Shown here one piece after another: positions 1-64,000 of a stretch of DNA of 64,000 nt. This DNA is from Siphonodentalium dalli. Lineage: Eukaryota > Mollusca > Scaphopoda > Gadilida > Siphonodentaliidae. Both the position numbers and the translations under genes were made by a program. Below the pieces are notes generated by a model. It did not search any database. It was given only the letters and a program-made list of their open reading frames with translations, and was not told the origin of the DNA. Each line of letters starts with the position of its first letter. Positions within the stretch are counted from its first letter, which is position 1. Location: positions 243,411,474 to 243,475,473 of the forward strand of contig CP136065.1 of the NCBI GenBank assembly GCA_032622095.1. The letters run 5' to 3'.

Positions 1-1640
1 TGGAATATGCTATTACGCAATGTACAATATTAGTTTTCCGTATTTTGTTGTTTGAAAATATCTTGCCAAAACCACCCATGAACTTGTGCAAAATATCAGG
101 TGATCATCGTTTAAAGCTGTTATTTCAGCGTTGAACATTGACTCAATGTTGCTAGTTATGGTTGTTAGTTCAGCAGATATGTGTAACATTAGGGAGAAGG
201 GATACACACGGTAATGCGGTTGCAGAAAACATAGTACCCTTCGCGTATATGTGACCTTGGTGAATATAACCAAATATTATTTCCAGGTGTAAAGACAGTC
301 TCTGTCACAGAGTATGTGGGCAATTTTGGTCAAGTTTAGATTTTTTTAAAGAAAGTATATGGTACTCCTTTGTGTTTTGATAAATTGCTTTCATAGTATA
401 CCACCATGCATTCTTGTGATAACAGCGAAATATTCGTGTTTTATTACTTATTCTTAGGCAAAAATTACTAATATTTTAAGACACGGAGAATATAATCTAC
501 ACAATTCACCCATTACTCTATGAATATCTCTCATACTGCTCTATAGCAGTGTATTTCGAAAGGTTTGATGGTGTATATATCAAAAGAAACGATGACCGGT
601 CACATTAGTGATACTGCTATGAGCACATATATTTCGGCTTCTATGAAAGGTCACAGAATCAATTCTTCGCTATTAAATTTCATTTTACAGTGTAGTGTAC
701 ATATATATCACACGATTCAAGATAAATAGTGCAGAAAAATTTGCCTTATTCTCCCGTTTCTTTGCGGTTAAAAAGTCCAGATTTAACCATTTTATGAGAC
801 CTTGCTTTTCGCTATATCTCTCGCGATATATATTAGAGATAATTCGCACATACCCGATAAAATGTTTCTCTTATTCTCTGCAATCATTCTTCCTCACATA
901 TTTCGAGCGTGTTGTCACTCTTATGGGACTAGCTATTCAATTATGCATAAAATGTAAATTTCATTCTATTTTGGCCATTTTGGCGGCCATTTTGGGACTT
1001 CAATTCAACTTATATGGTTCACGGCTAAGCATTGTTTGTATGTATGTCAATGTATTATGAATTTGGAATTAATTGATCTACACATGACTGCATTCCCATA
1101 TGGCCTGATGGAGATGCTTCAGAATTTGAACCATTCCGAAAAATCAAGATATCTCAAAAAGCTCAACTCGGATTTTAGGGGACTTTTGACACGTTGTTCA
1201 TAAACATGTTCTTATTGATCCCTGAAAAAATCAGTTTTCCCCGATTTTTTACACTAGTGAAACCTTATGTGCCTGGACTATAAGCTGTCTGGACATCGAC
1301 GCAGTCATGTCTGGTGTTTTGCGCGACCATGTAGCTCGTGACGTCCTTATGTGCGTCGTGACGTCACGATCGGTTTCCAGGAAGAAATCATTCAAAATTG
1401 TTCATTTATGAACGATTTATTATCAAAATAAAACCAGATAACGATGCAAATTAAGAATATATGTGGATTTAAATTACAATTGATGCAATCATCTCATATT
1501 AGCGTGTGCATTATTTACAGTATGTACTTCCGGTATGACGTAACATATTCGCGGAAGGACAAATAAACAGACAAAGATCCGGATCGAAAACATTACTTGC
1601 GTCCAGCATGGACTGGCGCAAGTAATAAAAGTTTATTGTG
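1..1640. other. No gene recognised; AT-rich unique-looking DNA
   Basis: Open frames here are short and lack coding character. A short hairpin (TTACTTGCG..CGCAAGTAA) lies at about 1591-1632. I see no transposon ends. Confidence 0.5.
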
Positions 1641-2070
1641 ATATGTATATATATGTTACTTATAGTGATATGTGAAGAAGTTTGAAGCAATTTTGGACAA
1701 TTAAATATTATTATTAAGTTATATTATTAAGTTTTATACTGTAACGCCGTCGGCACGCAAGCCGGCGAGAGTTCGGTGAGGATTTCTATGAATACCTAAC
1801 ACAAGTCGAAATAAGGGATGATTAAGACAAATTTAAGAAAATAAATATAGGGATATGTATGTAGATGTATGTTGGTGATTTGTGAAGTTTGGTGCAATTT
1901 GGGCTATTGAAAGTTATGTTATCGGCATTTTTTTTTCTAATAGTTTTACGCCGTCGGCAAAGCAAGAACTCGGCAATGCAGTATCTATACACTCTTGTGT
2001 TCGGCATGTAGTTAGTCGCCGTTAATTAATTAGAGTGTTCAGTGTTGTGTTCGGTATTACAATCTGAGAC
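1640..2070 (+). repeat. Degenerate repeat copies with ACGCCGTCGGC motif
   Basis: Two related copies (about 1660-1800 and 1860-2070) share 'tgtgaagtttg.gcaattt', an AT-rich stretch, ACGCCGTCGGC and a Cys-Gly-rich tail ending near TGTGTTCGGCAT. Inverted copies lie at 3300-3660, so the LINE fragment between them is bracketed by an imperfect inverted repeat. Confidence 0.5.
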
Positions 2071-2089
2071 CACTCGGTGATACCAAGTT

Positions 2090-3046
2090 TCAAGTTTATT
2101 ATTAATATCTCTCCTTATCATAATTGACATAAGAGATCATTACAAGTAATAACATATGTGATGATATCAATGCATGAGCATGGAAGCAAAAATGTATGAT
2201 CTTTTTGTTTTGTTATTTAAATGTGATTCCAATTATAATCATGAATGTTGTATAAGTCATCACATATTTCCCCTCCGGATGCACACATACGAGTGTAAGC
2301 TCTCGAGGTGGTTACAGCGTTTCAGTAGCGCGTTTGATAAAAAGTGCAAGACCATCATTTATCTTTTCATGTCCAGAATTAAATAATTCGTACAACTTAA
2401 ATTCATTTGGTTTCGTATAAAAATATGCATCAATGTACTTTTTGCGTACTTCAGTAAGAGACTCGCAGATCAAAATAAAGTGGTATTCATGTCCCACTGC
2501 ATTCCCACAATTATTACAAATTCGTAGCGCAGCATCTGTATTTGTCCATGAGCCTGTTTCAATAGGTAGTCTATGATTTCTAGTCCTGAATTTCATAAGT
2601 TGTGTTACATTACGAATACTCAATGATGATAAATAATTTGCTCTACCAAATTCTCGTTTGATTATTTTATAAAAATCACTCTTACTTGATATTTCGACCT
2701 GGCATAGCCACTCATTTATATATATGTCATACACTTTGCGCTTGCAAGCTCCATTAAACCAGGTATTACCATATACACATTGATATAGCCAATTATCGTT
2801 CATACCTAGTTCACATAATGTACTTTTTATATTGTTAATCCAATCACATTGAAGTTGGCCTGAGCCATGCAAATCATACATCAGGGAGTAGATATGATAT
2901 ACTAGTTTGCCTTGTTTTCCAGCGATTAGTCTACCCCAGTAACCGAGATATCTTAGTTTAATTTTTAAATCAATAGGATAGATTCCAAGTTCTCCATACA
3001 AAAATATATTGGGGGTCGATTTCTTAAGACGGCAAATAAATACCAT
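2090..3046 (-). pseudogene. 3' end of a non-LTR retrotransposon (LINE) ORF2, 5'-truncated
   Basis: A 244-codon minus-strand frame (3046-2312) encodes the C-terminal tail of a LINE polyprotein. It has the RTRNHRLPIETG block typical of the region after the reverse transcriptase, then CNNCGNAVGHEYHFILIC, a CCHC-like zinc knuckle (C-x2-C...H...C), and a short C-terminal helix region. The reverse-transcriptase catalytic domain is missing, so this is a 5'-truncated copy. Its 3' flank runs left to about 2090 (AATAAACTTGAAACTTG on the minus strand). A related tail with the same knuckle sits on the plus strand at 56990-57335. Confidence 0.75.
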
Positions 3047-3230
3047 GGAGGCTTACTTTGGGCTGTGTGTGTTTTGACAGTAATAATCCATGATGTATGG
3101 ATTATCATTGGTTTCAATGGATTATGATTAAAATACTTTGGGTTCATGTGTGTTTTGACAGCAATAATCCATGTTGTATAGGATTATCATTGGATTCTAT
3201 GGAGTATTGTTAAACACACATGAAAGTTTG
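3040..3230. repeat. Two-copy tandem repeat, about 81 bp
   Basis: TTTTGACAG(T/C)AATAATCCATG occurs at about 3071 and 3152, followed both times by a 'ggattatcattgg' stretch. This gives a two-unit tandem duplication next to the truncated LINE end. Confidence 0.6.
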
Positions 3231-3299
3231 ATGTCGTAATACTCGTAACATCCTGTGTTGGTGATAGCCAGCCAACTGGATACCTGAAAGCTAATTTAT

Positions 3300-3660
3300 T
3301 AACGGTGAATGCATGCCGAACACAAGAGTGCACGGCGAAAAATTATTATAAAAACTGCCAAGAACATTATAAACTTTATTTTATATATTTCCCTTATATA
3401 CGCCTTATTTGGACTTGTGTTCGGCATTCATATAGTTAGCCGCCATCTCGCCGGACTCTGGCTTATGCGCCGACGGCGTAAAATTACTTAAAACTACCAT
3501 TAACGCAACTTTTAATCGCCCAAATTGCTTCAATATTCACATATCACTAGCTTACATATACACAGACTCCCCTACACAATTTAGTTCTTATATTTCCGTC
3601 TTTTAACCCTTATTTTAACTTGTTTTCGGTTATGTTCGGTATTCATAGTGACCCCTCCAC
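3300..3660 (-). repeat. Inverted counterparts of the 1640-2070 repeat
   Basis: Contains GCCGACGGCGTAAAATTA and two ATGCCGAACACAAG-type blocks (one as CTTGTGTTCGGCAT), i.e. the reverse complement of the units at 1640-2070. Confidence 0.5.
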
Positions 3661-3689
3661 CGTGGCCAGTCAAAAACTGCTTGTTAATA

Positions 3690-4400
3690 ATTATTTAAGA
3701 AAACAATATTTTCGTACATTTGGTCAAAATTGTGGACTGATATGGTCATCAGTTGGAAATTTTCCAACCTAAGTGTAGGTGTCAGGTTTGAAATTTCCAA
3801 CACTGGGATTCTGGGATAGCTTGAGGCTAGTCTAAGTCAAGGATTTTGCTATTTTCTTGTTCAGATTTCCAAATTTTCTCACACCGGTCGGCCCGGTGTG
3901 TCCTAGCTGTTCCCTCCCGTGGCCTAAAAGCAATTGCCAATTAGTTTAATAAACATTATTTTACTACATTTGGTCAAAATTCTGAACTGAAAAGGTTATC
4001 AGTTGGACATTTTTCAACCTATAAGTGGGGAGGGTATCAGGTTTTGAAATTTCAAACACTAGCAAATCTTGAGGCCAGTCTAGATGCTAGGATTTTGCGA
4101 GTTTCTTGTTCAGATTTCAAAATTGTCTCACACCAGTGTGTCGTGGTCCCTCCCCGTGGCTGTGTGAATTTGTCTGGGGTATATAGAACGATGGTTCTGT
4201 TCCACCATCTGGCTATAGTAGAAGAGCCATTCAGAATAGGCTATTAGGCCTGTACAGGAGCAGTTGGGTTCAAAGGGGGGGGTGCAAATGAAATTGAGCA
4301 AAACTTGTGTTTGGTTTGATTCAAGGGGAGGGGGGTGCAGTTAGAATTCCCAAGGTGACTCCAACGGAGACCATCTAGCCACATCCCTGCATACATATTG
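3690..4400 (+). repeat. Dispersed repeat with 'CAACTGATGACCAT'-type units; inverted copy at 30955-31965
   Basis: At least two internal units share 'catttggtcaaaat', 'atcagttggaaattttccaacct' (split here for length), 'tctcacaccgg' and 'ccctcccgtggcc'. The right end holds a G-rich stretch and CCATCTAGCCACATCCCTG. The region 30955-31965 is the reverse complement with more units, starting GACGTGGCTAGATGGTC. No coding capacity is evident. Confidence 0.6.
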
Positions 4401-5000
4401 ACATGAATTGCGCATGCTTGGACAGCTGTTGGATATTTGTGCAATTAAAGTAGAATAACATTTTGTGGTTTATTCCGACGATCCTCTGCAAACAATATTC
4501 GAAATCAATGTTAACATTGTATTATTCATTGATTTTTGACAACAAAACGCATAAAGTTGAAAGTGATCGAACATGGATCGAAATTAAATTGTACTTCACA
4601 AGTAAAAGTGCTGCCAGCAATGCACTCATTGAAATAAATTCTAAGGAATCAGTATAAATTACTGGACAACATGAGGACATTCAGGTATGTTTTTTATTTT
4701 CCACTAAAAAGTTCTAGTGACCGTCAGTTGACAAATCTGACATTACCATTGCCATCACTGCATCAGTCAGTCTGGTATGGTACAGTGTGGCGTGGCAGCG
4801 ACATGGGTGGGGTGGGTGGGGTATGGGAGGGGGTTGTGGTGTGTCTAAAAAAAATCAAAAGGTTAAAATGCAAAAATATTTATTTTATTTATTAATTTTT
4901 TTTCCTTTTCAATTTGAATATTTTGAATTTTTTTTTTTTAATTGAGCAAGGATTTCAATTAAATTGTTATTTAATGTCCCTGGCTCTGCCCCTATTTGAC
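4400..5000. other. No gene recognised; low-complexity G- and T-rich stretches
   Basis: Contains a G-rich TGGGGTGGGTGGGG-like stretch at about 4805-4835 and T-rich runs at 4890-4940. No coding signal is seen. Confidence 0.4.
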
Positions 5001-5019
5001 CCAGTGACCCCATTTGAAC

Positions 5020-5430
5020 AAATCTGAACCCCAGTCACCCAAGGACCCTCCATACCAAATATAAGCTAAATCGGCCCAATGGTTAATAAGAAGTCGTTCT
5101 AAGAATTACTATGGAGTTATGGCCCTGGTTTCGCAACTAATCGACCTGGTGACCTAATGAAAAAATATGAATGTGAGTCCCATAGGGAACATCCACACCA
5201 AACATGAACCCATTTGGTCTTATAGTTCTGAAAAAGAAGTCATTCTAAGAATTACTATGGAGGAATAGAGCTATGGCCCTGGTTTCGAAAACTAATTGAC
5301 CTGGTGATCTCATTTGAACAAATCTGAATGTGATCGAGTCACCTAGGAAACATCCACACCAAATATGAACCCATTCGGTCTAATAGTTCTGGAGGAGAAG
5401 ACAAATATTGACGGACGGCCGAGGAGTGAC
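5020..5430 (+). repeat. Bivalve-type repeat with GACGGACGG tail
   Basis: About two and a half units of roughly 120-125 bp share 'cacaccaaa.atgaacccatt.ggt' and 'gaattactatggag..atggccctggtttcg'. The array ends in ATTGACGGACGGCCGAGG. The form is the same as the tails at 18610, 40640 and 44390. Confidence 0.6.
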
Positions 5431-6480
5431 AACAGCTCCACCGGAGACTTCGTCTCAGGTGAGCTAAAAACACTTCAATTGTTCACTTCCGATTGCCTTT
5501 TCGCTGTCATTTTGAAAACTTTTGAGACACCGAATTGTCAATTCCTCGGGATTTGGATCTGGATTCGCCATTTTATAGTTTCAGAGTCAAATTATGCACG
5601 AAATGGCAGGCATATGCTATATATGGCAACAAGAATGTTGCATGTTTCTGTCACATTAATACATTTAGATTTTAGAGGACATTGTAGTGATTGGTAGTAC
5701 ACTCCCGGAAGTGGCTGCCATATTGCCTCAGGTACATACACGTTCACATGTTAGCGTCAAAATAGTTGAGCAGACATCCTTACGAACAAACAAATGAATC
5801 AAGTACTGGTGCCACAGTTTGTGGGATGCACTTTGGCCGACCTGGTTTCCGGACTAATATTCCAATGTTCACCATTTAATTACATATTTTCTTCATTTGT
5901 ACCTAAAATTAACAACTTTTCCATCATGAAACGCATGGAAATTTTGAATACGTTGTTATTTGGTTACATTTGGGAGTCAGGCCAGTACACAAGTGGAATA
6001 ACGCGAACACTAAATTAGTTTTTTGTTTCGAGTGAGTGGAAACCGCACAGGCTATAGATGGTGCGGTTTTGCAGCCCGACATAACCACCCACCAAAATGC
6101 CATTTCTTGGCCCCTTGACCGATTTGGACACCCCTGAACGTTGGCCAATTTGTATCGAGGTAGGATGTGTGAGGTGTATATTGGGGGACCACCATACGTC
6201 ACTCGTTGGCCTAACCCTGGTCCAATTCACCTGCCGCAACCTTGAGTAAACAAGCTTAGAAATCCGACTCAATCATTCAGAATGGAATGTGACTGATATA
6301 TAGGCCACCATCATTATTATCTGTATTTTTGTCAACGAAGCAGTTAATGAATCCATAGAATAATTGGACCCTCTCTCATTATTGCAAATAAACCTGTCAT
6401 GGTGGGTTTGTAGGGGGCACTTTCACTTTCTGTTTCTAGTGACAATGATTGCATATAGCGGACTTTATTAATCAATATTC
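5430..6480. other. No gene recognised
   Basis: The open frames at 5365-5697 and 5794-6018 have no recognisable motif. A segment at 6060-6270 has repeat-like composition, but I saw no second copy in the window. Confidence 0.35.
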
Positions 6481-6482
6481 CC

Positions 6483-6713
6483 TGTCACTAACTCGCAGCC
6501 ATATTGGATCCACCAGGTCTGGTTCCGTGGTTTCATAAATTCATCCAGCCCCGAGTCCGTGGTTTTAATGCTACAGGTCAAAGTTTTGGAGTAGCATTTC
6601 CATATATGGAGCTTTTGAATTATTCATGACTTCCATATATGGAAAGCTAAGTAAAACCACGGAACGGACCTGGTGAATCCAATATGGCCGCGAGATAGTG
6701 TAACTTAGTGACA
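6483..6713. mobile_element. MITE-like inverted repeat, about 230 bp
   Basis: The arms contain CCATATTGGATCCACCAGG (left) and CCTGGTGAATCCAATATGG (right), plus TTCCGTGGTTT / AAACCACGGAA. The arms are about 45-55 bp, with TGTCACTAA-like ends. The central part contains a smaller inverted pair, CCATATATGGA. Confidence 0.6.
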
Positions 6714-7079
6714 AGCCATATTAATCTAAAGTCATAGAGTGTTGTGCAGAAGTGCTCAAACTTGCGGGGAACGTTAAAGATACTATGACACTTAATATCC
6801 TGTTACTGGATATGTATACTATTATTTCATAATAAACCTGTTGGATCAGGTTGTATCATGATGGCATACGCTACAGTCATTATCGGGTTTAAAACTATAT
6901 TCGGCTCAAAATATATTCAGCTGAAAATGACAGTTGTTCTCATAATCTCATCTATTATGCATTCGCGAAGAAACGAGGGCGAGTCGCCGGCCAAAGCATC
7001 GAAAGATTACCTACATGTCGATCATAGAAATACAATGTGTTTTTTCATTCATAGCCTTTATTGATTAACATAATTAAAG

Positions 7080-7650
7080 ACATGTTATGGACTTATATTG
7101 GTGTGTGAAACTGTTAAGTTAGTATTCAGGCTCTATGCCAACTGGTGGAATGTAGCATTCTAATATTGTTTGCTAACCGATTTTCGATCTGCATTAAAAA
7201 CTGATATGTTCCGACGACGCTACCCCGACACAAAGAAAACTAGTATATATAATGCCACATATCTATTGATTTTATTTTGCATGTGCATTTATTGTGTATT
7301 TATATAATGTGTAAAGCGCTTAGGGCCCTTACGGGGGATAGGCGCTATATAAATATTTCCGAAAATTTCAAGCAAATCGACCGTAACACTCCATAGAAAC
7401 CATCGTCTGAACTATGCTCAATTGTAAATATTTACCTCTCGATTCGGGACGCAACTTCTGGCGATAAACTAACGAAAACGATTTCACCATCGAGAGTCGC
7501 TAAATTTAATTAATATATAAGAATGACTATGTTTGTTGCCAATTTGGATATAATATTTGTATAATATACTAGTAACTTCTTTTAGCAAGATTATTCTCCA
7601 TTTCTATTTGATCACCCTACCGGAGTGTTTCAGATCACTTTAATATTTTG
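7080..7650 (+). repeat. Dispersed repeat, second copy at 53866-54805
   Basis: Shares 'gttaagttagtattcaggc.ctatgc.aactgg', 'attgtaaatatttac', 'attcgggacgca', 'ggcgataaacta' and 'gattattctccatttc.atttgatcacc' with the second copy. Within it, at about 7308-7355, lies GTAAAGCGCTTAGGGCC...AGGCGCTATATAAAT, a hairpin of the type found at the 3' ends of many marine-invertebrate LINEs. Confidence 0.6.
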
Positions 7651-8240
7651 ACATAGAAATAAGCAATAGAGAAACAAACAAAAATTATTTTGATCAGTAA
7701 ATTACAATAATAACATTACAAATAATTAAGAGTTAGTATTGCTGGAATTATAGGTCCCTTTGTCAGGTAGGTATTGCAACCATTTTGCCAAGCGTTGACC
7801 TCCATCGCACCCAGTGCCCTTGACTGCATGAAGACAACCGCTGATTATCCCTTCTTAATTGCTACAGCATCTGATGCACTCGAAAAACCTGCAAAAATTC
7901 TCTGTTTTGACAAATGAGTCCCTGGAAAGCAAAAATGCACAGTAAAACAACAATGTAGTTCTTTCATGATATCACAAATTACAGTAAATACCTTAGTGAC
8001 CCTTGGTGTATATGAATTGTTTGCAATGATGACAATATAGTTGGCAATTTGACTACTGAATAATGGCTGGGTGAATGGTACACTTCCTATAGTCCTAGCC
8101 GATGCCTAGGTGTTGTTTCTTGACTACCAGCAACTATATGACAATTGAATCTATCTATCTAATTTGAGTAATTCAAGTAATGATAGTAATTATAAATCTG
8201 GTTACATAAATTTTCACAGCCTATTATACTGGAGTCTAAC
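7650..8240. other. No gene recognised
   Basis: AT-rich sequence with no long frame, palindrome or repeat partner that I could see. Confidence 0.35.
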
Positions 8241-8244
8241 ATAA

Positions 8245-8395
8245 CCAAATTCACCCTCTGGGGACCTCATTCTGCTTACACCTCAGCAGAATTAGGTTCC
8301 CAGTGGGTGCATTTGGTGATGCTAGCCCGCTAGACAGGGTAGCATCACTAAATCCACCCTCTGGGGACCTCATTCATATGGAGTGACTGGGGTAA
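8245..8395. mobile_element. Degenerate partial copy of the 254-bp double-hairpin MITE family
   Basis: Contains AATTCACCCTCTGGGGACC twice and GGTGATGCTAGCCCGCTA...GGGTAGCATCACTAAAT, the core of the family described at 42474-42727. The CAAGCC outer ends are missing. Confidence 0.6.
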
Positions 8396-8420
8396 TGGGT
8401 GGGTTGTACATGTGTACCTT

Positions 8421-8505
8421 GGGTGGCTATCGCTTTCCACAATAACTCAAGGATATATTAATCAATAGAGAGGTCATGTCATATCGTGGAAAGCGATAGC
8501 CACCC
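8421..8505. repeat. 20-bp perfect inverted repeat, 45-bp loop
   Basis: GGGTGGCTATCGCTTTCCAC at 8421-8440 is exactly complementary to 8486-8505. It borders the satellite to its right and could be the end of a small element. Confidence 0.6.
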
Positions 8506-8509
8506 ATTA

Positions 8510-10185
8510 TCACACAGTCATTACATATATACATAAACACCACAGACATAACAATATAGTTACCCACTGTATACATATACACCTGACCCATGCCCACGGA
8601 TGGCCATACAGCCACGCGTCACAATGCAGGCACACCGGGTATACTCCTAAACATGACCCATAACCATATAGTCACTCCATGTTTACCCATTCATCTCACC
8701 ATTGGCCATAAGGTCATCCCCTGTATACCTATTCTCCAAACGCATGGTCAAATGGACAATCAATATATACATCAACACCACAACAATGACCATAAAGTCA
8801 TTCCGGTATACATATGCACATCACCAATGGCCATATAGCCACTCGCTTCATACACATACCCTCACCCATGTTACCTGGTATACTCCTTCACCTGACCTAT
8901 GGCCATATAGTCACCCCGTGTGTACCTATTCAAAACATGCATACACGATCATGGTCAATCCTTGTATTCATATTCACCCCCAACAGTGGCCATGTCAATC
9001 CCTGTTTCCCTATTTGTCACACCCCATAGCCGAATAGCCACTCAAGATATACTAATACACCCCAGCCATGTCAGTATAGTCACTCCATGTATGCATATGC
9101 ACCTCATCCATGGTCATATAGCCACTCGCTATATACACATATCCCTCGCCCATGACAATAAAGCAACACGTGTGTGTACTGCTATAACCTACACATGACG
9201 ATACCGAAACGAGTCACCAAACAGGAACACCAGGTACATGTATACTCATACGCCTGTCACCCCCTGTATAGATGTCCATTACATTTGTGATCATACAGTC
9301 ACTACTTTGTATACCTACATGTACTCATCTCACCATTAACCATACAGTCACTACCTGTATACCTATTCGACACACATAGTCATATAACCACTCGATATAC
9401 ATATGCAGCCCACCCTAGACCATAGATTCACTCCAGGTATACATGTAACCCTCACTAATGGCCATTCAGCCCTTCCAGATATACAAAAAACCCGCACATA
9501 CGACCACTCAAACAATCCATACTTGCATATACACCTCACACATGACAATTCAGCAATTCACTGTATAATCAGACACGCCATCCATGATAACACAGCTAAG
9601 CCCTATACACCCACCAATGATAATACATCCACAATATATATAAATATACATCCCACCCGTTACCACAAGGACACTCCCTATGTACCCACACGCTCGATAA
9701 TGTCCACCCAGCTTACTCCAGGTATTCATATTCAATCATGACCGTACAGTCATTCCGTGTATACCTATACACATTACCCGTAACCGTAAAATCACTACCT
9801 ATGTATCCACACACCCCATCCATGATCATACAGACAGCACATGTGCATCCCACCATGACCTTACAGTCACTCCATATATACATGATCAACACATAGATGA
9901 CCATGTAGCTATATCCATACACCACACCAATGACCATACAGGCACACCGGATGCACCCGTACTGGATATACACAATCATACACCATACAGTCACTCCATG
10001 CATACCGATTCACCTCAATCCTGACCATGACCTCTCCCTGTATACCTAGATGCATCTTACCATGGACAACCCACTTATAACCATATAGTCACTCATTGTA
10101 TACCTACTCACATCAGTCATGACATACAATAACTCCCTGTATACCTATTCACCTCACATATGATCACAGAGTAACTCCCTGGCTA
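8510..10185 (+). repeat. Degenerate satellite, units about 45-56 bp
   Basis: About 30 imperfect repeats of a 'caccCATGgCCATATAGTCACTCC.tgTATACcTATtCAC' pattern (consensus, read by eye) fill 1.7 kb. Units have diverged and lengths vary. The many overlapping His/Thr/Pro-rich frames are by-products of the repeat. Confidence 0.75.
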
Positions 10186-10189
10186 CGAT

Positions 10190-11495
10190 CTTGGCATCCA
10201 CACTGTATCATGTAGGCATTTTTTTTATCATAATGGACCAGAATAGCCAAAGATTATGGTCCATATCAGTTCTGTCTCAAAGTTCTGCGCATTTCCTTTC
10301 AATAAATATGGCCAAAATCACAAAAGAGGTTCTCGGCAAAATTACATACTTTAAAATGAATTTGTCATGCCCCATACGGAACTGGGACAACTGGGAATAG
10401 AACATGTAGTTGTCAGTTAATTAACTAACACGTATAATAACCAAGTGAGTCACAATTTGCTACCTTTTCGGATAATGCAGAGAATGTTCGGGATATATGT
10501 AAAAAATTAGCATTTTACAAATTTGATTGCCATTTTGGAAGCCATCTTGAGCAATTTGGTCTATAAACACCGTAGTGTGACACATTTAAGATAGACCAAA
10601 ACAATAAACACCTTTCAATCCAAAGATAGTTATATTTTACCTGAAAAAAATGGTCCAAACCTGAAAACTGAATTTTTGCCAATATTTATGTCAAGTTTTT
10701 TAGAGAAAAGTCCAATATTTTTGACGATGTCAGTGGTGAAAATAGTAACAATTAACCACGGTGCATCAAATAAAGTTGCATTACTCAACCAGTTCCAAAT
10801 AGCATGAATTGATCTAGAAGATATTTGTGAACAAAATTGTCATATTTTCAACTTCCGGCGGCCATTTTGGCGGCCATCTTGGATGGTGAGTTTCAATTTT
10901 GGCCCAAAAAGTGTCATTATGTCTTAGTTTCACGAAAATATATACATTTGTATACATTTTACTAGATTTTCCGCTATAATTTTCTGTATTTCTGTATGAG
11001 GGTACCTTCATGGTGTAATCAACTCCTCCTACAGTTTTGATCGTAGATATTTGAAACTTCCTTTTTTTTGGATGCTATCACACTCGACAAAAGCCATCTT
11101 AGATGTTAAGGTTGCATTTCATTTTCTACCCTTTTTTCGGTTTCTGCAATCATTCGAACAAATATGAACCAATATCAAAATTATTAATCCAAATTTTTCT
11201 TTAAAGTTAAAAATCTTTTTTGTTGGGTTTACGGATAATGCGGGTTGAATTTGCCACAGTGAGGGTATGCTAGCACTCGAGTGCACACCTCTTGTTCATG
11301 GTGACATAGTAAATTATAAAACGAATAACAAAGCTGCGTTTCACAATTAGGCCAGTGGTGTTGCCAACACAAATAACTTGACTTCACAAAAAACAAATTT
11401 CCAACAGTAAGACCAGTGGTCAAGCACTAATAATTCACCAAACATTACCAAACCATACTCGACTGTGGATATTTATGGTTGCATTTGCCTTTGAG
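10190..11495. repeat. Repeat region with 'GCCATTTTGG.(A/G)GCCATCTT' blocks
   Basis: At least two blocks (about 10530 and 10858) of GCCATTTTGGCGGCCATCTT type occur, separated by 'taaagttgcattactcaac'-like sequence. A diverged relative lies at 22980-23440. No gene is seen. Confidence 0.45.
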
Positions 11496-11503
11496 TGCGT
11501 TAA

Positions 11504-11717
11504 CCCTTTACCCAACAGAACGGCCTTGTGCCAATGCATTCTCTTATATATGCGAGTCGACCATAGGTCGCCTCGCATATATAAGAGAATGCATTGGCTT
11601 AACACATTAAAAATTAATTTAGGCCAATGCATTCTCTTATATATGCGAGGCGACCTATGGTCGACTCGCATATATAAGAGAATGCATTGGCACAGGGCCG
11701 TTCTGTTGGGTAAAGGG
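11504..11717. mobile_element. TTAA-flanked double-hairpin MITE (piggyBac-like), 214 bp
   Basis: TTAA at 11500-11503 and 11718-11721 flank ends CCCTTTACCCAACAGAACGG and its complement. Inside are two hairpins, each built from CCAATGCATTCTCTTATATA and its complement around a CGAGTCGACCATAGGTCGCC loop, separated by a short AT spacer. The TTAA target and CCC termini are piggyBac hallmarks. The 10 bp outside each TTAA are also complementary (TTTGAGTGCG / CGCACTCAAA). Confidence 0.75.
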
Positions 11718-11959
11718 TTAACGCACTCAAACGCAGAATATCATAACAGCTCTAGCGTAGAAGTTACTAGCTATCCATGTGGACTCATCACTAACAGATA
11801 TCACTACTCAAATTGCTCACCTTGTTGCCAAGAATTCCTGCTAGAAATCACCATGAAGTAGCCATATAGTCCATTTCGCTATTAACATCATCAATAACTA
11901 GCTGACATGTGGTGCATACATTACCCAGTGGGTGTAGAACTACCTTTCCCAAACAGTAC

Positions 11960-11965
11960 ATTTAA
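11960..11965 (-). promoter_or_regulatory. Candidate polyadenylation signal (ATTAAA) for the CARF-like gene
   Basis: On the minus strand an ATTAAA hexamer lies about 220 bp past the exon E stop, just beyond the minisatellite. It is the first plausible signal there, but in AT-rich DNA such hexamers are frequent, so support is weak. Confidence 0.25.
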
Positions 11966-11968
11966 TCC

Positions 11969-12193
11969 CAAGTGGTTATAGAGAGACATCTCAATCACCA
12001 GTGGTTATAAAGACCGCTCAATCACCCGTGGTTATAAAGACTGATCAATAACCAGTGGTTATAAAGACTGATCAATAACCAGTGGCTATAAAGACCACTC
12101 AATCAACAGTGGTTATAAAGACCGTTCAATAGCCAGTGGTTATGGAGACCAGTGGTTATGGAGACCAGTGGTTATAGAGACCGATCAATCACC
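11969..12193. repeat. 27-bp minisatellite, about 9 copies, in the 3' flank of exon E
   Basis: Unit AGTGGTTATAAAGACCGCTC plus AATCACC. Two of the units are shortened to 16 bp. The last unit overlaps the exon E stop codon at 12185-12187. Confidence 0.8.
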
Positions 12194-12422
12194 AGACGTT
12201 AAAGCGTTGCAGTTCCTTCTGAGTAGTTGATGGGCTTGTGTTATCAATTGTTTTGCTTGTTTCAAAGCATTCCTGTTCTCAACTTGATATGTGAGATCTT
12301 CAACGAGCCTCAATTCATCTCGGATATCATCCGCTATTGGCTTCACATTCTCTAAACTCTCAACTTGAATTCTGTCTATCCACACATCTTCCTCACCTTC
12401 ATCATGTTCATCTATTGCCTCT
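12185..12422 (-). CDS. Exon E, terminal exon with stop codon
   Basis: This 238-bp exon follows the acceptor ttatttgaatttttacag. The first base completes the Arg codon begun by exon D. The peptide starts [20 protein letters not shown] and continues as a charged, helix-prone segment rich in Glu, Asp, Leu and Gln ([20 protein letters not shown]-like spacing that could form a coiled coil). It ends NALTSGD and TGA at 12187-12185. The stop and the final codons sit at the edge of a 27-bp minisatellite that forms the 3' flank. An open frame extends upstream of the acceptor to a Met at 12481, but the AG, the pyrimidine-rich run and the phase match with exon D favour the splice site used. Confidence 0.62.
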
Positions 12423-15400
12423 CTGTAAAAATTCAAATAATTAATAAACTGGTTCCAGTAAACATTGAAATTGTCAAACAATGTGGGAAAACCACCGATA
12501 GCCTAGTGTTGAAACGATTAGGGGTTTTCAGAAGTCGACTAGTCAACAGGAGAAGTCGACTACAAGTACATATTAGTCGAACCCTATCTCCCGAGGACAT
12601 GATTGACAACATAACTTCTTTGAAAATTATATTTTGAAAACTGTTATTCGCAAGTTTCTGGCAGATTTACTTCACAAATATGTCGTTAACGCCAACTTAA
12701 TGGTATTTGTCACAAGAAATCCATTCAAAAATAAAAATAATAGGTTCGATGAATGATTGATTGATTGGGGTTTATTGTCGCTTTAGCCACTAAGGCCATA
12801 TCACGACATTGCCAGTTTTAGTGGTGGAGGAAATCCGCACACTTGCGACTAATCTAACAGTGATTTCAATGGCTGATAAACTCGTCAACCATGTGCAGCA
12901 AACCACCGGCCATCGGCGAGTAACTGGTAACTCCACCAGATAACGATTTCGAGTTACAAAGTCCACGATGGAAACATGTGGATTTGAACCCTAATCGCCA
13001 GCGCTGGAGGGCGAAACGGCTTGGAGTTGTACCCCTAACCGATTGAGCCACCGAGGCCCCGGTTCGATGAATGCATTTAATCTATGTGAATAAAGAGTAG
13101 AGAAGGTAAACATCAAAGCATGCTTTTAAGAAATTTGATTTTTTTTCCAAAATACGTAACGCTGAACAGTATCCGGAACTGCTGAACCGGTGCTAAAAGT
13201 TCCGTTTGAAATTTCAGGGTCGATGCACAATCATGAGTCGTTACTGTGGTATATTTTAAGGCGATGACAGCAGTCAGCAGTGATCAGCTAATTAAATAAA
13301 CATCATACCAGCTAGCACAGTAGCACACCAGCATGCATGTAGAGTTATCAGCGCCTTTTGAGATAAACTAGGTCACCGCGTATCATCAGATAAACTCTCG
13401 ATCCGCACATGTTACACCTGTGGTAACACACGACAACATATCGGTGTCATCAAAGGGGTGCTACATGGAGTAATAACTGGATCTCGGAATAATAATCGTG
13501 AAGGTTGTTCGTCCAGACCAAGTTGGGGATTTGTTTCGACTAATCGACTGGTGGATTTCAGCGTCGACTTGTTCAATAATCGAGTCGACATCTAGTTGGC
13601 TAATCGTTTCAACACTACATTGGCCGATACCCAGTTGTTAAAATTTAGTAATCAATGCCCATTATACTATATATAGCATAAAAAATGATGCAATGTTGAC
13701 ACTTATTACCAACACAATTCACCGTAACTAGTTTGCCATGCAGTAGTAAGTTAGTAACAGCATACATTCAGTAACAAGTTAGTAACATCATACATTCAGT
13801 AGTAAGTTAGTAACAGCATACATTCAGTAGTAAGTTAGTAACAGCATACATTCAGTAGTAAGTTAGTAACAGCATACATTCAGTAGTAAGTTAGTAACAG
13901 CACACATTCAGTAGTAAGTTAGTAACAGCACACATTCAGTAGTAAGTTAGTAACAGCATACATTCAGTAGTAAGTTAGTAACAGCATACATTCAGTAGTA
14001 AGTTAGTAACAGCATACATTCAGTAGTAAGTTAGTAACAGCATACATTCAGTAGTAAGTTAGTAACAGCATACATTCAGTAGTAAGTTAGTAACAGCATA
14101 CATTCCGTAGTAAGTTAGTAACAGCATACATTCAGTAGTAAGTTAGTAACAGCATACATTCAGTAGTAAGTTAGTAACAGCATACATTCAGTAGTAAGTT
14201 AGTAACAGCATACATTCAGTAGTAAGTTAGTAACAGCATACATTCAGTAGTAAGTTAGTAACAGCATACATTCAGTAGTAAGTTAGTAACAGCATACATT
14301 CAGTAGTAAGTTAGTAACAGCATACATTCAGTAGTAAGTTAGTAACAGCATACATTCAGTAGTAAGTTAGTAACAGCATACATTCAGTAGTAAGTTAGTA
14401 ACAGCATACATTCAGTAGTAAGTTAGTAACAGCATACATTCAGTAAAACTTAATCATCTCCTGATCTAACTGCACAGTGTAGTCACAGTTACAGAATACA
14501 AAATGAAAAATAAATTAATAATGCATTTAGTTGATAATATGCTGAACATTTATGATAAAGCAATGAAGAGATTTATCCACTGGTATACTTAAGATTGCCC
14601 ATGAGGCCAGCAGGCCGCGACAAAATACGAATGGAGAAGAATTACATCTTAATTATGTCAAGTGTCCAAGGACATGTTTATATCTGCATATGCGCCATGT
14701 TCTACTTTCACCCACTGTTGCTGTGTTAGCGTTTACAATGACATGATTACGGGTTCTATTTTTCTGATTTGTCAATGATTCTAAAACTTGTGTTTAACAA
14801 TATCATCATGCTTCAAGTGCGATCTATAAAAAGAATACAAAGTTAAGACATGTTTTCGCCATCTATAATCCGTTCCGGGCGTTCGACCACGTGGCCGCGA
14901 ATCTATCCAAATTTTGCAATTTCCCAATAATGAGGGCTGATAGACTGACCATATGTACCATAAGACACATAAAACAACTGTTCATTTGAATGTTCATTTA
15001 CTGTATACTCTCTTTGCTGGAAAAGCGAAAACAATCGGAATGGCATATTTTTTTTTGCCGCTGCTGATCATAAACAGATAACCCAAATATCAGCCAATTC
15101 CGATTACCGTTCCAGTTAATCTGTTCATCACTACCGAACTATGATGGAATGATATATGAAATAGTATAATGTTTTCCAAAAAAAATGCATATAAAATTTG
15201 TTGAGATATCTGTTTTATTGATATTGCCCATTGTTAACAAGCACACCGACAAGTATCCCATCCCAACAAAGGTGCTTTTCACCGAGAAATATTAATTTTC
15301 TGATATTTGAAAGATGTTTTAATCTCTCGTGCAATGACTCGACAAAACCTGTAGCATGTGAATATCCTTCCTTCTATTGCGGCTCATGTATAATATACCA

Positions 15401-18400
15401 TGATGGATATAGAGGGACAGATGTATTACTCAAAGGGCCATAAATAAAAAATTAACCCTTCCATGACTGGAGATTCATGAAATTTTGCGAAAACACTGTG
15501 CCAATGCATTATCTTATATATGCTCCGAGAGGGAGCCTCGCATATATAAGAGAATACATTGGCCTAACAATATTTACCTTGAACTTGTAGGCCAGTGCAT
15601 ACTCTTATATATACTAGGCTCCTCATGGGAAACTCGCAAATATTAGAGAATGCACTGGCACAGAATCTTTAATGCTGCACCAGTGCAGCTCCAATCATGA
15701 AAGGGTTAATGGACTCAACCAGTTTTATTTTATTGTGAATTTTGACCATTGAAATGTTCAGATTATCCACCATAACCAGCCATAACTGGGCATTTAATAT
15801 GTTCCAAATAAATTTGTTCTAATTTATCATATTAGGGACCCTGTGGGCAAGTATAGTCTAATTAAATCCTTGAAAATTGATCTAAAAAAGCAAATTAAAA
15901 ACTAAGAGATGCCTCAATCTGACATAAATAGTTATTGTTCTGCTAGACAAAGATCACTTGTCATAGGTGACAGCATAAAAATAAACTTGTCACCCAGAAA
16001 CAGTGACCTATCAGTGACAGCCAGCATAAAAATAAACTTGTCACCCAGAAACAGTGACCTATCAGTGACAGCCAGCATAAAAATAAACTTGTCATCCAGA
16101 AACAGTGACCTATCAGTGTGGCCTGCAAACAAATAGGTCTGTTTCGGATTTCTTCAGCAAAAAAATCCAGGTAGGCAGGTAGGAAAAACATTTTTTTTTT
16201 TAATCCATCTAAATAAAGTTATGCAGCATATTTAATGCTATCTCACATGGCTCATGGCACCGTGACGCAATGTTGTGCAATACTCTACATGACAACATTT
16301 ATAGTATCAGTGTTGCTAGCAAAAGTCCAGACAATTTCCGTGTCATCATGTTGACATCGCATTTTCACCTAACCGTCCGACTCAGAACAAATGAAAAGCA
16401 ACACGTCGACAATCTTAACATTTTATTGCCCCATGATCAGCACGATAAATTTAATTAAACTGTTCATTCTGTAACCATGAATGGTTGCTCCATCTGGGTG
16501 GCATCTTACAATATACAACATTATGTGACATGTCTCCAGGGCTGGCGGTCTAGAAAATCCAGGAGGGCTATTAATAGCCCTCCTAGATATGGCCCTCCTC
16601 AACTTTTAAAGTTATGATTTATTTTATCTGAGTTACTACTGCCATTAGTTTGTCTATTTGTATGTTGTTTAACTCCATCTAAATTAATTTTGTGATGTGG
16701 AAACAAAATGTCCAGAGTTGTGAATGTCAAATCCCCCACAGTTATTATGGTATGGTGAATATTTAACTATGTTTTATATGTTATGATAATTTATATGCAC
16801 CAGAAACAAAATGTAAGAGTGTTTGTACTCAACAATTTGTCAGTCGGTGTCCAACCCATGCAACGAAATTGGTTGAGTTTGTCCACATTAAAAAGCATTC
16901 TCCATGAAAGTGTAATTTTACATAAAATACACAATCAAGAACAATATTAAATCCAGTATATTTACACTTGAATACAGTTACAAATGACTGCTTTATTTCT
17001 CAAAGTAATCCATATTCCATCACCGATCGCAGACTGCTGCTTTATGCGGTCAAGTCACTCTCTATATATTTACTGGATGTTTGCAATTGGGGACATAGAA
17101 AATAGTTTTTGAACTTTAATAATTTAATAACAGTGTAAACAAGAATACTTGGAGACATTTAGCTAATTATATTAAAATATTGTCAATCGAAGCGAGAAAA
17201 GACGGCTACCAGCTAAATACAATTTTCACAAATAGGAACCGGAAAAGGAACGAAAGGTTGAACTCAATTGAGACAGTGACATTTGGTTCTCACTATCCAC
17301 AAACATGTGTTGATTTTATCCATGAAATATATTGTAAGCTCAATCGTATGAAGAGAAATAATTTATTTTATTCTTAAAATGTGTGAGAATCGATCAAAAG
17401 ATCTGATTTACGAAACTGTTCGTTCCGGAATTTAATTATTCCGATATAATGCCCATTTGACATTACCATCAGGTCACGCATGCGCACACTGTACAATATA
17501 ATTACGAGTTAGAGACAGTATTTTACTCATTAAACACAATACAATAACTAAATAATAAATTTCCTATCGTAGACGAAGCGGGATATAAAAATCCCGCCTT
17601 GGAAAATTCTAGGCGGGCAGCCCGCCAGCCTGCCTTGAGATTTCCAGTCATGTGTCTCAATGACAGCACGTGCATGCCATCAAAAATATAAAAGGTCACC
17701 GACCACAGTATCCCCTGAAACGGTGGCTAACTCCAAGATATCTAACTCCAAGGTGGCTAACTCCGAGATTGCAAGTGTTATTGAAATCGGTTAATATTTG
17801 TTTGAGTTAATGCGCTTAAGACAAAAAAATTGCGAGAAATCATCAAACTAAGGGGCATAATTCAGGTAAGAAAAATCGGACAAAACCGGTTTTCGAACTC
17901 GTCCGAGATATTGTGGCAACAAACTCATAAACAAAAGATTATTGAAATTGGTTAATATTTGTTTGAGTTATTGCACTTACGACAAAAATTAGCAACAAAT
18001 CATCAAACTAAAGGGCATAACTCAGGTAAGACAAATCGGACGAAACTGGTTTTCGAACTCGTCCAAGATATTGTGGCAACAAACTCATACACAATAAAAC
18101 ATTGAAATTGGTAAATATTTGTTCGAGTTATTGCGCTTACGACAACAAAATTCGAGAAATCGTCAAACTAAGGGGCATAACTCGGGTAAGAATCGGACGA
18201 AACTGGTTTTAAAAATCGCCCGAGATATTGCGGCAACCAACTCATAAACAAAAAATTATTGAAATCAGTTAATATTTGTTCGAGTCAATGCGCTTATGAC
18301 AAAAAAAATGCGAGAAATCGTCAAACTAAGGGGCATAACTCAGGTAAGAAAAATCGGACGAAACTGGTTTTCGAACTCGACCGAGATATTGTGGCAACCA

Positions 18401-21400
18401 ACTCATAAACATAAGATTATTGAAATCGGTTGATATTTGTTTGAGTTATTGCATTTACGACAAAAATCGTTAAACTAAGGGGCATAACTCAGGTAAAAAA
18501 ATCAGACAGAACTGGTTTTCGAACTCGGCCGAGATATTGTGGCAACCAACTCATAAACAAAAAATTATTGAAATCAGTTAATATTTGATCGAGTTCTTGT
18601 GCTTATGACAGGATGGGATGGAAGCATGGACGGACGTACATAACTATTGAGTTATGTGGCAAAAATATTTATGTGGCTACAAAATTTATGTGGCTATCAA
18701 GTAGTTCATAGTGATACAATTTCTGATTGTGGAGTCAGAACATGTAGGAATTATAGCAGAAGTTGCTGATTGTGGAGTCAGACCATGTAGGAATTATAGC
18801 AGAAGTTGCTGATTGAAACCCAAAAACTTGTATACAGGAACTAGAACAGTTGAATAGGAGAAACTGACAGGTCCGTGATTGGTTTGGTTGGCGCTTAATT
18901 AGCCATTAAGGTTATTTCTCGACAACCTTAAAAGCAAGGATGGCCTTACATAAATAGTATGTTATTGTCAAGTTTGTATGCTTTGTTATGTAAACAAAAA
19001 CGTTACAGAACCTGGCTTATGTTTCCATAACACAGCATAGAAACTTGAAAATAACAAACTATTTACTCTATATTTATTATTGGTTTAAGAAAAAAATATC
19101 TCTATATTTTAATATTCTTGTGGTAGTTTTAACGGGTGTGACTATTTTAACAGCCTACCCACAGTGAAGGCCACCATGCCGGTCACTCTTTCAGAACTCA
19201 AATCCGTGTGAAAACATTTCTAGAAGCAGATAAACACGTCTTCATTTCAGTGATTGACCAATTAAAATAATATTTCTCTGCAATGGAATGTGTAATTGAC
19301 GGGTGTTTGTTCCCAAGCAATAATTGTTACTCGCAAAGAACTTATCTAATTATATGGAAAAATAGTGAGGAAACTAGATATTTTTTGCCTATAATGGGAC
19401 TATATTCTAAGAAATTAATCTTATTTTTATTAAGGTTAGGAGTAATTTAAAGACAAATTTACTATAAGAAACTAGTAACTACCCCGCTGGACAAAACAAG
19501 TGTCAATTGGCACCACGGTGTATTTGCCGTTCGGCCACGGTGTCAGAGTTTGTAACTGAAGTTGAGCACCGCGGCCGAACGGCAAGTACACTGCGGCCAA
19601 ACAGCAAGTACACTGTGGCCGAAAGGCAACTACAACGCAGCCGAACGGCATGTACACTGTGTTAGATTTCTGGTTTGTATCGTCTTGTTTCAGTTTAATG
19701 AACGTACACCGTGGCAACTACACCATGGCCGAACGGCAAGTACACCACGGCCCAACTGTAGTTAGCCGGTGGAGCCACAGTGTAGTTGCATTTCAGCCGC
19801 GGTGGCAACGCTAACCGCATCGCGGTTAAGTGGACACTTGTTTTGTCCAGCAGGGTAGTATAAATAAGTCACACAGATATCTGGAAATACCAACTTACCG
19901 ACAGAGGCTGCTCAATAATGACCTGTCTGCTTCTCTCCTCTCAATCCACACATCGTCTTCACGCTCATCAGAATCAACTATATCCTCTTGATTCTCCTCT
20001 GTTTGTTCTTTGCAAAGTCTAACCTGTAAAATAATAGCGAAGGTCAAATAATAAGTGAAGGCTGAACAGTGAAAGCCGAATAATGATGGTTAAAATAATA
20101 CAGGTGGGACTCTCCCAGTGGGACTAAGGATACCCCCCCCCCCCCCCCCCCCCCCCCCGCAGAGCAATTAGGCTACATTAAGAGTAGCTGCATTAACAAA
20201 ACAAAAAAACAAGCTTGGACCAGATTCTGAATAAGGGGTATCGAGCTTATAATCGATAATAAGGGTTGAGCATCAAATATGTCTCTGGTAAGATTTTTTT
20301 GCCCACATGAGTAAATCTGTCAGACTGAGAATCACTAATGAAAGTGTCAACAAGAGATTGCACCGGCGGTGCAGACATACTCCCACGGAGGCAGAATCGA
20401 TCCAGCCAAGTATGCTTGAGAAAATAAAAATAAGTATGCAGATCGATGGGATACAGTAATGCTCTAAGTAATCGACTTCTTAACCACAGCAGAATTATGG
20501 ATAACTTTTCAGGATTTAGTCGCAAATATGGCTTGTTGCCCGAGAGCTTTCCGATGAATGACAACAAGCCATATTTCCGACTAAATCCTGAAAAGTTACC
20601 CATAATTCTGCTGTGGTTAAGAGGTCGATTAATTAGAGCATTACTGTATGGTTGAGAAAATAAAAATAAGTATGCAGATCGATGGGATATACTGAAATCT
20701 ATACTGCACCCATACTTACATATATGGATCTGACACAACAGAAAACTCACTGCGGGCTACCAACATCACACACTCTGCTGACTATAATTCCTTTCATCTG
20801 CACCCCCTTCGAATCCCGACAAGACACTATTATAAAATGTATCACTGTTCCTTCCTTGAAATATGTCACTAACTATACAAACAATCGATAGTATTTAAGA
20901 GTTCTGTAAGGGTGATGTGTAAAACCCTGCCACGTGGGTTCACTAAGGGTGATGTGTAAAACCCTGCCACGTGGGTTCAGTAAGGGTGATGTGTAAAACC
21001 CTGTCACGTGGGTTCTGTTAGGGTGATGTGTAAAACCCTGCCACGTGGGTTCTGTTAGGGTGATGTGTAAAACCCTGCCACGTGAGTTCTGTAAGGGTGA
21101 TGTGTAAAACCCTGCCATGTGAGTTCTGTTAGGGTGATGTGTAAAACCCTGTCACATGGGTTCTGTAAGGGTGATGTGTAAAATATAAAACCCTGCCACG
21201 CGAGTTCTGTAAGGGTGATGTGTAAAACCCTGCCACTTGAGTTCAGTAAGGGTGATGTGTAAAACGCTGCCACGTGAGTTCTGTAAGGGTGATGTGTAAA
21301 ACGCTGCCACATGAGTTCTGTAAGGGTGATGTGTAAAACCCTGCCACGTGAGTTCTGTAAGGGTGATGTGTAAAACCCTGCCACGTGAGTTCTGTAAGGG

Positions 21401-24400
21401 TGATGTGTAAAACCCTGCCACGTGAGTTATGTAAGGGTCATGTGTAAAATCGTGGCATATTTCAAAGGACAAATAAACATATATTAAAAAAAAAAAAAGT
21501 ATGGTTGAGATATCTCCTCGGATCAGAAAAAACCCAACATTTACAAATAAACAAAGATAAATAACTCTAGAATGGAAAACATGAACAAAACGATTGAACA
21601 CTCAATTGATTGCTATCATAGTAGTGAACATCCATACCAAATTTCATTAATATCCATCAACAGTGGTGGAGATACGGACAAAAAACCAACACTTCCAAAT
21701 AAACAAAGATGAAATACTCTAGAACGAAAAACCTGAAAAAAAAAACGAATGAACACTCAATTGATTGCCCTCATGGTAGTGAACATTCATACCAAATTTC
21801 ATTGAGATCTGTCAACCGGTGGTGGAGATATCTGCTGGGATGGACCAAAAAACAAACATTTCCAGATCAACAAAGATGAACAACTCTAGAATAGAAAAAA
21901 CTTGGTTGAATGCCCTCATAGCATTGAACATCCATACCAAATTTTCATTCAGATCCGACAACCTGTGTTTGAGATATCTATGATGTTGCTGGTGGTATAA
22001 TTGGTTAGTATTTGATTGGAATGATCGATTAAATTGAGAACACATTTATTGGAAACCTGGACGCTGACTTATTGGTTTACATAATAATCCGGAATACCCG
22101 GTTCGCATGAAACGGAACATACTAAGAACATTACATCCCTATCTACCTTAAAGGATTTGAAAAAAAACATTTAAACAAACAAGATCTAAACTCTACTAGT
22201 GTGATTACTACTTAGTAGTGAAATGAAAACTTCTATGTATAAAATGAAAAGCATTAACAGTTCGTATAGCTCTAGTTGAAGCCCAAACAGTAACGATCAC
22301 CATAACTACTCAAGACTAATATTTTAGTCACAGTCATAATCATCCAGCTATGCTGGTGCCTTTCTGGAACGCTACTGGAGTCACCACAGGGTTATAAAGT
22401 TACTCGGCCGTGGTAGCACCTGGACCAGTGCATCTACAACCAGAATTGGTTCCTGCACTGTAATGTCTACAGATACAGATAGTGAGACAAGCAGGCCAAA
22501 TGACAGCCATATAATTGTTTGTGATTTATAAACAAGAAGAATGTGTTGTGTCTTGCTTGCCAAGTGCCAAAAATCATGGTGTAGCTGAGAAGTACAATAC
22601 CTACTTCATAGCTATCACAATAAACAGTTGTGTCTGCTAACTTATATGATACACTATAGACATTTTCTACGGAGGAGATGTCATGAAAAGAACTAACACC
22701 GACACTTATCTGCATCATTGATTGCCATTCGATATGGTAACCAATATTTCTCAATTAGTACTCTGGCTTAGATTATAGCACATGAGGCTAGACAATCCTC
22801 AAGCTAAGATGAAGGTCTACACATACTTTCTAATTTCACATTGAGAGTTGGATTTTCTCTTCAACTCTCTCCTCCCTTAATATCATGAAGAGACATGACG
22901 CGTATGCAGTATAGGACATACGCTAATATGTATAAGAAATTAAAGCTATGAGCATTTACTTAAAAGTAAAGGACGACATTTGGTGGTGTAACGAACACAT
23001 ACTTTTGTATTTTTAGTGCCATTTTGGTAACCATCTTGGTTGAAATTGAACAGTTCTGTTGAAATGTGATAATAATTATGTATGTGGCACGAATATCTCT
23101 TTCCCCTCACTGAATTCCGCTAATTTCTTTAAATCTATTGCTAGAATATCGGAATTGCTTTTTAATCAAATTCTATAATTCTGTTGTATAAAGTTGATTT
23201 GATGCACTATATTGGTGAAGCAATCAGTAAGCACTGAATTGTCATAATTCACAGTCGCTACCAAAACGGAAAGTCATTTACATGAGATTTTAGAAAATCG
23301 CAAAATTGTTGATTTTCTGGTGCCATTTTGGCAGCCATCTTTGACTGGAATCATAGTTTCCCCTGAATTTGGGTACTGTACTTTGAGAACTACTATTGAT
23401 GAATTGCCCTTACTGAAAAAAATGTATAACAATTAAGAAATATGCGCAGAATTCGTCAGTTCTTAGGAAAACCCCTACATCAGAACTGAACTGACAATGA
23501 CGTCATCTTTGTGATGTCATAATTCCCTCCAGTCACGGACCCATGAAGTCTAACAAACATTTTCCGATGAAGAAAGTGATACCCTATCAAAATATCATAG
23601 TCTCTACATTTGTTCAAATACACATTCCATAATCGAGGTTCCCAATGGGAGTACATCACAATATTCACCATTTGGGAACTTCTGAGTCTATGTATCGCTG
23701 TGTGGGATAGCATCACTAAATTCACCCTCTGGGGACCTCATTCTGCAAATGACAGGCACACTAAACTCAGGCTTGGTACTCGCATGCTTTTCAAACCTTT
23801 TGTCATGAGAAATGGCAAATTGCTTTGCATATGCCTAACTATTATTTGTTAAGTTATTTTTTTTATTGGAGAAATTATGAAGAATCATGGGATAAAACAT
23901 TCAAATAGAAAATAGATGAGTTTTAAATAAAAGCACGTAGAAAATAGATGAGTTTTAAATGGAAGCACGTCGAAAATAGATGAGTTTTAAGTGGAAGTAC
24001 GTAGAAAATAGACGAGTTTTAAATGGAAGCACGTAGAAAATAGACGAGTTTTAAATGGAAGCAAGTAGAAAATAGACGAGTTTTAAATGGAAGCACGTAG
24101 AAAATAGACAAATTTTAAATTGAAGCAAGTAGAAAATAGATGAGTTTTAAATGAAAGCACGTAGAAAATATACGAGTTTTAAGTGGAAGTACGTAGAAAA
24201 TAGACAAATTTTAAATTGAAGCAAGTAGAAAATAGATGAGTTTTAAATGGAAGCACGTAGAAAATAGACAAGTTTTAAAGGTACTCAACCCGATCAGAGG
24301 GTCCCCATATCATCAAGATACAACAACAACAAAATTTATTCAAAATACGCTTTAGTTATCAGAATCTATTAATTGCAACAAAATAATGCTAACCACTGTC

Positions 24401-27400
24401 AACTATGGTATCAAATTTCCCAACATTTTGTTCAACGAATTATGGCCGTATTATCACTTGAGTATTCATGAAATTGGGCCGTATTACCACTTGGTTTTAG
24501 AGTTATCCATCTTCATCTGCAATTTTGACCGAGACCATCCGTTTGAAGACGTGTTTCTGGGCCACAAACAATTGAAATAACAAACTTTAAAAATTGATAG
24601 CTGATTACTCTGAGCTTTGATGGGTAGGTTCCCCGACTCGAATCAAATATTTGTTTTCCCCGAAGCCAAAGAAAAAGTAATTTAGGGGTGTTTAATCGCA
24701 TTGAGTACCTTTAAATGGAAGCACATAGAAAACATGACGTTTAAATGGAAGCACATAGAAAACAGACAAGTTTTAAACTGAAGCACATAGAAATCAGACT
24801 TGTCTTGTTAACCAGTTCATGACGGGAGCTGCACTAGTGACGCATTAAAGATCCTGTGCCAGTGCATTCTCTTATATATGCGAGTCTCCCATAGGGAGCC
24901 TCCCGTATATAATGAAATGCACTGGCTTACAAGGTCAAGGTAAATATTGTTAAGCCAAAGCATTCTCTTATATATGAGTGGGCATCTTATGCGAGACTCG
25001 CATATATAAGAGAATGCACTGGCACAGGGTTTCCGCAAAATTTCATGAAGCTCCAGTCATGGAAGGGTTAATTAAACAAGTTGGCTTTCAAGGTCAAGTT
25101 AAATATTGTTAGGCCAATGCATGCTCTTATAAATGTGAGACTCTCTATGGGAGAATCACGTATATAAGAGAATGCATTGGCACAGGATGTTCGCAAAATT
25201 TCAGGAAGCTCTAGTCATGGAAGGGTTAATGTCTTGATATCTTTAATTAGTGTTCATTTCAGCACTTACTAGTCCTGTCGGATGGTTTATATGATCGATG
25301 GCTGGAGAAATATCGACTGCAAAACATCGGTTATTCTCAACGTCTTCTGATGAATAACTTTCCAAGACACTCATAACTGCGCTAATGACCTCCGACTTGG
25401 GTATGATGTCACCTGGTCCCCACGACAAGCTCGGAAACCTCAGACATTCTCGGATGATCATTTTAGCCGTGCATCTTACTTTCCTCGATGTTTGATATTC
25501 ATCGTCTGCCTGAAATCGAAGACAAGGGCCATAACTCTTGAGATGTATGATTATTGTTTTCAAGCCTTAAATTATTGTACCTGTAATGACGTCCCCTGAG
25601 GGTGAATTTAGTGACCCTATCCCGCATAGTGGGCTAGCATCACCAAATTCACCCTCAGGGACCTCATTCTGCATTACCTCATTTGCTCTGTAGTGTAGTG
25701 ACTTAGCGACAAAAAATTGTCATATTGGAACGGACTGGCCAAAAGTGCCATTTTTTTATATTATGTCAAGTTATGAGTGCTCTTCCAGAAAGTGAACTAG
25801 AAACAGGTTTCTGATCAATATTAACTCTTGTTTCCAGTATAAATCCAAGATGGCCACCAAATTCAATCACTATTTCACCATGACGTTCCAACTGGTATAA
25901 AATTTGAGGCAAATGCCTAATACGGGCGTCATTCCATCCGGCATTGTCATATTTTTATGGGAAACAGACTCAGATTGAAGTTCCCAAATGATGAATATTG
26001 TGATGTACACCCATTGGGAAACTCGAAATGTGTCGTCTGCCAATTTAGGGATATAGAGAAACTAAATTAAAAAAGAAATAGAATCTATGTGAAGAAGTTT
26101 CTATATAAAATTGTTAAGGAATCTTTCCCGAGAAGATGAGGTCTAAGCAGAATGAGGTCATCTGAGGGTGAATTTAGTTATGCTAGACCGATATGAATAA
26201 TAGTATCACTAAATTCACACTCTGGGGACCTCATTCAGCAAATGACAGGCTCACTAAACTCAGGCTTGCTTTGTCACCCTCTGGGACCCTCATTCTGCTG
26301 AGGCCTCACGCAGGTCAGGCACATCCTGAATTCCACTATAGTGGTATACATGTATGACCATTACAGTTTTGTGAATTTGATAAAAGAGGGATAATCCAAC
26401 ATCATATTTCACACAAATTATTCAAAATCAGTGTCACACTAATTTGGTATCAAAAATGTTTTGTCCAGCAGAATGATTAATCATGACGGCACACGATAAG
26501 CAACTCAATTACTAAATTAGCATTCAATTAGCTTAAAGGGATACTCTACTCAAATGTTGTTCTTGGTTTCTATAGTCTCAGAGTCGTAGAATGAGGTAAC
26601 CAGATTTCCATTCTTTGAAAGTCTGTTGAGTACGAAGTAATGACATGGATGGCAGATTAGCTGGAATGCGAAAATACCAATTGCCGTTGTCTAGTAAGTT
26701 TGGACAGTTTTCAAGCAAATATTTCAAATAAATGTTATACGTGTATTATATGCATACTAGCCCCATATACTCATTTAAGTCATTGTATAGTCACTAGTCA
26801 GTGAGTGGCTTGTGTTTGCGCCCCGCCCCATATATCAACATAATTTTTTACACGATCATGTGTGCCACGCTTTGCCCAATCCACTATCTGTGAATTATTT
26901 TTATTACGTCTTGTACACGGAAATTCGTAATTTAATTTATGGATCCAGCCATAAATTAAATTTATATCAAATTAATAACTTTGATTTTAAGATAACCTAT
27001 TAACCTGAACGTTTACATAAGACATCGTCGACTCAAATTACTTAGTTTTATATATATTATTGATATTAGATCGTTGCTATCACCGGGAATCTATTGAAAA
27101 TGGCATACAGTACCCTTTTAAATGTTGTTATGAAGAAGCGATTGAGTTTTCCTGTTATTGTCATTTAGAAAGGCATATATTAGTAATATTATTGAATAAC
27201 AAAGGTGGCGTAAAAGATTGCACAACAAATTTTGTCAGAAGACTGTTTATTCACTGCGATATTGATAAGAGTGAAAATTGATTGTGCACTGGTACGCGCC
27301 ATCTTCTATTCTAGACGCAAGTAAACGAAACATGAATATCTAACGACTATATGAGTGGAATTTAGGATGTGTCTGACCTGTCAACTGCTAAGGGAGACCA

Positions 27401-30400
27401 AGGATCAGTTATTGATATTCACCCATTAGTCACCTCGATTAATATGCATTTTATCTTCTGCAAATTAGGGGATATAGAAACTGAACAGAAGGGAAAAAGT
27501 AACTAAAAACAATGTTAATTTGAGATACCGGTATATATACTTCCCAGAAGATGAGGCCTAAGTAGAATGAGGTTCAAGGGAGAAGTGACCTCTCTCATAC
27601 ACCAGTATATATTAACTTTATTTTCTGATTACTAATGTTATACTTATTATTATAATCAGTTCGTAAATGTGCGATTGCAATGCACAATATATATGTGACC
27701 CGCCATATCAAATCCAGTCGTAAGTCGGGATTTTTTTACCCTGTGCCAATGCATTCTCTTATATATGCGAGTCGACCATAGGTCGCCTCGCATATATAAG
27801 AGAATACATTGGCCTAACAATTTTTATCATTTTTTTAAAATAAATATTTCTTACAATTTTTAGGAAATAAAATAAAAAACATCCATTACCCTGCAGGGAG
27901 CCCCACACATATATAGAAGCATATAGAAGAGTGTTGTCTGCTCATGTTTGTCTGGGGCTCTGTATGGGTGAAATTATAAAATTGTTAAAGAATACAAGAA
28001 AAAATTATTAAAATTGTAAAAAATTGTTAGGCCAATGCATTCTCTTATATATGCGAGGCGACCTACATGTATGGTCGACTCGCATATATAAGAGAATGCA
28101 TTGGCACAGGGTAAAAAAATCCCGACTTACGATTGGATTTGATATGGCGGGTCACATATATACTTATTGGATCATCAGAATCGTGATGACAGGGTGTAAA
28201 TCAAAATCATTATGACTTCTCCTGATAGCAGTCGAACTTCTCCTTAATAATAACATAGGGAAAAGTAACTTCTCCTAATTTGGAACTTCTAGGCTAGTCC
28301 CTGCCCGTTAAACGGGAAATTGACTTTGCCTGACAAACTGTAACCGATTATTCCTAATGACTTGAGCATAATTTGCTAAGACTATAGAACATTTTGCACA
28401 CACGTTAATTCTCTTTACTTTACCATGAATTCACCAAACTTCATATTTTTTCTGGAGGGAGAGCGATATATCTCCCTTATTTCATAGTGGTGGAGGCCCT
28501 ATACATTACCTTCAAATCTACTGAATCTTTAATCTTCCGTTTCCTCGGCCTGCCTCCATATGCACATATTTTACATTTCTTATTCAAGGATATGTAGGCT
28601 ACACCGTCTGGATGGAAGTCCACCGCATACTTGAAATTTCTCCTCAGATCTGTTAAAGGAGAGCACAGAACCTGAGTATCACTCTGTCAGGATGAGTATG
28701 TGATCCAATTTTCAAGTAATTCAATTTAAAAGTTCTCCTCAAATCTGTTAAAGGGGTGTACAGTATTCACAGTGGGTAGGGCTTCACGGTATTTCGTCAT
28801 ATCGCGATACTGTTTTTGACACTGTGTAGTCAGTTTCACTTTATGCAAATAGTCGGTACATCGTAGCCGCCGGTGTGGATATAAATACCGACGATATCAC
28901 TATCAGTGTCAAGTATTTAGCAACCATCGACACCTCTAATGCTGAGACAAAGGCCATGGCTAACGGGTTCGGTTTAGCGTGGCATAAAAATTAATTATTT
29001 CTCACTGCTCCATACGCGTTTGTCAACACACTTCGGACAATCAAGTCGACATGCCTCACTGAATGGGCGGCAATTGATGTTTATACAGGCTGTTCTCAGC
29101 TCAATATTGCTGGAAGGTTTCCTGGTCAAATACAATACAAAATGTTATGGTGTTTGTATAATCTGGAGACACAATGACGCGCGTTCAACAGCGCCACAAA
29201 AGCTTATGCATTAGACGTATCACCTGTGTGGACTTACTTTGGTTTAGAATACGGCGATGATGGCACACCAAAGACGACTCACATTCGATATGCCGATTAT
29301 GCAACAAGAAGGTGGTTGCAAAATCCGGCAACACATCCAACCTTCTAAAGAATAACCATCCTCCAACATTGTCATGTTTCGGCCACAATCTTGGAAACGG
29401 CGCCGTGCTCTCACTGTTGCTCAAAAGGAGTTGAAACTAGACCAGCATTCACTGATTGCCGATTGTCCCACACGATGGGGTACAAAGTATGACATGGTAA
29501 AGCGCATCTCGGAACAGGAGGCAGCTATTCTATTCGCAAAGTTCTCAGTTCCAGCAACAAAATGTCACATTTAGTTCCAACATGGCAAGATAATGACGTA
29601 TTTGAGGCTGTCATTGAAGGACTCAAACCAGTGTCTGATTTTATGGACATATTATCGGCTGAAAACTATGTGACAGTATCTTCCTTAAAGCCAATGATGG
29701 ACCACCTCGACACAGAACTACTTAAGACTGATAACAACAAACACAAACTGACACGTGATGTGAAAAAGCGAATTAAGTCATATATGGATAATAAATATGA
29801 CGACGATGAGACCGATCGACTCATTTGTTTGGCATCTTTCCTTGATCCACGCTACAAAAATCGTTTCTTAAATGAGGAGGACTTAAAGTTTGTCAAATTA
29901 GACATCACTGACGACAAAACAATGCATGTGACCAGTAAACCATCCAAAGAAACATTCGACGACAAATTTATTGGTGACGATATTTAGTCATACCGCGGTA
30001 TCATTTTCAATACCGTAATCGGTATTATAATCCGGATACCGTGAAGCCCTAACAGTGGGAAGATGTTAAAGGGATGTACAGCATTCACAGTGGGTAGATG
30101 TGAGAAATCTGTAAATTGTCATCATCAATAAGAACTTGGGAACAAGCCTTGAAATAGGGTGTCTGTCATTTGCAGAATGAGGTCCCCAGAGGGTAAATTT
30201 AGTGATGCTACCCCGCATAGTGGGCTAGCATCACCAAATTCACCCTCTGGGAACCTCATTCTGCTGAGGTGTAAGCAGAATGAGGTCCCTAGAGGGTGAA
30301 TTTGGTGATGCTAGCCCGCTATGCGGGGTAGCATCACTAAATTCACCCTCTAGGGACCTCATTCTGCAAATGACAGACACCCTATTTCTAGACTTGCTTG

Positions 30401-33400
30401 GGAAAATAGATTAACTCATATTGACTATATAAATAATTTTCCAGTGACGATATTTCCCCATGTTAAAACCATAACATAAACATTACAATGACCGTGATCA
30501 CTTATCACACGGGTAAATGAAACATTTTCAGAAATTGTTCAATGCTTGGACATTTTCTAATGTAATACCATTACCCTCAGCTGCCTAATAATAGTGTCAG
30601 CACGAATATTAATTTTGAAGAAATTTCCCAATATTCGATATTAATTGGCATTGAGACATTGTGTAATTGCCATCACTATTATTAATGTCAGCATAAATCC
30701 ACACCCATCATTATTATTAGGCCATCACGATTATATTAAGCACCCGATTATTAGGCACCGGATAGTACGTTGTTTTTGGTCTTCAGTATTTTATTAGACT
30801 AATTGGAATTTCCATGACGTTTACTGATGTAGCTGTTACAGTAGTATTTACATAAAAATGGTTTTGCTATGCGAAATCTTGCAAAATTATTGATAATAAT
30901 AATAGCAACTTGATCTATTATTGCATGTATTTGACCTTATAAGCAAAGGCATTCAGGGACGTGGCTAGATGGTCTCCATGGGGGGTGTCCCCCTTGGGAA
31001 ATTCCAAATTGCACCCCCCCCCCTTGAATCAGAATCAGACAAAAACACAAGTTTTGCATAATTCCATTTGCACCTTGCGCCTCAGTGCTCAAACCTAATA
31101 TGCTCTATATTCATAAACCATGGTTCTATATTTCCGGTATGAGAACATTCAGATATTTTAACCTGAAAAATTGCATAAATCCTAACATCTAGCGGTCTAA
31201 CTCCAGATAAATGCACACGACTACAGGCAAGAAAACAGGACACACCGGGCTGACCATGGTTGTTCGGCCTGGTGTGAGAAAATTTGGAAAACTATACAAG
31301 AAAATCGCAAATCCTAGCATCTGGACAGGTCTATCCTAGTGCTGGAAATTTCAAACCTCGTACTAACCCCTCAGATTGGAAATTTCTCCAACTGATGACC
31401 ATTTCATTCCACAAGTTTAACCAAAATTAGCATTTTTGTATTGGCCATGCATGGGGGAGGGCCCTGTGTGCGAAAATTTTAAAATCTGAACAAGAAAATT
31501 GCAAAATCCTAGCATCTAGACTAGCCTCAAGCCTTCCTAGAGTTGGAAATTCCAAATCTGACACCCCCACTTAGGTTGGAAAATTTCCAACTGATGACAT
31601 TTCCAATGACAATGTTGACCAAATGTATGACAATATTGTTTTTTTTTTAAATTAACTAGCAGTTTTTGACAGGCCACGGGGGAGGGACCAGGACAAAAGC
31701 TTTCCAAGTGTTGGAAATTTCCAACCTGTCACCCCCCATAAGGTTGGAAAATTTCCAACTGATGACCATTTCAGTCTAAAATTTTGACAAAAAATAGGAA
31801 AATATGCAAATATTGGTCCAAAAACAATTAATTCCCCCAATAAATTGTTTGAAAATCAAACTACAAGAACATTTTCAACCTATTGTTGGTGTGAAATTTC
31901 CAACTAATGTTTTGGCAGGTATGAAATTTCCAACTGTTGAAAATTTTGACCAATCTCACCCCCCCCTCGCCACGTCTCTGAAGGCATTCTCTTATATATG
32001 CGAGGCTCCCTATGGGAGACTCACATATATAAGAGAATGCATTGGCACAGAATCTTTAATGCTGCTTAATATCACTTAGGATATGCAGTGATCCAATTTT
32101 CAAGTAATTCCAACACTTTTATTGTAATAATTACAGAAAAATCATTCAAAATAAGCATATGATTCATATGGCTTAGTAGACACTCTTACACTTTCAGTGT
32201 CGTGCACAAATCCAACAAAACATGTGTATTTGTTGATTAAACAAAACCGACACCAATACTACCTTACCCCTCAACAGAAATGAGCTCGCCATTGTTTAAT
32301 ACCTACGTCTTTTTTTTAAATCGTGAAAATAATGAAAGTGTCAATGACACTGTAGCTCAACTTGGAGAGAGGATACTGTCATACATTACAGTAGTGATGA
32401 ACTGATATGGGGAAACCACCATACCCAGTTGTTAAAATTTGATAATCGGCCGTGTCGATTATCTATATTAATAAAACTCAATTTTGTTTGTTTGTCCGCT
32501 TGTAGGCAACCAAACGGCTGGACCATCGGAAAATTTGTATATTGAGTAATTTGGGTAATTTGACTCGGGGAGCGTTATTAGTCAATGTCCCTACATGAGA
32601 CATCAAAACGCCAACAGGAGGCACATTTCCCAATTTCCCTGTGTATAGTGGTGTAATCATACAAAGTTATCTAAAGTGTTATCAGAGAATCACAGCTGAT
32701 CGTGATAAACATTTAATGGGGTTTTTTCTGCTGGCCATGGATCAGGTTATATTATAGACTTTTAGTTAGTTAATTTAAAATAGATTTTTTATTTTTTTTA
32801 TTTTTCTCACATGGTCTCGACAGTGGAATATCATATACATGGCATGGGGTTTTAAAAAACGTTCCTGGTCTTTGAATTATTATGGAATGAAACATCTCAA
32901 CTATATAACCAATTAACACATCCATTCTTCCATTTCAGAATAGGCTAACACACAGACAATGGACAATCTTGGGTTCACTCCATTTTCTGGATCAGGAATT
33001 TTGTTAGAAGCAATTGGAATTGAGGGAAGTTCGTTAGATGTATCAGTTTCAAGAGAGGAAGATTTCACCCCAGTTGAGATATCAAAACACCAACAGGAGG
33101 GACATTTCCCAATTTCCCTGTGTATAGTAGTGTAGTCATATTAATTGGACAGCAATCAGCAATGTCATGATTGTAAATGGTATACATGTGTACTGTAGAA
33201 AACTTTGATATGAAAACCAGCCCGATCTCAACACCAGTGTGCTTAATGATCCGAGTGAAATTGTAAAACATTACCCTGAGTTTGATTTGCACACGTAAAG
33301 TCATGAAGACGTCAAATTCCTTATTATGAGACAAGGAGTTGTCAATATCGCCGATCAGATGTAGTCAAATATACACAAACAGTTGTCAGAAACAATATCG

Positions 33401-36400
33401 CAATAAAATGACGAAATTCGATTTTGCATTTACTGATATCGACAAATGATGTGCACAAACAATTCAGAAAGAGGTATACGTTGTGAATAGATGGTAATAG
33501 CTGTACATTTCTTCGATTGACGAAAATTCGAGTGTCATGGCATGAGAAATGACGAAAAAACAGGCATGTTGTCATTTTGGTGACACATTTCATGCACTTT
33601 CAGATGTCGTCCACGCTAATGCACACATAATACATTAATACAACTCTAACTAATGAGCATAAATTAAGAAAATAAAAACAAACATTTAACAGCATGCACT
33701 TAAAAAGTGACGTTATTGACAACGAAAATCTGCATTTAGCACGCAGAGCAGCAGTTCCAGCATGCAGATTAGAGTTTTAGGTGCCATTTGATTACGCGCT
33801 GTGAAAGTGAGGATAATTATTTCAAGGCTTACTCCCATCATGAAAAGGTAATATTGTGTTAGCACAGCTTCTGTTACGAAAGGGTAATGTTGCATTAGCA
33901 CAGCTCCCATCATGAAAGGGTAATGTTATGTCAGCACAGCTCCCGTCATGAATAACACACGTAGTTACAGGAACTTTTACGAAAATATTTTCGTTAGTTT
34001 AGAACTCAGGCAGCATGGTGCACAAATTCAAAGTGCATGATTTCAAAACTGAACAAAAAATAGTACTGCGCGAATTTAGATATCAGTATGGTATTCTCTA
34101 AACCATATGCATACCTGTATGTCCAAAATTCTTGCGTATCGTTAAATTTCTGCTGTATTTTGTTAATGTATCTGCCTCATATATCCTCACTAAAGACTCC
34201 GCTTTCTCTTCGGATTCAACAAGCCCATGATATTCAGACCAAGCTACAGTGAAGAAGGATGACCAACACTCGGCTGTCTGGATAAAATATCAAGAAATGA
34301 AATCACATAAGGCTTCGAAAGTCAAATACAGTAATGCCCTAAATAATCAACTCCTTAACCACAGAATTATGGGTAATTTTTCAGGATTTAGTCGGAAATA
34401 TGGCTTGTTGCCATTCATCGGAAAGCTCTCAGTGAGAGCCTTCCGATGAATGGCAACTAAATCCTGAAAAATTACCCATAATTCTGCTGTGGTTAAGGAG
34501 TCAATTATTTAGGACATTACTGTAGCTGTTTCTCAGGACCATGTACTATGGCAATATTTAAATGTACTCCCATAAAGCATCTATTGCAAATTCATTTTGC
34601 CATTACATCTATAATTGAAATGCATTGCATTCAACTTAGGATTTTTTTCAAACTGCCTGCTGCCTCATTCTTGAATTTTTGACAAAATAAAAAAAATTTA
34701 ATTCAAAAGCAATTTTATTTATTTTTCCTGCAGCCTACCTAGTGACATTGCTACCTTCTATATTGTCTGCAAAGAAATGGTGGCATTTCCCCTATGTAAT
34801 AGTTCAGTTAATAATCAACTAGACGTTATTTGGATGATCAAAAGTTACATGTACATGTATATTCAATATAACAATATAATTTAGAGCCACATTCCAAACT
34901 AGGTGGGTGAGTAGAGCTAGTTATAATTATGTCCTCAAAAACTATATTTATATCCTAACACATGCACTTGTTTATAGAGCATTGGGAAAATCATTTGTGA
35001 CCCGCCATATCAAATCCAGTCATCAAATCCAGTCGTAAGTCGGGATTTTTTTACCCTGTGCCAATGCATTCTCTTATATATGCAAGTCGACGATAGGTCG
35101 CCTCGCATATATAAGAGAATGCATTGGCCTAACAAATTTTTTATCATTTTTTTAAAATAAATGTTTCTTACAATTTTTAGGAAATAAAATAAAAAACATC
35201 CATTACACTGCACGGAGCCCCACACATATATAGAAGCATATAGAAGAGTGTCGTCTGCTCATGTTTGTCTGGGGCTCTGTATGGGTGAAATTATAAAATT
35301 GTTAAAGAATACAAGAACAAATTATTAAAATTGTAAAAAATTGTTAGGCCTATGGTCGACTCGCATATATAAGAGAATGCATTGGCACAGGGTAAAAAAA
35401 TCCCGACTTACGACTGGATTTGATATGGCGGGTCACATTTATAGGCCTGATAAAACCACGGAATGTCCCCCATTTCACATAGTTAATCATGTTTGTGCAT
35501 GAGACCCGTTTACCAACCAACAACATAATGGTAAAGTGGCATGAAACCTAGGGGTGCCACGATTAATTGTATAATCGATGAACTGTTGATAAAGCCGATA
35601 ATTGATTATCATTTCCATCGCCGATTAATATGCCTTATTTATTTCGGACGTCGGAAAAGGCCAGGTATTATTGAATACCGTGTTTGTTTTATACAGTTTA
35701 ATCTACAACCGAGGGGTTAAAGGTACTCAACCCGTAAAGAGGGTCCCCATCTCAACAGATTCCAACAACAACAATCCGATCGGAGGGTCCTATATTACTA
35801 TTTCTTTGGCTTTGGGGGTAAAAAATATTTGATTCGAGTCGAGGAACCCATCAAACAAACCTCAGAGTTATTAGATATTGATTTTAGAAATTTGTTATAA
35901 ACTCGAGATGCGTACTACTAACTGCCGTAATCTGCTCTGGATGTGTTCTCCAAATCTATTCAAACAGACAAGGATGGATAACTCTAAAATCAAGTGGTAA
36001 TTTTAACGTAATTTTGACTGAGTTCTGGGCCAGATAGTATTCCCGATAATGAAAAATAATAGATTTCTAAAATCGATATCTAACAAATCTGAGCTTTGAT
36101 GGGTGACTTCCTCGACTCGAATCAAATATTTTTTACCCCCGAAGCCATTGAAATAGTAATTGAGAGGAGTTTTATCGGGTTGAGTACCTTTAACAACCTT
36201 TGATCGCATATCAAAGAGATTCCGACAACATGCATACTACTAATATGTGCTGCAAACAGTCGCCAGTTCATTTGATGATGCAACATGGTTACTTTTCGGG
36301 TCGTTGTATATTCTACAAATTGGCGGCACTACAGCTTTGAACTTATGGCGACATCATTGTATATTTCTACTGGTATTGAAGACATTGTGCTCATTAGTCA

Positions 36401-39400
36401 TTACCGGTGGCTTAAGATGCACTTTATTAACATAAAAAATACATCAGCCATGCCTCAATCAACCAGCAACAGCAGTTAACCATCAACCAGCCAATAGGTC
36501 ATATTACAGAATACTGCCACTGATGTTATTAATATTAGGTATGATTAATCGCTTATAGTCGATTATTGACAACCGATTATCAAAATCAATAATCGTGGCA
36601 CCTCTAATGAAAGTGCATTTATTTTAGTCAACTTGTCGGCTGTTTTATATATATTGTGAAATATGCTATTTAACTCTTTCACCACGGAATTTACAGAGGT
36701 AAATTATCCAGGACACCGTGTTTACAGCAGTTTATATGGAACTTCTTTGTCTCACATGTGGGGCATTCATACTGGTATTTATAGATGTGGTAGGTATGGA
36801 CACCCATATATTGTCATGACCAGTGAAAACTGCCCATCAATTTGCACTACCAGCCGATGGATGACATCATATAATTGTGATTAATCCACAGCTGCCATGT
36901 TTCCTATTGTTCTCCCTTGTACATTATCTAAACTATACATGTACCCCGCTACCAACAATAGCTGGTGATTATTTTAACAATAACCGGGAAATATTAAAAT
37001 ATTCCCCAGTTATTGTTAAGATAATCACCAGCTATTGTAAGCCTGAATGCCCTATCCACTAACTATCAGTAACACGCTTCAAACAAGAGGTTATGTCCCG
37101 GTGTCTAGGGTTTAGATGTTGAATTGGCCGTGTCGGGAACATTGATAACAATAACTGGTTCATAGATCTTCATAACTTTATATATGTATAAGTCTTTCTC
37201 TATAAGCACAGTACATAGGCGGAAGAACAGAGGTATTGGTATAGTAGCAAGGTTGTCGGATAAGTGAAGCTCCCGCTTCAGAGCACGGGTAGTTATTCCA
37301 ACCTCTGGTGTATCATGCCTCTTAAATAAGGTCCGAGATACATGATACACTTGGATATGACGTGTATCACTATATACTGTCTTATAGAATGATACTGGCT
37401 TTATCCACCCTAACTTATACAATGGTTGCTACCAGTCATAACCACTTAAGAATGTGATCTTATTAATTATGCGTGTGTGTTTCTACACTATATAATTTGT
37501 CTTCTATGTATTGTGCTTATCTATACAATTAACCCTAGCAGTTACAATCACTGGGGAAAGGAAGTTTATCCTAGATTCCAGGAACACATATAACAACACA
37601 TAACTATCGTATGTACTATCGGACAGTTACATAATACAGCACGAAGAGCAGAATTATATGACAACAATCAGTGGATTTAATTCGGTATACCAGGCACATT
37701 GGCTACGACATCATTATTATTATGCACAAGTACATGTATCACAAAAATCCACTCACTAATCCATGAGTAATACATTGAAAACAACTACAAAAGCTCATAA
37801 TTGATAATGCTCTTTATTGTATATCGTTTGGGGCGACCGCAGCATCATCCAATATCCAGGTGGAAACCACACGGTGGACTTAAATGCGAATATCTGGACC
37901 AAAAGCTATTATAATCTAATGGCGTTATGTTTAGTGATGATTTAGAAATCTCTTACTGAGCCCCGCCCCTCACACAAACCAACTACATATATCCGAAATC
38001 GGTAAATTGGATTTGCATCATGCCATTAGGTTAGATAGTTTTGGAATTACTGGCTCATCAAACAGTCGGAAATATAGTGAAATTTTGCACAGCTGCAAAA
38101 TATGGGGAATGTTGCACACTTAAATTCCCTGCAAAAACTTAGGGTCTCCAGATTCTTAACGGTGAAAAACCCACCCCGTGGTCACGTCCCTAAAACAACA
38201 GTAGTCGCCATGGCATTTCCTATGTTATGGGCAACATTTGAGTGGAATATCATTTATCATGGAACTTAATATATAGATATCAAGACAGGTATATTTAAAT
38301 TATTTTTGTTTACAAAATTATTGAGAGTTGAAAATTATTTGGCATTTAATATAACTTTGTTCACCATGCACCTACAGCTTTGTTCTCAGTTCTGTAAGAT
38401 GGAATTGTCCCCACATTTCTGTTATATCTCCCAATTGTATATATGTTCGGTTTATGGATCGATGTTTTACATGGCTTTCTCAATTCGATCTGACGTCAAT
38501 ACCTTCCACGTGATATTCAATCATTCATGCAAGAGCATATACTCCCGTTATCTCCACAATCAGCTAATTAAACTGACCAGCATTTATTCTCACTGATTAA
38601 TGACAACTCAGTGAGCGTTCATACATGGCTTTGACAACTCACGGCAGTATCAGATTGTATACGGCCATGGCTGGGCCAGGCAAGGCAAAGTTGTAGCTTT
38701 GAACATGACCATCACCGTGCCCTATAGGCGATGTCTAAAACGGGACGTATTGCCATTGAATGCACAGGGAAGTGGTGTCATTCGATCACTTGGGCTATAT
38801 GCTTAGCAACCATTGATACCATTAAATACAAACTACATGTAGGTTGAATCTTCTGACCTGATGTATCTCCAGTTTCACAATAGGGTATTGACTGCATAGA
38901 AAATGCCGTTTCTTAGCGCGGAATTATACGACGCTATAAGCTATAATTGCATTATACTTTCAGTTCCGGGTAGTTGCTTAGAAACCGTTACCAGGGAGTG
39001 ATCGTGTGGCAAAGTATACCGTTCTAAAAAAAATAAACAGTGGCCCATGGGAACATACCTGTAAAATTTCAGACATGTAGCACCATTTGAACATAACCAT
39101 CAGCATGTACATGCCAAGAATATCTAAATTGGGGCATAATACAATTGGATTCACAGCGCAATGGTGTCATTCGATCATTTGGGGTATTTGCTTAGCAACC
39201 GTTGCTACCCTTAAATACAAGTTAGGATCAGACTTCTGGCCAGATATATCTCAAATAGGGTGTTGACTGCATCAAAAACGCCATTTCCTTGGGCTGAATT
39301 ACGACCGTAAAAGCTATAATTGTATTTTACTTTCAATATCGGGTAGATGCCTAGCATCCGTTACCAGGGAGTGACCACGTGGCAATGTAACCAGATCGTA

Positions 39401-42400
39401 AAATAATCAGTGGTCCATGGGGAACATACATCTAAAGTTTCAGAAATGTGACACCACTTGAACATAAACAACACCATACATCTAAACACTGGCCACAATA
39501 TAAAAAATACCACTGGGAGCCCAGGGTCAGAGTGTCGATCGTTGTGGGGAGCCAGGGTTCAAAGGATTCAATAAGAAGTATTCTTATTGCCCTTAAGCAC
39601 AATAAGAAATATTCTTTCTTATTGCGCTTAAGCGCAATAAGGAATATTCTTATCAATAAGAGCTAATTGCGCATAAGCGCAATAAGGAATCCATTATTGC
39701 GCTTAAGTGCAATAAGGGAAGATCTAATTGAGCTTAAGCGCAATAAGAATATTCCTTATTGCGCTTAAGCGCAATAAGATATTCTTTATTGTGCTTAAGT
39801 GAAATAAGGAATTTCCTTATTGCGCTTAAGCGCAATTAGATATCTTCACAATAAGGGATTCCTTATTGCGCTTAAGCTCAATTATTTATTAAATGTAAAT
39901 TTGGCTTCCCATAAGTTTGAGATCATTTGTGAACCTTTAGCTTTTTTTAATGAATTGTCTCAATGTGATGCTGGAAGCATTTTCCATATTTGGTTTAAAT
40001 CTTAATGGTAGAATATTATGGAAGGGCCCAGTTCAACTCCAATGAAACATTAGCGACTTATGGAGTTGTTATTTAACTACTATTGTGATCCAAACAAGCA
40101 GTCGCAGACGGCGGTATCCCCCGGCCGAATTCTGCAGTTGGGGAAGTGCATTCTCAATAATGTTTGCGTTCTCAGTATGTGCTAAACAAGACGTGGGATT
40201 TTGTCAAAAAGACTGGCTTGCGAACTCATTTTAGGACTGGTCATGGGAACGAATATACCAAAAATCCGTTGACATTTGTGGAAATTAGCCCTGTGACGTT
40301 GTCCATTTGCACCAAAAATAATAAACAAAGTCCAATAACTCTGGTGAAAATATCCGGCCGGACCTGGTTTGCGAACTCGTTCTAGATACTGGTCATGTGA
40401 ACTTATATACCAAAAATCATTGAAATCCGTTAACATTTGTGGAAATGAGCCCTGTGATGTCGTCGATTTGCTATTTGGTAAATTCGACAAAAATAATAAA
40501 CAAAGTCCAATAACTCCTGTAAAAATATCCGGACGGACCTGGCTTGCGAACTCATTCTAGGTAATGGTCAGATGACCTCATATACCAAAACTTTTCGAAA
40601 TCCATTGATATTTGTTCAAGTTATGACTCTTACAAATTTGGGACGGACGGCTAGACAGACGGACGGAACCCATTCCTATATCCCCCGCAAATTTCATTTT
40701 GCGGGGGATAATAAACATACCCCTACATTATAAATCACACCCCTACATTATGAATCACACCCCTACATTATAAATCACACCCCTACATAAATAAATCACA
40801 CCCCTAAAGTGCTTATTTGGGCCCCTACTATCATTATTTTTGTAAAAATAATCACACCCCTGCAGTGCTTATTTGAACCCTACATTTATTCATTTCTGGG
40901 GGTCTGATATGCAAAAATTCTTTCATTTTCTCTTCAGTTTCGGCCTTTTTAATCTTTTATAGCCTACTTAATTAAAGATTACCATCTTCTGTGTTAGTGA
41001 AGTCCAATGGCATGGTTATCTTCTTACTCTAATTGGTGATTATTTGGTATTTCATAATAGTCGGGTACCTGGGAGTCAACATCCTTTCAGGATTCATATA
41101 ACGTATCATCATATTGACTGGATTCACTTCCAAACACATACATCATTTCAATGTACAGTTATATATGTCATCAACGTCGTTTTTCGGTTGATCTATGAGC
41201 GTATAGACCGATCAGTAGACGAATAACATACTGTATAGTTCCGCGAAGCGGATTATACTAAGTATGTTATTGGTCTACTGATCGGTCTGTACGCTCATAG
41301 ATCAACCGAAAAACGACGTTGATGGCGTATAATTACAACTATAACACTTTATTTTCAGCTATCTACTATTAATCCATCTCAGAAAATTAATTGCCAAAAC
41401 ATGATTTTCCGTTGGACGATCTCAAAATTTGGTTGATGGGCCGAAAATAAATTGGCCGAAATTGTCAACGAGCAACTTCGTCAAGCAAACTTTCAGAAAA
41501 TAAATATTTACACTTCAACTTCAATGTTCAGCAATGAACAATCCATTATAAAAAAGCATTACTTGTTTGGCTACGATTTACGTTTAAAATGACTCAACAA
41601 CAACCCAATAATTATCAACACACACAGAGTCGAATCCGCGATCTCCGGTAAAATTATTAACTCCAGACCAGTCCAGACTCCAGTCCGATCATGGCCGATG
41701 TAATTTGTAAACAAATGCCCTGATCATATCTAATGTGCTCGTGACAAATGTCATGTCATTAGCATTGTAATAAAGCTGAAAAATGTTAAAAGGGTTGTAA
41801 TTGGGTAACACATTTTATTTATTTACAATAAATTTTGCCATGTTGATCAGCCTGATTTATGATAAGTTGTGTTCACAGCAGTAACTATACACGTTGTCAT
41901 AGACGCTTTTTCGAAAATTAGACAAATAAAAAACGCGGCACGAACTTTGAGTGTTCAATCGAACTTTACAAAAACATGAATACGGCTGAAATGAACAGAC
42001 ATAAGTATAGTATAGTGTAGATAAGAAGCAGAGACATAGAATATAGACATAGACTACTTGTTCAATGTTTCTAACATTGAGTTTTCGAGTTGTTTTTTCA
42101 CTGAAATTCTCGTTCCGCGCTTTCGCGTCATCCGGGGACGTCGTGTGGGGCGATGGTAATAGACTCGCCCAAATTTCTTAAAGTGTCACTACGCGATGTG
42201 ACTCGTCTACTGCAAAGTCTATGCACTGATAGACGCAGGTCACGCGGTAGCCTCTCGACCAATCAAATGCCCGCATTTCGACGAAAACGAAAGTAGTTGT
42301 TATTATATTCTAATGATGTATGCTGTGTGTGTCTATCAGTTTCAGTTTTTTCAACCCTACTTTTATTCCGCCCAATACTCTTATTTAATTCTGTGATATT

Positions 42401-45400
42401 TTCCACCCCCTACTTTTATTCCGCACCCTTCTTTTAATTGGATCGCGAGAGTACCTCCTACTCTATCTGTGAACAAGCCTTGAAATAGTGTGTCTGTCAT
42501 TTGCAGAATGAGGTCCCCAGAGGGTGAATTTAGTGATGCTACCCCGCATAGTGGGCTAGCATCACCAAATTCACCCTCTGGGGACCTCATTCTGCTTCAA
42601 TCTCCACAGAATGAGGTTCCCAGAGGGTGAATTTGGTGATGCTAGCCCGCTATGCGGGGTAGCATCACTAAATTCACCCTCTGAGAACCTCATTCTGCAA
42701 ATGACAGACACACTATTTCAAGGCTTGTCTGTGAAAACAATTATCAGGAAACCCACAAATAAAGAAAAAGTGGCCAATTGATCTCTTGAGTGTTTGGATA
42801 TCTATTTGAGTACTTACTCGACCAATCGTATGACCTTTATGATGGTTTAAAGGAGAAATGTCAACTTCAAAACATCTGTCAGAATCCATCTCTTCTGATG
42901 TATAGCTATATAATTTATTGAGAACTGCATTGCTGAACTCAGTCCGTGATAGAGCATCACTAGGATGCCACTTCAAAGTTGGAAATCTGATCATTTCTCT
43001 GATAACAACCTTAGCAGGACATCCAACTTTCTTGGATGTTTTGTCAAATTCTTTACTTCTTTCTCTATAATTCAAGGCATCTGTCTGGAAATGAGGGCAC
43101 ACAATGTTGATTATCTGTTTCTTAGACACATATTTTCAAAATGGGCAGGCATGTTTATATATTTATTTTTACATGTAAAATTACCGGGCAGGTTCTTGAT
43201 ATATCAACTTCTTATTCCCTTTTTTTACGACAAAATTTCCCATTTTTTTATATGGTTATTACCGAATTATCCATAAAAAATCCTGTGTGATGTGAAAAAT
43301 AACTTTTAACTCTTTCATGACTGGAGCTTCTTGAAAATTTTCAAAATCCCTGTGCCAATGAATTCTCTTATATATGGGAGCCTTACATATTATTAAGAGA
43401 ATGCATTGGCCTAACTATATGTACCTTGACCTTGTAAGCCTGTGCATTCTCTTATACACGTATGTGCGAGGCTCCCTATGGGAGACTCAAATATATAAGA
43501 TAATGCACTGGCACATGGTGTTTAATGCTTCACCAGTGCAGCTCCTGTCATGAAAGGATTAATGTAAGAATCTAATACTATTGTACAACCCAAAGACATA
43601 CAAATTAAAGGTACTCAATCCGATTCGATGGTCCCCATATCATCAAATTCCAACAACAAATTTTTTTTTGGATGCCACTTCAGTTATCAGAATTGATTAA
43701 TTGCCCAAAAATAATCCAAACCACAGTCAACTATAGTATAAAATTGATCAAAACCTGTTATTTTATCAACATTATGTTCAATGAAATTTTGCCGATTTGT
43801 CAAATATCTGACACAAAAAAAAAACTTTTTGAGTTATCCATCTTCATTCGCAATTTGGTCTGAGACAATCCTCTCATCGACTTTTACTGGGTACTAAATA
43901 TTCCAGGTGGTGAAAAATAATAGATTTTAAAAATCGATATATGATCACTCTGAGCTTTGATGGGTGGGTTCCTCGACTCGAATCAAATATTTTTTACCCC
44001 CAAAGCCAAATAAATATTAATTGAGGGGTGCTTAATCAGATTGAGTACCTTAAACTAAGGCCACAACAATAAAATAGCCTGGTTTATGAACATTTGGGTT
44101 GAAAAAAGTGGAGACAGGAGGTTAAAACAAATAAAAGGTCAGCTGACCTCAGTGTCCCCCGAAAAAGTGGCAAGTCGATGCCGCTTTGTTTAAGAAATTT
44201 TGTTGTTGAAATTTTCTAAGTCGAAAAGGGTTAATAACTCTGTCAAAAAAAAAAATTTCCTTCATCTATATACATGTTGCACATCTTCAATATATGGGCA
44301 ACAATATTCTGAAGTTTCAAATCTCTGGGATGAAATCTGTAGGAGGAGATGATTACACCATGAAGGTACTCAAAAGTGTGACGGACGGACGGATCCCGTT
44401 TCTATAGTCCCCCAAAAATAAATTTTTCGGGGGACAATAATTAATAAATATGTGCATTACCACAACAATTGACAACAAGTGAAAGTGTCCATGAATTTCA
44501 CAAGATTTTTTAATAGCGTAATTTCTACTCAAATTATAATGATAAACTGAGGTAGTTCTTCCTACAAAACTATATGAATAATGGAAATTAATGTGAATGT
44601 GAAAAAGAGACAATGTCAACAACTATTTTCTTCACCACTCTGACACTATGCCTCTAAATTTAATCCCAATGATTTTTTTTACATACTCACGAGTGTCTAA
44701 TAGTAGTACAGGTCAAATTAACAGGACAGGTCGATATAATACATATATTCTCAAAATAAGTGTCCCTTCTAACACGGTCCTCAGCCATTAACAGCACAGT
44801 TGTAACGTCAATGCAACATGGTCATCCTGTTGATAACGCATTGAGTGTACATTAAGACCACGTTGAAATTCACCGGACAACGTTGAAGTTTAACGCGGAC
44901 TTCGTTGAAGTTACAACGCGGACAGCATTGAAGTTTAACACATTACCTTGGGAGTCAACGCAGCCATGTAATGTAAGCACTGAATTGCGTTAGCCGATTT
45001 TGTAGTATCTTTTAATTTTGTTTTATTTACGTTCACTTGAAAAATTCCCTGTTCTGTTGGATAAATATCAGACACCATTTAGGACAAAAATCATCCTGTG
45101 CCTGGTTGATAATATAAAAATATTTATGAGGAAGCATTGGAATGCCCAGACATGACAGAGAATCAACAACATACTAGCATCACCGCCCTAATTAAATGCC
45201 TAACACACTATCAAAGGAAGACACACCTGTGCATTGTTAGGAAGAAATTCAGAACGTCAATCTAATTGAGAGATGCCCACGTGTGTGCAGTACGCAACAG
45301 GGATTGAACATTTCAACCCAACACTCCAAATTGGCCATGTTGTCAATCAATATAAAAGACAAGTAGGAGTAGTCATCTTCATCAAATTGCCACATTGTAA

Positions 45401-48400
45401 TATAATATCTTTGCCCCAGAAAGCTACAGTATGGATGCAGAACGGTCTTTGACCTAAACTTCAAAAGACGAGACAATGTGACAACGTGAGCGCATGGTCA
45501 AATAGAACTTCACGATGGGAAGTTATGGTTTTTCATGAAAGGTCAACATGGCACCGATCTCTGAATAATATTTTTTTGAACTTTATGCATGTATATAATT
45601 ATGCGGATGAAAGGCTAATTAAAGTCAGAATAATCATCAAGTCCTGATATTCTTCAGCATGAAGAACAAATGGTGTTTATTTTATAATTATTGTTGGTTT
45701 ATTTAATATATGGTATACGTTGTATGAATAACGAGTCTGTGTCGCTTGGCGGACAAAATATGTCTGTAAGGCCATCATAAAGACATACCAACATATCACT
45801 GTTGGAATCCAAGGCACCGCTCGTTCTGTTTACGACCACCTACACCGTGTTATGTTTCGTTGGCGGTTATCTCGACTGCGTTTTGTTGCGCTGACGGTTA
45901 CACCGACCGCGTTATATTGTGATGACAGTTACCTGGACCGGGTTGAAAATTACAACCACGTTGGAGTAACATTACGACCACGTCGCATTAACACTAAAAC
46001 CGCGTTGATGGTCATATTTCAGCACGGTCTCAACGCGGCTCCAACGTGGTCGAGAAGGGCACTTATTTTGAGAATATGCATAGTACAGGGTGCATTGATA
46101 CATCCATAAAAACAGGGATTTTTCTGCCTATTTTGGGAATGGGTCCGGGTCCGTTCGAATTGGGAAAAATGTGTCTTTCCAGACCAAAATTGGGAATTTT
46201 CCATGTTTTAGAAAAATTCAATTAATCACTGTTACACACAAGTAAATAGTACTAATACCGTAATTTTCGGTGTATAACGCTACTTAAACACAGGTAACTC
46301 AAAGATGGAGTAAAATCCCAGCCCATTGGGGTCCATTTCTCAGCCTCAGGTAAGTTGAAAATTCACAGATAACAACGGAAGGATTCAAGCCATCCACCAA
46401 ACTTCGACGGAAAAACGGTAATAATAGTGCGGGGGGGGGGGGGGGGGGGGGGGGGGGTGCGGTTCCAGCAAATGTTTATAAAATTAACAGTGAGGACAAG
46501 TTTTTTCTTCTCCGCAAGATTATATTTTTGTTTAAATGGAGCCCCACGCTGCCACAGTAAAAAATGTGTATTCCGGTAACCACATGGTGCGTCCCCCCTA
46601 ATAATGAGATAATCCTACTGAAAACGTGCGCAAACGTCATGGATACACGGCTTAATCGTAAACCGATGAGTCCACTTTTAACGGAATGCGGGGGGATGTG
46701 TATTCTGGAAGAACATGGTGCGTCCCCCTGATAATGAGATAATCCTAGCAACCACGTGCGCGAAAGTAATATATACTGGCTTACAAGTCGGATGCGGCCA
46801 CTTTCAAATGAATGCGGGGAGGTAAACACCTGGCTCGCCCTGCTATGTTTATTTGTGGGAATTCCTCTCAAGCGAGTGACGTATTTACTATAATAACTCA
46901 TTCGGCAAACCTCGTCAGATTCCGTCACGGCCCGCAGAGGTCACAGGTCGAGGAGTTCAGAATGTATAATAACTGTCAAACTTTGATAATTATTCAATAA
47001 ACCCGATGATATTATATACCTGCCTGCAATTGGGAATTTGGTGGTTGAAAATTGGGAATAAAGGTGCCTTTTTCCCATTGGGAATGGGGCCGTTTACCGG
47101 ACCCTGAGGACACCTGAAAAAGTTCCAGATATCTGAATACTATAGCACATAGTTTGTTGTAAATGTTAGAGATACTAGAAAAGAGACACTGGTGAATATA
47201 AAGATAAATATTAACTGCAGTATATACTTCTATTTTTGAGCAGTTCATACTGAAAATTGAATAATCAGAGAATTGGACATGTCAAAAATTAATAAACGTA
47301 CAGGGCCAAACAAGGATTGTACAGGAGCGAATTTCATCCGGAAAAAATAAACGTACACGTATTACTATTAGGCAGTCGAGAGTAAACAAAACATAAAAAG
47401 TTTAATTTTTTTTTTACAATATTGAGATAATGGTTGTAGGAGTTCATACCTTTAAATCTCCTGTATCTTTGGTCCTACATTTCTTCGGCTCTCCCCCATG
47501 CACACATTTTTTCACTCTTGAATTTAAGACAACATGGGGTACTTCATCATCAAAGAAATTCACAATATATTTGTGATTACTTCTCAGTGCTGTAAACAAA
47601 TAGTACAGATTTAGAATAAGCATTGTTCAAGGCACAAGCCTTGAAATAGTGTGTCTGTCATTTGCAGAATGAGTTCCACAAAGGGTGAATTTAGTGATGT
47701 TACCCCGCATAGCGGGCTAGCATCACCAAATTCACCCTCTGGGAACCTCATTCTGCTGAGTTGTAAGCAGAATGAGGTCCCCAGAGGGTGAATTTGGTGA
47801 TGCTAGCCCACTATGCAGGGTAGCATCACTAAATTCACCCTCTGTGGACCTCATTCTGCAAATGACAGACACACTATTTCAAGGCTTGATTATGCAAGGC
47901 AGATTTAATTGTTAATAGCGCTTGTACGCATTGAGCTCCCGAGTACGTCACGAATAATGATATCATATGCTAAAAATAGATTTTCGGACAAACTTTACCA
48001 CGTGTTTGAGAACGCATGCATTTACTGCATGTGTGAGATTGAGAGTGGGTCTATAAAACTAATTGTAACTTTGTTATCTTTTTTAGTTTTTACGTGAAAA
48101 TTTACACATATATCAGGGACATATACTTCTTCCAGAATATTAAAAAACATTTTCAGTTGCTCATTGTATTTTTTTTATTGTTTACGACAAAATAGTCGAA
48201 GTCGGGAAATTCATAAAACTGCGGTATAAACTACCCAGTGTTTGCAGTGTTAGAAAACGCCCAATCAAAATAGTTCTTTAGTAATTGTTTACACCAATTT
48301 GTTTTTCAAAGAATATAGAGTAAACATAGTCCTCTCGGAATATCAAAATAATTAACCCCCAGACAGCCGACACCACGACAATTAATTCACGCTTCACACC

Positions 48401-51400
48401 TCGGACTTTGTCAGAGTGTCTGACGAAAACGAAAGTTATCTGTCTAAATGTCCCATTTTCGTGTCGAATGGTGATATAAACCTCATTTGTCAGGTGCATG
48501 GATAAATATGATTATTATATACCATATACAGATTTTAAAACGCTCTTTAATAATATCGTATTTGAGCTGTCATAAACAAACTCTATAATTTCTATTCGAA
48601 ATGGCCCCGTTTTTTTGTTGTTAATTTGTGACTGGATGCCTCGCTCGAAGTACGTTATTTTACTATATAAAACTTCATTGTGTCGCTGAAAGTATGGGAA
48701 ATCAATATATAAGGCATATCTTTTGCCTGTATACGATAAACACCGGGTCATACATTTCAATCCACCAGGTCTGCATCAGAAACGATTTGACGATAACATT
48801 AGCACCAAAGATGTTCCCGAACATGAGACATGGGAATAGAGCGAAATGTTTTTGATGAGGCGTGCACAAATATGTAACAGCAGGCTGAGTTTCGTTACAT
48901 TTGCTTGCGATATATTAGTTAGAAGGGAATTTAGATTGTCAATGCGAGAAACAACTAGTGTCAGTACAGCATGCTTCATGGCTCGTTCACTGAGGTATGA
49001 GCGGACTCGACGAAGACAACTAAGATGGAAATATCCTGACTTTAGTATAGATGACACTGTTTTATCGATAGACATTGTTTCATCGAAATAACCACCAAGG
49101 TTACGAAGTGAGTCGACACATGCATTTATTGTTGTGTCTCCCAACTTCACATTGTACAAATGTACTTTGCGTAGCTCCGTCAAAGAATGTTTTGATCCCA
49201 TGACAATAAATTCTGATTTATTATCATTTAGTTTGAGTCTGTTCATGGACATCCATTCACTAATCTCAAGAAAACAGCATTCTAATTATTACATGCTCTT
49301 TTGTATCCCATGTGGTCTTTACGAGAAAAGTCAACTGTCATCGGCATACATGTGGTAGTTGACTGCATGTTTTTTCATAATATCACCAAGGGGCAAAGTA
49401 TAACATAGAAACAGTAGTGGGCCAAGAATAATACTAATAGCAGACGACTAAATAAAATTCCCGTTGTTTGGCGAGACTTTGAGATCCTGTGTGTCTTTTT
49501 GACAGTTCAAGAGATCATGGGTGTCTTTTTGCCAGAAACAATGCGACAATGACCTATTCAGCTTTATTGGGGGCGCTGGTTAGCCTGGAGTCACACATGC
49601 ACACCTGATTGTCGCGGAAGCGAGTTTGCGATATGATGTCATCATGTACGAGCATATTGACTGCCTAGCAGCGTTATGGTAGAATGTTATTCAACTGAGA
49701 ATGGTATACTTTACAACAGGAAGCATGCACCCGAATTTCTTACTTGACAAACCACGAAAAATGACAATTACGAAAATAATGTAATTTACAGTAGTGTTAT
49801 TTATCGAAGTTCTCGGCGCTGTCAGGAAGACAATATTTTGGCCATGACACCGCCTGGATAAAAGTATACATTTCTATTTAAAAACCACTGCAATTTACAA
49901 TGTAAAATGAATATGTGTGTGTATACTTTTATCTAATAAATCATCATACATTCGGCACATCCACGCACATTCGTACATCGAGTGATAGAACGCATGTTAA
50001 TGTTTGTCCGAATCTCCAGCGCCTCGCTGTGAAATTAATTATTTTTAGAACAGATGGTCAATGCGTACAAATGCTATTTTTGGCAGCCCTCTTCCGGGCC
50101 ACAATTACAACAACTCAGTTTTCAAGACTAAAGTTGCAGAAGATAAAATTCATAATCGAGGCGCCCAATGGGTGAACATCACCAACTTCAACTGGGAAAC
50201 TTCTATCTGATCCTAGGTCTACCATAGCAGTTGAGGGCCTAAGCAGAATGAGGTCCCCAGAGGGTGAATTTAGTGATGCTAGCCCACTATGCGTGGTAGC
50301 GTCACTAAATTCACCCTCTGGGACCTCATTCTGCAAATTACAGACACACTATTTGCAGGCTTGAATTTCACAGACAGTGAATAATACACAGACAAAACTG
50401 AAGATTGGGTACATTGTTTGTCTATAAAGACATTAACCCTTTACCCAACAAACCGGCCAAAAACGGCCAAATAAAGCTGCAACAGCCTAAATTATCTTGG
50501 GTCTGTCTCAATAAAACCATACAAATATGGATATCATTGGAACCGGCTCATTGACCACATTGTGATAGTTACAGTTATGCCCTGTGCCAATGCATTCTCT
50601 TATATATGCGAGTCGACCATAGGTCGCCTCGCATATATAAGAGAATGCATTGGCCTAAAAAAAAACCTTTTTTTAATACTTTTTACCATTTTTTCTTACA
50701 TTCTTTAACAATTTTATAATTTTTAATGTGTTAGGCCAATGCATTCTCTTATATATGCGAGGCGACCTATGGTCGACTCGCATATATAAGAGAATGCATT
50801 GGCACAGGGCCCTTCTGTTGGGTAAAGAGTTAAAGTCATAATACAGAAGTTTAGTTCGATTGTAAGATCATGGTCAAGTCTGTAGTATATATGCAATGGT
50901 GATCGATATATGTGGGATACATGCAAGTCTGTAGTATATATGCAATGGTGATCGATATATGTGGGATACATGCAAGTCTGTAGTATATATGCAATGGTGA
51001 TCGATATATGTGGGATACATGCAAGTCTGTAGTATATATGCAATGGTGATCGATATATGTGGGATACAGTTTAACCCTTTACCCAACAGAAGGGCCCTGT
51101 GCCAATGCATTCTCTTATATAAGCGAGTCGACCATAGGTCGCCTCGCATATATAAGAGAATGCATTGGCTTAACACATTAAAAATTATAAAATTGTTAAA
51201 AAATGTAAGAAAAAATGGTAAAAATTGTTTTAAAAAGATTTTTTTTAGGCCAATGCATTCTCTTATATATGCGAGGCGACCCATGGTCGACTCGCATATA
51301 TAAGAGAATGCATTGGCACAGGGCATAACTGTAACTATCACAATGTGGTCAAGGAGCCGGTTCCAATGATATCCATATTTGTATGGTTCTATTGAGACAG

Positions 51401-54400
51401 ACCGAAGAGATATTTTAGGCTGTTGAAGCTTTTGGTTTTGGCCGGTTTGTTGGGTAAAGGGTTAAATCTAGATGCAGTGAAGAACCCAGGGATTTTTTGG
51501 TGACACCAAATTTACTTTTTCCAAATATTTTGCCAAATGAAAATACTTTTTGCCAAATTATTTTAGAAATTGCCAAGTGCTATCACTGATACATGTAGTA
51601 TCAGTTTCTGCAACACTCAGTCTTATGTTTCGGCAATCGCTGTTTGAACAACTTATTAATATTAATAAACCCGTCACACATCAATACTAATGCTATCAAA
51701 TTAACTGCATCTTGATACAGGTGTTAACTGTCCCTAAGCCTAATAAAACACTGCTAATAAAATTGTAAGTGATTCCTCTTTTCAACTTTCTTGAAGAATT
51801 AAAAAGTGACTTGCCAAATGAAAATATGTTTTGCCAAATGTGAATTAATTTTGCCATTGGCAAATTTGGCAAGTGGCAACGCGAACCCTGTGGTGGGGGG
51901 TCCGGGGGTTCCCCCACAGAAAAAATGCAGTATTTAGAATTTTACTGAGAGGTCAATTTGATCAAGTTTCTCAAGAGTAACTTTGGTAATTTTGATAGAT
52001 GTACCGGGGATTGGAAATGATAGATGTACTAGTAGATGTATGGGATTGGAAATGCTTATAAGTTATTGTCAGATATCTTTTGGTTCAATGGATTATGATT
52101 ATCCTGCTTGAAATGAGACTTACCGTTATCACTCTGATTCATATAATAGACTATTTTCTAAAATTCAATTTAGAAACGCATACATAATAAACTAGTAGTG
52201 CAGAAACAATGTCTATTAAGTTATTAATTACACGTAGTACTAATCTCCATGTTAGTTAGTAATTACACGTAGTACTAATCTCCATGTTAGTTAGTAATTA
52301 CATGTAGTACTAATCTCCATGTTAGTTATTAATTACACGTAATACTAATCTCCATGTTAGTTAGTAATTACACGTAGTACTAATCTCCATGTTAGTTAGT
52401 AATTACACGTAGTACTAATCTCCATGTTAGTTATTAATTACACGTAGTACTAATCTCCATGTTAGTTATTAATTTGGTATTATGAGATCCCACCTGATAG
52501 CCAGGTTAATTTTATCAAATTGTCATTGTTCCTGTACTGTATTGTGTAATTTCACTTGAATTTGATTGAAATAGTGAAGTCTGAAGGCTGAATGATAACA
52601 AACCTAAACTCAAACTATTTGAAGTGTTCACAGATGAAAGCTAAAGCTAAACATACATTACAGTATAATTCCACTTGTTAAACTTAAATCTTTTTGTAAA
52701 CTTAAATGTCTTATGTCAATATTTATAAATGTATTTGTATCTTGTTATGATATGAATTGTGACCTGGAGTTTGGGTGCCCATTTTAAACAGTTACAAGTA
52801 TGAAAACCAGCCTGTATATATCCCTGAGATGCCACATATTTACTATCAGGTGCCTAATAACAGTGTCGGCAGGATTATTAATTTTGGAGAAAATTCCCAA
52901 TGATCGCTATTATTTGGCATTAAAACATAGAGCGAAATTTCCATGATTATTATCAATTTCAGCATAAATCACTATTATTAGGCCATCACAATTATTAGGC
53001 CATCACAATTATTAGGCCATCACTATTATTAGGCCATCACAATTATTAGGCCATCACAATTATTAGGCACCTGAGAGTAGAACATGCCTAAGAGTAAGAT
53101 GTTACACTTTTAAGGGAACTCTTCATATACTTTCAGCAAGCCTTGAAATAGCGTGCCTGTCATTTGCAGAATGAGGTCCCCAGAGGGTGAATTTAGTGAT
53201 GCTACCCCACAGAGCGGGTTAGCATCACCAAATTCACCCTCTGGGAACCTCATTCTGCTGAGTTGTAAGCAGAATGGGGTCCCCAGAGGGTGAATTTGGT
53301 GATGCTAGCCCGCTATGTGGGGTAGCATCACTAAATTTACCCTCTGGGGACCTCATTCTGCAAATGACAGACACGCTGTCTCAAGGCTTGACTTTCAGTC
53401 TGTTTGAGATTATATCCCGATATGACCAGGTCTATGCTCAGTTTGGAGGAATCGGTATTGCTATTGGATTTAATAATGGATGTGATGTGAAATGAGGATG
53501 ATGAGATGTTAATAGCGTTAACCCTTTGGAGAGTATCTGTAACGTCATATACATGACGCCATGAGTAAATTTAACGTCAACGTCATAGCAATAATTATTA
53601 ACAAGTTCGGGTCAAAAGGGTCCAATAATTCGTTTTAATTTATGTTAATTTTTTGTTAACGTGTGTTATCATAATCGATTGCACTTATACATTTGGGATA
53701 TTATACTAATGAAAATAACACCAATACAAATCATTTATTATAGATATCAGATGATTTATTGAAGTTATGTCTACATAAAATAACACTTCCTGAAACGACA
53801 TATATGTCGTTCTACTCCTCAACCGATAGATGACATATATGACGTTCTACTCGCCAAAGGGTTAAAGACATATTATGTACTTGTTCGGGTGCGTTAAACT
53901 GATAAGTTAGTATTCAGGCGCTATGCAAACTGGGGGAATATTATAAAGTTATTATACAATGTTGTGTACAGTATGTGTTTTTCTTGTACGAGTCCAGGTT
54001 GTGGTGAAAAGTCATATTGGACGAGACACGCCAGTGTCGAGTCAAATATGACTTTTCACCACAACCTGGACGAGTATAAGAAAAACTCATACTGTACACA
54101 ACATTGTATAATGACATTTTTATTATCCATCTGTATGTTTATCCAAATTTTGGGAATAAAACTTTTGTGGTTATTTTTGGTATTTGTCGCCACTTAATTC
54201 TCGATAAAAGCCTGTATTTTGATCACCAGAAAGCATGATTTGGAAAAGTAAACACGGAAGTAAGAAAAAAATTCAACGCGGAAGTGAAACATCTGCTAAA
54301 ATCCACCAGTGTTGCGCGCGCATCACAATTTCACCGATTCATTTCGCAATAGAGTTAATTCGTGACGTCACGGAGTCCCAATAAAAAGTGATATTGTAGT

Positions 54401-55651
54401 CGGGAGTCCAATATGACTTTCGGGAGTCCAATATGACTTTTTCCAGGACTATCACGTGGCGGCTTTTGCCCAATCGGAAATGGTGTTAGTTAAGGGATGG
54501 ATAATAATTTTTTTTACTAACATTGATGAAAATATGAAGCAAATCGACCATACCACTCCACGAAAAACATCGTCTAAAATACGTTGAATTGTAAATATTT
54601 ACTACTCTATTCGGGACGCATATATAGGCGATAAACTAACAAAACTATTTTGCCATCGAGAGTCACTATATTGAACAAATATATAGGAATGACAGTGTGT
54701 GTTGTCAATTTATATAATAATTTTTTTTAAATTACCACTCTGAACAAGATTATTCTCCATTTCGATTTGATCACCCCACCGGGGTGTTTCACATCACTTT
54801 AAGACTCTACCCATGAAGATGAAGCAATATGTCTGATATTTTCAGAATGAAGTCCACAGAGGGTGAATTTAGTTATGCTACCCTGCATAGTGAGCATATA
54901 AACCACTCACCCTCTGGGGACCTCATTCTGCTTAGGCTTCATCTTCTGGGAAGTACCTATAGTCTCAAATTAACATTGTTTTTAGTTACATTTTCGCTTC
55001 TGTTCAGTTTTTATATCCCCTAATTTGAAGAAGATGAAATGCATAATCAAGTTGACTAATGGGTGAACATCACCAACTTCAATCTGATCCTAGGTCCCCC
55101 ATAGCAGTTGAAGCCTAAGCAGAATGAGAATCCCAGAGGGTGATATTTGGTGATGCTAGCCCACTGTGGGGGATGGCATCACTAAATTCACCCTCTGGGG
55201 ACCTCATTCTGCAAATGTACGACACACTATATTCAGGCTTGGTAACAGGTACAGCAATGCCCTAAATAATCGATTCCTTAACCATAGCAGAATTATGGGT
55301 AACTTTTCAAGATTTAGTCGGAAATATGGCTTGTTGCCATCCATCAGAAAGCTCTTAGTGAGAGCTTTCCGATGAATGGAAACAAGCCATATTTCCGACT
55401 AAATCCTGAAAAGTTACCCATAATTCTGCTGTGGTTAACGAGTCGATTATTTAGGGCATTACTGTACATGAATGCTTTTTTGTCATACCTGTTTGTCCAA
55501 AGTTCTTCAATCTCACAGATTCTGCTTTGTACTCCACTAAGGTCTCTTGCTCGTGTTTTCTCATCAAAGCTTCAACTCTCTCCTCTGATTCAACCAGCCC
55601 ATTGTATTCACTCCAAGCGACATTGAACAATGACGACCAGGTGCCAGACAT
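12185..55651 (-). CDS. Multi-exon gene model (3' part): ALS2CR8/CARF-like protein with two tandem A-B-C modules
   Basis: This model joins eight minus-strand exons: A1 55489-55651, B1 47450-47589, C1 42818-43084, A2 34115-34277, B2 28510-28649, C2 25270-25509, D 19899-20023 and E 12185-12422. Every junction has AG/GT borders and compatible phases (A 0 to 1, B 1 to 0, C 0 to 0, D 0 to 2, E 2 to stop). The total of 1476 nt is exactly 492 codons including TGA. Each A-B-C module has an acidic 'ESEE' helix region, a basic Cys-containing stretch with a Gly-Gly, and a 'CPAK..IRE..RFP' Cys-Pro-Ala block followed by paired His. This layout recalls the ALS2CR8/CARF family of putative DNA-binding proteins, recognised from memory without a profile search. 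The start exon and promoter lie beyond 55.65 kb or outside the window. Joining C1 to A2 is inference; two tandem genes are the alternative. Confidence 0.6.
12504..13617. mobile_element. Nonautonomous hAT-like element with nested SINE
   Basis: Ends TAGTGTTGAAACGATTAG (left) and CTAATCGTTTCAACACTA (right), followed by sub-terminal GTCGACT-rich sequence on both sides. The 8 bp outside are CGATAGCC and CATTGGCC, which match at five positions, so the target duplication is only partly preserved. The interior carries a complete SINE. A sequence at about 32415-32455 resembles the joined flanks without the element (GGGAAACCACC..ACCCAGTTGTTAAAA), i.e. a possible empty relative. Confidence 0.6.
12756..13060 (-). 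mobile_element. tRNA-derived SINE, 305 bp
   Basis: Reading the minus strand, the head GGGGCCTCGGTGGCTCAATC contains a Pol III A box (TGGCTCAATCGG, 13039-13050), and GGTTCAAATCC (12980-12990) is a B box. The spacing is longer than in a working tRNA gene because the head has insertions. The tail ends in repeats of ATCA. A 13-bp direct duplication, GGTTCGATGAATG, flanks it (12743-12755 and 13061-13073), as expected for LINE-driven integration. The SINE family cannot be named without a database. Confidence 0.82.
13737..14445. repeat. 28-bp minisatellite, about 25 copies
   Basis: Unit CATTCAGTAGTAAGTTAGTA plus ACAGCATA. Copies are almost identical; the few variants (an ACAAG copy, two CACATT copies, one CCGTAG copy) are near the ends or isolated, suggesting recent homogenisation or expansion. 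Confidence 0.9.
14447..15451. other. No gene recognised
   Basis: AT-rich sequence. The frame at 15231-15443 has no identifiable motif. Confidence 0.35.
15456..15705. mobile_element. TTAA-flanked double-hairpin MITE, second shell type, 250 bp
   Basis: TTAA at 15452-15455 and 15706-15709. Ends are CCCTTCCATGACTGGAG and CTCCAATCATGAAAGGG. The interior has two hairpins of the CCAATGCATTCTCTTATATA type, with loop sequences different from the 11504 copy (CTCCGAGAGGGAG). Confidence 0.72.
15966..16118. repeat. 51-bp tandem repeat, 3 copies
   Basis: ACAGCATAAAAATAAACTTG..CCAGAAACAGTGACCTATCAG is repeated three times, open in one frame on each strand. Three copies alone do not indicate a protein. Confidence 0.8.
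16537..17632. mobile_element. Possible hAT-like nonautonomous element
   Basis: The left end CAGGGCTGGCGGTCTAGAAA and right end (reverse complement) CAGGCTGGCGGGCTGCCCGC share CAGG(G)CTGGCGG. Both are followed by short GC-rich palindromes (GGAGGGCTATTAATAGCCCT near the left). I could not find a clean 8-bp duplication, so the boundaries are tentative. Confidence 0.35.
17695..18640. repeat. About 160-bp tandem repeat, roughly 5 copies, with GACGGACG tail
   Basis: Units share AACTCATAAACAAAA.ATTATTG, 'tttgagtta.tgc.cttacgac', AAACTAAGGGGCATAACTC and 'cggacgaaactggttttcgaactcg'. Spacings between copies are about 150-160 bp. The array ends GGAAGCATGGACGGACGTAC. Confidence 0.8.
18640..19477. other. 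No gene recognised; one short direct repeat
   Basis: A 46-bp direct duplication (GATTGTGGAGTCAGA.CATGT..) occurs at about 18725 and 18768. Otherwise this is AT-rich intron. Confidence 0.4.
19478..19859. mobile_element. MITE with 27-bp terminal inverted repeats and internal GCCGAACGGCAAGTACAC repeats
   Basis: Ends ACTACCCCGCTGGACAAAAC and its complement (one mismatch in 27 bp) enclose about six imperfect copies of GCCGAACGGCAAGTACAC, each with a small palindrome. The target duplication is unclear. The element lies 39 bp from exon D. Confidence 0.7.
19899..20023 (-). CDS. Exon D, acidic linker exon
   Basis: The 125-bp exon has acceptor ctattattttacag and donor TGTCG|GTAAGT, phase 0 to 2. The peptide is [20 protein letters not shown] then [21 protein letters not shown], and its last two bases (CG) combine with the A opening exon E to give Arg. 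The composition is strongly acidic and probably disordered. The E-x-D-V-W-I motif recurs in exon E, suggesting an internal duplication. A MITE (19478-19859) ends 39 bp into the downstream intron. No A-, B- or C-type exon was seen between C2 and D. Confidence 0.6.
20133..20158. repeat. Homopolymer C run, 26 bp
   Basis: Twenty-six consecutive C. Length may be affected by sequencing or assembly. Confidence 0.9.
20416..20689. mobile_element. TA-flanked palindromic MITE (20454-20646) bracketed by a 38-bp direct repeat
   Basis: Arms run from CAGTAATGCTCTAA to TTAGAGCATTACTG with TA on both sides, the pattern of Tc1/mariner-type MITEs. Most of each arm pairs (CAGAATTATGG..AACTTTTCAGGATTTAGTCG..). 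Outside, an identical 38-bp sequence (TTGAGAAAATAAAAATAAGT...) occurs at 20416-20453 and 20652-20689, much longer than a TA duplication. Confidence 0.75.
20896..21450. repeat. 37-bp minisatellite, about 15 copies
   Basis: Unit GAGTTCTGTAAGGGTGATGT plus GTAAAACCCTGCCACGT. Copies vary at a few positions (CTGTCACG, ACGCTGCC). An A-rich run follows at 21486-21499. Confidence 0.88.
21500..22010. repeat. About 155-bp tandem repeat, 3 copies
   Basis: 'gaacatccataccaaatttcatt', 'ggtggagata' and 'aacaaagatgaa.a.ctctagaa' recur with spacing of roughly 150-165 bp. Confidence 0.7.
22010..22980. other. No gene recognised (intron C2-D)
   Basis: The minus-strand frame at 22467-22754 was examined as a possible missing exon, because it is in the right strand and intron. 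It has no ALS2CR8-like motif and no convincing acceptor/donor pair. Confidence 0.35.
22980..23440. repeat. Diverged relative of the 10190-11150 repeat
   Basis: Two blocks, GCCATTTTGGTAACCATCTT and GCCATTTTGGCAGCCATCTT, occur about 310 bp apart, with similar AT-rich context to the 10.5-11 kb region. Confidence 0.45.
23625..23800. mobile_element. Partial copy of the double-hairpin family
   Basis: Right half only: GATAGCATCACTAAATTCAC, CCTCTGGGGACCTCATTCTG and CAAATGACAGGCACACT. It is preceded by an imperfect inverted pair GGTTCCCAATGGGAGTAC..ATTTGGGAAC. It ends in CAGGCTTGG. Confidence 0.6.
23905..24278. repeat. 32-bp minisatellite, left part
   Basis: About 12 copies of AGAAAATAGATGAGTTTTAA plus ATGGAAGCACGT. 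The array is interrupted by a TTAA element and resumes at 24711-24800. Confidence 0.85.
24279..24710. mobile_element. TTAA-flanked element, AGGTACTCAA ends, 432 bp
   Basis: TTAA at 24275-24278 and 24711-24714; ends AGGTACTCAACCCGAT and ATCGCATTGAGTACCT. Relatives lie at 35721-36189 and 43609-44050. All share 'gagggtccccatatcatcaa', 'caacaacaa' and 'gctttgatgggt.ggttcctcgactcgaatcaaatattt'. It inserted into the TTTTAAATGG part of the 32-bp minisatellite unit. Confidence 0.78.
24711..24800. repeat. 32-bp minisatellite, right part
   Basis: Three further copies (ATGGAAGCACATAGAAAACA..) after the inserted element. They carry the variant CACATAG instead of CACGTAG. Confidence 0.8.
24812..25067. 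mobile_element. TTAA-flanked double-hairpin MITE, second shell type, 256 bp
   Basis: TTAA at 24808-24811 and 25068-25071; ends CCAGTTCATGACGGGAGC and GCTCCAGTCATGGAAGGG. Two hairpins with CCAGTGCATTCTCTTATATA-type stems and CTCCCATAGGGAG-type loops. Confidence 0.72.
25081..25225. mobile_element. Right half of a second copy of the same MITE
   Basis: Repeats the spacer (AAGGTCAAG.TAAATATTGTTA), one hairpin and the right end CTAGTCATGGAAGGG before TTAA. It is probably a partial tandem duplication of the 24812-25067 element. It ends 45 bp from exon C2. Confidence 0.7.
25270..25509 (-). CDS. Exon C2
   Basis: The 240-bp, 80-codon exon is phase 0 at both ends, with acceptor tgtcttcgatttcag and donor CTA|GTAAGTG. 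The peptide runs [20 protein letters not shown], then [20 protein letters not shown], and ends with a Cys-containing acidic stretch and DHINHPTGL. Compared with C1 the Cys-Pro-Ala block is Cys-Thr-Ala, while the IRE..RFP block and final H..H..G are kept. The tract between them ([18 protein letters not shown]) parallels C1 ([18 protein letters not shown]). A TTAA-type MITE copy ends at 25225, 45 bp inside the downstream intron. Confidence 0.72.
25585..25675. mobile_element. Single-hairpin copy of the double-hairpin family
   Basis: One hairpin: CCTGAGGGTGAATTTAGTGA ... TCACCAAATTCACCCTCAGG. The outer CAAGCC arms are missing. Confidence 0.6.
25965..26320. mobile_element. Larger relative of the double-hairpin family
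   Basis: Left part CCCAAATGATGAATATTGTG..., middle 'agatgaggtctaagcagaatgaggt', and right a hairpin with GGGTGAATTTAGTTATGCTA and its partner. A similar middle part occurs at 27400-27590 and 54940-55125, suggesting a longer founder element. Confidence 0.5.
26320..27690. other. No gene recognised; fragment of the same family at 27400-27590
   Basis: The plus-strand frames at 26812-27003 and 27060-27281 have no recognisable motif. The fragment at 27400-27590 carries 'cttcccagaagatgaggcctaag.agaatgagg'. Confidence 0.35.
27695..28155. mobile_element. MITE with GTGACCCGCCATATC ends and the shared double-hairpin core, 461 bp
   Basis: Ends GTGACCCGCCATATCAAATC and its complement extend about 45 bp to TCGGGATTTTTTTACCCTGT. 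Inside lie the same CCAATGCATTCTCTTATATA hairpins found in the TTAA elements. The flanking 4 bp are ATAT on both sides, ambiguous because the flank is TA-rich. Confidence 0.75.
28510..28649 (-). CDS. Exon B2
   Basis: The 140-bp exon, the same length as B1, has acceptor ctctcctttaacag and donor AAG|GTAATG. With the base carried over from A2 it encodes D followed by [20 protein letters not shown], then [20 protein letters not shown] and DSVDLK. It is more basic than B1 (PRKRKIK), which suits a nucleic-acid contact, but that is inference. The hAT relic (28777-30051) begins 120 bp upstream of this exon in the A2-B2 intron. Confidence 0.7.
28777..30051 (+). mobile_element. hAT transposon relic, 1275 bp, perfect 8-bp target duplication
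   Basis: Terminal inverted repeats TAGGGCTTCACGGTAT and ATACCGTGAAGCCCTA are exact over 16 bp. The 8 bp outside each end are ACAGTGGG (28769-28776 and 30052-30059). Both the 8-bp duplication and the TAGGG start are hAT hallmarks. The interior holds a broken BED zinc finger and transposase (see 29218-29987), so the copy is internally deleted and not autonomous. Confidence 0.92.
29218..29987 (+). pseudogene. Broken hAT (ZBED-like) transposase
   Basis: The frame starts [15 protein letters not shown], the usual beginning of a BED zinc finger. It shifts, and in the next frame gives [10 protein letters not shown] and [10 protein letters not shown], carrying the C-x2-C and first His of the finger. 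A third frame (29374-29574) reads [16 protein letters not shown], the hAT 'PTRW' block. The last (29562-29987) reads [19 protein letters not shown], then [18 protein letters not shown], the 'LDPR.K' block. The central catalytic region and the C-terminal hAT dimerisation domain are absent, so no active enzyme can be made. ORF edges are shifted by at least three frame changes. Confidence 0.85.
30143..30396. mobile_element. 254-bp double-hairpin hAT-like MITE, 8-bp duplication CTTGGGAA
   Basis: Ends CAAGCCTTGAAATAGGG and CCCTATTTCTAGACTTG. CTTGGGAA flanks both sides (30135-30142, 30397-30404). Each half is itself a ~90-bp hairpin (AGAATGAGGTCCCCAGAGGG ... CCTCATTCT), so the element is a palindrome made of two palindromes. 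Confidence 0.88.
30578..30761. mobile_element. MITE-like element with TGCCTAATAA ends
   Basis: Ends CAGCTGCCTAATAATAGTGT and GATTATTAGGCACCG. Sub-terminal ATTATTAGGCCATCAC units occur on the right. The partner copy is 52847-53073. Confidence 0.55.
30955..31965 (-). repeat. Inverted, longer copy of the 3690-4400 repeat
   Basis: About four to five units with 'gttggaaat.tccaa', 'ccaactgatgaccatttc' and 'gccacggggagggacc' variants. The left end is GACGTGGCTAGATGGTCTCC. A C-run (CACCCCCCCCCC) lies at about 31013. Confidence 0.6.
31980..32063. mobile_element. Truncated half of a double-hairpin MITE (second shell)
   Basis: One hairpin (GGCATTCTCTTATATATGCG, loop CTCCCTATGGGAG) and the piece CACAGAATCTTTAATGCTGC that occurs in the 15456 element. 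Outer ends are missing. It abuts the previous repeat. Confidence 0.65.
32462..32660 (+). mobile_element. Possible Helitron 5' end
   Basis: TCTATATTAATAAAACTC, then TTTTGTTTGTTTGTCCGC and AAACGGCTGGACCATCGG, match the usual layout of animal Helitron 5' regions (TC start, TTTGTTTGTCC, ACGGCTGGACC). A block at about 32595-32655 (AACAGGAGGCACATTTCCC) recurs at 33090-33140. The CTRR hairpin end was not located. Confidence 0.45.
32959..33135 (+). CDS. Short ORF, 58 codons, unknown; may include a repeat-derived tail
   Basis: A plus-strand frame follows an AG (ccatttcag) by about 20 bp and starts [20 protein letters not shown], then [20 protein letters not shown]. The last 18 codons fall in a block shared with 32595-32655, so the true coding part, if any, is the first 40 codons. 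FSGSG..L resembles the SHP box that binds p97/VCP, but five residues are little evidence. No other exon of this putative gene was seen. It could equally be a chance frame. Confidence 0.2.
   Translation: MDNLGFTPFSGSGILLEAIGIEGSSLDVSVSREEDFTPVEISKHQQEGHFPISLCIVV
33835..33955. repeat. About 38-bp tandem repeat, 3-4 copies, like a MITE end
   Basis: CAGCTCCCATCATGAAAGGGTAATGTT-type units (written here as consensus pieces CAGCTCCCATCATG and AAAGGGTAATGTT). The CTCC..TCATGAAAGGG part equals the right end of the second-shell MITEs (e.g. 15690-15705). Confidence 0.6.
34115..34277 (-). CDS. Exon A2, second A-type exon
   Basis: The exon is 163 bp, phase 0 to 1, with acceptor tattttatccag and donor ACATACAG|GTATG. 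The peptide begins [18 protein letters not shown], followed by [20 protein letters not shown] and ending IRKNFGHT. No Met lies at the start, so this is an internal exon; it would have to be spliced from an upstream exon ending in phase 0, and exon C1 does. Its frame is open throughout. A TA-flanked palindromic MITE (34329-34522) ends 50 bp upstream of the acceptor, the mirror of the arrangement at exon A1. Confidence 0.7.
34329..34522. mobile_element. TA-flanked palindromic MITE, 194 bp (Tc1/mariner-like)
   Basis: TA on both sides; ends CAGTAATGCCCTAAATAATC and its near-complement. Arms are about 95 bp with a very short loop (CTCTCAGTGAGAG). Same family as 20454-20646 and 55252-55464. Confidence 0.8.
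34997..35436. mobile_element. MITE with GTGACCCGCC ends and shared core, 440 bp
   Basis: Ends as at 27695-28155. Both sides are followed by ATTT (34993-34996, 35437-35440), which supports a 4-bp target duplication. The right inner hairpin has lost its left stem. The left contains an extra 'catcaaatccagt' duplication. Confidence 0.78.
35549..36606. mobile_element. Nonautonomous hAT element with nested TTAA element
   Basis: Ends TAGGGGTGCCACGATTAAT and ATCGTGGCACCTCTA (reverse complement TAGAGGTGCCACGAT). The flanking 8 bp are ATGAAACC and ATGAAAGT, six identical. Sub-terminal regions are rich in ATCGATTAT-like motifs. The TTAA element 35721-36189 sits inside. Confidence 0.75.
35721..36189. 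mobile_element. TTAA-flanked AGGTACTCAACC element, 469 bp, nested
   Basis: TTAA at 35717-35720 and 36190-36193; ends AGGTACTCAACCCG and CGGGTTGAGTACCT. The interior has 'ggtttgatgggt.ggttcctcgactcgaat' in both orientations. Confidence 0.8.
36955..37038. mobile_element. 84-bp near-perfect palindrome
   Basis: ACAATAGCTGGTGATTATTT pairs with AAGATAATCACCAGCTATTG; the arms are about 38 bp with a short AT loop. Probably a tiny MITE. Confidence 0.7.
37105..37422 (-). CDS. 105-codon ORF of unknown function
   Basis: The minus-strand frame encodes [20 protein letters not shown], then the segment [40 protein letters not shown], and ends [18 protein letters not shown] before TAG. Mixed third positions and the absence of simple repeats make it look more like protein than the neighbouring frames. 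I do not recognise a family. A stop lies four codons upstream of the Met, and a weak acceptor (tgactggtag) lies just before it. It sits on the same strand as the CARF-like gene, between C1 and A2, but its phase does not fit after C1 without a further exon. It could be a separate small gene, a retroposed copy or a transposon fragment. Confidence 0.35.
   Translation of the reverse strand: MYKLGWIKPVSFYKTVYSDTRHIQVYHVSRTLFKRHDTPEVGITTRALKRELHLSDNLATIPIPLFFRLCTVLIEKDLYIYKVMKIYEPVIVINVPDTANSTSKP
37440..38700. other. No gene recognised (intron C1-A2)
   Basis: The plus-strand frame at 38306-38596 shows no motif. No repeat partner was found in the window. Confidence 0.35.
38701..39480. repeat. About 380-bp tandem duplication, 2 copies
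   Basis: GAACATGACCATCACCGTGC (38701) and GAACATAACCATCAGCATGT (39089) start two units that stay similar to the end ('ttcgatca.ttggg.tat.tgcttagcaacc', 'taccagggagtga'); a third start is at 39460. Confidence 0.75.
39560..39890. repeat. Array of palindromic units (TTGCGCTTAAGCGCAA)
   Basis: About ten palindromes of the form CTTATTGCGCTTAAGCGCAA occur in ~330 bp, some decayed, alternating with GAATATTC- or GGAATTTCC-type links. Any strand can fold into many alternative hairpins. Confidence 0.85.
40165..40715 (+). repeat. Three-copy repeat with GACGGACGGA tail and GCGGGGGATA end
   Basis: Units of about 165 bp share CCGGACCTGG.TTGCGAACTC, 'ataccaaaaatc', 'tccgttgacatttgt' and 'acaaagtccaataactc'. 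The end is GGACGGACGGCTAGACAGAC, then a small hairpin CCCCCGCAAATT..GCGGGGG. Confidence 0.75.
40725..40875. repeat. About 24-bp tandem repeat ('CACACCCCTACATTATAAAT')
   Basis: Four clear and two degenerate copies. It appears to extend directly from the end of the preceding repeat. Confidence 0.75.
41169..41324. mobile_element. 156-bp palindromic MITE
   Basis: CATCAACGTCGTTTTTCGGT and its complement bound arms of about 63 bp with two mismatches, around an asymmetric GC-richer loop (TTCCGCGAAGCGGA, itself a hairpin). The target duplication is not clear. Confidence 0.8.
41325..42465. other. No gene recognised (intron C1-A2)
   Basis: Contains no coding frame. Two 'CCTACTTTTATTCCGC' copies lie at about 42356 and 42409. 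Confidence 0.35.
42474..42727. mobile_element. 254-bp double-hairpin hAT-like MITE, 8-bp duplication TCTGTGAA
   Basis: Ends CAAGCCTTGAAATAGTG and CACTATTTCAAGGCTTG. TCTGTGAA flanks at 42466-42473 and 42728-42735. It has the same 254-bp length and architecture as the copies at 30143, 47635 and 53137. It ends 91 bp from exon C1. Confidence 0.9.
42818..43084 (-). CDS. Exon C1 of the CARF-like module (Cys-Pro-Ala block)
   Basis: The 267-bp, 89-codon exon is phase 0 at both ends. The acceptor is ccctcatttccag and the donor CGA|GTAAGT is near-ideal. The peptide runs [20 protein letters not shown], then [19 protein letters not shown], then an Asp/Ser-rich linker ([15 protein letters not shown]), and ends at paired His residues, [10 protein letters not shown]. 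The KK.GCPA...IRE..RFP stretch followed by H..H..G is the feature most like the ALS2CR8/CARF family, where it is thought to form part of a DNA-binding domain. It is homologous to exon C2, which is nine codons shorter at the 5' side. An open frame continues upstream of the acceptor to a Met at 43129, but C2 supports the acceptor used here. Confidence 0.72.
43310..43558. mobile_element. TTAA-flanked double-hairpin MITE, second shell, 249 bp
   Basis: TTAA at 43306-43309 and 43559-43562. Ends CTCTTTCATGACTGGAGC and GCTCCTGTCATGAAAGGA. Two decayed hairpins inside. Confidence 0.7.
43609..44050. mobile_element. TTAA-flanked AGGTACTCAATCC element, 442 bp
   Basis: TTAA at 43605-43608. The right end GATTGAGTACC runs into TTAA with one T lost. 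It carries 'gctttgatgggtgggttcctcgactcg' as its relatives do. Confidence 0.72.
44100..44440 (+). repeat. Bivalve-type repeat with GACGGACGGA tail and CCCCC hairpin
   Basis: Starts 'aaaaggtcagctgacctcagtgtccccc', ends GTGACGGACGGACGGATCCC, then AGTCCCCCAAAAATAAATTT and CGGGGGAC. Same plan as 17695-18640 and 40165-40715. Confidence 0.65.
44748..46074. mobile_element. TA-flanked DNA transposon, 1327 bp, with degenerate sub-terminal repeats
   Basis: Ends TTCTCAAAATAAGTGTCCCT and (complement) TTCTCAAAATAAGTGCCCTT, with TA on both sides. The first ~200 bp at each end contain several degenerate copies of CAACGCGG / CGTTGAAGTT-type motifs. No transposase was recognised in the middle. Tc1/mariner-like by target only. 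Confidence 0.65.
46431..46457. repeat. Homopolymer G run, 27 bp
   Basis: Twenty-seven consecutive G, complementary in type to the C run at 20133. Confidence 0.9.
46555..46810. repeat. Two-copy direct repeat, about 125 bp
   Basis: ATGGTGCGTCCCCC and TAATGAGATAATCCTA recur about 122 bp apart, followed by ACGTGCGC. Confidence 0.7.
46985..47440. other. No gene recognised (intron B1-C1)
   Basis: Contains TTGGGAAT-rich sequence at 47030-47090, resembling 46120-46200 (both have CCCATTTTGGGAATGGG-like stretches), probably parts of one element. Otherwise AT-rich. Confidence 0.35.
47450..47589 (-). CDS. Exon B1 of the CARF-like module
   Basis: The 140-bp exon has a good acceptor (tttgtttacag at its 5' side) and donor AAG|GTATGA. 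Two leading bases complete the split codon from exon A, and the exon then encodes [36 protein letters not shown] and a Lys/Asp-rich end, DTGDLK. It aligns with exon B2 over its whole length (LR.N.KY.V.F...V....LN...K...GG.P.K...KD..DLK) at just under half identity. In ALS2CR8-type proteins this region carries a short hydrophobic strand, a conserved Cys and a basic tail, consistent with what is seen. An hAT-like 254-bp palindrome begins 45 bp upstream of the acceptor, at 47635. Confidence 0.7.
47635..47888. mobile_element. 254-bp double-hairpin hAT-like MITE
   Basis: Ends CAAGCCTTGAAATAGTG and CACTATTTCAAGGCTTG. Length and hairpins equal the other full copies. The flanks TCAAGGCA / ATTATGCA do not form a clear 8-bp duplication. 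Confidence 0.85.
47900..48510. other. No gene recognised (intron A1-B1)
   Basis: AT-rich. No frame with motif, no inverted ends. Confidence 0.35.
48776..49445 (-). pseudogene. LINE reverse-transcriptase fragment (YADD to C-terminal part of RT)
   Basis: On the minus strand, the segment at 49440-49337 reads [20 protein letters not shown] then HMYADDS, with the catalytic YADD at 49348-49337. A stop or frame change follows it. The next frame (49252-48776) reads [20 protein letters not shown], then [14 protein letters not shown], then [16 protein letters not shown] and ICARLI. These are the usual post-catalytic blocks of Jockey/CR1/L2-type LINEs (LK.N..K.E, RNLG..FD, R.YL). The copy is truncated at both ends and broken. 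Confidence 0.85.
49450..50130. other. No gene recognised
   Basis: AT-rich sequence with one short direct pair ('tgtgtctttttg.cag') at about 49488 and 49518. Confidence 0.35.
50140..50363. mobile_element. Half copy of the double-hairpin family plus extra left part
   Basis: One hairpin (AGAATGAGGTCCCCAGAGGG .. CCTCATTCTGCAAATTACAG) and the right end CACACTATTTGCAGGCTTG. The left part (CAACTGGGAAACTTC..) is shared with 55030-55120. Confidence 0.65.
50437..50829 (+). mobile_element. TTAA-flanked double-hairpin MITE, full length, 393 bp
   Basis: TTAA at 50433-50436 and 50830-50833; ends CCCTTTACCCAACAAACCGG and CCTTCTGTTGGGTAAAGAG. It contains a ~140-bp left arm (CTGTCTCAATAAAACCATAC..) followed by two hairpins of the CCAATGCATTCTCTTATATA type around AT-rich spacer. 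Confidence 0.82.
50870..51067. repeat. 49-bp tandem repeat, 4 copies
   Basis: Unit AGTCTGTAGTATATATGCAA plus TGGTGATCGATATATGTGGG and ATACATGCA. Copies are virtually identical. The array fills the gap between two oppositely oriented TTAA elements. Confidence 0.9.
51075..51461 (-). mobile_element. TTAA-flanked double-hairpin MITE, inverted second copy, 387 bp
   Basis: TTAA at 51071-51074 and 51462-51465. It is the reverse complement of the 50437-50829 copy with small differences, giving a large inverted repeat. Confidence 0.82.
51466..52200. other. No gene recognised
   Basis: Four 'TTGCCAAATG/TTGCCAAAT' blocks at 51535-51560 and 51810-51860 suggest an old local repeat; a GGGGGGTCCGGGGGTTCCCC stretch lies at about 51894. 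Confidence 0.4.
52210..52472. repeat. 35-bp minisatellite, about 8 copies
   Basis: Unit AGTTAGTAATTACACGTAGT plus ACTAATCTCCATGTT. Two alternating variants (TTATTAAT / TTAGTAAT). Confidence 0.88.
52475..52845. other. No gene recognised
   Basis: AT-rich intron with no repeat partner found. Confidence 0.35.
52847..53073. mobile_element. MITE-like element with CAGGTGCCTAATAA ends
   Basis: Ends CAGGTGCCTAATAACAGTGT and TTATTAGGCACCTG. Six tandem ATTATTAGGCCATCAC units fill the right third. Partner of 30578-30761. Confidence 0.65.
53137..53390. mobile_element. 254-bp double-hairpin hAT-like MITE, 8-bp duplication ACTTTCAG
   Basis: Ends CAAGCCTTGAAATAGCG and ...TCTCAAGGCTTG. ACTTTCAG flanks both sides (53129-53136, 53391-53398). 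Two hairpins as in the other full copies. Confidence 0.9.
53522..53861. mobile_element. TTAA-flanked element with CCCTTTGGCGAGTA ends, 340 bp
   Basis: TTAA at 53518-53521 and 53862-53865. Ends CCCTTTGGAGAGTATCTG and TTCTACTCGCCAAAGGG. Both are followed inward by ACGTCATATA.ATGACG palindromes. A further TTAA family. Confidence 0.75.
53866..54805 (+). repeat. Second copy of the 7080-7650 dispersed repeat, interrupted
   Basis: Shares the blocks listed at 7080-7650. The palindrome 53951-54112 and about 400 bp of extra sequence lie inside it. Two 'GGAGTCCAATATGACTTT' copies occur at about 54405-54440. Confidence 0.6.
53951..54112. mobile_element. 162-bp palindromic MITE
   Basis: ATTATACAATGTTGTGTACA pairs with TGTACACAACATTGTATAAT; the arms are about 70 bp and nearly perfect. 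The loop contains GACACGCCAGTGTC, a smaller hairpin. Confidence 0.82.
54828..55241. mobile_element. Longer relative of the double-hairpin family
   Basis: Two separated hairpins (54845-54935 and 55120-55212) are joined by a ~170-bp middle containing AAATTAACATTGTTTTTAGT and GAAGATGAAATGCATAATC. The right end GACACACTATATTCAGGCTTG is a relative of the CAAGCC end. Confidence 0.6.
55252..55464. mobile_element. TA-flanked palindromic MITE, 213 bp (Tc1/mariner-like)
   Basis: TA on both sides; ends CAGCAATGCCCTAAATAATC and TTTAGGGCATTACTG. Arms are about 100 bp. It ends 24 bp from the exon A1 donor. Confidence 0.82.
55489..55651 (-). CDS. Exon A1, first A-type exon of the CARF-like module
   Basis: The exon has 54 codons plus one base. 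It starts phase 0 after an AG at 55653-55652 and ends at ...AAACAG|GTATG (donor GT at 55488-55487). The peptide begins [17 protein letters not shown], contains GLVESEE and ends KNFGQT. It matches exon A2 at about 55% of positions and has exactly the same length (163 bp), so the intron positions are conserved. The ATG falls on the first codon, but it sits directly behind a usable acceptor and A2 has a non-Met residue there, so it need not be the start codon. A second AG 14 bases further upstream (cttccag) would extend the exon in a different phase. A Tc1/mariner-like palindrome ends 24 bp inside the downstream intron. Confidence 0.7.
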
Positions 55652-55814
55652 CTCAAATGATTCTGGAAGGATGGTGATCAGACGTTAGTTAAGTATTCAT
55701 GAGAATGAAAAGGCAATTACTCTCGAGTGTGGAATAAGCAGACATGCACATGTACGCTTAATAATTTTCATATAAAATTACCCCCATACAATTAATATTT
55801 GACCCTGTACGTTA

Positions 55815-55985
55815 TTCAATCCTCAGCCAAATTGAAAGTGTCAATGACACAGGAGCTCAACTTGGAGGAATCAGCTGCTTTTACAAGAATCAAACTGAGA
55901 ATCAAGATTATAAGACCTGAGATATATATATATAAAGTAAAATCCAAGATGGCCACTGGTGGCCATGTTTTACAATAAAATTCAA
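55815..55985. repeat. Single unit related to the 61-62.7 kb array
   Basis: AAAGTGTCAATGACAC then AAAATCCAAGATGGCCACTG and GGTGGCCATGTTTTAC. The first motif also occurs at 32334 and 60915. Confidence 0.6.
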
Positions 55986-55989
55986 AATA

Positions 55990-56985
55990 TTTGATACCAC
56001 CCATTTTTTATCCAGCTGCAGAAATATGGAACTACCTCAACCTAAGTGACATAAAATGCAAACTCGTGTTGTGGGGAATGTACTACTTGAACAACACAGT
56101 GGAAATATACATTAAGATTGAAAAGATCAAAATTGCTTTATGCTTAAGTGAGTGTTTTATTATTGACATACCGCATTTTGGCTATACACATTTTATAAGA
56201 ATTTTACCCATAATACCACCATTATACCGGTAGTTGTATTGTGACGACTACATCCATTTGTCTACACCCAACCTACAGTATAGAAAGAGTATGGTATAAG
56301 GAAAACACTCAACACAGTGGGAACCCCACTAAGCCCACCGTGAATCACCGGCATTCAGAGTGATTTTTCCACGGTGATCCACGGTAAACTCGAGTGGATC
56401 GGATTAAGTTGAATAAACAAACGTCCGGGTGACTTGTCCGTGACCACTGGGAATCACCGCGAATCACAGAGAATCGATTCAAAACATCTATATTGTATCA
56501 CGTCATAGCCGAAACCCTTTATTGTAGTTTATTTTAAAACATACACTCAGTGGGCCATGTAGTGTATGCTGCTGTATATTATATTTATATTATGGTTGAT
56601 ATTTTCAAAAATTCCAGAATGATTAACTAGCTACATGTATAGGTAAAATAAATAAACAATTTGTTATTGTGTGGATTTCTTCCGTCCCTCGATCACTTAT
56701 TTTGTATTATTTACACACATATACATGTATATGTATGATATAATGATCCAAGTCCATTAAAACAATTAAATTTGTTTTAATTTATTTTTAATAATGCTAT
56801 CTTTTTTAGCAAAATGTTTAAAAGATCGAAATATGCGTGAAACGCAAATATAGATAACATTCCCTCGTTCATTTGTTCAGGCCCCTAATTCAATGCATGC
56901 AGAACAATATGAGCTACATTTACATGTATTGTTCACTTTGCCATTCAGAATGCAGATTTTATTGTTTCACAATTAAGCGGACCTG
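55990..56985. other. No gene recognised
   Basis: A segment at 56320-56480 contains several 'GTGAATCACCG / GGTGATCCACGG' near-repeats in both orientations. The plus-strand frame at 55991-56233 has no motif. Confidence 0.35.
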
Positions 56986-56989
56986 GCTA

Positions 56990-57335
56990 ACTCGAGCTTC
57001 CGAATTATGTATATACGTAATTTGGAAGGAGGTATAAGATATAGGTTGACAATACAGGAAATATTGATATACCGGCATCAAATTCTCATACAAAATATTG
57101 TACATGCGGTAGACTTGGAAATGAATTTCATTACCTCCTAGAGTGCGAAAAATTTAGAAATATAAAAAAAAATTCCTACCCATTATAAATACAAATAAAA
57201 TTAACACAGAAACCAGGTGCGAAATTCTAAGCACGAAAGACCCTGCACTTTTGAAAAAGTTGTGTTCATTTATTAGATTAGTCCTAAAAGAGATTGAAGA
57301 TGACCCCACATGATAAATCCGATAACAGGATAAAC
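56990..57335 (+). pseudogene. 3' end of a LINE ORF2 (zinc-knuckle tail), broken
   Basis: One plus-strand frame reads TGNIDIPASNSHTKYCTCGR then LGNEFHYLLECEKFRNIKK, a C-x-C...H...C knuckle as in the 2312-3046 fragment. A run of A at 57161-57170 shifts the frame, after which TRCEILSTKDPALLKKLCSF and VLKEIEDDPT follow to a stop. Only the last ~110 residues of the polyprotein remain. Confidence 0.75.
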
Positions 57336-57339
57336 ACAA

Positions 57340-58420
57340 ATAAAATTAAGTTGTTGATAAATGACAACTCGATAAATTAAGCTTGATGATACATTGAACT
57401 TGAAATGTAATATAAATTGTATTGTTATTTACCATTTGTTTTGTATCTAAAATGATTATAACTTATAATTTACTATTGTACTAGTATTATATTGACTTTA
57501 TTCATTTAATATATACATTCTGACAAATTTCCTACAAACTAGAAATTAGAATGGACCAGTATGAGTCTGACTTCTCACCAACCTTAGTTCTCAGCTTATA
57601 TTGAAAAAGTTATAATTTATATATAGTGTAACAACGCTGTAAGACTGATCATGCCATACTACTGTGCCAACGACCTTGGCCTTGATATCCCAACCTTCAC
57701 CTTCTGCTCTCACTTGGACATTGCTGAATGCGGTACGACAGGCTATTAAAACAGTGATAGCAACAGCTTCAGTTGAAATAAAAATGCTCAGCATTCGTAT
57801 TTGTTTTACGATCAATATAATATGCCACTGTTGGTATCCAGATAGAACAATTAGGCTACATAATTAAGTATTGAGTTTGATATTAATTATTGAAATAAAT
57901 ATTGAGGTTGGCATATTTATTTATTTTATTTTATTTTTGTTTGTTTGCATGATAAAGAGCGAAATATCTTTCTATCAATTTTCTTTGTGGAATATACACC
58001 TATTTCGTGCAATTTTTTTAGTGAATCTCGTTGTCAATTTACTTAAAGAGCGTCCCAGTACTAGCTAGCCTATATATTTATGTGTATGCCATCATCAACA
58101 CTGATGTCTACAATAAAGAGCGTTTACTCACCAATGATTAAATTTGGTTCATTGTATAACTATATTAATACAGAGTTTTTTTAGAATTTTTATGATATAG
58201 ATAAAGTCTATTCTCCCGCTAGCATCAAAATAAGAGCATAATAGATTATAGTCTTCCCTATCTATATGGTTCCTATCCTAGTTCAACATTAATTCACAGT
58301 TCAAAACTACACGACAAGTAGGACGTTCAATTACGCTATATAGTCTATCTAATTGACTTTCTGAAATGTGTCAGTGTGACTTTAATATATAAATAGAAAG
58401 CAGACTATAATTTATTGTTT
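57340..58420. other. No gene confirmed; one weak exon-like stretch
   Basis: Minus strand 57747-57640 could encode TAFSNVQVRAEGEGWDIKAK and VVGTVVWHD after an AG (ctgttttaatag), but no good donor was seen. The rest is AT-rich. Confidence 0.3.
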
Positions 58421-58426
58421 CATTAA

Positions 58427-58613
58427 CCCTTTACCCAACAGAACGGCCCTGTGCCAATGCATTCTTATATATGCGAGTTGACCATCACAATGTGGTCAAT
58501 GAGCCGGTTCCAATGATATCCATATTTGTATGGTGTTATTGAGACAGACCTAAGATAATTTAGGCTGTTGAATCTTTATTTGGCCGGTTTTGGCCGGTTT
58601 GTTGGGTAAAGGG
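58427..58613. mobile_element. TTAA-flanked MITE, internally deleted, 187 bp
   Basis: TTAA at 58423-58426 and 58614-58617; ends CCCTTTACCCAACAGAACGG and CCGGTTTGTTGGGTAAAGGG. Both hairpins are reduced to one half-stem, and the ~140-bp arm is kept. Confidence 0.8.
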
Positions 58614-58730
58614 TTAAACTGCTTCTTACTACAAGTTCCCACACCATAGAGCAAAACGCTCTTATTATAAGTGTCAGTTTTGTAGTCCACTGAGTCTAAT
58701 TTTAAATACCGGTACACGTACGCTCTTTAA

Positions 58731-59122
58731 CCCTTTACCCAACAAACTGGCCAAAAACGCCCAAATAAAGCTTCAACAGCCGAAAATATCTTCGGTCTGT
58801 CTCAATAAAACCATACAAATATGGATATCATTGGAACCGGCTCATTGACCACATTGTGATGGTTACAGTTATGCCCTGTGCCAATGCATTCTCTTATATA
58901 TGCGAGTCGACCATAGGTCGCCTCGAATATATAAGAGAATGCATTGGCCTAAAAAAACACTTTAACACTTTTTACCATTTTTTCTTACATTCTTTAACAA
59001 TTTTTTTATTTTTAATGTGTTAAGCCAATGCATTCTCTTATATATGCGAGGCGACCTACCTATGGTCGACTCGCATATATAAGAGAATGCATTGGCACAG
59101 GGCCCTTCTGTTGGGTAAAGGG
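58731..59122. mobile_element. TTAA-flanked double-hairpin MITE, full length, 392 bp
   Basis: TTAA at 58727-58730 and 59123-59126; ends CCCTTTACCCAACAAACTGG and CCTTCTGTTGGGTAAAGGG. Very similar to 50437-50829 throughout. Confidence 0.82.
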
Positions 59123-59129
59123 TTAAAAT

Positions 59130-61015
59130 ATTGTGATTCTATTGCATTTGCACAACATACACATAGCATATTACATATAATGTTTGCAAACAGTTTTACC
59201 AAATATAACTTCATATACCATGCTTCAAACACACAGACAAACATTGAAAACAAACTTATAGATCAGTAATAGATGGGCTGATCTTTCTATCACCATACCG
59301 TACCAAGGGGAGAAACTCTATCTAGCATGTTTGAAAGTTGGCACAGTGGTGTGGCAAGATCCTACTTACAGGCACAGGCCTTCTAAACAGTGATAATAGG
59401 GTGATATTATATATTTTTGAATTTATTAGTCCACTTACCTTAATAAATGGACCAGGTATGCATCAAGAATTTTGGACGAAATTTGGTCATATCGGTCAAG
59501 AAAATAGGTTAAAGTCGATTTTATAATACAATTTACCATTAAACTGCAGGGTTTTTACAGCAACTGGTGCCTCTATTTTTGAAGAAACGTATGCCGTTGG
59601 CAGAATCAATGTATCTCACCTGTATCATGTCTATTATTCAACAAAAATTACTTATTTTTTCAGCCATTTGCAGTGCACATCGACCCATAATATAATCGCG
59701 TGATAAATGAATTGGAAATTGAAACAGTCGCTCAAAAGAAGTCCGCCGAAGACTGTTGAAGTCCAACGTAGACAAGCGGCTTAAAAAATAAATATTATGC
59801 TGGATTTCAAATATCCAGTCGTCATTCATACTCCCTCTGCTTTAGTTTAGCCGCAGTTGTTTATTTTTTGTGTCATTAATAACAAAGAAGTCATTTTGTT
59901 TTACACCTACGGGACTTCGCCGGTATTCGACGCCCTTCGCCGGTATTACTTTGGTGAGACCCAACATTTCCAGTAGTGTACCACGTCGGAGCCATCTTAG
60001 TCAAAATAACGGTCGGAATATACCATCTAAAATGACGGATAAATTGAGAAGAGGGCGTCCTAGGACAATTTTGGGGTTTGCCTAAACGCAGCAAGTCCCT
60101 GGATATGCAGCAAGTCCCTGTAAACGCAGCAAGTCCCCGGTAAATGCAGCAAGTCCCTCTAATTTAGGGTGGATTAGTGGAGTTGTTGATGAATTTAATC
60201 AGTGTTTTATTATCCATTTGATTTATGATCTGTGGCAGTTGATTAGAGTTGATTGGAAATCTTTATCCCTTTATAATTATTTAAGATGGGTATTTGTAGT
60301 TTTTAAATATAAAATAAAAGTTTTTCTAAGTTTTATTAAGCTATTTCTTTTTATTCTAATCACTATTTAATATAATTTAATTAATAAGATTTATATTTCT
60401 GGGAGTTTCTCCTTTGAAGCTCATTTTAGGATTTGTTTGTTTTCTTAACCCGACAGAATAATTATCAACCAGTGTTATTTCAAGATTCAGCTCACTTCTG
60501 AGATGGCATGTTGTGTATTTAATCAAATATATATAAAGCTAGTTAAGTCTATTCCTGATATGGAATAAATAAAGAGCGTTTATTTCACTAATGTGAGAAC
60601 ATTTTACACCTAATAATATTTGACATTATTATAAAAGCATTAACTAATAACTATGTTAGTAATTAGCATTTATTTGTTAGTCTATTCCTGCTATGGCATA
60701 AATAAAAGCGTTAACTGATGTGATAAAATAGGCTAAACGGACAATAGACTTAACAGCACCAACATTCACAAACTACTTTATTAATAGGATGGATTTATCG
60801 AATTGGACCAATAACAATTGTGAGTCGCTGAACCATATTCTAAAACAGGCAGTTGATTGGAAGTCAAAACCTTTAACGGAGTTAGTATAGCTGAAGGGGT
60901 CACTCTCACCAAAATGAAAGTGTCAATGACACTGTAGCTCAACTTTGTAAAGAAGGTAATTTTTTTGTGATGAGCAATGAATAGAGAGATTAAAAAGGAG
61001 TGTAAAATATGAGCA
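59130..61015. other. No gene recognised; small tandem repeat at 60085-60155
   Basis: ACGCAGCAAGTCCC occurs four times between about 60087 and 60152 (variants with TGCAGCAAG). A frame ending KLRRGRPRTILGFA at 60030-60085 has an AT-hook-like RGRPR but is too short to support a gene. Confidence 0.4.
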
Positions 61016-62650
61016 GTAAAGGATTTAGTCATACACAGAGTAAAATCCAAGATGGCAGCTGGTGGCCATGTTTTTTGGCTGACTGACCCCAAAATGACTC
61101 GTTCCCATCTACATGTCATTATTAACATCCATGACAAATTTTAAGATTATCAAACTAAAGGTACAGCCTGTAGCTTAAAGGATTTAGTCATACAAAGAGT
61201 AAAATCCAAGATGGCTGCTGGTGGCGATGTTTTTTGTCCGAATGACCCCAAAATGACACTTTCCCATCTACATTCCAATTTCAACAACCATGACAAATTT
61301 CATGATGATCAGACTAAAGGTACGACCTGTAGCCCGTGCTAAAGGATTTAGTCATACAAAGAGTAAAATCCAAGATGGCTGCTGGTGGCCATGTTTTATT
61401 GCCAAATGACCCCAAAATGACTCTTTCCCATCTAGATGTCAATATTAACATCCCTGACAAATTTTATAATGATCACACTAAACGTACGACCTGTAGCCCG
61501 TGCAAAAGGATTTAGTCATACAAAGAGTAAAATCCAAGATGGCAGCTGGCGGCCATGTTTTTTGGCCGAATGACCCCAAAATGACTCGTTCCCATCTACA
61601 TGTCATTGTTAACATCCATGACAAATTTTAAGATTATCAAACTAAAGGTACAGCCTGTAGCTTAAAGGATTTAGTCATACAAAGAGTAAAAACCAAGATG
61701 GCTGCTTGCTGCCATGTTTTTTGGCCGAATGACCTCAAAATTACTCATTCCCATCTACATGTCATTGTTAACATCCATGACAAATTTAATGATGATCAGA
61801 CTAAAGGTACGACCTGTAGCCCGTGCTAAAGAATTTAGTCATACAAAGAGTAAAATCCAAGATGGCTGCTGGCGGCCATGTTTTTTGGCCGAATGACCCC
61901 AAAATCACTCGTTCCCATCTACATGTCAATATTAACATCCATGACAAATTTCATGATGATCAGATCAGACGAACAGTACGACCTGTGGCCCGTGCTAATG
62001 AAATAAATTTTGAAATCAAAGATGGTCGCTGGCGGCCATGTTTTTTGTCGGAATGACCACAAAATGACTCGTTCCCATCTACATTCCAATTTCAACAGCC
62101 ATGAAATTTTTTATGATGATCAGACTAAAGGTACGACCTGTAGCCCGTGCTAAAGGATTTAGTCATACAAAGAGTAAAATCCAAGATGGCTGCTGGCGGC
62201 CATATTTTTTGCCCGAATGACCCAAAAATGACTCGTTCCCATCTACATGTCATTGTTAACATCCATGACTAATTTTATGATGATCCGACCAATGGTACGA
62301 CCTGTAGCCCGTGTCAAAGGATTTAGTCATGCAAAGAGTAAAATCTAAGATGGCTGCCAGCGGCCATGTTTTTGGGCCGAATGACCCCAAAATTACTCGT
62401 TCCCATCTACATGTCAATATTAATATCCATGACAAATTTCATGACAATAAGACGAAGAGTACGGCCTGTAGCCCGTGCTAAAGGATTAAATTTTGAAATC
62501 CAAGATGGCCGATAGCGGCCATGTTTTTTTTCCGAATGACCCCAAACTGACTCGTTCCCATCTACATGTCAATGTCAACATCCATGACAAATTTCATAAT
62601 AATCGGACCAAAGGTACGAACTGTAGCCCGTGCTAAAGGAAATAGTTGAC
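61015..62650 (+). repeat. About 160-bp tandem array, roughly 10 copies
   Basis: Units share AAAGGATTTAGTCATACAAA, AGTAAAATCCAAGATGGC, GGCGGCCATGTTTTTTGGCC, AATGACCCCAAAATGACTCG, TTCCCATCTACATGTCA and AAAGGTACGACCTGTAGCCC. Two neighbouring units are shortened. The array ends in a CACACACGCATACACGCACA stretch and GACGACGGATACCAAGCCA. Confidence 0.88.
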
Positions 62651-62737
62651 AAATCACACACGCATACACGCACACACACAGACGACGGATACCAAGCCAT
62701 GGCAATAGCTCAAACTTTACAAAGTAAAGTTGAGCTA

Positions 62738-63018
62738 AAAAGTGCTGAAGGGTACACAGGATTTGAAAATGTGCTGAAGGGTACACAGAGTTTGAAATGT
62801 CATTCTAAATGACATTTAGTTTTCGTATCTGCCATGATTTCTGTTTAATATAGAATAATTGTTTACGTTCCAAAGAACATTAAAATGAACTGAAAACAAA
62901 CTGCTAATGGGCACCAGACTTTCAGAAACACAGTTTAAGTAAATGTGTTAGTGGCGATCACAAACCCTGTGTACCCTTCAGCACATTTTCAAACCCTGTG
63001 TACCCTTCAGCACTTTTT
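62738..63018. repeat. Inverted repeat, arms about 45 bp, loop about 170 bp
   Basis: GTGCTGAAGGGTACACAG (twice near 62740-62790) is complementary to CTGTGTACCCTTCAGCAC (twice near 62965-63015). The GGTGAGAGTGACCCCTTCAG after it also occurs inverted at 60893-60912. Confidence 0.7.
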
Positions 63019-63019
63019 T

Positions 63020-63769
63020 TGGTGAGAGTGACCCCTTCAGCGTTAGTACAGGCCCTGTTTAGTATAGTTGATGGAGAATACAAAAAAATTAGTTTAATTA
63101 TTTGGATTTGGACAGTTTACGTTAACACAGGAGTTCGCAAAATTCTATGTTCGCCCCGAAATTTGGAATACAAAATCATCAGAAGTAAGAAACAAACATT
63201 TTAATAGATTTTTAAGAGAAATAAAGCCAGTCCACTCCAAGAGAAGATGCTGAGAACAACAGACGGTCAGAGGATGGTACTATCAGCTGTTAATGCAGGA
63301 AAAAACCCGGGACAAAGCAAAAGAAAACAGACGGCAAAGACTACCACAATCCCTTGTAGCAAAGTTTCCAGGACCGGACAATAAAATAAAACAACAAAGA
63401 GATAAACAAAACAATTTTAATAAATGTATCCAAATATTTTTTAGTCAATAAAATCTTCCCAAACGAATGCCTCAATATCTTGGGTTTTCCCCTTCCTTAC
63501 CTGGCCATATATATATAGATAATTTATTCTAATAAACTTTTCTTTCAGCTTACTGCTATATATATGTATATTTATAAAACTGTGCTCTATTTTTCTTTTG
63601 TTGCTGTTCTACTATTCTCAAGAAAAAATCCAACTCTTTAATTTTATCATCCAGTCCCACAATTCAGTCCAATTCCCTTCAATAATCGATCGGTATAACG
63701 ATCAAATTAAAGCCCTTTGATTAAAGCCCTTTGTAATCAGCACCTCCACTGATTAAACATATCGTTGCG
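63020..63769. other. No gene recognised
   Basis: A purine-rich stretch (63225-63415) has no convincing open frame. Confidence 0.35.
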
Positions 63770-64000
63770 TAGGGGTGCGAGATATCACCGGTGCACCGGT
63801 GTATCGCGAATCAGAGTTCTACGATACACGCACCGGTTCCATAGCCAAAAAATCGCACATCGCGATACACAATTTTGTTTATCTATTATCCATTATTCGT
63901 TCTTTAAAATTGCTATATTCACGCCGGAGAATAAAAATTAAATACAACGGCACGCAAAGAAGCATGATCAAGTCGTTCTACTTCAAAGCACTGATTAAAT
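63770..64000 (+). mobile_element. Possible left end of an hAT element running off the window
   Basis: TAGGGGTGCGAGATATCACC followed by GGTGCACCGGTGTATCGCGA palindromic sequence resembles the left end of hAT elements such as the one at 35549 (TAGGGGTGCC). The right end is outside the window. Confidence 0.4.

Follow-up and report, generated by a model that had tools for sequence, protein, structure and literature searches.

The window, a stretch of 64,000 nucleotides in the Siphonodentalium dalli genome (C5:243411474-243475473 of 2.23 Gb in nine contigs), carries what its sequence indicates to be a real, intact-looking gene of transposase ancestry in which one coding module occurs twice. The explanation we favour, and consider fairly probable, is that this is a single minus-strand gene derived from a MULE-like transposase, with the core lost and the N-terminal, DNA-binding-like module doubled. 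From an ancestral MULE-like transposase gene, the locus would have lost the remainder of the ALS2CR8 domain together with the RNase-H-like core, the SWIM finger, the protease-like stretch and the PHD finger, and would now hold the N-terminal module with its C...C...HxxH pattern in two copies, the last exon of the first copy (C1) being spliced to the first exon of the second (A2).

The model runs from 55651 to 12185 on the minus strand in the order A1, B1, C1, A2, B2, C2, E, T. Splicing by script joined the eight exons in frame into 491 amino acids followed by TGA; all introns are GT-AG and all phases fit. Module 1 opens with A1 (55489-55651, 163 nt, phase 0 to 1), counted from the start ATG, upstream of which a CCAG acceptor lies at 11 nt. 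It continues with B1 (47450-47589, 140 nt, phase 1 to 0), bearing the first conserved cysteine in the motif KKCVHG, and C1 (42818-43084, 267 nt, phase 0 to 0), bearing the second conserved cysteine and an HxxH. Module 2 consists of A2 (34115-34277, 163 nt, phase 0 to 1), which has ACA at the position of the A1 ATG, B2 (28510-28649, 140 nt, phase 1 to 0), which retains the first cysteine, and C2 (25270-25509, 240 nt, phase 0 to 0), which retains the second cysteine and the HxxH; all six exons lie on the minus strand. These two A-B-C sets had been proposed in the initial annotation, and their lengths, order, strand and phases proved to be as it gave them, with GT-AG at the sites used and phase 0 at both ends of the module.

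The coding unit does not stop at 25270, where that annotation had ended it: two further minus-strand exons extend it to 12185. Exon E (19899-20023, 125 nt, phase 0 to 2) encodes an acidic stretch resembling the first part of T, of which it is a repeat, and the terminal exon T (12185-12422), entered in phase 2 and closed by TGA, is homologous to the stretch that follows the SWIM finger in a paralogous locus, L015. T was recognised through its likeness to the L015 open reading frame (60% over 43 residues, E value 1e-10), and exon E as a repeat of the T start, with an E value of 0.98 on its own. Compared with T, exon E scored 55, second to T itself among the 5915 reading-frame segments of at least 15 residues on which our profiles were run; these came from the window and seven flanking pieces of 10 kb, four downstream and three upstream of the gene. 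The next segment scored 38, and one of 2000 shuffles of exon E reached 55. A match to exon E in the animal's own genome (E value 0.007) was left out of the count because the query held the letters of exon E itself. Inclusion of exon E is not forced by phase, since C2 could also be spliced to T at a later AG that, by eye, is in phase 0.

Homology between the corresponding module exons, likewise claimed beforehand, is far above chance (tblastn E values of 1e-15 for A1-A2, 1e-11 for B1-B2 and 1e-22 for C1-C2), and the two modules are identical at 88 of 181 aligned residues. Their differences by codon position number 61, 53 and 86. The dN/dS between modules is about 0.3-0.5 (0.39/1.22 by NG86, 0.38/0.78 by LWL85, 0.39/1.41 by YN00), a rough ratio because dS is near saturation. 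By pair, NG86 gave 0.36/1.22 for A1-A2, 0.41/1.00 for B1-B2 and 0.29/1.05 for T against L015, and left dS undefined for A1 against L015; YN00 gave no value for four of the five short pairs. In neutral simulations starting from module 1, the observed protein identity was reached in 0 of 1000 runs and a stop was gained in 999. These comparisons show signs of constraint on the predicted eight-exon gene. They also bear on another reading, in which the exons are unexpressed remnants of decayed MULE-like elements that stayed open by chance. Decay could explain the loss of the core domains, the window is full of repeats, and 15 of 44 ALS2CR8 matches in the genome have stops inside them, some perhaps because the match runs into an intron. 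We nevertheless regard such remnants as quite improbable, since all eight exons are open and their splice sites intact although the modules differ at about half of their residues, and since the simulations and dN/dS argue against neutral decay.

The predicted homology to ALS2CR8 was borne out by profile search with Pfam PF15299. Module 1 matched with an E value of 1.4e-12 and 48.5 bits, above the Pfam cut-off of 28.9 bits, and its B and C exons joined without intron residues gave 48.3 bits; module 2 matched with 2.3e-6 and 28.2 bits, which alone is 0.7 bits short. The C1 open reading frame by itself gave 1.6e-9. Each module covers positions ~20-140 of the 235 in the profile, the complete domain is absent, and the D exon, which corresponds to profile positions 155-235, was not found in the window or flanks. 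The matching phases, an A2 that lacks a start codon and a lone terminal exon thus support the notion of a gene with serial ALS2CR8-like modules, but in each of them only about half of the Pfam domain is represented. The genome was searched with C1, A1 and B1 at an E value of 0.01, which returned two, four and two matches, respectively, counting those in the window. Elsewhere A matched twice, once at each of two loci, and the further A-B-C sets that the initial annotation had envisaged did not turn up in these searches.

Across the genome the Pfam ALS2CR8 profile had at least 44 matches (150 of 162 candidates scored), and in this genome-wide search only C1 matched within the window at an E value of 0.001. 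PF21056, the MULE/ZSWIM RNase-H profile, had 68 matches (104 of 104 candidates scored). Grouped by position, the ALS2CR8 matches make 36 loci, of which 17 have a same-strand PF21056 match within 12 kb downstream; the window belongs to the remaining 19, which have none within that distance. At L003 a single open frame matches ALS2CR8, MULE (PF10551) and the ZSWIM1-3 RNase-H-like profile (PF21056), and L015 carries SWIM and PHD fingers together with a stretch that reads as protease-like by eye and has no Pfam match. Because of these neighbouring PF21056 matches, the joint frame of L003 and the SWIM and PHD fingers of L015, we conclude from the profile matches that this genome has a family of MULE-type transposases headed by ALS2CR8, a context that the initial annotation had not recognised. 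By the same kind of evidence, the window gene is of shared ancestry with MULE-containing genes of this genome: exons A, B and T match L015 and L017/L019, which hold late-MULE, SWIM and PHD parts, and exon C matches L004, L021, L022 and others.

L015 (contig C2, 11340000-11349000) is the closest paralogue by exons A and T, its A exon being 61% identical to A1. It has A and the first part of B and continues with late MULE, SWIM, T and PHD; the C and D parts were not found in it, for which reason it may be internally deleted. L017 and L019 (C6:62804000-62821000) together make up a paralogue with one module, in which the parts follow each other as A, B, C, D, MULE, SWIM, T, protease-like and PHD. 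Its frame is broken in places, and an open reading frame of 803 amino acids inside it looks reverse transcriptase-like by eye. A weak D-exon match at L010 (60% over 15 residues) was rejected, as there is no reading frame there. L024-L025 (C5:142484001-142502000) and L026-L027 (C7:188870001-188888000) are 98-99% identical over ~12.5 kb in four pieces; on this likeness, the pair, which holds an ALS2CR8-MULE gene, is a recent copy. The C5-C7 comparison established no terminal repeats, and the likeness reaches the left edge of the compared C5 sequence.

The transposase core that characterises these relatives was not detected around the window gene. Run on the window and 70 kb of flanks, the D, MULE, MULE C-terminal, SWIM, protease-like and PHD profiles gave best E values of 0.22, 0.28, 0.96, 0.53, 1.4 and 0.032, respectively, the last lying in a flank; we take these scores to be chance. 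The RNase-H-like catalytic domain (PF10551/PF21056), which the paralogues have, was likewise not found in the window and 70-kb flanks. The same profiles recovered control copies that had been left out of them: D in L017 (3e-5) and L023 (2.6e-10), MULE C-terminal in L022 (1.5e-11), and SWIM, protease-like and PHD in L020 (8.8e-7, 2e-4 and 4.8e-13). A SWIM candidate in L021 scored weakly (0.036), and for the core MULE profile there was no withheld copy to serve as control. B and C profiles built without window sequence placed B1 (0.0041) and B2 (0.019), and C1 (1.3e-9) and C2 (2.7e-5), as the top two of their respective lists, and the T profile matched T with 5e-19. At the tested sensitivity, these searches show no detectable core domains.

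The start codons, phases and tail of the predicted exons favour one gene. Alternatively, there could be two neighbouring genes with one A-B-C head each, not spliced together, that arose as tandem duplicates or as related elements landing next to each other; in that case a terminal exon of the first gene and a first exon of the second would have escaped recognition. In line with this, C1 and A2 are 8.5 kb apart, and A1 is slightly closer to L015 on contig C2 (33 of 54 residues) than to A2 (29 of 54), because of which two adjacent elements may have given rise to the modules instead of a tandem duplication. In exon B, on the other hand, the copy nearer to L015 is that of module 2, with B2 at 67% of 24 residues and B1 at 46% of 26, so the doubling may have had either history. 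The start of module 2 speaks for its being part of a longer gene. An ATG stands at the same place in A1 and in the A exons of L015 and L017, by eye 11, 12 and 18 nt past the acceptor, so that the spacing in A1 differs in frame from the other two; in L017 the stretch from acceptor to ATG contains an in-frame TAA, as would be expected if it is untranslated. A2 lacks the ATG that these three exons have, its ACA stands directly behind the acceptor, and the intron holds a TGA in the same frame 12 nt upstream. Neither A2 nor B2 contains a methionine, and there is none in module 2 before C2. Module 2 therefore requires a coding exon further upstream, a role for which the phase at the end of C1 is suitable.

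The tail points the same way: the searches turned up a single full tail exon, and this lies downstream of C2. T was the only match to its profile below an E value of 0.8 in the window and 70-kb flanks (next best 0.85), and neither this profile nor direct comparison with T detected T-like sequence between C1 and A2. We accordingly hold two separate genes to be unlikely, and infer that a single gene is transcribed and that C1 is spliced to A2. Within one gene, the modules might still be used as alternatives: exon E begins in phase 0, the phase in which C1 as well as C2 ends, so C1 also fits E, and skipping module 2 would keep the frame and yield a single-module isoform. The missing ATG of A2 fits regular inclusion after C1, and we give this use of the modules very little credence.

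In a single gene of this kind, both modules have kept the C...C...HxxH pattern. The first cysteine, in exon B, and the second, in exon C, are each present in all six aligned rows that reach them, both modules included, and the HxxH near the end of C is present in five of six, L023 having HxH. MULE transposases often carry zinc fingers of the WRKY-GCM1 type, and the pattern could bind zinc in a similar way. This reading is put forward as a suggestion because the profile tests against the WRKY-GCM1 superfamily gave no significant match: FAR1 (E value 1.7) and FLYWCH (3.9), each matched by one of seven members, fell behind an unrelated Nucleoporin2 match (0.0037). A MULE survey has both FLYWCH and FAR1 in its table of groups (PMC6446971). 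Profile search of PDB sequences found no relative, only a chance match (0.48), and the model of exon C alone, from a two-row alignment, was not used for a structure search because its mean pLDDT of 53.6 was too low. By analogy, we infer that both modules bind DNA. The nearest experimental support is the DNA binding of CaRF (PMC2877716). As zinc-stabilised DNA-binding units, the two modules might together recognise two DNA half-sites or one longer site without cutting, and the protein could act as a regulator or as a repressor of related elements.

Regulatory use of a MULE-derived DNA-binding protein has a parallel in plants. FHY3/FAR1 are MULE-derived plant transcription factors that keep the MULE and SWIM regions and one N-terminal finger; by analogy the window gene may have entered a similar use, but here the core is gone and the head doubled. 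In the plant WRKY family, group I proteins have two zinc-type DNA-binding domains in series, a likeness of arrangement. Among MULE transposases with zinc fingers, the paralogues in the same genome join ALS2CR8 with PF10551, PF21056, SWIM and PHD, whereas the window gene yielded no match to the latter four. The MULE survey lists FLYWCH, FAR1, SWIM, CCHC, C2H2 and PHD among others, and ALS2CR8 does not occur in its main text (PMC6446971).

CaRF (ALS2CR8), the vertebrate calcium-response transcription factor, has PF15299, named for ALS2CR8, in common with the window gene. According to the available part of PMC2877716, CaRF binds DNA directly and sequence-specifically through a domain encoded by coding exons 6-7, which resembles no other known family, and CaRF is the sole such gene in each species looked at, without relatives. 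Unlike that single gene, the homologous region here occurs twice in one gene and at many transposase-linked loci. These observations allow a tentative proposal, which we hold at somewhat less than even weight: the orphan DNA-binding domain of CaRF would be the module found at the N terminus in a lineage of animal MULE transposases, and the window gene a domesticated member that discarded the transposase and doubled the module into a bipartite DNA-binding protein, a mode of site recognition undescribed for CaRF. In the literature searched, mostly open-access and including the accessible part of PMC10898136, we saw neither a doubling of ALS2CR8 modules nor a link between ALS2CR8 and MULE described, and nothing connecting CaRF with Mutator transposases or ZSWIM with domesticated Mutator-like elements; ALS2CR8 is merely listed as LINE1-silenced in cancer in PMC5454887, as far as accessible. 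With PF15299 at the head of dozens of loci, roughly half of which have a MULE-type core close by, the CaRF domain acquires a testable origin. If this is true, a gene that keeps the module alone, in two diverged copies, would illustrate a way for a transposase to turn into a protein that binds two sites, and the two copies offer natural sequence variation for mapping the domain.

The window also contains mobile and repetitive sequence. When eight of the longer open reading frames from ~44 kb of it were compared with Pfam, only the C1 frame, a hAT-like match and chance-level matches were returned. The hAT-like RNase-H match (PF14372, E value 1.2e-6) lies in a 164-amino-acid open frame on the plus strand (29493-29984), in the A2-B2 intron. 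Near-palindromic repeats of ~80 nt, probably miniature inverted-repeat elements, occur for example at 24854-25188, 27741-28112, 50582-51324 and 58876-59103, with 15 copies of the family at 60% identity or more between 20 and 64 kb. Minisatellite arrays with units of 37, 32, 35 and ~164 nt lie at 20809-21561, 23842-24343, 52184-52509 and 61185-62623, respectively.
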